In this document: positions 1 to 52,112 of the stretch, piece after piece
Layout of the letters: each line of letters starts with the position of its first letter
Numbering within the stretch: the stretch's first letter is position 1
NCBI GenBank assembly: GCA_009602725.1
Contig: WELB01000024.1
Location: forward strand, 408,891 to 461,002
Source: Spirogloea muscicola
Taxonomy: Eukaryota; Streptophyta; Zygnematophyceae; Spirogloeales; Spirogloeaceae
Length of the DNA stretch: 52,112 nt
Direction of reading: 5' to 3'
The notes under the pieces: model-generated
Database searches by the model: none
Seen by the model: the letters and a program-made list of their open reading frames with translations, nothing else
Told to the model about the DNA's origin: nothing
Position numbers and translations under genes: made by a program

Positions 1-3434
<3,434 letters not shown>

Positions 3435-3951
3435 GATCAGATGCCTCGCAAGGCAATTGGAGTGAAGTTGCATAATAGAGTGGGATGACTTCTCTGCAGG
3501 CAGACTGCAGGCCAACTCATACCCAGCAGTCACTTCCTCTTGACCCGCCTGTGCAACACCCTACGATATTTTCCACATCATTTACTCCTCAATCACAAAT
3601 TCCAGAGCTGGAGCTTACATGGCAGAGGGCACCTTAGTCTTCAGTTGATACCAGGCGCCGCAGGGCTTCGTGCAACAATCAATTGTCAAGGTGGGCAGAA
3701 AGAAAGCGCGGGCAGAAGGAACGATGCAGATGCCACACCTTGGCGTTCAATGTAATTCAACACACTCACCTCTCAGTATGAGGCATTATCTATTTGTAGC
3801 AATATAACAAGCACAGACCAGTACTGCCACTCGCCATGGTATGACAAGCTGCTGCAGTACTTCAGCGGCAGGTTGCACCGCGGAAGCAGTGGCCCTCATT
3901 GTCGAGCAGGAGACAGCTGCTACTGGGCCTTGGATGTGTAGGGGCCTTTCC
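3435..3951. other. Convergent 3' spacer between E2 and carrier genes
   Basis: Both flanking genes end here (E2 stop at 3432-3434 on +, carrier stop at 3952-3954 on -), so this stretch should hold both 3' UTRs. I see no coding exon, RNA gene or repeat in it. Confidence 0.6.
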
Positions 3952-6900
3952 TTAAAAGGACAGCAACTTCATGATGGTCTCATACACAGCAAATGTGATG
4001 GACGAATTGGGCAGCACTCTCAATATGGTGGGCACCATTCCTTTGTAGAAGCCTCGGATGCCCTCATATCTGTGTGAATGGGTAGACTCAAAATACGAAT
4101 CGTCAGCTTCTTCTTGGCAGTGACGAATTGAATGTAGTATCTAACTTAAAGATTTGCTCAACAAACAGTGAGCAAGGTAGCTCAGAAATGGCATGAGGTA
4201 AGGTGGTGAGGACACCTGTAAATGAGAGCAAGGGCTTGCCCAGTGCTCTTGTATCTGGTAGTGCCATCCTTACCTGGCCGTTGCTGCACAACCATACAAA
4301 GATTAGTCAACCAGCAGCAAGAGCTGCCGTACAATCATGGGCGAGGTATAACTCCGCTCAGTAGAGCATCATTGCAGGTGCAAGAGTTAGTCCAAGTCAA
4401 AGTGATTTCTTTCACTTTCACAACATGGCAAAGAGGATGCAGATACTCAAGCAATGATGATAAGTTGAGGGTCAGGAGACACAAGACACACTCGAGCATT
4501 GATAATAAGTTGAGGGTCAGGAGACACAAGACACACCTGCAGCCGGGATCTGACAACCTGAAGAAAAGCAAAAGTTCATGGCTTAAGGTCAAGGCTCAAT
4601 CTGATTGCAAACTTGGTCACATCAACGCACGATCACAGTCCACGAGCAATCATACCCACTGTCCAAAAGGCTGCAGTAATAGAGTGGCTGAGGAAACACA
4701 GAAGCTGTACTGTGCTCACGCTGCAATGTGAGGGGGGCACATTGCTGTACAACTAGTTTCAAGACGTGTTTGCGCATATACCCCACTGCCGTACCTGATA
4801 TGGGTATGTACACAAGACTGCAACAAGCTTGGAGATGGCACCTAGAGCAGCATAGTCCAACGCCCCCTAGAGATCGCATCGCACACCAGTAAGAACTACT
4901 AGGTACCAAAAGGCAGTGCCAACAAAGGGTGAGAATTTGGGCGCAGAGAAAACAGGAGTGAGCGATTACTAGTACAGCAGCAGCGAAGCAAGGCCTCGCC
5001 ACCAATGTGCAAGTGGCTTCACCAAGGGTCCTCGTGAAGTGCTGTCACTTGACTTGTCTCCATGTGAGCGCCAGCGAACAGCAAGCTTGCGGCTCTCCTC
5101 ATAGGCCTTAAATTGGATCGACCCATGTGATACCTATTGACCAATTGACCAACTCGCCTCCATTGTTCAGGTCTGACAGACGAGCCATATTATATAATAC
5201 ATCGGGATGTGGTTCACGGGCTACCGACCGAGCTTGAGATGCAGAGGCATAGAGGACTCTGCCGCAGGTACTGCCCATACACCTTGTCTCGGAGATAGTC
5301 AAGGACCAGACTATGCCGTAGTGCAGTGACTGCATGTCTGAGGGCTCTGTTTGACTTACCAGAATAAGAGAAGGGCCAAGACCTTTGTACAACCCTCGGA
5401 AGCCTTCCTCTTGGAACACCCTCACAGCTGCATCTGAAGATCTTATAAAGCACAGAAAATGCAGGGTAAAAGGTGGAGGCTGTTCAACGGTGAAGGTGAT
5501 GTCTGCATTAGTACTAGAAACATGGCCACTTATTAAGAAAGGCTTGCAGAACAATCAAGCAAGTCGGAGAGGAATCCAACATAGAATGCAAGACTTTCTG
5601 AAGATATCCTGCATTGTCAGTCAGACTCAATAGAACTGAGAAGCCCTCAACTTATAATTTTATGATCTTATGAAATAGATCTCTGTGCTTGCTTGGCTTC
5701 ATATGAGCAGGATCAATCATCTGGCAGAGCGATCACCTGCTCAAGAAAGGTAATAGGTGGCTGTGCAATACTTCAATATTGCACTCAGCTCCAGATTGGA
5801 ATTGTGCTCACCATGGAAGCCCTTGTATGGCTTTCCCGCCGCTCGCAAGGCACCTTTCTGGTTCTGCAGCTGCAACCTGGTCTTGATGAGCCACACTGGG
5901 TTTGTAAGGAGGCACACCTGCGCACAAAATTGCATATAGAGATCAGATTTGATAAAGAAGGTGAGACACAGGAGTTTGAAGCCCAGATCTCCAATTGGTG
6001 TCACCACCCTGTTCTCCGTTCTTGCCATCCTGGCTAATAGACCTGCTGGCATCTGCATGCAGTTCAGCTTGGCTAGCCATGCTTGACCCATGTGCAACCT
6101 GACAGCAAGCAAGACGACTTCCAAGTGAGACCAAACCAGCATTCCACCTTTACCAGGGTGCCAGCTTCTGCAGCAGCCAAAAGGTGCAGAGCTGGGCCAA
6201 GTTCAGGTTTCTTTGTCACATGTTGCAGCTGCTGCTTGGCCCTGTTATACCTGTGGTGCCAGAAACCTGGCAAGCCTTTACGCCCAAGCCAAATTTTTCT
6301 AAAAGAACCTCCTGTGCCCTCAGAATTAGAGGGACATGCTGTGCAGCAACTTCAACGGGTGGAACACAGCATTTCAGTACTCGGATTAAGCGCTCTTTAG
6401 TGAAGCAACACATCTTCAAGGTCAACTACGATTGGACAACGACAACAGTTGAGCTCCCAGACGATTTGGTCACGCCAGTAGCACCACTATAGCTCCTTGT
6501 TGGGCTCACAGAAAGAAGTAGAGGCCCCAGGAAACCGTAGAGCCGAGCATTGCCGGGTAGAGGCCAGCATAGAGGCCCCTCAATCCCTGCGCTGGAACAG
6601 GTTGGTGGAAACTTGTGAATGGGGACTTCTTCCATGCTCAGCCAGCAGCGTGCCCAAGTGGGCCAAGGTGCTGCTGCACAGGCGTGCGACCAAGACAATC
6701 CTAACACATGAATGCAGACTCACCAAGTAGCAAAATCAGCGACACACTAACATGATCTTAGTGTCACTTTGACATGAATCTGAAGATCACAGGTCAGGTG
6801 TTCCTTGCTAAGGTTGAGATTGTAGGTCCGAGCTTTGACAAGGGTGAGCAGCAATCTGCTGACTGTATGTAGGACTGAGTGACAATAAAAGGCGTGCACC

Positions 6901-7526
6901 AGCACTAGCAATCTGTCATGTCCAAAAGATTGCGAGCTGCAAGCACAGCAGCCTCTGGACTGAGTGCACAGGTACAGGGTGTCAAGGGTCACGGCCAAGG
7001 CACCTCTGTCCTGGCAACGCTGCTGAGGGCGTGCCACGTCCCGCTGTATCTTGGAAGGTGCCCACTATGGCCGTCGTGCACTGCAACAGGTCCTTCAGAG
7101 CTGGCTCAGAATCGGCGTCCAGTGCCCGGCAGACCTACCCTTGTTGTCGCAAGCAGGGGCTCTTGGGCCGCCGGCAGTGTAACCATGACAGGGTGACGGT
7201 GTAAATGACCGCTGGAGAATGTTAAGCGTGGCAGGTGATCCAGTCATTATTTGATGAGATTCCTTGTCGCCCATTTAAAGTGGTTGTTCAAGTAAGCCAC
7301 CTTGCAGCCGTGTGCGGACGACGTCGAGTGGGTGGAGCACGGCAACTGTGGCCAAGCCAGACAGCGCACCGGCGAGGCCACTCCGCCATGCAGGCGCCGC
7401 GGCTGGCGGAGGAGCCTGCTCCGACTTGGGTCTGCCTACGTCGCCGCCACGTTCGTTGCACTGGCCGTCGGGTGCAGCTCGCACATGGCGCTCAGCTATC
7501 GAGCAGCTGGGAGCATCTTGGGTCAT
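3952..7526 (-). CDS. Mitochondrial carrier family protein, SLC25A32/FOLT-type (folate, FAD or NAD transporter clade)
   Basis: Eleven exons on the minus strand (7301-7526, 7004-7080, 6510-6586, 6154-6250, 5812-5917, 5360-5433, 5023-5133, 4795-4866, 4537-4557, 4216-4283, 3952-4069) sum to 1047 nt, an exact frame of 348 residues. The three carrier signatures are visible: HPLDVVRTRLQ, TNPVWLIKTRLQLQ and TYPYQVVRSRLQ. The Trp in the second signature and PYQVV in the third mark the clade of folate (SLC25A32, Arabidopsis FOLT1), FAD (FLX1) and NAD (NDT) carriers. Other matching segments are SWGLYFFLYNRAK, LVSHGSIQFKAYEE and YEGIRGFYKGMVPTILRV. The start is the ATG at 7526 just before the first membrane segment. 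Substrate within the clade, and plastid versus mitochondrial location, cannot be told. One exon is only 21 nt and encodes VVRSRLQ. Confidence 0.9.
4456..4536 (-). repeat. 45-bp tandem duplication carrying a duplicated 5' splice site
   Basis: Two copies, with a 45-base period and one mismatch over about 36 bases, of a segment containing TTGAGGGTCAGGAGACACAA (+ strand). On the carrier's coding strand the copy next to the 21-nt exon (4537-4557) starts with the donor GTGTGTCTTG, and the same donor-like string recurs 45 bases further into the intron. Confidence 0.85.
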
Positions 7527-7744
7527 CACAGGCACCGCCGTCGCCGTCGGCGGCAGCCTCCGACGAGGACTTGGGCGATCCGGCGAGCCTTCACATCCTG
7601 CTGCAGCACTCTGACGACTACGCCGCTGCCACGGCCGCCTTCAAGTCAGCTGCGCCTTCTCTGTCATGCCAGGGCACTGGCCACTGAGCTAACGTAGGGC
7701 GACTGTGCAGAGACCAGTTGTCTGCAGCCTGTCAACCAGGCCTC

Positions 7745-7920
7745 CCTTCTCCAGGAGCCCAGCATCTCTGATCTGCGGCTGCTTAGTTACTGAGTGTCTC
7801 GTAGCTGCTTTGTTTCTGTTACTTAGCGCTTCCCCTGGCCCCCTTCTCGTACTCTGTTCATTCTTTTTCGGGCTGGTTGTTCCAGCCCCTATTCTCAATG
7901 GGCGAGCACTTTCTTCTTCT
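7745..7920 (+). mobile_element. Retrotransposon relic, family D: last codons and 3' tail with hairpin
   Basis: The stretch around 7757-7793 reads as the family D C-terminus (SISDLRLLSY, then stop). It is followed by the tail seen again at 42.86-43.0 kb (GCGCTTCCCCTGGCCCCCTT) and the hairpin GGGCTGGTTGTTCCAGCCC at 7870-7888, ending ...CTCAATGGGCGAGCAC. A severely 5'-truncated copy between the carrier and SF3B1 genes. Confidence 0.75.
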
Positions 7921-7929
7921 CTGAGTGCT

Positions 7930-8445
7930 AAGTGCTAGTGAGGCGCTTCTCAAGTCAAGGGCAAGACCCTATGCAGAGCGGCGGGCACAGGCTGCGCAGG
8001 GAGATATGTCCTTGCGCGCATTAAGCCAGGCCACTGGCTTGCAGAAAGGAGCTCCGGAGTTCCAGGTAAGGCAGGTATGTATGTGCTCACTTGTGTGGAT
8101 ATTTAGAGATCCCCTTATGTCGGTTAATTATGTAAGCCCCTGTTGGATTTTTCTATGTTCTTCTCACGCAGTGTACTGGCTAGCTTTAGCGTCCCTCTCA
8201 ATTCATGCGCACCGCGCGCCTAATATCTCTGTACTTCGGACTTCGTCCATTTTTCGGGTTGGCCTTCCTTGCCCCCTTTGGAAGAGCTTACTCAGGTAGA
8301 CGTACCTCCTTCCACAGAGGAGGTGAGCTCTTCCAGCACCTCTTTCTTTGGCTTTGGACAATGTCCATTCTGTTTGAGCTGGCTTTGCCAGCCCTTCTTC
8401 TCTATGGGCGAGCACTTCTTGTCTTCCGGAGAGGGCGGCGGCTGA
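7930..8445 (+). mobile_element. Retrotransposon relics, family A C-terminus plus 3' UTR and second hairpin tail
   Basis: RALSQATGLQKGAPEFQ (about 8013-8063) matches the family A C-terminus at 41.2 kb, then frameshifts before the terminal MYVLT... codons. The family A 3' UTR follows (GTACTGGCTAGC...CATGCGCACCGCGCGCC, 8172-8220). Another tail carries the hairpin half-sites GAGCTGG/CCAGCCC near 8376-8394. At least two truncated copies lie head to tail. Confidence 0.7.
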
Positions 8446-9274
8446 GAAGGGCCAGCCCAAAGGAAAGCAACAGCTCTTTACTAGAAGGCAGGAATCGACA
8501 AGTCTGCAAGGAAGCCCCAACAGGAGAGACGAACCCGTCAGTAAAGCGAAAGCAATCTTAAAAAAAAGAAAAGCGAGAGCCCGGTACAGAAAGATTTCGT
8601 GTATAAGGTACAGAGAGCCGCCCACAAGCGTTGGGCGAGTACGTCCAGCGGACTGGTTGTTCCAAGCACACCAAGTCATCTGTGATTTATCTGAACTAGT
8701 TGCAGTCATTGAGTCACCGTAACAAGCTCAGAGGCGACAGCCAAGCGAGCGAGATTACATTTTTGTCGTCCTCCACAAAGGCCATAACATACATGGTTTC
8801 CTACCTCTTCACCTGTTGACTTATATCCTGATGGAGCCCTCAACATCTTGATAATCATCTTCTTAGCGCATAGAGTAGCACCGCTTGCCAAAAACCCCAC
8901 CCAATACTGCAAATGGCGATGGCGGGAACAAAGCTGTGTGCTTGCTGACAATTTTGTCTGCAGGCTCTGTAAGTTTGGTCCTTGATACCAGACATCTCAT
9001 GCTTGTAGTAATGCTCTTGACTGGCTTGACTGAAAATATTACACCAGTGTGCATGTGTTACTCCCGTTTGCAACGCCTGGTCGTCTTGCTTCTCAAGCAG
9101 CGGCACGGGTACTTTGGAAGGTCCGAAATACGGTATGCTAACGGGGGATACTCCCATTCGGATCTCCCTACAAAGGCGGCTACACCGGGAAGGTCTGGTG
9201 AAGTGAGAAGCTCTTCACTCAAGAGTGAGCTAGTGCTCAATTAACAGATGGACAGCATATCTGCTGTGACAATA
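8446..9274. other. Spacer downstream of SF3B1, no gene recognised
   Basis: Begins with inverted pieces of the same 3' tail (GGCCAGCCCAAAGG near 8450-8463). The rest, up to the SF3B1 stop, shows no exon I can support and should include the SF3B1 3' UTR. Confidence 0.4.
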
Positions 9275-12200
9275 CTAGATGTACATATGGAGCTCTGGTC
9301 GGCTGTAAGTGTTGCTCCCCTCATCCTCCAGGACTGGGTAGGCAGCAACAAGGCCATCCTGCGATCCTATGTAAAGCGAGTTGTAAATCTTCCAGTATAC
9401 CTCCCGCACCTTCCTCGCCGGGTGGAAAAGTCCCTGTCATTGAGTTTACAGACCGTGGAGCCTAGGTCAGTTGTGCAGCTCCAAGCAGTTTAGTCAGGGT
9501 GTACATGCCATCCAGATTGACTTTACGAAGTCTCAGGGAGGCACCTAGCACAGGACTTGGATTGAGAGCTTACCTGGAGACAGTATGAAAGTATGACTGC
9601 GGGGCCAAGGGCTACTCGCATCCCCTCAATGGCTTCCATCACAGCATTGATGACATGGGGCGAAGTCTCGAAGATGTTTGGCCAGACAAAATTGAGCAGA
9701 TGGACCTGCGCACCATTAACTCACATGCAGAATGAGGCATCACCCCTCAAGTAGAAGGAATATAAGTGGGATGCATCACATTGGCTTCACTTGATTTGGA
9801 CACTTGAGGTGCCTTGTTTACAAATGTGGTAACACAGAAGCTTCAGCTCCTCAGACTGCTCACCAATGCATCTTCGCAGCCAAGTCCAGCCACGCCCAGC
9901 GCCATGTGCTTCACAGCGGAAGCTGCAGTCTGAGGCACATAAGTGTCACACCAAGCTGTGTCAGTACTCCACTTTCCCATTCACTAGACTGCACAAATAT
10001 TCTGGCAAAATCTCATACAGCAGAGCTTACACAAGAAGCACATTCAGTCCTCAAAATTGGCTACTACTTTGCTGGTCAGGCTGACCACAAAAGCAGCAGT
10101 AATAAGAAGGCTCCCTTCCTTGCACGATATCTAATACAATCCCAGAAAACATGAGCAACGGTATGGAGCCAAGAATACCTGTCTATGCACTAAGTCGCGA
10201 TCCATCAGGGCGTCTTCAAGAAGTGGAGTCACTGCATAAATGTAGTCCTTGCCCATTTCACCAATGTACTCAAAGAGGAAGGATAAGGACTTGAGAACAC
10301 CATTCTGTACATTAAGCTCAGGTACCCGGTATCTGACGCACAAGCACATACCAAAGTTAGAAGTTGGCTGAGGTATATACCATTTTAGCATCCCCTCTTT
10401 TGCTGACAGAAGATCTCAGCTTGCGAAAGGAATAAGCCCTGGCGTAACAATGCCCTCAAGCAGAACAGAGGGTGGCACCAGCAACATTGAGCTACGTAAT
10501 AGCTAAAGCATGACAGGAATACATATGACAAACACAGTCTCAAAAAGAGTAAGTACTTCTACAATAACAAGGACAAGCTACATACTCATTCATCAAAGCT
10601 GGCAGCACAGTGAAAGGTGAACAAGTTTCAGCCACAATAGCAATAGCCACCGTTGTGCAGACCCTGTTTTGCCTCTCCTGGACCTTCAGATTGTTCAGCA
10701 GCGTGGCAAGTACATCTTGAGGGCCAATAGCCTTGGCAATGTAGCCAAATGTATTCACTGTAGCTCGTCTGATGCCTTTCTTGTGGGCCTGTTACACGCA
10801 GATAGACATTGCTCAATTGCAGATTACCACTGCTTGCGCAGAGAAACAGAGAGTCTATATCGTAAGGCTAGCAGTCAACATAAGAAGGGTAATGAAGGAG
10901 CACCACGATACACAGACTGCTTGCGGTCAACCTGAGCGAGAAGGTGAAGCAAGCCAATTTGAGACTTGAGCCACTCACCTTCAACATCTCAAGAAGCTCA
11001 AAGCAAATGCGCATCCACTCACGAGCTGGTACAAACTCAGCACCTCTGTCAGCTATCCGCCCAACGAGATCAATGCAATTTTCTTGGACCTTCTCGTGCC
11101 TGTTCTTAAGGATTGGCGTAAGCCTGGGCAGAAGATCCTTGATAGGAGGTGTCATCTTCGTCATTCCAATAACATTCACAATGGCTTTCAGAGCCCCTAG
11201 GATGGACCCAAGCACCTCAGGATACTCTGGAGGACAATCCAATACCACCAAATACTTGTTAGCTCTCTGCGATTGATGCTTTTGGAGTCCTGCCCATCCA
11301 CCCTACAGCTCAAACCCTGCCCTCCCACCACCGCACATTCTTGAATGAGCAGTAAGAAGCTCGTCTAAGCTTAGCCGATGAGCCGATAAGCCTGAATCGC
11401 TTAGCAATGTGATGAAACCTGATAAGCACATGGAAGACTCACCTTCACCAAGGTACTCATAGAGCACAACACCCAGATGGCCCATCAGCTGCTCCTCATG
11501 GCATGCTTTCATTACTACAGCGATTCTAGCAATCAGGTCAGCAGCCTGTTGCCTGACTTTGGCACTTTTGTTATTCAGCCTCCACTTGATGGTTCCACAA
11601 ATCTGAGGTAGATATGGTTTTACCCTTTGGCCTAGGGCATTCACAACTGTACCAAATCCATTGAGCATGACATTTGCATCATCACTAGTCTGTGACAGCA
11701 TACAGCACACAGTAGAGAGTTAGTCTCTCACCAACCTCTACACCAACCTCTACACAATGATGCATGTTCAATCTCAAAAACCTCCAACAAGTATACAAGC
11801 AACTGCAAGAAGAGGCAACAACAGGCAATAATGTATGAGCAAGTGAAGCTGACCTGCTCTTGGAATGCATACAGGATGCCATCAATGAGGAGCTCCTCCA
11901 GGCGGGCATCGATATCTGAAGCACCCAGATTTGTCACAACCTTTTCAACTGTCTCCATGACCATCCGCCTGTACGGTTCGCTCTCATCTTTTAAGTCCTC
12001 CACCACTCGTCCTACAATGTCTGACACACCAACCTGCAAAACACTAGCAGACAACAATGGCTTACTCAGCAATGCAGACCGCAAAAGGTGCAGAAAGATT
12101 AACAAGCCCCCATACAAGCTACTTTCGCAGCCCTTCATATGCCCCAGATAGACACATGTGATACACAGGCCTAACAAACAGGTCTGCCAGATGATTGGTG

Positions 12201-15200
12201 TACTCAAAGTGCATGCGAGCTTGCTTCACCAATAGTTTACAGCTGCAACACCAGCAAATCGTTAAAATAAGTACTCATTCTTGCCTTGTTTGCAACTTCC
12301 ACAGTGGTCTCAACAAGCTGGCGATAGTTGCGCCTGTCCAGGGCCATCCTTCGCACCCAGAAGTTCCGGAAGAACTCTGGTAGGATCTCTTTTCTGATGT
12401 ACTCAGCCTCCACGCCATCAGTAGCCACACACTGTTTCACCACCTTAAGAACAATCTTCTTCATCTCTTCATCTGGGGACTGGAATTCACGGATGAGGAC
12501 AACCATCACCTACAATCAAGGAAACACCACATCATCGTCATATTTGAGAAGGCAGATGGCACATAGTCGGCAACAAGTTGATCTGAGATGCCAATGCGGC
12601 TTGCAAGTCAGACCTCAGTTGACAACACCGTTACATTGCATCAGATACCAGCCTTCACATACAGCTTACAGTGAAATTGCTAGACAAAATATGTTGTTCA
12701 CCTCTTTCGTGTAGTAGCTAGCATAATTAGCATCCATAAGAGGAATGATGAAACCAATGGCCTTCAGGAAAGCTGCGAGCACTTTTCCTCTGTGGGCCCT
12801 TATACCCTTCCAGAGAGGCTTCAGCACCGAGTCAAAGCTTTCAATACCATAAGGAGCTGCTGCCTCTGCCAAAGCTGCCAGTGACAGCGCCGTAATTGTC
12901 CTGACCTGTAAGTACCCACATGTACCCACATAAGCTGTCAACTCTCCAGCAATATATGAGAAGTGCAAGCCCACAGGCAACTCCTTCCACACTTTAGCAT
13001 AAGTAACAAGTGGCTTCACAATTCTTCATCATAAAGAAGGTAGCATAGAAGTCACACCTTCTGATTTTCATCATTAAGGCCATGCTCGATAATTTCCACG
13101 AGTGACTTAAGGTGGGGCAGCACAGCCACCCCCATTAAAATGGCAATCTGTTGAACGATCTTGATACCAGTGTGTCGCGCCTGCCACGACTTTTTGCTCT
13201 GGCACACAGCTTTCAGGAATGGAAGCAGTGCTGGAATGCCCAAAGCTGATGCCACCACAGAGAAAGCCCTGGCTGTTGTGTTCCTAACATACTCGTCAAT
13301 ATTGTCAATATCCGGCCTCATGGCAGCAATCATAGTAGCCAGCCCAGCAGCCTGTTGTCAACACATGGAGATGGAGAAGAGAAGAACTCACTTAGAGCAG
13401 TGCTGACAAATGCCAGAACACGACACAGCTTGTAAACGAACTTATCTTTCGTGCCCTCAAGATGGAAGCAGAACCAAGCAGGATGTATGTATAATATAGC
13501 ATGCATATATCAAGCTTGTATCTTGAGCAAACCTTGCTCAGATTGGAGATGATCTCTCGGCCCTCTACACGGGCGTAGTAGTCCTCATCAATGAGCAAAG
13601 GCTCAATGACCACCAAAATCTTGTGAACAAATGGACGTACCAGCTCATCTAGCTTGTACAGGATCCTGTCAATGACCTGTAAGACAATGGCCGATGCAGA
13701 CATTTCGCTGAGTCTGTGAGCAACACAAAGCAAAGCAAGAGTATGTAGCAAAATCTAGTACAATAAGTACATGCAACTCATGGGCTAGATCCAAGTACCG
13801 ACCTTGACTAGAAGATGACGCTCTTGATCTTCTAAGGTTGGAGACATGAGCAATGGCAAGATCTGATTGAAGAGTGCCCCCGCACCAAGCTCTCGAGCCT
13901 TGTCAGTCAACTGCCTGAGAGCAGTCTTCCTTTGTGGCGGTGTTCCATTCTTCACCTGCAAGCGTGTATCAAAAGAGTATCGAATTAGTCGGTGTCAGCT
14001 GCCATTGCTACGGCAGCAACCCGAATGTCGATAGTCCTGCTGTCCTGCAAGCTTGTAAGATGTGCAAAGTCTCTAATTGTGCACAGACGACAAATAAGGA
14101 TATGAACCTTGAGTAGGAGCTTCATAATTTTCCGCTCCTTGCTCTCTTCAGGGGTGAGCTCCTCTTCTTCTTTCTCATTAAGCAGAGCTCCAAAGTACTG
14201 GTAGTCCTCAGGTTTCATGAAAGGCAGTCCAGTAGCAGCAGCCTCTGATGGTACGTCAAACTTCTGCGTACGGTCTTCTTCAGGAATCTGATACAAAGGA
14301 GTAGCCCCTGCAATGGGTGTGGGAGTTGCCAGCAGCTTGCGCGCTGGGGTTCGGATGGGCACATAAGAGGCAGGAGGGTCGAGGATCTTGTAACCCTCTG
14401 CCGGAAACATAGCGTCCAAGTCCTCGTCTGACAAAGGTCTGTTGCGCTCCTCAATGTCCTTCTCCCACCTCATCATGTTATACTGCTCAGGGGTCATTGG
14501 CGTACGTAATGTGATGTGGCCTGGAGTAGGAGTAGCCATGTCTATACCACCAAGTGGCGTCACACCAGGCGTCATACCAAAAGTGCCACCAGGTGTTGCT
14601 GCCACCATGGGAGTAGCTCCTCCCATACTTGCTGGGGTTTCGTCCCACCTAGACCGCTGCCTCTTTGGTGTAGGCGTGGCCATGCCTGCAAGCTTGGGAG
14701 TTGCATCCCAAGTCATGCCAGCTGGAGTTGCCCCTGCACCTGGTGTTGCATCCCCGTCTGCAAGCTGCACCATGAAAGTGGTGAATTCATGTCATGCCCT
14801 CATTGATGACAAGCAACAGCTGATTACCCAACCATGGTCAGGTCAGACACGATCATAGAGGAGCAACTTTGAGGTGCTGCGACCATGGGAGTGGTCACTG
14901 CAACTTCCAGCTTATGGCCGTCACGTTGCAGGTCACAGAACATGTACTTACTCTGCCTGGAGTTGGGGTCTCGTCCCAGCGATTCCTCCTTGCTCCAGGT
15001 GTAGGAGTGGCATCAACAGACGGTCTTGAGGGAGTTGCAGCATCCCACCGACTTCATCACATGGAACAAAACAGGGGCAGACCAAGAGTCAAGTCAAGTC
15101 AAGCCAAGTACAAGTACATGACTTATGCAGATGTCACATCCATGTCATAAAGTTCATTGGCAATATACCTGGGCCCAGGAGTAGCAGAGGCATCGTCCCA

Positions 15201-16694
15201 CTCAGATGCCGACTTTGCTTTCCTGCAAGCCAGGAAATTACTGACAATTTAGCAGGAGTGCAAATAGCAGAGGCAAAAGAGGCTGCTGCTTTCAAATTAT
15301 GGCCTCTACTGACAACCTTCTAACTTGGCCCATGTTACTGTCATATTGACCAGCTCAACCAGCTATAGACATACATTCTGAGCAAGTATGTCAAAAATGA
15401 AAAGATTGACCATGGCATTACATACTTGGCCTCCTCTCCACCAGGTTGGTCCCATCGATTCCTCCGCTTGCCAGAAGCAGCTGCCGCCACAGGACCGGCA
15501 GCAGCTTCTTGTGCTTTTGTTGGTGCTTCAGACAGCTCTTTCTCTTTTCTCTCTGCTTCCTCCTGCTTTTTCTTGGCGATGAGCTTCAACGTTTCCTCCT
15601 TTTCCCGCTTCAGCGCCTCTTCCTTCATGATATCAGCATAGGTCCTGACTGATGCATCTGGGGTTTGATCTCCCTGCGACCTCAAAGACACATATTAGTA
15701 GCTGTAAATACTGCGGAACAATGTCTATGAAGACATGTTTCGTATGCATAACAACACACAACGAAATCAATGGCAGCCCAGTAATAGCACAAGAAAAAAA
15801 GACAAGTATTACCATGGCGAAAGCATCATTCCTCTCAGGGGAGATGATGCGATTGAGGCGCCGCTTGCGATAGTCGTCTTCTCTATCAATGATTCGCCCC
15901 GGCCTTTTCAGGCCGAGCTGCTCAACGAGAAGGGAATCTAAGTCAACATACAAGCGCCTGCAATTCCTTCTCAAAACAGAAACCTCAAGTGCTAAACACA
16001 GATGAAGGAATGATGACTTGTGACCCCTCACAAACCTGAGCTCATGACCGTGCCAGTACCACTAGACAGACATGGTTAGAGCTGCAGCCCAAGCACAACA
16101 AGAGTAGTCCCCACTAGTTGGAGAATGCTTGCAGCGCATGATACAGGTCATGGGCATCATCGCTCACATCCTCATCTGTTGCTTCTCCTCGTGGAAGGTC
16201 GTTCAGCACAGACTTGGGAGCAGTGTATGAAGCCAACTTTCTGCAGAGCATCCCCAATCAGATGCCGTCACATACGACGCAACACAACCCTCGCAACAGT
16301 CAGGCACAGCTTGTAACTCAAGCATGCTGTCCGACATGTCATACATGCAACCATGCAATGCCAGGGCCTCAGACAACCTGCAAGACGTTCAACTCCATAA
16401 CCATCTGTACTGATCAATTAATATGATCAGGCGAAGCAAGGCCCCTAATCAGACGAGGACATCGACCTGGGACGCCATAGGAGGCAAGGCTCACCTAGCC
16501 ACCTCCCTCTCCGTGACATCCTGTTCCTCCTCGTCCTCAGTCGCGGCGATGGACGTCTCGAAGCCCTCGAAACGGCTGGCAGCGCCGCCACCGTAGAGGT
16601 CCTTGTCGAAGCTGACCTTGATCAGCGCCGCAAGCTCGGCCTCCTTCTGCCGCCGCTCCTCCTGCACCCGCGCGATGTCGTCATCGATCTCCAT
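9275..16694 (-). CDS. SF3B1: Splicing factor 3B subunit 1 (SF3b155)
   Basis: Core U2 snRNP protein that clamps the branch-site helix during spliceosome assembly. The ATG at 16694 starts [20 protein letters not shown] and the stop is at 9275-9277 (ending RPELHMYI). The N-terminal third (13.98-16.7 kb) is disordered, with many TP dipeptides and RWD(E/Q) motifs ([15 protein letters not shown]) that in this family bind U2AF-type UHM domains and are CDK phosphorylation sites. From about 13.95 kb to the end are the HEAT repeats, nearly colinear with human SF3B1: [92 protein letters not shown]. Positions equivalent to the human hot spots R625, K666 and K700 are unchanged. Many small introns interrupt the gene; I did not fix every junction. 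Confidence 0.96.
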
Positions 16695-16724
16695 TGGCGC
16701 CTAGCGCTGCCGCTGTCACCGGCT

Positions 16725-16758
<34 letters not shown>

Positions 16759-17300
16759 AGTCCGCGCAGCCGCGACGAGGGGGCCGCGGGCAGCGGGCGC
16801 GAGCGCAGGCGGCGGCGTGGCCTCGGCGCGCTGGCGGAGCGAAACCCTAACTCCGCGCTCCACGTAGCGAGTTTGCAAACCCCCGCGGGCCCCCTTGACG
16901 CCGCCTCCTGGACCCTTCCCCCAGGCCCGCAAATATCAGCAGATGCGCGTAGCAAAGGAAGCATGTTAGTCTTGGGCCCAGCGGTTTCTTGGGCGGAACC
17001 ATGCAAGCGGCTGGCCACGTCAAGTCTGATAATGGGCTGATTGCGGCCCCCCACCGGAAGCTTCGGGCAATCGAGCCCATTTGTTTGGGCAATCTAAAGC
17101 CCGCGCTGGCGGGCCTTCAGCTGGTCGCCAGTTTGGTGGACCAATGCGGGGGTGGGCCGGGTCACCCATCTCTACCCGCGGGTCAACGGCGCATCCGGCC
17201 TGCCCGTATCAGAGCCCGGAAACAGATCTGCCGCCACAACCACAACGCCGCCAGCATTCCCCGGCATCGGCGGCGGCGGCGGCGGCGGCATCGGCACCGG

Positions 17301-17331
<31 letters not shown>

Positions 17332-17782
17332 GGCGGCGGCTCGTCTGTGCGGGAGCGCCAGATAACTGCGCACACCTTGACGAGCCGGGCGACGTCCTTC
17401 CAGTCGCCGAGAAGGCCACAGTCGGGCGTCGTTCTCCCTACAGGAGTCTCCTTGTATCAGTCTGGGACGCGGCGGCTCGTCATGGCGCCCCCTTCCTTGG
17501 CCGGAGGTCAGTGCCTGGTCGAATGGCATGACTTGATTGGTACCACGGGCCACGGTAGATGACTTGCTGCACCGCCTGGATACGACTTTCAGTAGACTGT
17601 AGCCTTGTAGCCTTGTAGTTTGGCGTTTTGACATTCTGAACCACCGAGAGCTTCTTGGGCTTGCACAGTCACTACTTGCACTTGGATATATTGAGAGCCC
17701 ACCTTCTATGCGCTTGTCTGGCCTTCAATTGCTCTTGGAGAGAAAGCATGCGTTGTGTGAGTTGCCAATCTGTCACCTGAGT
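16695..17782. promoter_or_regulatory. Divergent promoter/5' UTR region between SF3B1 and polyamine oxidase
   Basis: SF3B1 (leftward) and the oxidase (rightward) start on either side, so both promoters must lie here. It is very GC-rich, with trinucleotide runs (GCC)n at about 16723-16758 and (GGC)n at about 17268-17340. Long Gly/Pro/Arg frames through the runs are low complexity and not supported as genes. The 5' UTR of one or both genes probably contains the repeats. Confidence 0.5.
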
Positions 17783-20700
17783 ATGAATGTAAAAGCTGAC
17801 TTGGCTCTCGTACCTATTCCAGTAGGAAGCGTGATGGTCCACCACAGGCAAGCGCAACAGCCATGCCTCAAGCAGCCAGTTGTTATTGTCATTGGAGGCG
17901 GATTTGCAGGACTTGCTGCTGCTCGGGCTTTAACGAGTGCTTCCATCCAGGTCCGCCTTTCTTTCAATAAAGGGTGATCTCCTAGATGGTTGGTGATCAA
18001 GCGAGGCTCTAACATCTTAGAATGAGTGAGTGGTCAACCACTGTAGTTGCAGCCATTGTTTGGCTCTCTGCTCATCAGAAGTGAATTGTCATGGTTTTCA
18101 GGTACTGTTGCTAGAGTCTAGGGGTCGAGTAGGCGGCCGGGTGTACACAAGCTACGATCTAGGTTTTCCTGTGGACATGGGTGCCTCATGGTGCGACTGC
18201 GTATGGCTCATACCTGTTGCTGTTTTGTGATGCCTGGGCATTCCACTTGTGTTAGACAGATTCTCTTATTTCTGCTTGCTGTTTATGATGCCAATTTTGA
18301 GGTGTTTACTCCTGCTATTGTCAGACGCCCCTCCATTTACACATGACTGGAGACTGTTGTGTAGGTTGCATGGGGTGTGTGATCAAAATCCACTGTCACC
18401 TCTCATAAGGCGTCTCCAGCTTCCTATGTACAGAACCAGTGGAGATGACTCTATCTTGTACGACCACGACCTTGAGAGGTAAGCATCAGCATGCAGGACA
18501 TGTCTTTGTCGACCACATTNGGGGGGGAGGGGAGGAGGTGAATAGGGAAGGTGGGGTTTTTGGGTTTGGTGTTGGGAGGGTCAGGGGAAATTTTGAGGAA
18601 TGATTGGCTGCTCCAAATTCTGATGCGGTGTGCTTACATTCAGGATGCATGCTGATGATAGCCTACTGAGATTGGGGTATATATCAAAGGGCGTTTGAGA
18701 TGCTGAGAACAGGGGTAGTTGGGCTATACCCCTTCTTCCAAAAGCTTTTGGTCAATGGCAGCAACTCATTGTGGCCCGTTTTCAATTGCTGATAGCATGT
18801 GTGAGGAAATTTTTTCTGAGTAAGTCAAGCTGCTGTCTTAGATAGACTGGCCAAGTGAAGCTCAGCTGGGAGGGGTGGTGCTGGTAGGGCATGGCAGTTG
18901 TCAGCATGCACCCTTTGATCTCAAAGGTGATGTTCACACCTCTGCCCTGCCAGTGGGCCACTCCTCCCTCTGACACCGACAACCACCTGTAGTCACATGT
19001 CCCATCTCTAGCTAAAATCATAGCAGCATTTTTACATTTACGTGGGTCTGTATGCAAGCTGAAGTGCTCCGTGGGTACTGCACTAAGTATTGCTGCTGGG
19101 AGTAAATGGCACTTGCTACTTGAAGCAACATGTGCCCAGCAGCCTACATGAAGAGCTGACACTCCTGAGCCATACGGTCTTCTTTATTGCAGCTACGCGT
19201 TGTTTGAGAGGAACGGCCATAGAATCGATGGGGATGCTGTTGTTCGCGTGGAAGAGTATTTTGAGCTTCTTTTAGAAGAGGTATACTAAGCTCGCAACAC
19301 TGCTTTACTGTCAACCGTTGCTGGACAAGTAGATGCTCATTTGGTAGTTGTGTTTCACAGCCACATTGAGAATTTTGTTACTCTGCTTTGATGTGGTATC
19401 ACCTGTTACTTAGCAGACAAGTCGAGCATGAAGAGATGCTAGTGAGGACACAGCTGAGCGAGAGGCGCGAGAGGCTTTGGACTAGTTGCTCATTGTTGCG
19501 AATGTGTTTCACAGACGACAGTGACAGATCGCCATTCTTATTTGATCTCTCTACTGCCTGTACTAAGCAGACAAGGCGAATACGAAGGGATGCTAGAAAG
19601 GACATTTCTGTGCGAGAGGCTTTGGATCTGGCCAGAGATAGAACACAGTTGAAGTAAGCTCCTCATGCCTGAGGATACCTGACTATCGTAGTACGTCAGA
19701 ATACATGCATGCTTATGGGCAGATTGGAGTACTCAATTGTGTTGTTGGCAATTGCTTCAGGTTGAATGGCCTGGATGAAAGAATCCTTCAGTGGTACCTT
19801 TGCCGAATGGAGGGGTGGTTTGCCACCGACTTGGACAAGCTCTCTCTAATGCATTGGGATGAGGTAGGACGAGCACATGCATGCCAAGTCCTGCTAAATT
19901 GTGTGAAAGCTGGAGTGTCTTAAAGTTGTCTTTCAGTCGAAGCGCCGATGCTTGATCACTCAAGCTGTTGTACTCAAGTTGTACATTCTGCGACTGCGTC
20001 AGGAGGAGTTGCTGTCTGGTGGCCATGGCTTGATGGTGAAAGGTTACTGGCCAGTAATCATGGACCTATTGTGTGGCTTAGATGTTCGCTACAACGAACG
20101 GTAGGACTGGTTTCAATCGATTGTGCATGCAGCAGCTTTTCATTGTTTATGACATTCTTAGCTGGTTCCCCAGTTTTTATTATTATAGTTTGGCATTTAG
20201 CTGTTTTAAGCTGAAGAACTGCCTGATCCCATGACAGGATTACAGCCGTGAGCCAATTAGCAACAGGGCAGGTCACAGTGATCACAGAGAGGCATCATGT
20301 GTATCAGGCAGATGCCGCAGTCGTCACTGTGCCGTTGGGTGTGCTAAAGACAGGGTCGATACAGTTCTCTCCTCCCCTGCCTCTCTGGAAACAGGACGCC
20401 ATTGCTGATATTGGAGTAGGGAATGAGAACAAGATAGCGTTGCACTTTGAGGATGTATTCTGGCCCAATGTTGAATTCATCGGCGTTGTGGCACCTACAT
20501 CATACGACTGCAGTTACTTCCTGAATCTGCACAAGGCTACAGGGCATCGTGTGCTCGTATACATGCCAGCAGGTAGTCTAGCCGACGATCTTGCAAAGCT
20601 ATCAGACAAGGACGCAGCAGCTTTTGCATACCAGCAGCTCAAGGCGATTCTGCCATCAGCAACAGAGCCAGTAAGTACTTCAAACCTTGTGTTTGGTACT

Positions 20701-21093
20701 TCTGTCTGCTGGCAGGGTGGCCTTGAAAATTGCGGCAACTGGTCTGTGCTTCTCTGAAAAAGACTGTCTTGCCATACGCAGGTGGACTTCCTCGTCTCTC
20801 ATTGGGGAACAGACCCTGACTCCCTGGGCTGCTACTCGTATGACAAGGTATCCAAGCCAGCAGATGTGTATGACCGACTCCGTGCCCCAGTAGGTTCGCT
20901 TTTCTTCGCTGGAGAAGCGACGAGCAGGGATTTTCCGGGCACTGTCCACGGCGCTTATGCAACAGGTTTGCAGGTTGCAGAGGAGTGCCATAGACATGTT
21001 ACTTCCAGGTACTCTAGTGTTGAGCTCTTCTTACCTGCCATGTCCGAGCAAGTCTGCGAGGCTCACCTCACGCTCCGAATCTCCCGCCTGTAG
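17783..21093 (+). CDS. Peroxisomal polyamine oxidase (FAD amine oxidase, plant PAO2/3/4 type)
   Basis: Oxidises spermine/spermidine back towards smaller polyamines, making H2O2 in peroxisomes. Nine exons keep frame: 17783-17950, 18102-18190, 18365-18478, 19193-19280, 19571-19653, 19761-19863, 20003-20100, 20238-20670, 20782-21093 (495 residues, or 478 from the alternative ATG at 17834; another in-frame ATG is at 17708). Residues near the start give the FAD-binding [18 protein letters not shown] and [104 protein letters not shown] and [20 protein letters not shown] follow the plant back-conversion oxidases. The C-terminus ISRL-stop is a type 1 peroxisomal targeting signal. Intron 3 holds a G-rich stretch with one N. 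Confidence 0.94.
19351..19653 (+). repeat. Tandem exon duplication inside the oxidase gene, first copy decayed
   Basis: Two ~153-base units each begin TGTTTCACAG and contain TAGCAGACAAG or AAGCAGACAAG, then GA(G/A)ATGCTAG-like sequence and GAGAGGCTTTGGA. The second gives the working exon (19571-19653, encoding [18 protein letters not shown]). The first (19414-19485) read in the same phase carries a TGA after a few codons and a TAG at its end, so it cannot replace the real exon. Confidence 0.75.
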
Positions 21094-21794
21094 TCTCAGT
21101 CATGCCTTTGACATTTCCGTAGAATTGCAGGGGCACATTGCCGCTTGCAAAATTTGTTGCCTTATTAGGACAGGCCAGTGTGAGGACTCAGGCATAGGTT
21201 TGCTGCTTAAGAGCCCCACAGCCTGTTAGATTCTTTGCTTTTAAATTACATGATGCCCGGGAGTAAAGATAGCAGGCCCAAGATAGCAGGCCCTAGGCAT
21301 GCAGACAAGGTAACTTACTGTCGAGCTCCTCAGGGGCTCCAACAGCAATTACAAGGACACATTCCAGGATACTGTGGGCATTGCAGGAAAGGTTTAATTA
21401 ATTTAACCCTAAACCCTGAACCCTAAAACGGGATGACCCACAATTTGACAAGTATTGTTGCATGCTGCATTCGACGGCTGTTGACGGATGGAATGGCAGG
21501 TGTAACAGCGCTGAGATGGGTGACATGGCAGGTGTTGTTTTTGGAGCGCACAGATTGCATGCCCCTTATTTTGCTACACAACAAAGGCTTATTAGAGTCG
21601 TTCAGAGGCTTAACATGTCTTCCCATAGGTCTTAGCATACATAGGATCACCTTATTCTTCTTTGTGTGATAAGGATTTTCACGTGCTGACAACGTCCATG
21701 TTTCTGTCACGTCACCACCGGGCATTAGACCAACACACTGGAGCACCATCAAGCTACTAGAGCTGCCCCTGCTCAAAGGAGGGCCTTTCATACG
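21094..21794. other. Intergenic spacer with an interstitial telomere-like tract
   Basis: Contains the oxidase 3' UTR and, at 21403-21428, four consecutive near-copies of CCCTAAA (one with G substituted). The rest up to 21.79 kb shows no supportable exon. Confidence 0.55.
21403..21428. repeat. Interstitial telomeric repeat (CCCTAAA)n
   Basis: TAACCCTAAACCCTGAACCC followed by TAAAA: roughly four units of the plant/green-algal telomere sequence in C-strand orientation, far from either window end. Confidence 0.8.
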
Positions 21795-22070
21795 CCCACG
21801 TCCTCGCCTTGCATCTGCGTGCTGGCCGTGCTCTCGCTGCGGCCTCCAGCTTTCGTCAGGGGGATACTTTTCCGACAGCTAGTCTGTCGGATTTGAGGCT
21901 CCTCACTCACTAACTACTGAGTGGTCCATCCTCCCCCCATTCTGAGACAGCATCTTCAGGCCCCTTCGTAGCTGCTTAGCGCTGTAGGCCCCTCCGTCAT
22001 CTGGCCCCTTCGAACCTTCGTCAACTCTTCTTCGGGCTGGCTTTTCGCAGCCCATGCCCCGGGAGAGCCA
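21795..22070 (+). mobile_element. Retrotransposon relic: C-terminus and hairpin tail
   Basis: LALHLRAGRALAAASSFRQG and then SLSDLRLLTH-stop match the end of the RT/endonuclease ORF, like family C/D. The tail CTTCAGGCCCCTTCGTAGCTG is found again at 41.47 kb, and the hairpin GGGCTGGCTTTTCGCAGCCC sits at 22034-22053. Confidence 0.75.
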
Positions 22071-22361
22071 CTTCTTCTTTCATACTGCCTTGAATCTGAT
22101 ACCATGCCTGTCCATTCAGCTAAACCTTGGAGGGGCTGTGTGCGTATTAATAATCGGAGTCTTGAGGTCTGCTCTCCCTCCCAAGACATGGGCTTAGCAA
22201 GCAGCTGCTAAACAGTTTGGGTCAGTATAGATGTTGATTTGCATGGAGGGGTGCAGGATTGAATAATATATGGATGAGCCCAGTCAAGCAACGTCGCTGT
22301 GGCAGCAGCATGCCCTGCCTGTCTAAGTCGATCTGCCGCAGTTGAAGACTGATGGCGAGCT

Positions 22362-22996
22362 CTATGAGTTGGCGGACCGCCCGCCCTTGCCATCCTGCGA
22401 AACCTTGAACCGGGTTCGCGGTGCCCGGCCTTTGTTGTTTTGCCGCACACGAACGCGCCGCTTCTTTGTTGGATTGAGAGCCTCTGGAAAATACTCCTTG
22501 AGCCAGGCCATCCGGGCCATCCAGGCGCCCATGACGCCAAGGATAGGTATCACGAACGCCACAAGCCGTATCCTCTGGTGGCACGACAAGCACCCCCGAC
22601 ACAGCAGTGCCAAAAGTGAGAGAGATGCGCAGGACCAAGGAGCTGCTATCTGCTATAAGAAAACAAGCGAGCTGCAGCAGCTCAAGATGAGGCTCACAGC
22701 TTCTCGGCACTCTTTGACTCAGGAGCGGTGGTGCTCACCAGGGCCTGGCGCTTCTCCTCGGGCGTCATGACGAGGCGCTTGAGCGTGCGGCGGGGGTCTT
22801 CCCACTGCGTGAAGTTCCGGTCTTCGTTGAAGAAGAAGACCTTGCCCAGGTCCTCATCGAGGTATGTCGACCACCGCTCTTCATTGATGTCTAGGAACTT
22901 CTCACTGTGGAATTTGTCCCTCGCCCGCTTGAAGTCCGTCAGGATGACATCCGTTGCATCGCCACCTGCGTCTTCCCCGGCGCTGCCAATTGGCAT
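22362..22996 (-). CDS. WW-domain protein with C-terminal membrane segment
   Basis: Two exons on the minus strand (22739-22996 and 22362-22652) join in phase 0 through a strong GTGAGC donor; from the ATG at 22996 this gives about 182 residues. The first half holds a canonical WW domain (ERWSTYLDEDLGKVFFFNED, then NFTQWEDPR), a proline-motif-binding fold. A hydrophobic helix (LVAFVIPILGVMGAWMARM) follows, then a basic tail (KKRRVRVRQNNKGR). This suggests a membrane-anchored adaptor, but I do not recognise the family. The reading frame stays open upstream to a plausible acceptor near 23050. A signal-peptide-like stretch (ALPALLALLLLCAAAP) lies on the same strand near 23.33 kb and could be an upstream exon, so the start is uncertain. 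Confidence 0.6.
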
Positions 22997-23050
22997 GCAC
23001 GCAGGCGATGGACCGTTCAAGCCCAGCCCTGCCCAGCGACGACGCTACCT

Positions 23051-24000
23051 GAGGGAGCCACTGCTACCTAAGAATGCACGTGCCCCATTTTTGCTGCCAA
23101 ACGTGGAAAATCAGGCCAGTGCTGTCTCCGACCTGGTCCATCTCGCGACCAGGATCTCAGCAAGCATTGCAGGCCAATAGACGCAATTTGGTTTCGGCGT
23201 GGCAACTCTGCGTGGAGCCAACGAAGCAGACACGACGTGCGAGCAGCCGGCTGGCCGGGCCGGGCCCTCGACTGAGACCCCGGGGGCCAGGAGATGGGCG
23301 CCCACCTGGCCGGCGCGGCGGCGCAGAGGAGGAGCAGCGCGAGCAGGGCAGGCAGGGCCCGCGTCCAGGCAAGGCCACAGGCTCGCCCCGCTTGCGACGG
23401 CGGGGCGCCGCCGCTGGGAGGACCCATCATCGTCGGCTTGCTCGCCGAGCCCCAATCTCTGATCGGCGGCAACGAGGCGCGCTCTGCTGCGGCAGGCCTC
23501 CCGGCGTCAATCTCAGCGGGCGTGCGTCCGGCGGCGGCGGCGGCAGCGGGCCAGCGAGCCGGCGATCGCACGGAATTGCCGACAGACGAGCCCGCGAAGG
23601 AGGCGCCTTGGAGGAGGCCAAGGCGTAGACTTGCGGAGGGGCAGCGAGCGGGCGGCGGCGGCGGCGGCTCTGGCGGCGGCGGCGGCGGTGGCGGCGGCGG
23701 CGGAGGGGCGTTTGGCGAGAGAGTAAGAGGAGGGGGTGGGGGGGTAGCTTCAGGCCNGGCGGCTCTGGCGGTGGCGGCGGTGACGGCGGCGGCGGTGGCT
23801 CTGGCGGCGGCGGCGGCGGCGGCGGCAGCCGGTGGCAGGTGACGGACCCGGCGGTTGGGACGGTATGCCAATGTGGCATTCGGTGGCACTCCCGTCTATT
23901 CGGACGTCGTGGCAGCCGGTGCACTCACGAGGTATGAAGGTGCGACCCGTCTCCGATGCCAGCTACTCGGCTTGCCTCGTTCGCCTCAGCACTTGATGCA
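23051..24000. other. GC-rich low-complexity region with (GGC)n, no firm gene
   Basis: Long GGC/GGT runs (about 23650-23705 and 23765-23830) and an N at 23757. Frames on both strands are Gly-, Pro- or Arg-rich. A minus-strand segment near 23.33 kb looks like a signal peptide and could be exon 1 of the WW gene. A plus-strand segment near 23.86-23.99 kb reads YANVAFGGTPVYSDVVAAG without a recognisable family. Confidence 0.4.
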
Positions 24001-24028
24001 AGCGTGAGTGCAAGCTTGCCTGTTCCAT

Positions 24029-24095
24029 TCCTTTGGGCTGGCCTCTCACAGCCACCAGTCAATCTGGCCGCGCTTTCTTCTTGCCTGTGAGCCTG
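24029..24095 (+). mobile_element. Retrotransposon 3' tail with hairpin
   Basis: GGGCTGGCCTCTCACAGCC (24034-24053), followed by ACCAGTCAATCTGGCCGCGC, the family C-type tail also found at 43.77, 44.09, 30.83 and (inverted) 27.3 and 40.6 kb. Confidence 0.75.
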
Positions 24096-24715
24096 TTTTC
24101 AGAGTTGGCAGCACTCTCGACCTCGTTGCGGGTCTGCGTCACACATTCTGGAGGAGTCAGCAGAGATTGCAGTGGAGGCTGTCAAGCACAAGTGCATTGC
24201 AGGCTACATACCCCTCTCCATATGCAGGACTCTGTGCACTCTCTGCACATTGACATGCTGAAAGCCTGTCCAAGGACTGGGTGAAAACCTGTCCAGATTT
24301 GTTGCTTGAGAATGTGAGTGACTGCTAAGGCACGTCGGGAGAGGGTTGTCGCCAAGATGCCATGTATGTCGCGCGCAAGTCTGGTTACATCACGAGCTGG
24401 AAGTGTCGGGCACCTTATGCGAGTCATCGAGAAACGCCCGTCAGTCTCATGTATAGCGTGTGAACGTGGTCGCCACCCGGTGGATAGGGGGCCTTGTCTC
24501 CTCCTTAAGTGGTCCTCGCCCACGCCTTCCTTTAATGGAAGGGCTCCACCAACAACCGTGCCTGGCTGGGGCGACAGCTCAAGTGGAGCGCAGCATGAGA
24601 GAAGCAGCGCGGTGCACATGACATGAGAGGGAGGCCGAAGCAAGCCAGTACACCGTCTGTATGCAAGACGAGGAAGAATTTAAGAGGGGCTAAGTCAACA
24701 GAACGTAAGAGACAA
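24096..24715. other. Spacer without a recognised gene
   Basis: Open frames on both strands have no recognisable domain. Given its neighbours it is probably decayed element sequence, but I cannot align it to the intact ORF. Confidence 0.35.
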
Positions 24716-24719
24716 CCGA

Positions 24720-24900
24720 AGGGAGAGACTCATGAGTGATCACATACATATCTGACAGACTACTCTGGGATGCCGGAGCACCACTACACAAGCCATTGGC
24801 CTGGCTTAGTGCGCGCCCAGCACGCTGATGTCTGGCTAGTGCCTGGAAATGCTGCACAGTAAGCGAGAGCCGCATTCCATATTGAGCAACCAATGCTTGC
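24720..24900 (-). mobile_element. Retrotransposon relic, family A C-terminus
   Basis: Minus-strand frame LVAQYGMRLSLTVQHFQALA, then RHQRAGRALSQANGL and SLSDMYVITHE, is a diverged copy of the terminal domain of the intact ORF (CYRMRLSMSLQRSQAIALHR...). Confidence 0.75.
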
Positions 24901-25099
24901 GGGACCAGCCCGACTATGACTGCGGGCGCCTACCAGCTGAGCCAGGCGATGGAGAATGGAGGACCATTTTGCACCGTAGCCGCCCTAGATGTCAATAGTG
25001 CATGGATGATACTGCTTTACATGGGGGTAGTACTTGCTTTGCTGCTGCTTCTTTCTTCCGGCAAAGAAACGTGAGGCAGTACAAGGGCACCTCCCCCAG

Positions 25100-25600
25100 G
25101 GCGAACATTCGTGTATTTAAAAGTAACAAAGGCCAAATGGCAAGCACATCTAAAGAACTACATAACCTACAGCAGATTGACCCGCTCAGTAACCACGGGT
25201 CAAAACATAAAGGTCGCTAATCGATGCCTGAAACTAGATGTCAGATACGAAGCCCTTCTGTCACCAACTAGAGCTCGTCCAGCTTTCTGGTGTAAGGCGT
25301 TTTTAACCTGAGCACGCTGCAAACAGGCCGAAACTCGCCGTCGCAAGAAAGACAGATATGCAGCTGGCAAGCCCATCTCAGCCGGAAACACATCTGCACG
25401 ACGTGTGAAGCCTAGATTGGCAATGTTTTGAAGGACTGTGTGGAAACGAGGACCAGACAGCCAAAGATGTCGATTGCCGCTGGCAGGAGCTGATCGCGCA
25501 TTGGGGTTAATCGGAGTTGTGCTGCACCTTTCTTTGTTCTGCACCGCCATGGAAACCGCTCTCATGGGGCGGGTAACTAGCGTCCCGCAAGCCATCATTG
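25100..25600 (-). mobile_element. Retrotransposon relic, family B C-terminus and 3' UTR
   Basis: Minus strand: FPAEMGLPAAYLSFLRRRVS, then ACLQRAQ...ALHQKAGRALVGDRRASYL, ending with frame damage. The 3' UTR at 25.11-25.16 kb (inverse of GTGCTTGCCATTTGGCC) matches those at 30.12, 37.03, 40.92 and 48.57 kb. Confidence 0.75.
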
Positions 25601-25865
25601 CCTGCTATAGATTGCTGCTATCATTGAGTCTACAGCGCTCCCAGGCACTCGCGATACACCAGCGTACTGGGAGTGTATTAGGCCAGGCTAATGGCTTTGG
25701 TGGTGGTCTGGCTCCTCCGCTTAGCTTGTCAGATATGTATGTGCTCACTCGAGGATATTAGTGCCCCCCTTAGCCACCTCATTACCCCGTTACCAGGACA
25801 TATGTAGGCTAGAATGGGCCTCCCTTTCAATGTCATGCGCACCGCGCGCCTTCTCTCTCATCCGT
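25570..25865 (+). mobile_element. Retrotransposon relic, family A C-terminus and 3' UTR
   Basis: ACYRLLLSLSLQRSQALAIH, QRTGSVLGQANGFGG and LSDMYVLTRGY-stop (about 25590-25761), then the family A 3' UTR with CATGCGCACCGCGCGCCTTC at 25835-25854. The frame is intact for this short piece. Confidence 0.8.
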
Positions 25866-25939
25866 GCGGCTTGGACATCTACCGCAACTACAGTGACAAG
25901 TGTTCCTCCGTCCTCCAGCGTCTTGCTCAGCAGGTCAAT

Positions 25940-26170
25940 GCGCGACGTCATAGTCGCTGGTTATACCAGCGTACAGCAGGCGCTCATTGCGTGCTACAGG
26001 ATGCTGCTCTCGCTGAGCCTGCCGCGCTCACAGGTCCTGGCACTTCATCAAGGGGCTGGCGCCTCTATACTCTCTTTGGCTGCCTCAGCCGTATGCATGA
26101 GCAAAGTATTGGCTCGGCTTGGCCAACTTTTACAAATTATGGGCACCGCCCGCCTTCTCTCTTCATCACT
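25940..26170 (+). mobile_element. Retrotransposon relic, family A, second copy in tandem
   Basis: SVQQALIACYRMLLSLSLPR SQVLALHQGAGA (about 25955-26065) repeats the adjacent copy's domain. It then loses frame and runs into a piece of family A 3' UTR (GCACCGCCCGCCTTCTCTC, about 26145). Confidence 0.7.
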
Positions 26171-26279
26171 GTCACATGTTTATGTGTGTTGAGAGTGGTG
26201 AGCGCAATGCCTCCCACAAGCTATTAGAAGATGCTATAACACTTGCCATACATTGCCAGTCTGAGTGACTCTGGCGATG

Positions 26280-26660
26280 GAGGTGGCGAGCATAATCTTT
26301 AGCATCGATGGCGAGCCACGCGTGCGGCGCCTGGACGTGGTCGCCGGCCCCTGGAGCGGCGGGCCTCGCCTCCTCGATGTCGTACTCATTGAAGCATTCA
26401 GACCCGGGCCACCTATCTCGCCAACTGAAATTTCTGTCGACCGCTTCCGCATAGCAGGGCCATGTCACTTCTGATACCGCCTGTGCCGTAGAGGCGGCCG
26501 AGCAGGAGATGTACCAGAAGCACAGGGACCACCCTGACCTCAATACAGTCCACCCGCTGGCCCTCGACATCCACGGGTGTTGCAGAGGTCCTCGTCACTG
26601 GTGCTGCTGGCTTCTCGAGCTGACCAGCGGTGATGCGAGCAGGGGGCAGCGATTCTTGGG
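26280..26660 (+). mobile_element. Retrotransposon relic: restriction-like endonuclease region
   Basis: DGEPRVRRLDVVAGPWSGGP RLLDVVLIEAFR aligns with GVPRTRRVDLVGVPLGGGKR LLMDVVLTDSFR of the intact ORF. After an indel, EQEMYQKHRDHPDL...VHPLALDIHGC aligns with its EQKKLNKYKDHP...PLAMDIHGC. Stops and shifts make it non-functional. Its 3' part lies inside the left arm of the inverted duplication. Confidence 0.75.
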
Positions 26661-27128
26661 CGCCGTGCGTGCTTTCCCCTGCACCTGTGTCCTAGTCTCT
26701 CCAGCCGATCCTACTCGCTTGCCTTGAAACGCGTGCCATGTGTGCCCATACAGCCTCTGTCCTTAGCTAGGGCTCCGCCATTTGTAACTTATTCTGCACT
26801 TTATTCTGCTTGAACAATGTACTGGCTTGCATTGGCCTCCCTATATAATCAGCGCTCCTTGCGCCTTTTCTCTCTCCTTACTGGCGCCGCGCGGTGTTCT
26901 ACCACGACTTACCTCACCAGCTGCTATTGCTGACTCGAGCTTACTGAGGGGGCCTGAGCCAAAGTCTGCGGCCATTGATTTCATTGCGATGACATACCCA
27001 AGTGCAAACTTGAAGCTTTGTAGCATGGCAAACCTCGCGGATGAGGAAGCTTGGCGTTGCTCGTGGGCAATGGCCAACCCTTTCTGTAGCAGGCGGCGAG
27101 TGGCGAGCGCGACGGGCGGGTGCTCAGA
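26431..27128. repeat. Left arm of a ~700-bp inverted duplication
   Basis: The reverse complement of this arm is found at 28910-29610 with few differences: outer end TTTCTGTCGACCGCTTCCGC against GCGGAAGCGGTCGACAGAAA, inner end GCGGCGAGTGGCGAGCGCGA against its complement. Both arms carry the RLE relic edge, a family A 3' UTR and a shared short open frame (AHEQRQASSSARFAMLQSFK...). Confidence 0.85.
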
Positions 27129-27815
27129 CGTACGGGAGACGGCTGGGGGGGGGTGCTAAGCTTGGCACGAGGGCGTGAAGGGGGGGGAAGCGTGTGGAGA
27201 GAGTAGCTCTTCCAGGATGAAGATCAAGACGCTCCAGTAGAGGGCGATGGCTGTGAGACAAACGAAGGCCAAATGGCCAAGTACAAAGAAAGCGCGGCCA
27301 GATTGACTGGTGACTGGGAAAGGCCAGCCCAAAGGAATGGACAAGGTCTGAAGGAGCCGGAGTTCGAAGGACTAGGACTAAGACATCAGACAGGGATCGC
27401 TCAGTATCTTCAGTCAGGAGATGCAAGTCTGAGTAGCTAGGCGGCGGAAAGACGTCGCCTGACGGAAGCCGGAGGCAGGCCCCCGCCAAAGCTCGGCCTG
27501 CGCGCATGTGAACCGCGAAGGCAAGGGACCGCTGCATCAAGATGGCCAAACGCATTCGGAAGACTTGAGCGAGGGACCCGGCGACGTTGAAGCCGGGCTG
27601 CTCGCCCTGTTGCGCGAGGCGGCGGGCCGCTGCACGCCGTGCAAGGCGGTGAAGCAAGTCAAGCCATTTCGTGTCAAAGGCTCCGTGCACGTCGACTGCC
27701 AGTGGAACAAACTCGTCTCTTACCCGGTGGTCCGAGTATTTCCGTTCCTTTGCGCCCGCCGCTTGGCAGACTGCGTAGCCCGCCTCCTCCGACGAGCGTT
27801 TGTGAGAGGCCAGCC
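27129..27815 (-). mobile_element. Retrotransposon relic, family C: endonuclease end, C-terminus, hairpin tail
   Basis: Minus strand, in order: FVPLAVDVHGAF-like codons, DTKWLDLLHRLARRAAARR, GEQPGFNVAGSLAQVFRMRL, AFAVHMRAGRALAGA and SYSDLHLLTEDTE. The inverted tail with GGGAAAGGCCAGCCC follows at about 27316-27330. It occupies the spacer of the inverted duplication. Confidence 0.8.
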
Positions 27816-27849
27816 CAGAAACTAGAAAAATCTGGAGCGGGCCAGAGAA

Positions 27850-28140
27850 AGCGCACAGCGACTCAAGTGGCCACGAGGCTCTCAGCGCGGGCTGGCCGTG
27901 CTATGGCTGCTGCTTCCGGGTCTCGGCAAAGTGCCGCTTCTCCTGCTCCGAGTTACTCTGATCTGCTGTTGCTCACACGTGGATACTGAGCAGCCATCTG
28001 CATCTCCCTCTGCACCATCTTGCACTTTGTAGTGTAGTCCTTTTTCAGCACCTCTTTCTTTGGCTTTGAACATTGTCCATTCTTTTTGGGTTGGCTTTGC
28101 CAGCCCCTCTTCTCAATGGGCGAGCACCTTCTCTTCTCAG
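27850..28140 (+). mobile_element. Retrotransposon relic: last codons, 3' tail and hairpin
   Basis: RLSARAGRAMAAASGSRQSA then SYSDLLLLTRGY-stop at 27989. The 3' tail ends in the hairpin GGGTTGGCTTTGCCAGCCC (28088-28106) and CTCAATGGGCGAGCACC. Confidence 0.8.
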
Positions 28141-28179
28141 CACCCCTGTTGAGCTGTTGAACTCAAAACACACTCCACT

Positions 28180-28860
28180 TTATAGTGAGCAGCCGCAGGT
28201 CAGCGATACCGGGTCTCCGGGTAGCGGGTCCCCTGGCACATCAGTTGTTTCCTGGCTAGAGCCAGAGAGGCTACCGCCAATGCGCGACCGGCACGCAGAT
28301 GCAACGCGCGTGCCATGGACGGCTGCAGCGAGACTGACAGAAAATGAGATGATGAAGAAGAAGCTGTACACGAACCAAAAAGCAATGTGGTATTGAAAGG
28401 GGGAGGGACGCTTCCAGTAGAGGGGCGGGCAGGAGCCAACCGCGCCGCGACAAGTGGACCGCGCGTGCGGGTCGGCCGGGCGGGCCTCCGGGACGTCGGC
28501 CGCCGGCGGCAGCCGCCGGCGCCCGCGGCTCGCGGGCCGGCAGGCTTGGCCGCTACGCCACGCCACGCTCGCGTCCACAGTGGCACCTGCAGCTGTGGCT
28601 GGGCTTTGGGCCCACCTTTCCGCCCCACTGGGCCCCCTCGTGGCGGGCCCACGTCAAGAAGGGCAGTGAGCTCGTCGTCAGGAAGAAGAAGTGGCACTCC
28701 CAATGGGGGCCAAGGGCTGCGAAAGTCCAGCCCAAAAGAACTGACAAAGGTTCGGAGGGGCCTACAAGCGATAAGCAGCTACAAAGGGGCCTGAAGATGC
28801 TGGAAGAGAGACTCTTCCAGCAGAGGGCGATGGCTGTGAATGGCTCCAGCCAAGTGCAAA
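28180..28860 (-). mobile_element. Retrotransposon pieces, family D-like, mixed with unassigned GC-rich DNA
   Basis: Minus strand SVSLQPSMARALHLRAGRAL at about 28270-28330 is a family D terminal domain. GGGCTGGACTTTCGCAGCCC (inverse, about 28715-28735) is a degenerate hairpin. The intervening 28.4-28.7 kb is GC-rich, Arg/Gly/Pro-coding on both strands, and not assignable. Confidence 0.55.
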
Positions 28861-28909
28861 GACTGTCTTCTTAAGCCGTTCTTCTGAAAGCCAATTCCTT
28901 TCGCAGAAG

Positions 28910-29610
28910 CTGAGCTCACCACTGGTCGCGCTCGCCACTCGCCGCCTGCTACAGGAAGGTTTGGCCACCGCCCACGAGCAACGCCAAGCTTCTTCATCCG
29001 CGAGATTTGCCATGCTACAAAGCTTCAAGTTTGCACTTGGGAATGTCATCACAATGAAATCAATGGCCGCAGACTTTGGCTCAGGCCCTCTTAGTAAGCC
29101 CGTGTCAGCAATAGCAGCTGGTGAGGTAAGTAGTGGCAGAACACCGCGCGGCGCCAGAAAGGAGAGAGAAAAGGCGCAAGGAGCGCTGAACATATAGGGA
29201 GGCCAATGCAAGCCAATACATTTGTTCAAGCAGAATAAAGTGCAGAATAAGTTACATATGGCGGAGCCCTAGCTAAGGACAGAGGCTGTAAGAGCACACA
29301 TGGCACGCGTTTCAAGGCAAGCGAGTAGGATCGGCTGGAGAGACTAGGACACAGGTGCAGGGGGGGAAGCACGCACGGCGCCCAAGAATCGCTGCCCCCT
29401 GCTCGCATCACCGCTGGTCAGCTCGAGATGCCAGCAGCACCAGTGGCGAGGACCTCTGCAACACCCCTGGATGTCTAGGGCCAGCGGGTGGACTGTATTG
29501 AGGTCAGGGTGGTCCCTGTGCTTCTGGTACGTCTCCTGCTCGGCCGCCTCTACGGCACAGGCGGTATCAGAAGTGACATGGCCCTGCTATGCGGAAGCGG
29601 TCGACAGAAA
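28910..29610. repeat. Right arm of the ~700-bp inverted duplication
   Basis: Reverse complement of 26431-27128 with scattered substitutions. The shared short open frame (plus strand here, 28961-29197) differs from its partner at several amino-acid positions, so it does not look constrained. Its origin is not recognised. Confidence 0.85.
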
Positions 29611-29734
29611 CGGGTCCGTGAGCAGCTGTTGGCCACCCTTGAAGGGCGCGAATCGGCACGGCTCTACCGAGGGACCCAAGGCAAAGTTGCGCGGGTATCA
29701 CGCCGGCTGCTTGGGGCACGCCAGCGTTCCGCGG

Positions 29735-30060
29735 CCTTTGGTTGCATGCTACGGGATGTTGCTCACGCTGAGCCTGCAGCGCTCGCAAGCCCAGGGCCTT
29801 CCTCAGCGTGCTGGCCCGACCTGAGGCACGCGCCGGTTTCCGAAGCCAGCCCGTCCCTCTTGAACGTGCTCACTCATGGTATCAAAGCTCCTTTCCAGCC
29901 GTACGTCCGCTCCACTTTCTTAGCCCCTCTCAGCCTTGGGGTTTGCCATGTCAAGCCCCATCCGCTATACTTCCTTTGGCCTCTGCACGAGCAGTGAATT
30001 GGCAAGGCGTGGCCTCCCATTTGTCGATGCGCACCACGCGCCTCTTCTCTCGGGAGCTAG
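29735..30060 (+). mobile_element. Retrotransposon relic, family A
   Basis: LVACYGMLLTLSLQRSQAQG LPQRAG is followed by a frameshift, then NVLTHGIK in another frame, then a family A-like 3' UTR with GCGCACCACGCGCCTCTTCT at about 30030. Confidence 0.7.
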
Positions 30061-30084
30061 AGAGAAGCTCTCCAGAGGCGGTTG

Positions 30085-30790
30085 AAGGCCAGCCCAAAAG
30101 GGAATTCTGGTGGATTTGAAATAAACAAAGGCCAAAGTAGTCAAGTACGAAGGCAAGCACATCGAATGACGTCGATTACTCACTGCAGATCGACTCGCTC
30201 AGTCACCACGGGTCAACCCATAAAGGTCACTGATCGATGCCTGGATACCAGATGGCAGATTCGAAGCCCTTCTGCCATCAACTAGAGCTCGCCCAGCTTT
30301 CTGTTGCAAAGCATGTGCCTGAGCACGCTGCAGACAGGCCGACACTCGTTGTCGCAAGAACGACCGATATGCAGCTGGGAAGCGCATCTCAGCTGGAAGC
30401 ACACATGCACATCGTGCATAGCCTAGATTGGCAATATTCTAGAGGGGAGTGTAACAAGGAGGACATAAACAGCCAAAGATATCGACTGCAGCTGGCAGGA
30501 GCTGATCGCGTTGGGGGTGTAGTGGAAGTAATGCTGCAGCTTCCTGTGTTCTGCACTGTCCACTGCGTGGCCAGCGATGTGCGTCGATGCTGGACCTTGA
30601 TAAGCCTCTGTAGCAGGAGAAAGAAACAGCGCTTCCAACAGCGTAACAACAGCACCACTCAAAGGCCCGTGGTCCTCCACCAGGTTGCACGCCCCCAACG
30701 TCAAGGGTGCGGCGATGATGACGTCCTGGGCATCCGTGGTGACAGGCATGAAGATATTTTCCACTTCCACGACCGCACTCTGCATAGCTA
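30085..30790 (-). mobile_element. Retrotransposon relic, family B: C-terminus, 3' UTR and an upstream piece
   Basis: Minus strand LPAEMRFPAAYRSFLRQRVS ACLQRAQAHALQQKAGRALV and SDLYGLTRGD-stop (30199-30402). Upstream on the same strand to 30785 an open frame (VVEVENIFMPVTTDAQDVII...) is probably the diverged endonuclease part. Inverted hairpin half GGCCAGCCCAAAAGG at about 30089-30103. Confidence 0.7.
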
Positions 30791-31110
30791 TACTCCGGGT
30801 CCTTCAGACCTTGTGCATCCCTTTGGGCTGGCCTCTCCCAGCCACCAGTCACTGTAAGCGCGCGTTCTCTTTGCACTTTCTGCATTTTCTGCCTGAACAA
30901 TGTCTTGGCTTGAATTGGCCTAGCTTTAATCTCATGCGCACCGCGCGCCTTCTCTCTCTCTCTTTTTAGTCCGTGAAGAGAAGTGGCTGTCCCAGAGGGG
31001 GCAAGGGCGTGTATGAAGCCAGCCCGGAAAGAGTCGTAAGTCGAAAGGGCCAAGCTACGTACCGCCAGCGGGGGAAAGGCGCGCGGGGCGCATGGGACGA
31101 GTTGGAGGCC
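30791..31110. mobile_element. Retrotransposon 3' tails, family C (+) then family A
   Basis: CTTTGGGCTGGCCTCTCCCA GCC hairpin at 30822-30843 with CCAGTCACTGTAAGCGCG. Then the family A 3' UTR in plus orientation (CATGCGCACCGCGCGCCTTC, 30932-30951) and an inverted copy of the same UTR (GGCGCGCGGGGCGCATGGGA, about 31077-31096). Confidence 0.7.
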
Positions 31111-31289
31111 AATGCAGTTCAGTTCGATTGAACTCAGGAGAGAGGGGGGAAAAAATCCAAGCCAGAGGGGGGCGGCGCCCTGGCCGGACGCCCGGGCCGC
31201 ACCACGCGGCGCTTGCTGCTGGCGCAGGGGCGGCCGGCGGCGCGGNCCCCCCAGGCGCACCTCCTCCGCCGCCGCCCCTCCCCGGCGCC

Positions 31290-34200
31290 ATGGCGGCGGC
31301 GCCCGGCCCGCTGGCGCTGGCGCTGCTGCTGGCCGCCGGTGAGCTCCCGCGCTCCCTGCGCATCGTCGGCCTCCCCTTGGACATGCTGGCCAGGAGAGCC
31401 CCCGCCAGCTCGGCGCTCCAAGGCACGCCTCCGTCTGACGACCCTCCCTCATCTCCATCTGCAGCGACCGTGGTGGCAGCCCTGCAGCAGCCTGCCATCT
31501 CCCTTGACGACGTGAGCAGCTCTACACCTCCCCCCCGCCCAAGCAGTCGCTCTCTTCCCTCTAGTGCACCCAAGCGTTCCGAGTCGTGGAGATGCCACCG
31601 TGGCGTTGCTCTCCGTCGTGCGTGACTGGTGAGGCGCAAGGGTGGTCATCGCAGTATCACGCGGAGTCTGCCCACTGAGCTCAGGAGACACTTGTAAAAC
31701 TGCTACTTGGCTGATGTCGCGAGCGTGACACGCCTGCTGCCACTAGGACGCTATGCTGCTGGCACCGCAGCCGCGAAACCCACGCCTTTGGGTGAGAAGC
31801 ACAGCAGCAGCTTCTGGCTGCACCTTGTATTGTGCATTGAGTGTAGCACCAGGTGGTGCCTCTGGCACAGGTCTCATCTGGAAGTGGGGGCCCATCAAGG
31901 AAGTTGCTCCAGACAACCAGCCCAGATTGTAAGCTTTCTTGCCGCCAGGCTAACGGTTTTGACAGTGTTGTGATTCCAGCTGTGCTCGTAAGACGGATTG
32001 GCTGTCTAAGGAACCAGCGTTTCAGCAAGCTCGTGTCGCATGCAAACATCTACGATGCAGGTCCTGGATTCCAGTCGTCAAGAAGAGTCGCGTCAGGTTC
32101 TCCAATGGTCCAATGCAGTGCGGTGCACTGGCGAAGTTGATCTTGTCGTAGCAGACGAGTCAAGTCACTAGAGATCACCGCAGCATCTGCCACTTTGCAA
32201 AACTCTCAACATACACTGGATGACCATCTGTGCCAGATGCTCCTCTTCGAGATTTCAAGCAGTCGCAGCAAAATCCACCTTCTCAGCTAGCAACCTGGCA
32301 AGGAACGGACCCGTGTGCAAATTGCACCACCACCCCGGGCAGCTGCGCCTGGTATGGCATCACCTGCGACATCCCCTCTCACAGGGTCTCCGCATTGTGA
32401 GTGTCACCACCCTAGCCTGGACCCTTCCCAAGATCAACAGGCTTTCTTACTCGCTACCTCAGCTTTTATGTTCAGCAGACTGGCACGTGACAAACACGCA
32501 GTGCGTGTGTTCAGACAACTCGTCAACCTTGGCATCAACACAGCGATACCATACAACATAGGGAACCTCGTATACCTCAACACATTGTAAGTCCACGCTT
32601 CTGGCCCCTTTTTCGGCGTTTGTTCCATCTTATGCTGGGCTGGCCAAGTACAGCCATCGCCCTCTACTGGAAGAGTCTGTCCCCTAAGGTGGCCATTCCA
32701 GTCTCCAGGGTGTCACGTGTGCATCATGCTAGATTGAGAATAAGATTCATGCTGTTCATGCAACAGTATCGAGGCAGGGGGACATTGCATTGCCAGGCTT
32801 TTGGCTTGTGAAAAGTGGTTGGTCCTTCTAAGAGTCACCATATCAAGTTTGCAGGCACCTCTACGGGAATCAGCTTGTTGGACAGATCCCATCACTTCCT
32901 CACAATCTCAATTTGCTGTATGCATATCTCCTGTCTTGACTTCTGGCAAGGGGTTCTCACAACAATGACTGCATCTGCGTAGTCATATGGTCTTAGAGGT
33001 TGTTTATGAAGAGACATATTACTCCTGAACATAGAGAATATAGAGGGGAGTTTCCATGTGTTGAGTGAGGAAGTGATGATGACTGTCGTTAGTGATCGAA
33101 AAGTAGGTATCAAATCCTGCGCCAATTGGTGTTCTACGCAGTAGCATCCTCGTATTTGAATGCCGTTTCTTGGACCCTCATTCAGGAACTTGGACAACAA
33201 CAGTCTGAACGGGCCAATTCCCACTTCCATTGGCAACCTGAAGAATTTGACACTGTTGTAAGCAGATTTCGCATGAGCTTCTTCTGCTGTCAAGGCAGTG
33301 ACATTCGTCCAGATTAGAGAGCTCGTATGATCAATACAATCTGCATCAATGGCTTTTGCTCCTGTGAGAGTGCCCGTACGAACACAACAATCTTGCATCC
33401 ATGACCTTCCCTCCATGGCTTTCGCTCCTCCTCCTCGCTTACTTGTTTGTTGTGAGGCCGACCATGGAGCATTGTGCCTCACAAATCTTCTGGTCAATGA
33501 TGCTGAAGACTGCTTCCCTTACTTGGTTCACTGACTGAACCAAACTGTTGCGACTCCTGGACCGTGCTCCAGGCATCTTGCTTACAATCTATTGACTGGG
33601 GAAATACCATCTTCAATCAATGCACTAAAGAAGCTTGTGATATTGTGAGTGGGTCTACTGAGATGCAACTCTACTGAGAATCTTAGAAAGCATCACATCT
33701 AGCCTGCCAACACGATACTCTGCCACTTTTGTGAAGCATATGGTGGATACTGCAGGGCTGCATACACTAGTGTGCTAGTGTTGCTCCTTACTTCCTGACA
33801 TTGTCAGATTACACAGGTCACACAGGTCGGTAACAGCTTGCAACCCCTAGCTTGAATTGTCGCGATCCTCAGCGCGATCCTCAACTGGCGCCTGTTTTTG
33901 CAGTGTTGTCAATGATAACAAGCTGAGTGGACCTCTGCCCAGCACATTGGATCGACTCAAAGCGTTGCAGAAGCTGTACGGAGCAACTCCCTTTCTCTCA
34001 ATTCTTGGTTGCAGACCTGTTTGCTGATTGCAGAGTGGCCTTTGACAGTAGTGGGCACTTGTTCCATCTTCCTCAGTGTTGTGGGTGGCAACGCTATTTC
34101 GGCGTTGTCAAGTTCCATTGGCAAGCTCCAGTTCCTAACAGTCCTGTAAGCATGCCATCAATGCTAAACCCCAAACCTCTAAACCCCGGATCCTTCAAAT

Positions 34201-37200
34201 TCTGTAGTGACAACAACCACTGCATCAGAAAGGAAGCATATACATGCCTATGCTATATGTACCCCCCACAAAGGCACCTCGGAGTGGAAGCTCGGACATC
34301 TTTACTCTGCCATCTTCTCACAGGCAGACTGTGCAATAGGAAGCTTAGGCCACCATGTACTTCTACCGTGTACTTCTACCCTGTCATGCCAGTGCACCCG
34401 ACCAAATCATGAGCCCTATTGCTACGTGTCACTAATGTCTCTATAGACAGCTGACATATGCCATCATTTATGTGGCAGTGACGTCTCTCGTAACAACCTG
34501 ACTGAGCAGCCATTTCCTTCTTATGTGACTGGCCTCCCAAATCTGCAGTTGCTGTATGGTCACACCCTATGTTGGACCCCGTCAAGTGCCACTCTTGCAG
34601 GCATTGGTGGCTAGGGACTGTCTGGCCGAGTGCTTGTCAACCTTGTTGTTGAGAGCAGGGCCACACTAGACATTGAGAAGCGCTGTTTCAGCAGGCCACT
34701 GAGCAGGCTGAGCGTCTCATTGCAGGATACTCAATGGCAACAAATTCAATGGAACAATACCAGCAAGTCTTGGGACAAGCCTCAAGAAATTGACTTTATT
34801 GTGAGTGGTGACTCTTTCAAATCCAACAGAGTCACGATAGTGCTGTTGCTCGATGTCTCTTTGGTCTTCATGCCTCTGTAACTGCCGTTCCTGTACCATG
34901 GTGTCAGGGGAGTCTTGGGGGGAGCTTACCCCTCAATTCATGTAACAGCAAGCAACATAAGTTGCTCACAATGCTGAGTGTCAATCGCTGCAGGCGATTG
35001 GATGACAACCGCTTCAGTGGCAGCTTCCCCATGTCGCTCATCCCCCTGATAAACTCCACAGCTCTTAAGACACTCAGTGTGGCCTCAAATTACCTTACTG
35101 GCATGCAGCCCAACATCACAGCCAAGGGGGTGTTCCTCAACTTCACAAAGAATTGCTTTGGTTTCACCACAGGCGGTCACATGCCTAGTGCAGGCCAGAG
35201 GGCGAATCTGGAATGTCAGCTATTCTACGGTGTTCCTGTGCCACCACCACCTTCGCCGCCGCCGCCACCTCCACAATCCCCACCTCCACCACCTGGTAAC
35301 TGTCCAGCATTCACATTTGGCAGGTGTAGCCAGAGGTTCACCAGCTCTACAGACAGTTCCTGGCATTCTAATCTGGATGACACGGCGGCTCCTTCCTTTC
35401 TTGTGTCTTGGCAGCTTCGTGCACCACAGAAGGAAGTACCACAGAATGTCCCGATGCCGTAGATTTTGCCAATAATGACTGTGCTTCCGTTGTATGCAGG
35501 TGAGCAAGAATTTCTCCTCACATGTATACTACAAATAACTATGAGATATGCTTGACGTGTGCATATAATTCTAGCATGACCCAGACGGTAGCAGCTCAAA
35601 GCAGGCCCTCTTGGAATGGCTCCTTATGAAGACCTGACCTCTGTGTGCGCATGATGCTGCAGGAGTGGGATATGCGTGCATGTCTTCCAGCCTGCACAAA
35701 GTCCTTGCAGGATATACCCCGAATATTACCCACTCATTTGGCGTGATGATCCTCAGTTCTGCCAGCAGGAGCTTTCTTGTGATGGGTACTTGACTGCCTT
35801 TTACTCGACGCGCAGACATGCAAGCAGGCTTGATAAAACTTGCTTAGCACGTGGATGTGATGAGCAACAGAAGGGCTGTGGCGATGTGCTCAGCCGTCTT
35901 GCCATGCTTGAGTACAAGAAATGAGTGATCCATTTGACAAACCACTTATGCACGTCGTGGAACAAGGATGCCGTGTCAAAAGGTTGGCCGCAAGCTTGCA
36001 GAATGGACCAGTGTTTTCACTGAGTTGCTAGGTGTTCTCTGAGGTGAAGTCGACTTCCGCTTCATAGGAGTGGATGAAAGGTATTGACAGGTTCATCCGT
36101 CTGCTGCAGGAAGGGGAGTTGCGTGATACAGCAAGCAATCGATGGTGCCCTCTGTTCTGGAGCTTTTGACCAATGCCAAGATCATCTGTGCAGGTTGTTC
36201 ATTGCAAATGCAGCAACTCATCCCACTGCGACATTGATGTCATGTTGCAGTACCTTGCCATGTCCCTTTGCAAGTCACATGTGACTTGCCTAGCCATGTG
36301 TACGAGTCTAGACTGACCATCACTCATTAACGTGGCAGCCTGACCATGCAGAGATGTGCTTGTCCATGTAACTTCACTTCTGTTTGTCTGCAGGAATGGC
36401 ACTTGCACAGCCTTTCCGCATCCTGGAAGACCGTGCAAGAATGCTTTCACATGGGATAATCCCCCAGTGAATCCTCAGTGGAATTCTGGTTGCTACCATC
36501 TTACTTGCAACAGGTAAATATAGATGCTATTACCAAGCATGAGCTTGTAGTGTGCTTCGACACTCCCCTCATCTCATCACCAGCACACATCCAATGCCAT
36601 GTCGTGGCGTAGGTCTCAAAGCTCTGTGTAGGTCAGATCCTGGATGCTTCTATAACTTCATGCAAGTACTTTCAACAGGGTAAACTCAATTTCGACTGTT
36701 CTGTTACTTCTGTCATGCTGCTTCGTGCGGAGGTGTGCAGCAGAGTGCTTACTGATGATCACTCTTGCTCTCTTTGCTCAGCACTGGGGGCTGCTATACT
36801 GTTGTCTTTGCAAACAACAAGACCTTGTGCAACTCTACCTCTCTGCCAAACTGCAAGACAAACTACTGCAGGTGCTGCTCCACTCCCTTCCTTTCATGTC
36901 ATTTGCTTTCTTGCTCCTATCCTTGATATCGATTGCCGGCAAGTATTCGGGCATCAGATAGCGACCTCTGTGCTGACTCGTGGTTACTGAGCGGGTCAGC
37001 TTAGCAGCAGGTGATGTACATATGTCAATGTGCTTGCCTTTGTACGTGGCCACACGGGCCCTCCATCACTTACTATACACTCCACTCCTTGAGGGGCTAG
37101 TAGAATTACGCTACATGAGAATAGCAATCTGGTCCCATAGGCAAAGACAGGAATTGAGTTAGCTCTGGAAAACGATATCACATTGCAGTGGGAATGGCTT

Positions 37201-38259
37201 CTGTGGTACTCAAGTATGGACCAGCCCAGACAACACGTCGTGCTCAAGCCAGTGCATGGAGAAAGTTTGCAAGTTAGTGAGAGCGCCTCCACTACTCTTG
37301 TTCAAATTGTCAAATTGCAAAGTACTGGATGCAGAGGCTTCGTATGTTAGATGACATTTGTATACATCTCCAGCCATACATTTCAGGATTTTGCTGAAAG
37401 CAAATGGCAGTCTCTCTGCTCAACCTTAAGTCAATCCTCGACTCTGAAAATCGTCTTACAGGAAAGGAGTCTGCACATCAGTCAAGAACAAGCCAGACCA
37501 TATTCTCTGCGACAAATTTGATAGCGGAGCCCCACCTGTTGCAGACCCCAACCATCCAGGCTATGATTACAACACAGAGCCACCACCAGTTTATGACTAC
37601 TACGATCATGACCACGAGTGTGTCTCACTGGGATGCTAGTAAGTTCTTCAATACTACAAGCAGTCCACTAACAGGGAGGGCATGGCTTCCACTCTTGGGC
37701 TAATAAAAGCTGTGGTGAATTCTGCTTTTGATTCTCTTCAGAGCCAGGAAATACACCACTTTCACGTGCATCAGGATGGCTACAATGCCGTGTGACAGAG
37801 AAGCATACTATGGCCATGCTTTTGCCCTCCACACAGACTGCACATGCAAGGCTTCAATGGAGTAGCAAGTGCAACTGGAAGTTGCTCCTATCCAAGTATT
37901 TCCAAAGACCTCACGAGATTATTGCAAATGTAATGTGGTGCAGTCAGGGCTACTGTGTGGGGCGAGGTTACCTGCCAAAGGGCACAACATGTGGCGACAG
38001 ATATGAATGTGGAGAGAATCGTGCTGGCATGTGTTGCACTCGTTGTGACGGCCAAGGTCACTGCTCCTATGAAGGGAGTGCTGGAAATTACTGCTCTTTC
38101 TGTGGTTCCGAAGGATATTATGCATGTGATCCAAACGGAATTTGTGAGTCCAACACTTATGGTTGTGGCTGTAGTGCAAGTGGCTACTGTCAGGAACTGA
38201 CCTCCTTGCCTCAGTCTCCCAACAGTTACCAATATAGTGGTAGTTCGCTTCCTAGCTAG
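31290..38259 (+). CDS. Secreted leucine-rich-repeat protein with SPPPP linker and cysteine-rich modules
   Basis: Exon 1 (31290-31338) is a signal peptide (MAAAPGPLALALLLAA). Exon 2 (32237-32396) is the LRR N-cap: DFKQSQQNPPSQLATWQGTD, then PCANC...CAWYGITCD. Exons 32515-32586, 32855-32917, 33186-33257, 33573-33644, 33904-33975, 34077-34145, 34479-34553 and 34726-34800 each encode one plant-type LRR (LxxNxLxGxIPxxIGNLxxL) and are all in phase 2. Exon 34994-35295 ends the LRRs and enters PPPPSPPPPPPQSPPPPP, a hydroxyproline-type wall linker. Cys-rich exons follow at 35415-35499, 35663-35785, 36110-36193, 36394-36513, ~36583-36679, 36782-36871, 37189-37272 and from 37462. The last block (about 37.94-38.26 kb) contains GYCVGRGYLPKGTTCGDRYE and ends SSLPS. 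No membrane segment or kinase is seen, so an extracellular or cell-wall role is inferred. Junctions between 37.6 and 37.95 kb are unresolved and could hide a stop. Confidence 0.8.
36900..37065 (+). mobile_element. Retrotransposon relic, family B, within an intron of the LRR gene
   Basis: IDCRQVFGHQIATSVLTRGY-stop, just downstream of a Cys-module exon, followed by AGCGGGTCAGCTTAGCAGCA and GTGCTTGCCTTTGTACGTGG, the same 3' UTR as the copy at 40.86-40.95 kb. Confidence 0.75.
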
Positions 38260-38855
38260 TTGTGCCACCTGTAGGGCTATGTTGTATACTGCCAAACAGA
38301 TGCTGTATTCAAAGCCCGCAGTGCCCAGTACCAAGAAGACCTCATTGAGGTCTTTGGTTGGACAACATAGGCCTAAGACTACAGAAAACAAGCAAACAAG
38401 CTTGGAGCAATTGCTTCACTGTTGCGGCAAATGCTCTTGCAACAAGAACCGTAGCATAAGCGCGAGCAGCTTTGCGTTAGTGCCGAAGTCTGTCATTGCT
38501 GCACCCAGAAATGATACTGCATTTCTGGGCTAGGGAAGGTCTACCTGCCTATTCACAGGTGAATGCAATATCTACCACGTGACTGGACTGAAGAGTCTGG
38601 AACTTTTTCGGCACAGCATGGACCACCTGAGCAGAGGCTCCATAAGTGTGAGCACTGCCTAAGCAGAGCAGCGCCGCTGCTGATACAAGCAAACAATCTT
38701 ATCAAAGCAGCATTGGTGTTCAGCCATGTCACATTCCGACCGGTTGCTTACGCCAAACGATGCTGGTAACGGTACATGCCAGTGTATGTAGCTGTCGGCA
38801 AGTTCACGAGAGTGAAAAAGGTACCAAAGCCGCTAGCCGCTTGACGGGGAAGAAG
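38260..38855. other. Spacer/3' UTR downstream of the LRR gene
   Basis: Probably contains the 3' UTR of the LRR/Cys gene. The open frames here (for example one running to about 38533) have no recognisable domain and I do not call them genes. Confidence 0.4.
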
Positions 38856-39035
38856 CCCGCCCAGGCGTGGGCGGTTTTACAGCCCCCTCTGCTAATATTT
38901 TTGATATCAGCAGCCGCATTCCTTTCCAATCTTAGCGCTTTCCCTGGCCCCTTTCTCGTACTTTGTTCATTCGTTTTTGGGCTGGCTTTTCTAGCCCCTA
39001 TCCTCAATGGGCGAGCACTTTCTTCTTTCCAATCA
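38856..39035 (+). mobile_element. Two retrotransposon 3' tails
   Basis: GTTTTACAGCCCCCTCTGCTAA and TTTTTGATATCAGCAGCCGC (38.87-38.92 kb) match the tail of the intact element (48.35-48.39 kb). They are followed by a family D tail with the hairpin GGGCTGGCTTTTCTAGCCCC (38979-38998). Confidence 0.75.
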
Positions 39036-39480
39036 TATTCCTCGCCAGGCCCGCCCGTGCCACAACCCCCCGGGAGGTGTGGTGGCACGGGAGAAGCATT
39101 ACAAGTCGTTGGCCGAGACCCGGCCTGGGATTTCGGACGGGTGAAGGCCGAGAGCAACCTTGCCTGCAGCCTGCCTGCCGCAGTCGCCGCCGCAGCTTGC
39201 TGCGGGCCTGCTGCGGAGGGTCCGTGGCGCTTTCCCTCGGGGACAGCTTGCCGGCTTGTGCCCAAGAGGTGGATTCGCGGCCTGCAGCGGCGCCACAGGG
39301 CCAGTCTTACGCTACACAGATGTGCGCGTGCTTCGCGGTGTAGATGGTTGGCTCCCAAACCCCTACAGCTGAACCCAACATGGACAAGAACCCAACAAGG
39401 GCAACTCACCTGATTGCGTGTAGGGGCAGGTTGTTACAGGCCAAGTAAGATACATCGGTTGCCAGGGGTGAACAATGGCA
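39036..39480. other. Unassigned GC-rich segment with a short perfect hairpin
   Basis: Contains CCCGTGCCAC (39054-39063) and its complement GTGGCACGGG (39082-39091). Plus-strand frames through 39.1-39.37 kb (LRGVDGWLPNPYS end) are not recognisable. Confidence 0.45.
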
Positions 39481-39540
39481 TATTGCAGTGATTAGCACAC
39501 TCACCTGTAGAGTGTCGAATGAGGTGTTTATGCAGTGTAA

Positions 39541-40115
39541 CGATGTTCGCATGTCCAGAATAGTCAGTGCCGCAGGGAAAGCTTGACAGATGCCTGGAAA
39601 CTAGACACCTCATCCGGCTGACAATAAATTGACTGTCAGTGCCGCAGGAAACTGGTGCTGGCGCTGGTACGGCGACGGGAGGCAGCAGCTGTGCAGACTA
39701 CCTTGACGGCATCGCTAGCGGTCGTTGATGTTGACGTGGACCACGCGGACAACTACCGCCACACCGACGATGTCAATGCCCCGTCAACAGCTACTGATAG
39801 TCTTCTGTCCACATCAACATTGACGACCGCTTATGACGCCGTCAAGGTAGTCTACACCGCTGCCGCCTCCTATCGCCGTACCAGCGCCAGCACCAGGCTG
39901 TCTCACGCGGCACGACTCCGGTTGGCGCCGCTCTCAGCTCGAGGAAGAGATTAATTCCCTCAGTCGTCAGCCTGGTGAAGAATCCCGTCTCCAGGCATAT
40001 GTCAAGCCTCTCCTGCGGCACTGACAGCCTAGTCATTGTCAGCCAAATGAGGTGTCTAGTCTCCAGGTACTTCGTGCGGCACTGACATTCCAGTGATGGA
40101 TATATCGTTACATCC
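39541..40115. repeat. Large imperfect palindrome (hairpin-forming locus)
   Basis: The left arm 39651-39740 is the near-perfect reverse complement of 39797-39897: CTGGTGCTGGCGCTGGTACG against CGTACCAGCGCCAGCACCAG, and GTCGTTGATGTTGACGTGGA against its complement at 39808-39827. Further out, left 39566-39626 (GCTTGACAGATGCCTGGAAA..., GTGCCGCAGG) pairs with two tandem right-hand copies at about 39966-40025 and 40038-40090. The loop is about 56 bases. It could be a foldback/MITE element or the template of a long hairpin RNA. Confidence 0.85.
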
Positions 40116-40600
40116 AGGGTGGATAGAGAAGCAGCGTGGCTTGATTAGACACCACATACACCAAGCAAAGTCACACTTCAATCCAACGTGTTGTTTTTCC
40201 ATCTAATTATGGGCTCAGGAGACTGCTGATCTGCCCAAGCTAGATTGTCCAGTTCGACGCACGGTCTGTCGCCAGGTAGACCCTGCTGATTTGATGGCGG
40301 CAGATGTGCAGCAGATGTAGAACAACATTCTAATGAGCAGCTTTGGAGGCTACTTTTAACAGTACCAAAGAATATCTGGGCTTGCAGGTGGACACTCACC
40401 TTGCCCAACCTCTTTCTCACGGCCCCTCCCAGATCAGATCCTCCTCTCTTTCAGGTAGTCTTCACGCTTCAGCCTGTCTGTGCGGGCAAGTCATCCGGCC
40501 CTGTTCAGGCAAGCCTGATTCCAGCTGAAAAAGAGTCACAATGGCGAAAGCAGCAGCAGCCCGAAACAAGAAAGAAAAGAAAGCGCGGCCAGATTGACTG
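40116..40600. other. Spacer, no gene recognised
   Basis: Open frames on either strand (for example minus 40178-40420) carry no motif I can name. Close to 40.58 kb the family C-type inverted tail begins. Confidence 0.35.
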
Positions 40601-40965
40601 ATAGCTGTGAAAGGCCAGCCCAAACAGCAGAGTAGCCTGGGACAGCATCTGCTCGCTGTCTGGGATATGCACGACGCGAGGCTATGCTTCCAGCCCAGAT
40701 GGGTATGCCCGGCAGCCTATCATTTTTGCGACGTCGAGTGTCAGCTTGTCTGCAGCGAGCTCAGGCTCATGCGTTGCATCAGAAAGCTGGTCGAGCCTTG
40801 GCTGGTAATTCAAGAGCTTGTCGATTGCCGTCCGGTATTCGAGCATCAGTTAGCGACCTCTATGTGCTGACTCATGGTTACTGAGCGGGTCAGCTTAGCA
40901 GCAGGTGACGTACATTTGTCAATGTGCTTGCCTTTGTACTTGGCCACACATGGCCTCCCCATCTC
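40585..40965 (+). mobile_element. Retrotransposon relic, family B C-terminus with 3' UTR; inverted family C tail at its left
   Basis: LPAQMGMPGSLSFLRRRVSA CLQRAQAHALHQKAGRALAG...SDLYVLTHGY-stop at 40884, followed by the family B 3' UTR (GTGCTTGCCTTTGTACTTGG). To its left, GCGCGGCCAGATTGACTG and GTGAAAGGCCAGCCC are an inverted family C tail. Confidence 0.8.
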
Positions 40966-41330
40966 TTAATACACACGTTTTCGCTCGCTGCAGGGAAAGA
41001 AAGAGCTCGCCCAAAGAGAGAAGGCGCGCGGGGCGCATGAATTGAAAGGGAGGCCAATTCAAGCCAATACATTGTTCAGGCAGAGTCGAGTGCAGACTAA
41101 ACAATGCTACATAATACGGAGACCTAATCTAAGGTACCTAAGATGACATTAGTACCCACGGGTGAGCACAAACAAATCTGACAAGCTAACTTGGGGAGCT
41201 GGAGCGCCGCCACGAAAGCCGGAGGCCTGACTTAGAGCGCGCCCTGCACGTTGATGAAGAGCCAATGCTTGCGAGCGCTGCAAACTAAGCGAGAGCCGCA
41301 TTCTATAATGCCCAAAGGGATGGACAAAGT
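40966..41330 (-). mobile_element. Retrotransposon relic, family A C-terminus and 3' UTR
   Basis: Minus strand YRMRLSLSLQRSQALALHQR AGRALSQASGFRGGAPAPQ VSLSDLFVLTRGY-stop at 41149. The 3' UTR (40.98-41.12 kb) contains the inverse of CATGCGCCCCGCGCGCCTTC. This is the cleanest family A end in the window. Confidence 0.85.
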
Positions 41331-41464
41331 CTGAAGGAGACGGATGGTGCAGAAGGCAAGGTACAAAGCGGAAGTGCGGCCTGCAAGGAGTTTTTGGGCT
41401 GGCATTTTCTAGGGCGTTAGGAGTCTGTGACCGGCTTGCCTCGGTAAGTCTCCGCTGATTTCCT

Positions 41465-41840
41465 CGTAGCATCTTCAGGCCCCTTCGTAGCTGCTTAGCG
41501 GTTTAGGCCCCTCGGTCAACCTTGTTTTCCCCCAGTCATTTGCGAACTTCGAACCTTTCACTTCTTTTCGGGCTGGCTTTTTACAGTCCTTGCCCGTCGA
41601 TGTCGACGTACACGGCGCCTTTGGCACCAAATGGCTTGACCTGCTTCACCACCTTGCGCAGCGAGCAGCGGCCCGTCGCCACGGGCAGCAGGGCGAGCAG
41701 CCTGGCTTCAATGTCGCCGGGTCCCTCGCTCAAGTCTTCCGGATGCGCTTGGCCATCTCTTTGCAGCGGTCCCTTGCCTTCGCGGTTCACTTGCGCGCAG
41801 GCCGCGCTTTGGCACACAATGAAACAAAGCAGCTACGAAT
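41465..41840 (+). mobile_element. Tail fragment followed by family C C-terminus
   Basis: CTTCAGGCCCCTTCGTAGCTG and a degenerate hairpin (GGGCTGGCTTTTTACAGTCC, 41570-41589). Then a family C frame: DVDVHGAFGTKWLDLLHHLA, GEQPGFNVAGSLAQVFRMRL AISLQRSLAFAVHLRAGRAL, cut at about 41815. Confidence 0.8.
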
Positions 41841-41843
41841 CAC

Positions 41844-42340
41844 TCAGTAACCCCTGCTAAGCAGCCGCAGATCAGAGACGCTAGGCTCCTGGAAGTGGTT
41901 CCTCTGGCCAGAGCCAGAGACAGCAGCGAGGGCTCTGCCAGCACGAAGGTGCAGCGCGCGGGCCATAGACCTCTGCAGCGAGACGGCCAGGCGCATACGA
42001 TACACTTGTGCCAGCGACCCGGCTGCAGGAAAGTCTACCGGCTCCCCATGGTAGCGACGAGCGATGGTGTGGCGGGCGAGCTGGGTGAGCAGCTCGAGCC
42101 ACCGAGCGCCCAGCGCCCCATGGGTGTCATTTGCCAACGGGATGATTTCGTCTTCCCGCGGATGGTCGGCGTACTTGAGCTCTTTAGCCCGAGCGGCGTA
42201 GGCGACCGCATACCCAACTTGGTGGCACATAGGGCTGGGTGTAAACGGTCGTATTCGTCGGTGGTCACCACGTCCAGGAGAAGACGTGGCCCGCCGGCCT
42301 CTGGGGTGGCCACCAGGTCTACGCGACGGGCGTGGAGACC
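41844..42340 (-). mobile_element. Retrotransposon relic, family D: endonuclease edge to C-terminus
   Basis: Minus strand: GGPRLLLDVVTTDEYDRL in one frame, then in the next GYAVAYAARAKELKYADHPR, LANDTHGALGARWLELLTQL, FPAAGSLAQVYRMRLAVSLQ RSMARALHLRAGRALAAV and SDLRLLSRGY-stop at 41844. One frameshift separates the endonuclease catalytic region from the C-terminus. Confidence 0.85.
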
Positions 42341-43010
42341 GTCGGCCCATGTTCATTCTTTATTGGGGCTGGCTTTTCCAGCCTCTATCCTCAATGGGCG
42401 AGCACTATCTTCTTTTGGCGGCGGCCTCCGGCTTCCATCAGGGCGATTTCTGCGAGCTGTTCGGGGCGCTGGGCGCTGGGCGCTCGATGCCTCGAGCTGC
42501 TCACCCAGCTCGCCCGCCACACCATCGCCCGTCGCTTCCATCGGGAGCCGGTAGACTTTCCTGCAGCCGGGTCGCTGGCGCAAGTGTATCGTATGCGCCT
42601 GGCCGTCTCGCTGCAGAGGTCTATGGCCCACGCGCTGCACCTCCGTGCTGGCAGAAAGTGCTCGCCCATTGAGAATAAGGGCTGGAAAAGCCAGCCCAAA
42701 AAAGAATCAACAAAGGACGAGACGGGGGCCAGGGGAAGCGCTTAGAAAAACAAGCACACAAAGAAACAAAGCAGAGCCCTCGCTGCTGCCTCTGGCTTTG
42801 GCCAGGGGACCCACTTCCAGCGTCTCTGATCTGCGGCTGCTTAGCAGGGGTTACTGAGTAATTCGCAGCTGCTTTGTTTCGTTGTGTGCTTGTTTTCCTT
42901 AGCGCTTCCCCTGGCCCCCTTCTCCTGTTCTGTTCATTCTTTTGTGGGCTGGCTTTTCCAGCCCCTATCCTCAATGGGCAAGCACTATCTTCTCCTTGCT
43001 GATGTCTTAG
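42341..43010 (+). mobile_element. Family D tails and C-termini, nested
   Basis: In order: a plus tail with hairpin GGGGCTGGCTTTTCCAGCC (42365-42383); a family D piece LGARCLELLTQLARHTIARR...RMRLAVSLQRSMAHALHLRA; an inverted tail whose hairpin GGGCTGGAAAAGCCAGCCC (42677-42696) cuts into it; the final codons SVSDLRLLSRGY-stop (42857); and a complete tail with hairpin GGGCTGGCTTTTCCAGCCCC (42945-42964). The inverted tail interrupts one family D copy. Confidence 0.8.
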
Positions 43011-43860
43011 CACTCCGGCTCCTTCAGCCGGAGCCAACCTTTTAGGTTGGCTTTGCCAGCCCCTCTTCTCTAGCGGGCACTTTCTTCAGACACTTGTACA
43101 TTGCTTTGTGCTGCGGAATGCCATGTTTGGCATCTGTCGAGGTTATACGGTGGCGCTCGAGAACACCAGTGTCATGCCTCCGACCGGTGGGGCGGATGGC
43201 CGCATCCACACCCCGACCTCGTCGCAGCGCGCTCGGCCGGGGCCTCGGCTCATCGCCGACGTTGTCACGACTGACTGCTTTGTTTCCAGCAGCGCCAAAC
43301 GCTCGTCGGAGGAGGCGGGCTACGCAATCGGCCAAGCAGCGGGCGAAAAGGAACGAAAGTACTCGGACCACCCGGTGGGAGACGAGTTTGTTTCACTGGC
43401 AGTCGACGTGCACGGAGCCTTTGGCTCGAAATGGCTTGACTTGCTTCACCGCCTTGCGCGGCGTGCAGCGGCCCGCCCCCTCGGGCAGCAGCAGGGCGAG
43501 CAGCCCGGCTTCAACGTCGCCGGGTCCCTCGCTCAAGTCTTCCGAATGCGTTTTGGCCATCTCGATGCAGCGGTCCCCGGCCTTCGCGGTTCACTTGCGC
43601 GCAGGCCGAGCTTTGGCGGCGGCCTTCGGCTTCCGTCAGGGCGACGTCTTTCCGCCGGCTAGCTACTCATACTTGCATCTCCTGACTAGAGATTACTGAG
43701 CGTTCCCTGGCTGATGTCTTAGTCCTAGTCCTTCGCACTCCGGCTCCTTCAGACCTTGTCCATTCCTTTGGGCTGGCCTTTCCCAGCCACCAGTCAATCT
43801 GGCCGCGCTTTCTTTTGTGCTGGCCTCTTCCAGCCACCAGTATATTTGGACGCGCTTTTT
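43011..43860 (+). mobile_element. Retrotransposon relic, family C: endonuclease domain to 3' tail
   Basis: The longest relic: RNAMF...GYTVALENTSVMPPT, RPGPRLIADVVTTD, GYAIGQAAGEKERKYSDHPV, DVHGAFGSKWLDLLHRLARR and AGSLAQVFRMR; after a frameshift, FAVHLRAGRALAAAFGFRQG DVFPPASYSYLHLLTRDY-stop (43699). The hairpin GGGCTGGCCTTTCCCAGCC is at 43770-43788, followed by the CCAGTCAATCTGGCCGCGC tail. Confidence 0.85.
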
Positions 43861-44170
43861 CATTGCCCCCATTGGGAGAGCCACTTTTTCCTCGCAGCGA
43901 TGTCGCCATCACACGCTTCCCTCTTCTTCCCCCTAGGTTGCCCTAGACTCTGCCTGAACAATGTGTCGGCTTGAAGTGGCCTCCATTTCATTTCATGCGC
44001 CCCTCGCGCCTTCTTTCTTCCGGACCTTTGCGATAAGGGGGCGAACCCCCTTGTGTGTTGTAGCGCTTTCTTGTCCATTCCTTTGGGCTGGCCTTTCTTC
44101 TTTCCCAGCCACCAGTCAATCTGGCCGCGCTTTCTTTCTGGCCACTTCGGACCTTGTCCATCCTGTCGGA
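43861..44170 (+). mobile_element. Retrotransposon 3' UTR pieces, families A and C
   Basis: Family A-like 3' UTR (CAATGTGTCGGCTTGAAGTG, CATGCGCCCCTCGCGCCTTC, 43958-44013), then the CTTTGGGCTGGCC...CCCAGCCACCAGTCAATC tail (44081-44120) with an expanded hairpin loop. Confidence 0.7.
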
Positions 44171-44279
44171 CTGCCTTTCCCAATCGAAGAAAAGTAAAGA
44201 AGGAACGAAACAGCTCTCCCAATGTAACTTTTATGGAAGAGCCTGCTTCCTAGCGAAGGGCTGCCGGTGGCATATCTCG

Positions 44280-44730
44280 GCTTCCCCTGCCGCTCCCGCA
44301 GTGCCGCCGGCCTGCCGCCGACTTGACCCCGCCGCCGCCGCCGCCGCCATGATGCCCGGCGGCGCCGGCGAGGTCCACGCCTACGCGGCGGCCGCCTGGG
44401 CGCGCCGCCGCTGCACGGCGCCTATGGCTCCCACCTCTACAACCTGCCGCAGCCCCCGAGCCCCTTACGGCGGCGCCGCCGGCCCGGCTGCATGGTACCA
44501 CCAACCGCCGCATCTATACGCCCCGCAGCCTCCGCAGCCGTCGTCGCCCGCCCCGTCGAACCACGGCGGGTACGAGAGCCCCGGGGCAGTCATCTACGAG
44601 GCCTTCCCGCAGCGGCCGTACGCCGGCGGCGGCAGCGACGAGGCTCCCGGAGCTGCCGGCAGATGTCTACCGACGGCGGATCGAAGCGCTTCCGCGTGAA
44701 GCTCCTCGCTGACGGCCTAAAGCCCAAGGA
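44280..44730 (+). pseudogene. 5' fragment of an unidentified gene, frame-broken
   Basis: A (GCC)n leader and ATGATGCCC at 44349 resemble a host gene start. The coding signal changes frame: LHGAYGSHLYNLPQPPSP in one, AAWYHQPPHLYAPQPPQPSS...GGYESPGAVIYEAFPQR in another, and GGSKRFRVKLLADGLKPKDV in a third, ending near a possible donor at 44730. The Pro/Tyr/His-rich composition resembles the N-terminus of a nuclear regulator, but no family is recognised. An inverted retrotransposon tail begins at 44.95 kb and no downstream exons are seen. Either a truncated pseudogene or a real exon with sequencing indels. Confidence 0.4.
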
Positions 44731-44949
44731 CGTTACGTGCCAGGCGAGCCCCACCGGCTCCCCACAATCCTCGCTGCCGCGCCAATTAGGGCGGGCGGCG
44801 GGCGGCGATTGGCAGTACAGGCGGCGGCGGGCGGGGTGGCCGCAGCAGGCTCGGCTCATCAGCGGCGGCCGGCCGATGATGGGGGAAGGCATGGCGGGCC
44901 CCGCACGGCTCCCGGGCTCCGCTGACGCCCGGCACCGTTGCCGGCAGTA

Positions 44950-45020
44950 GAATAAAGAAGAAAGTGCTCGCCCATTGAGGATAGGGGCTGGAAAAGCCAG
45001 CCCGAAAAGAATGAAGACTG
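44950..45020 (-). mobile_element. Inverted retrotransposon 3' tail with hairpin
   Basis: GTGCTCGCCCATTGAGGATA then GGGGCTGGAAAAGCCAGCCC (44983-45002) is the exact inverse of the family D tail. It ends at GAATAAAGAAGAAAG next to the gene fragment. Confidence 0.8.
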
Positions 45021-45094
45021 TTGCCGGCAGTGGGGCCCGCGCCAGGGCGGCACCAAAAGGGACCGGCCGGCGGCATCAGAACCCCGCACGCTGA

Positions 45095-45480
45095 CAAGCG
45101 CCTCCCCACCTCTCTCTTCTTCTCCTCCGCCATCGCTCCTGCCACTGCTGCTGCCCTACCCCCTTAGCGGCTCCAGGAGTACATGACGGACAGGTCGTAC
45201 ATGCCCACATCAACGTTTCCGGCCCTCCTTCCCCCCTCCACCATTCCTCCTGCCACTGCTGGTGCCGTTCTCGAGCGGCTCCAGAAGTGGATGAAGGACA
45301 GGTCGTATCGTCTTTTCCGGCCCTTCTCCCCCCCCTCCGCCATCCCTCCACTCCTCCTCCACTGCTGCTGCCTCACTCCTCTGGCAGCCGGCCCTCCTCC
45401 CCCCCCCCGCCATCCCTCCTCCTGCTAGTGCTGCCAGGCCAGGTCGTCAAGGCCCTCATCGGCACTTTCGGCCCTCCTGA
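45095..45480 (+). repeat. Tandem ~107-bp repeats immediately 5' of the intact retrotransposon ORF
   Basis: Units start near 45128, 45236, 45341 and (short) 45402 with CCTCCGCCATCCCTCCTGCC-like sequence. They contain GCGGCTCCAGAAGTGGATGA and AGGTCGTCAAGGCCCTCATC, and end TTTCCGGCCCTCCTTC. The last unit runs into the open frame of the element. Resembles promoter-monomer arrays of other LINEs. Confidence 0.75.
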
Positions 45481-48293
45481 CACGTCTGGCTCGTGACAGC
45501 GAGGATGAGGCTGCATGGGCTGTGTTTGTGTTGTTTCAGCGACTATTGCTTGGTCGCCTGCCGCAGGGGAAGGCAGGTCGCAAGGAGCTGCTGCTGCGCC
45601 TCCACCTCTTTGAAGGTGGGGAGTGGCAGCTGCTGCTTGCAAAGCACCAAGCGGCTGCGCAACTCGCGCAAGCCAACTATCGGCCCACCATGTCGGAAAT
45701 GGATATCAAGGAGGCGGGCAAGCGACGTGCCATCCGATTTGGCCGAGCCGGCGACCTTGCCAGGGCTGCCCAAGCCTTGGAGCCCTCCACACCAGCACCG
45801 CATGATGCGACCACCTTGGCCGCACTCGAGCAGCTCCATCCTCCGGCCCCGCGAAGATTAGATACATGGATGGAGAGCTTCACGCCTGCTCAACCGGTGG
45901 ACCTGGACCCGGCTGTCTTCCGTCGGGCGATTGTGAGTAGCCGCAAGGCAGTCTCCGGGGGTCCATCGGGCATGCTCTTTGAGCACTTGCGGGAGCTGTA
46001 TGGGGAGGACGACTCGGAGGACTTCGACCTGCTGCTGAGGGTCGCGCAACATGTTGCGCGTGGACACCTCACCCATCGTGTAGGCGCAGTCCTCTGCACA
46101 AGCAATCTCATTGCTTTGCAGAAGGACAGCGGGGGAGTGCGTCCTATCTCGATGGGGGAGGTTCTGTCGCGCCTCGTGGGGCGCACCCTAATCATGCAGA
46201 TCCAGGACGATGCCCAGGCGCACTTCCATCCCCACCAGTTTGGGGCTGGAATGCGGGCTGGCGCTGAGACCCTGGTGCACGGGGTACGAGCGGCACTGGA
46301 TGTCAACCCCCACTGGCTGGCCTTGAGCGTGGACGTACAGAACGCCTTCAACTCCGTGGATCGGCAGGTTATTGCCGAGGAGCTAAGGCAGTACTTTCCC
46401 ACCCTCCTCCCTCACTTCCGCTGCATGTATGGCTCGCCATCTGCATTGTTGTGGGGGGCAGGGACTTCTTTGGCTGTTCTGCAGTCAAAGACGGGGACAC
46501 GCCAAGGTGATCCAATGGGTGGTTTCCTCTTCGCTCTGGCGCATCACCGTGCTTTGCGCAACACGGCGAGCGCTCACCCTGGCGTTCTCCTCCCGAGCTA
46601 TGCGGATGATACCACGCTCCTCGGCCCCCCAGAGGAGGTGCTGCGAGCTTTCGGCACACTTCAGCACCAGCTCCAGCTTATCGGGCTTGGGGTCAATCCG
46701 GCTAAGTGCTCTGCCTGGTCCCCCATTGGCATCCCTCTTTCCCTCTTCCCCTCGTTGCCGACATCTTGTCAGACTCCAGAGGACGGCTTGAGGATCTTGG
46801 GAGTGCCACTAGGGGACCCGTCTTTCTCGGAGGGTGCTGTCCTTGCTCGTCTCCAAGGATACATGCAGGTCCTGCCAGAGCTCCCCAGCCTCGGGGACTC
46901 TCAGTTGGCAATGGCCATTTTGACCAGGAGTGTGGCACAGCGGCCGTGCTACCTCCTGCGTACGGTCCCACCGTCGGTCAGCTTGGATGCTATCTATGCA
47001 TCCATTGATGTCAAGCTTCAGCAATGCCTTGCTGATCTGATTGCTCACCCACTCCTAGAGCAGTCTCCAGCAGCACTGGTGCAATGTACGCTGCCCATAC
47101 GCCACGGTGGGCTTGGTTGTCGCCCCTTGGTCCGCTTATGCAGACCAGCGTACCTTGGCTGCTGGGCTCAAGTGGCTTCGTCCATATCTGGACGATTCCT
47201 CCTTGAGCAACAACGTGTATTGGCGCCTCACATCAGTAACGTGGTTCAGGGGAGTCTGCCTTTCCAAGTGACTCTCAAAGCATGCCAACAGGACCTCTTC
47301 GCCGCATACCCGCCTCTGGTGAATGAGCCTGTTGGTTTTGCTGCCTGGGCCGACGTTTCTGATGTTAAGGCTCAATCGCGGTTTTCCCGTGCTGCAGACG
47401 AGCAACCACTGGAGCATCTCCGGAGTCTCCTCCAAGGGGATGCTCGAGGCCAGGCTCGGCTCCTATCTGTTTCGTCTCTGGGAGCGTCTGAGTGGCTCCG
47501 CGCTTTGCCTTTGCATGCGGGCTTGCGGATGGAGAATGCTTTGTTTTGCGATGCTATGCGCCGCCGCCTTGGCTTACCATCCCTGTGCTTGGCAGGGGTG
47601 ACCCAGTGTGAATGTGGGCGTATCGAGCATGATGCATTGCTCATGGGTGACCACATGCTCAGGTGTGCCAGAGGCAGTGAGCGCACGGGCTCCCACAACC
47701 TCCTACGTGACGCCATGTATGGCATCGTCAAGGAGGCGGGATATCAAGTGGCGTTGGAGAGCACCGGGGTGATGCCCGTCCAGCTCCGCAATGGGGTCCC
47801 TCGGACGAGGCGTGTCGATCTGGTTGGCGTCCCCCTGGGAGGTGGCAAGCGGCTCCTCATGGACGTCGTCCTAACCGACAGCTTCCGGACGAAGGGCCCC
47901 ATTACTTCTGAGACCGGCTATGCTGTGAAGGTGGCCGAACAGAAGAAGTTGAACAAGTACAAGGACCACCCGGCGGGTGATACCTTTTACCCCCTGGCCA
48001 TGGACATCCACGGGTGTTACGGGGGTCAGTGGTCCTCGTTACTTTCGCTGCTGGCCTCTCAAGCTGACCAGCGGCGCCGGGAACGGGGTGCAGCCCTTCC
48101 CGGTGGCTCGGTGCCTTTGGGTCTTGTGTCCTGCTACCGTATGCGCTTGTCTATGTCCCTACAGCGGTCCCAGGCGATTGCTTTGCATCGCCGGGCTGGT
48201 CGCGCCCTTGCAGCAGCCTCTGGTTTGCGCAGCGGGGTTGCTCTTCCTCCCCTCAGCTCATCTGACTTCCTACTGCTGACTCGGGGGTATTGA
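45429..48293 (+). mobile_element. Intact non-LTR retrotransposon ORF: reverse transcriptase plus restriction-like endonuclease
   Basis: Open frame with no stop for about 954 codons from 45429; no ATG near its start, so the N-terminus is missing or spliced elsewhere. Numbered from GTG 45522: RT motifs LIALQKDSGGVRPISMGE (196-213), LSVDVQNAFNSVDR (268-281, catalytic Asp), GTRQGDPMGGFLFALA (325-340), LPSYADDTTLLG (357-368, catalytic YADD) and GLGVNPAKCSAW (388-399). A zinc knuckle CECG...DHMLRC (696-715) leads into SHNLLRDAMYGIVKEAGY (724-741), RRVDLV (763-768), LLMDVVLTD (778-786) and KKLNKY (808-813). This order matches the R2/CRE-like endonuclease of early-branching LINEs, with D-x14-D and the distal K..KY. 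After it comes a C-terminal domain (YRMRLSMSLQRSQAIALHRR) ending LLLTRGY. Confidence 0.92.
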
Positions 48294-48394
48294 GGGCGCC
48301 CTGTCTGCCTAGCCTTTGGCTCCGTCATGAACACCTGTATGCATCTGGCTGGCAGTTTACAGCCGATTTTTTCATATCAGCAGCCGCTTGTGTT
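48294..48394 (+). other. 3' UTR of the intact element with variant hairpin
   Basis: GGCTGGCAGTTTACAGCC at 48347-48364 sits 54 bases after the stop and is followed by TTTTTTCATATCAGCAGCCG, also present at 38.9 kb. It is the counterpart of the hairpin in the truncated families. Confidence 0.65.
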
Positions 48395-48900
48395 TCCCCC
48401 CCGCCATCCCTCCTGCTACTACTGCTGCCCCACTCCTCTAGCAGCTCCAGCAGGACAGGTCGACAAGGCCGCAGTTGGCACTTCCGGCCCTCTTTCCACC
48501 CCCCCTACTGCTGCTGCCCCACTCCTCTAGCAGACTTAGAAGCTGCTAGATGCTAGCTGCTACGTCATTAGATGTGCTTGCCTTTGCACTTGGCCATACT
48601 GGCGGCCTTCGGTTGTTTCAAATACACGATAAACGATATTTTTCTCCGCCATCCCTCCTGCCACTGCTGCTGCCCTACCCCATTAGCGGCTCCAGGAGTG
48701 GATGACGGATAGGTCCTCAAGGCTCGCATCAACATTTCCGGCCCTCTCTCTCCCCTCCACCATCCCTCCTGCCACTGCTGCTGTCCTCCTCCTCGAGCGG
48801 CTCCAGAAGTGGATGAAGGACAGGTCGTCAAGGCCCTCATCGCCATTTCCGGCCCTCCTTCCCCCCTCCGCCATCCCTCCTGCCATCCCCCGCGCCGCAA
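48395..48900 (+). repeat. Second array of ~110-bp repeats, 3' of the element
   Basis: Units near 48399, 48644, 48754 and 48864 share CCGCCATCCCTCCTGCCACT, GCGGCTCCAGAAGTGGATGA and GGTCGTCAAGGCCCTCATCG with the array at 45.1-45.5 kb. A family B-type 3' UTR piece (GATGTGCTTGCCTTTGCACT) interrupts it at 48571-48597. Spelled as protein, successive units give MKDRSSRPSSPFPALLPPS. Confidence 0.75.
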
Positions 48901-49093
48901 CGACCTCGCCAGTGACCGCCCAGTCACACCTCCCTCCCCAACCCAAGAAATCCCCCCCCCCTCCCCCCCCACCTCTCTCCGTGCTTCCTCAGCCCTACAG
49001 AGCTCCCTGTCTCGTCGCAGCTCGGTTCCGCCGCATGGCTGCTGCGCCGCATGCCCGCCCACCAGCGCTGCCGCCTCGCCAGCTCCATAGCCC

Positions 49094-50162
49094 ATGGTCG
49101 CAAGCTCCGCGGCGGCGTCCGCCGTCGCTGCCGGGGTCGCTATGACAAGCCCCTGCGAGCAGCTGCAGTCGATCCTCGCGCGGATGCACAGCCGGGTGCC
49201 CGCCGCAATAGCCTGCGGCAGCGCCGCTGCTGCGCTGCGCTTGCATTGGGCAGGCCACAGCCTGCAGCAGCTCGCCGCCGCCGCCGCTGCCGCCGCTGCC
49301 CCACCTCACTCGCCCTCAGTGAGCTCTCTCCAATGCCACTGCAGCCGACGTTCTGCACTGTTGTTAAGCGTACGACGACCAGTGAAGCGCTGTCAACGCT
49401 GCCATTGCTGGTGCCACTTCCACCGCCCCCAACAGCTCTGAGCTTGGAGGCTGCCTACCAGGTGAGCGCCAGCCGCCATTGTATATCTGGTGGCGCAGGC
49501 GGAGAAGCTGCATGCCCGCAGCGCTGCTGTGAAGCCGAGAGCTGACAGCGGACCTGTTTTGCTGATGCTGCTACAGCTCACCCTGGTGGCCATCACAGCT
49601 AAGGCTCGCGGCTATGGAGATGAGGGTGCAGCCAGTGAGGTGGCGGCTCAGTTGCTGCCAGCGACGACAACCACTGCGGCAGGTGTTGACGACCCGGCGG
49701 CACACTGACGACAACTTTGATGCAGCAGGTCGCACCTTGGCACAGGGCAGCATGCGGCTGGCCGCGACTGCAGGTCGGACAGGACCAGCGGCAGTAGCCG
49801 CCGTGGCCGTGCTGAGCGGCGAGCAGGAGCGCTGCTCAGAGAGTGGCTGTGGCAGCGGGCCACCGAGGGCCCGGCGGAAGCAACGGCGCAGGGCACCGGC
49901 AAGGTACGTCAACGACGCTGAGGAGTTGTATGCTGGCCATGGCCATAACAAGGGAAGCAGCTACAGCAGAGGCCACTCTCAGAGTGGTGGCACCATTGGT
50001 CCGCCCCTGGGGGTGGCCGCTGAGTGGCGATGCATCGGGCGGCAGTTGCGTGTGCTGTCTGCGCTGGTGCCGCGCGGTAGCGACGTGCCACCTGACGTCA
50101 TGCTCGGCCGCACGATCACCTATTTGGCACGCCTGCAAGGCGAGCTCGCCGCTTTCCAATGA
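49094..50162 (+). CDS. Unidentified protein, possible atypical helix-loop-helix C-terminus
   Basis: Exon 1 (49094-49318) starts MVASSAAASAVAAGVAMTSP and contains CEQLQSILARMHSRVPAAIA and an Ala tract. Exon 2 (49345-49461, PTFCTVVKRTTTSEALSTLP LLVPLPPPP) joins in phase 0, and a third starts at 49499 (AEKLHARSAA). The 3' end (stop at 50160-50162) reads LRVLSALVPRGSDVPPDVML GRTITYLARLQGELAAF, preceded by basic RARRKQRRR across a possible GTACGT intron. That resembles helix 1-end/loop/helix 2 of plant atypical bHLH proteins (IBH1/UPB1 type). The middle exons are not resolved and the two ends could belong to different genes. Confidence 0.4.
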
Positions 50163-50947
50163 GGGCAGTGGCGCCACATCAACGTCGCTGGCCAGCACAC
50201 AGCCGCCACAGCCGGCGCCGCTGACACTGCCACTGTCGCCTTGCAAGTTGCAGCTGCAGAATCAGGTGATCGGGATTGCATGCCAGCTGCCGCAGCCTTA
50301 CCAGTCATTAGTGCCTGGCAGCCAGTATCTATAGCTGTCAATCACCTGGTGCCGCCAGTCCCAACCCACCCTGGGTCATGCCTGCCATAGGCAGTCAGTC
50401 CACTATCAACTATGGCGCTGCCCAAAAGCTGATGCCGTTGCCGGCATAGACCAACATGACTTCTACGGCGCGTCTGAGCATGTAGGCGGTCCGCAAACGA
50501 AGTGTAAGCTCCAGTTAGCAACAGCCCATAGGGCGGCGCTGCAGACGCCTTCACTGGGCAAATTAGCAGGCCAGCAAAGGCATGACAATCCTTCCACTGA
50601 CGGGCGGCCATGCCGCCTGGATGAAAAGTAGAAGCACCTCCCTTGGTAGTTCAGTGTGTCTGTTTACAACTGCTGTGGGCGCCGCCACCCCCGTCTGTCC
50701 AGTGCACCTGGCCACCGCAGACCACTGCCGGTGTATCTGTAGGACCTGTGTGCAGCGCAAGGAGGTGTGAGCAGATTGTAAATGAACATGCATTTACGAA
50801 TGCCAGGGCAGATTGGTCGTGGCAGCTTGCGAGACGTTTCCAGCAGCTCTGCAGCTCACCAAGGGAGCTGCCGCCACCCCCGCTGTGCAGCACAGCCGCT
50901 GCCGCCATCGCCGCTGCCTGCGGCAGTCGTCGCTTGCACCAGCGCCC
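50163..50947. other. Convergent 3' spacer before RRP45
   Basis: Between the stop of the plus-strand gene and the stop of RRP45. Frames here on both strands are Ala/Pro/Arg-rich shadows; no exon, RNA gene or repeat recognised. Confidence 0.4.
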
Positions 50948-52112
50948 TCATCTGCTACCCTTCTCCTCAATGCACTTGCCCTCGGTGATGCCCTCAGCAT
51001 CCATATCAGAGAGACCGTCCCCTTTCCCTGCGCTTTGGGGTGCTGGCGCGTGGCGCCGCACCTTGCGTTGTGCCCTTGCCACGTCCAAGGCATCTACCTG
51101 ATTCCCAGGCCACAGCAACATTTGAGGAACCACTAAGCCCCATGTTGTATAAGTCCAGAGCACACAATTTGATAGTTACTGCAGGTGCGGCGCTGGCGCC
51201 GGGCCACAGACCTGCTTCCGGAGCTGAGCGGCAATGTCGGTGGCGCGGCCAGCGGCGATGCGCATGCAGCGCAGTACCTGGGCCGGTGGCACGCCAGCGC
51301 CGCCAGCCTTCTGGACAGCACACACCTCACCTTGCGTGTTGAGTGACAACGTCAGGCGCGCTCCGGCTGCTGCCTCCTCCTTGATACTGGGGTCCAGCAC
51401 CTGCGCCACAGCACCCGGCACAAATAAGATCCCAAGCTACAATGTCAAGAGGTGAAGACTATATTTCAACATAGATCCTGATGACCAACAGAATAAGAAT
51501 AGCCATTGTGAAGAAAACCTTCTGTGATTGTTCAACCCAAGGCCAGTTCTGAAGGCTCGAACACACATAAATGAAAGCATCACTTTCTCCGTGCCAGTGT
51601 CAGGCTGAGGGGCAGTGGGGCTGCGCTTACGATGAGGTCGCCCTCGTCACCGAAAAAGGCAAAGGTGACGGCAACGGGCAGGTGGTGCAACGTCAGAGGT
51701 ATCGGGTCACGGTCCTGCATCGCGCAAGCTGGCAGACGTCATGTGCTCGGCGCGCTGCCACTACCAAAGGAGGAGGGCTCGGCTGCCATTGGCGAAGGGG
51801 TGAAGCACTCACACTGCACTTACCTCCGGGGCGTGCACGATGACAGACTGGCCGTCCTCGCCGCCAAGTGAGCACTCGGGCCGCCGGAAAGAGAGCAGCG
51901 CTGCCAATGCTGCGATGTTGGCGGCATCGACGAGGTTCCTGACAAGGTGCACACGTGAGACACGATGAGGATGGAAGCACGCACAGAGAAGGCGCAAAGG
52001 AGAGGATAAAGGACGTGGCAAGGAGAGGTAGCGAGGAGAGGAGGAGGGGGAGGGGAAGAGGGAGAGGGAGGGAGAGAGGGAGGGAGAGAGAGAGAGGGAG
52101 TGGAGAGGGAGG
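50948..52112 (-). CDS. RRP45: Exosome complex subunit RRP45 (RNase PH-like), 3' part
   Basis: A ring subunit of the RNA exosome, needed for 3'-5' RNA processing and decay. Four minus-strand exons join in frame: 51824-51938 (NLVDAANIAALAALLSFRRP ECSLGGEDGQSVIVH), 51631-51714 (DPIPLTLHHLPVAVTFAFFG DEGDLI), 51212-51400 (VLDPSIKEEAAAGARLTLSL, EVCAVQKAGGAGVPPAQVLR) and 50948-51097 (VDALDVARAQRKVRRHAP to the stop), 178 residues in all. The order and motifs match the second half of plant RRP45/human EXOSC9, including the DPS..EEA block and the short basic C-terminal tail. The N-terminal half lies beyond the right edge. Confidence 0.92.
52017..52112. repeat. Purine-rich (GA/GGA)n microsatellite
   Basis: The window ends in almost pure AG/GGA sequence on the plus strand, within an intron or upstream part of RRP45. 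A polypyrimidine tract on the gene's coding strand. Confidence 0.8.

Follow-up and report, generated by a model that had tools for sequence, protein, structure and literature searches.

The window analysed here, a stretch of 52,112 nucleotides, corresponds to positions 408891-461002 of one contig in a host genome of 153.1 Mb (471 contigs). It contains reverse transcriptase (RT) reading frames and 3' tails of several retrotransposon families, designated Z, A, D, E, T, X and Y (Table 1). An SF3b1 sequence was confirmed; it would be plant-like, and the host is probably algal. The initial annotation had named twelve coordinates at which a 3' hairpin should occur, and the hairpin was found at all of them, 0-2 bases from the starts given.

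Table 1. RT reading frames, 3' ends and hairpins in the window
Feature	Position	Strand	Remarks
Family Z ORF, RT and restriction-like endonuclease	45522..48293	+	923 aa from GTG, ends ...LLLTRGY*; RVT_1 E=2e-18; R2 fold matches
Family Z 3' UTR	48294..48387	+	Ends ...ATATCAGCAGCCGC; visual comparison of 13/13 copies, stop codon onward; divergent flanks past CAGCAGCCGC
Family Z hairpin, GGCTG-GCAGTTTA-CAGCC	48347..48364	+	53 nt past stop
Family A ORF, C-terminal RLE part	43108..43699	+	Frame break; ends HLLTRDY*; two pieces 39% and 60% identical to Z (tblastn)
Family A hairpin, GGGCTGG-CCTTTC-CCAGCCA	43770..43789	+	Core 71 nt past stop; element end ~43813 (GCGCTTTCT)
Family D hairpin, exact 7 bp	42946..42964	+	D RT C-terminus RLLSRGY* ends 42857; element end ~42990
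Family D hairpin, exact 7 bp, loop TTGTT	7870..7888	+	Element end ~7914
Family E hairpin, GGGTTGG-CTTTG-CCAGCCC	28088..28106	+	U-G pair; RT C-terminus ends 27989; element end ~28131
Hairpin of D tail inserted into D-type RLE ORF	42679..42697	-	Empty-site homologue 41890-41970
D hairpin, exact 7 bp	44985..45003	-	5'-truncated copy
D hairpin	42366..42384	+	Copy cut down to ~60 nt
D hairpin, one G-U pair	38979..38997	+
T-type hairpin, GGGCTGG-CTTTTC-GCAGCCC	22034..22053	+
A-type hairpin, GGGCTGG-CCTCTC-ACAGCCA	24035..24054	+
A-type hairpin, GGGCTGG-CCTCTC-CCAGCCA	30825..30844	+
Family Y 3' end	41010..41148	-	RT C-terminus FVLTRGY* ends 41149; without GGCTG/CAGCC; sequence for hairpins UGAAUUGG/UCAAUUCA and GCGC-CCC-GCGC
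Family X 3' tail, hairpin GGCCA-CACA-TGGCC	40923..40975	+

The family Z reading frame, at first annotated as intact, lies inside an open frame of 954 aa. Among the full-length, stop-free genome matches listed (95-99% identity), 13 of 14 have open frames of 1,199-1,488 aa and the 14th has 1,115 aa, which suggests that the copy in the window is probably 5'-shortened. At least 55 matches to the ORF were spread over many contigs; such counts are lower bounds, as scoring covered 49 of the 15,563 candidates from the first look.

The RT domain is of the non-LTR type (RVT_1, 2e-18). Seven PDB entries matched the ORF in sequence: two R2 proteins, four LINE-1 proteins and one named only RNA-directed DNA polymerase. 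In the C-terminal region, for which no Pfam match was obtained, residues C97, C99, H112, C116, D167, D182, K210 and Y214 are invariant across the three families aligned; we take these to be the motifs of a zinc knuckle and of a PD-(D/E)XK-like endonuclease. The top fold matches of the predicted model of this region were R2 proteins, the mean pLDDT of the model being only 51 (mostly 61-83 for residues 121-260, with dips to 43-49). AlphaFold prediction of the whole 923-aa ORF without an alignment gave a mean pLDDT of 37. By these predictions, the C-terminal region of the protein has the zinc knuckle and the PD-(D/E)XK-like endonuclease of an RLE-type element, and the fixed 3' ends, 5' truncation and target-site duplications of this type were also found. 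The hairpin-bearing elements are RLE-type (R2-like) non-LTR retrotransposons combining an RT with a restriction-like endonuclease. Site-specific insertion into 28S rDNA, the mark of the R2 clade, does not fit the Z copies: the 3' flanks of the 13 copies read differ, and the matches lie on many contigs.

Sequence, number and dispersal of the hairpin

A 7-bp stem had been proposed for at least 14 tails. This was too strong for most of them: the perfect stem is present at four of the twelve named sites (7870, 42679 and 44985, the latter two on the minus strand, and 42946), and what stays constant is a core of 5 bp, GGCTG/CAGCC, with G-U pairs allowed. At the other sites an outer or inner pair is lost or replaced by G-U (GGGTTGG at 28088, CTAGCCC at 38979), and at 48347 only GGCTG/CAGCC is retained. 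Measured from the core, the loop is 7-8 nt long and mostly pyrimidine. As had been noted, loops and flanks vary in the tails read (loop variants CTTTT, TTGTT, TTATT, CCTTTC and CTTTG) while both stem arms are kept, and in D tails the hairpin is followed by CTCAATGGGCGAGCAC.

The exact pattern GGGCTGG-N4..8-CCAGCCC occurs 9,156 times genome-wide and its reversed form not once; for GGCTG-N5..9-CAGCC the numbers are 36,194 versus 510. When the window was shuffled 20 times under an order-1 Markov model, no exact hairpin appeared. The core with any 5-9-nt loop was found 13 times in the window (12 with a pyrimidine-rich loop) and once in the reversed window, and 57 times (50 pyrimidine-rich) in 200 kb of contig C1 as against none in its reverse. 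Ten order-2 shuffles of the latter sequence yielded 4-9 cores, thus composition accounts for a minor share of the 57 observed. A covariance model of the tail detected 23 tails in the window and 104 in the window plus the 200 kb of C1 at E<=0.01, a partly circular result since the model was trained on 46 tails of this same sequence. The 20-mer AATGGGCGAGCACTTTCTTC from the D-family flank has 1,808 dispersed copies in the genome, almost equally divided between the strands (900/908). Thousands of hairpin tails are scattered through the host genome, and the hairpin is not part of a satellite: it stands near element 3' ends, with an RT ORF upstream and with target-site duplications.

Hairpins at the 3' ends of related families

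In family Z the spacing between stop codon and hairpin given in Table 1 is exact in all 13 copies read, and the 3' flanks of these copies differ. As judged from sequence, families A, D and E also carry this core at their ends, set between different flanks, and T is probably a fourth such family. In family A the core was found at +71 and +119 after the C-terminus (HLLTRDY*), and in family D (RLLSRGY*) at +77 to +89 in five of six elements. Reading by eye located it behind the family E C-termini at 27989 and L026:1876; the same kind of reading tied family T (RLLTRNY*) to the T tail through its 3' UTR only. Aligned RLE pieces are 46-63% (D), 37-48% (A), 35-62% (E) and 54% (T) identical to Z. The claim that diverged RT families have a 3' hairpin in common was borne out, the hairpin lying at a near-constant distance, ~20-30 nt, from a fixed element 3' end. 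At the DNA level, these elements have the conserved 3' stem-loop near the element end that is typical of stringent-type LINEs.

When the RT-like C-termini in the window and the fetched DNA were listed, a strict core followed within 230 nt in 10 of 26; these ten include an X element that carries an inserted D tail. The remaining, core-less C-termini belong to X or Y or are degenerate or interrupted. This listing superseded an earlier scan, in which 8 of 21 RT C-terminal anchors had a strict core within 700 nt, several of them from other insertions. Loci L001-L009, which repeat the 200 kb of C1, were left out of the later local scans.

Not every RT family of the clade has GGCTG/CAGCC: in the sequences compared, X and Y end in different hairpins. 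Family Y is ~60% identical to Z and, in the C-terminal region, nearer to Z than D or A; folding of another Y copy (L066), not that of the window, gave the first of the hairpins in Table 1 with a z of -2.65. Nineteen X copies were picked by their upstream sequence alone, and 16 of them had four of four pairs at the expected place, as compared with 275 of 2,000 shuffled strings. In L010, one of these 16, the pairing seems to be due to chance, through an inserted antisense tail. In one of the 19, the copy on C1, both arms are changed, to GACC/GGTC. These observations are suggestive of a clade-wide habit: the common trait may be a hairpin placed ~20-30 nt before the 3' end, with GGCTG/CAGCC as one sequence solution and the hairpins as possible homologues.

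Stem conservation and truncated copies

Covariation of the stem had been put forward as the check on the hairpin, and a lack of compensatory changes genome-wide as grounds for rejecting its role. The set of tails picked by the stem pattern has five invariant pairs by construction, therefore copies chosen by their flanks were read instead. Of 62 flank-chosen D/E-type tails, 44 keep the hairpin by eye and 18 do not, mostly because of truncation or nesting, and in none was the stem seen to be re-paired by a two-sided change. A genome-wide search for D tails allowing stem transitions returned 1,583 tails, 1,505 with a perfect stem; among the 75 stems shown, 70 were perfect and five changed, none of them compensated. 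No compensatory change was found within the GGCTG/CAGCC families in any of the three samples (stem-chosen set, 62 D/E tails, 75 D stems); on this check the recognition reading, in its first form, received no support. A constant stem with a varying loop fits recognition of the stem sequence or a joint constraint on sequence and structure; recent common origin would also produce it.

Folds of the D and E tails wrap the hairpin in a second, outer helix (z -2.6 and -2.7). When arms were swapped between families, upstream arms of one paired equally well or better with downstream arms of others (-13.2 for A with D, -5.0 for A with A), so the outer helix has no cross-family support; in this test the D1, D2 and E rows overlap, D copies having contaminated the E row. 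Whole-UTR folds of Z, A and X were no better than those of shuffles (z 0.59, -0.81 and 0.06).

The tail-only copies, 27 to ~120 nt long, are true insertions. Five were matched to homologous empty sites and have target-site duplications of 3-10 bp: a 27-nt A tail (TCAG), a ~31-nt D tail (TCCGGC, the empty homologue reading TTCGGC), a D tail cut at the hairpin base ((T)TCGCCCTGC plus five extra bases), a ~120-nt D tail ((C)TGC) and a further A tail (GTTCTG). The comparisons place the end of A and D elements at ...CTTTCT. The two shortest insertions are without the 5' arm, hence the hairpin is dispensable in the inserted DNA; this is compatible with a role at the RNA level and is not proof of it.

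It had been suggested that the hairpin could explain the many 5'-truncated copies. By itself it does not: 5' ends occur all along the tail of the 54 D copies examined, before, inside and after the hairpin, and no sharp 5' stop at the hairpin can be claimed from them. Two of these copies retain <=29 nt, 8 end in the hairpin zone, 11 retain 48-66 nt, 8 retain 67-99 nt, and 25 extend to >=100 nt or to the fetched edge, with at least three (L068, L085, L013:1588) mis-assigned by the script due to a second tail upstream and L085 counted twice.

Possible role of the hairpin

The position of the hairpin relative to the stop codon and the 3' end, its sharing between families, the fixed 3' and variable 5' ends, the empty sites and the duplications are all read from the DNA itself. 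Because of the analogy with stringent LINEs, the most likely role of the hairpin would be recognition of the RNA template by the RT in target-primed reverse transcription. We consider it probable that the hairpin is part of a 3'-terminal RNA module of a diversified R2-like retrotransposon clade, gripped for this reaction. The element RNA would end ~20-30 nt past the hairpin, with ...CUUUCU in A and D, and the element's own protein would grip the hairpin on this RNA. The RNA 3' end would then be set against the nicked target, which often starts with TC or TTC, possibly by pairing with target bases, and target-primed reverse transcription would start there; synthesis would often abort early, leaving the tail-only copies and the short duplications. 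Protein binding is inferred here, and so is the placing of the determinant in the hairpin and not in the terminal 20-30 nt. Against the simple version of this reading stand the other hairpins of X and Y (Y being nearer to Z than D or A), the lack of compensation in the samples read, the outer helix that failed the swap, the whole-UTR folds of Z, A and X, the 10 of 26 C-termini with a strict core, and truncations on both sides of the hairpin.

If template recognition by the hairpin is right, an R2-like enzyme is guided in target-primed reverse transcription, away from rDNA, by a very compact RNA module (~50 nt), of which one genome offers thousands of natural variants. This would be a small, testable answer to what the protein of an RLE-type LINE reads in the RNA tail.

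It is possible, though unlikely, that recognition depends chiefly on the terminal 20-30 nt, through pairing of GGGCGAGCACUUUCU with the nicked target for instance, the hairpin being only a spacer or clamp. The 3' ends seem to be fixed and often abut TC or TTC in the target, and verified insertions down to 27 nt hold only this part as DNA; yet these nucleotides differ strongly by family and the core does not (both sets being core-chosen). A histone-like signal for RNA 3'-end formation or stability, yielding unpolyadenylated transcripts and kept for making the RNA rather than for recognition by the RT, would account for the conserved stem sequence, the constant position near the 3' end and the lack of a poly(A) end in all tails read by eye. 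We regard it as improbable: no Rfam family reached its gathering score in the window (13 weak matches in 41000-49000, all far under the family cut-offs), and the insertions end 20-30 nt past the hairpin, whereas histone mRNA is cleaved ~5 nt beyond its stem-loop.

There is little to recommend a functionless relic, inherited in the 3' UTR of recently expanded families from one ancestor. The missing compensatory changes, the identical stem across families and the many young copies would suit it, but in the RLE pieces aligned, identity to Z is only 35-63% for A, D, E and T, whose loops and flanks have changed around 5+5 unchanged core bases, and X and Y keep a similarly placed hairpin with a different sequence. 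A Helitron-type 3' hairpin, a MITE or a satellite unit, which a short palindrome near the 3' end and one pair of tandem tails (43763-43858) might bring to mind, can practically be dismissed in view of the target-site duplications, the RT ORF upstream and the dispersal on both strands. Helitrons have their 3' hairpin before CTRR and insert without target duplication; here the end is CTTTCT, and duplications of 3-10 bp were found in five cases.

L2-clade elements carry an APE endonuclease, unlike the RLE-type elements described here. The stringent LINEs of this clade, UnaL2 and ZfL2-1/ZfL2-2, have a 3'-terminal stem-loop like the tails described here. According to PMC4176376, the ZfL2 stem-loop is needed for mobility and specificity is given by the loop: loop exchange strongly cuts mobility, and stem exchange is tolerated, at about half the rate in ZfL2-1. 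Our families show the reverse, a constant stem sequence and a variable loop, so that conservation falls on the stem where zebrafish L2 shows loop recognition. UnaL2 ends in TGTAA tandem repeats (PMC3747384), and no such terminal repeats were seen in the tails read.

R2 proteins have an RT with a zinc knuckle and a PD-(D/E)XK-type nuclease C-terminal to it, the same arrangement as predicted from the fold match for the elements described here. R2 inserts in 28S rDNA and has a longer and more complex 3' UTR, in contrast to the dispersed insertions and the module of ~50-70 nt found in this work. Sequences at the R2 3' end are needed for RNA binding and for the start of target-primed reverse transcription, as stated in PMC3414825. 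In the green lineage, 3'-end sharing and a conserved 3' hairpin, as here, are described for a plant L1 lineage and for Chlamydomonas RandI/SINEX in PMC3747384. The conservation pattern in the plant L1 lineage is the reverse of ours, stem bases varying with compensation and conservation lying in the 3' flank and in a portion of the loop; RandI families terminate in repeats, either (ATT)n or (CTATTT)n (PMC3747384). No published description of the present hairpin was found in titles and abstract beginnings, weak evidence of absence given that subscription papers were mostly outside the collection searched. The concept of such a 3' stem-loop is already known.

Apart from the tandem pair mentioned above, tails were also found next to other tails, on the same strand as well as in antisense. 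Such tail-to-tail chimeras may arise by jumping between RNAs; template jumping by the R2 RT is documented in vitro in PMC8857657, whose authors suggest that it may not be needed for proliferation. They could equally be independent insertions, because antisense neighbours are nearly as frequent as same-strand ones.

Mosaic, tandem and inverted tails

At one locus elsewhere in the genome (L079), the 3' end of a family D element was joined to a family E hairpin, and at four other loci (L068, L083, L085 and L013) D fragments were located immediately downstream of E, A or D tails. The tails at these five loci are mosaic or tandem. D-type pieces in inverted order were observed in the window at 41800-42700 (see table). 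This layout looks like the result of nested insertions, or of 5' inversion via twin priming.

Features located in the window
Feature	Position	Strand	Remark
SF3b1 exon	13985-14773	-	PF08920, 2e-49
D-type RLE ORF	41847-42328	- (antisense)	
Short D tail	about 42350-42410	+ (sense)	
RLE sequence		sense	downstream of short D tail
D tail	42679	- (antisense)	follows RLE sequence

The family Z element and its surroundings

Among the other full-cover family Z matches listed for the host genome, open frames extended up to 1,115-1,488 aa, and the window copy probably lacks an N-terminal part. Minisatellite-like GC-rich units flank this copy on both sides, at 45100-45480 (recognised by eye) and at 48380-48885, the right-hand units having a 111-bp period at 48644-48885. 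The element seems to have been inserted into a GC-rich minisatellite-like array.

Host gene and window start

A host gene, coding for the splicing factor SF3b1, adjoins the repeat-rich part of the window. The extreme start of the window (1-122) is an unbroken run of 122 T.
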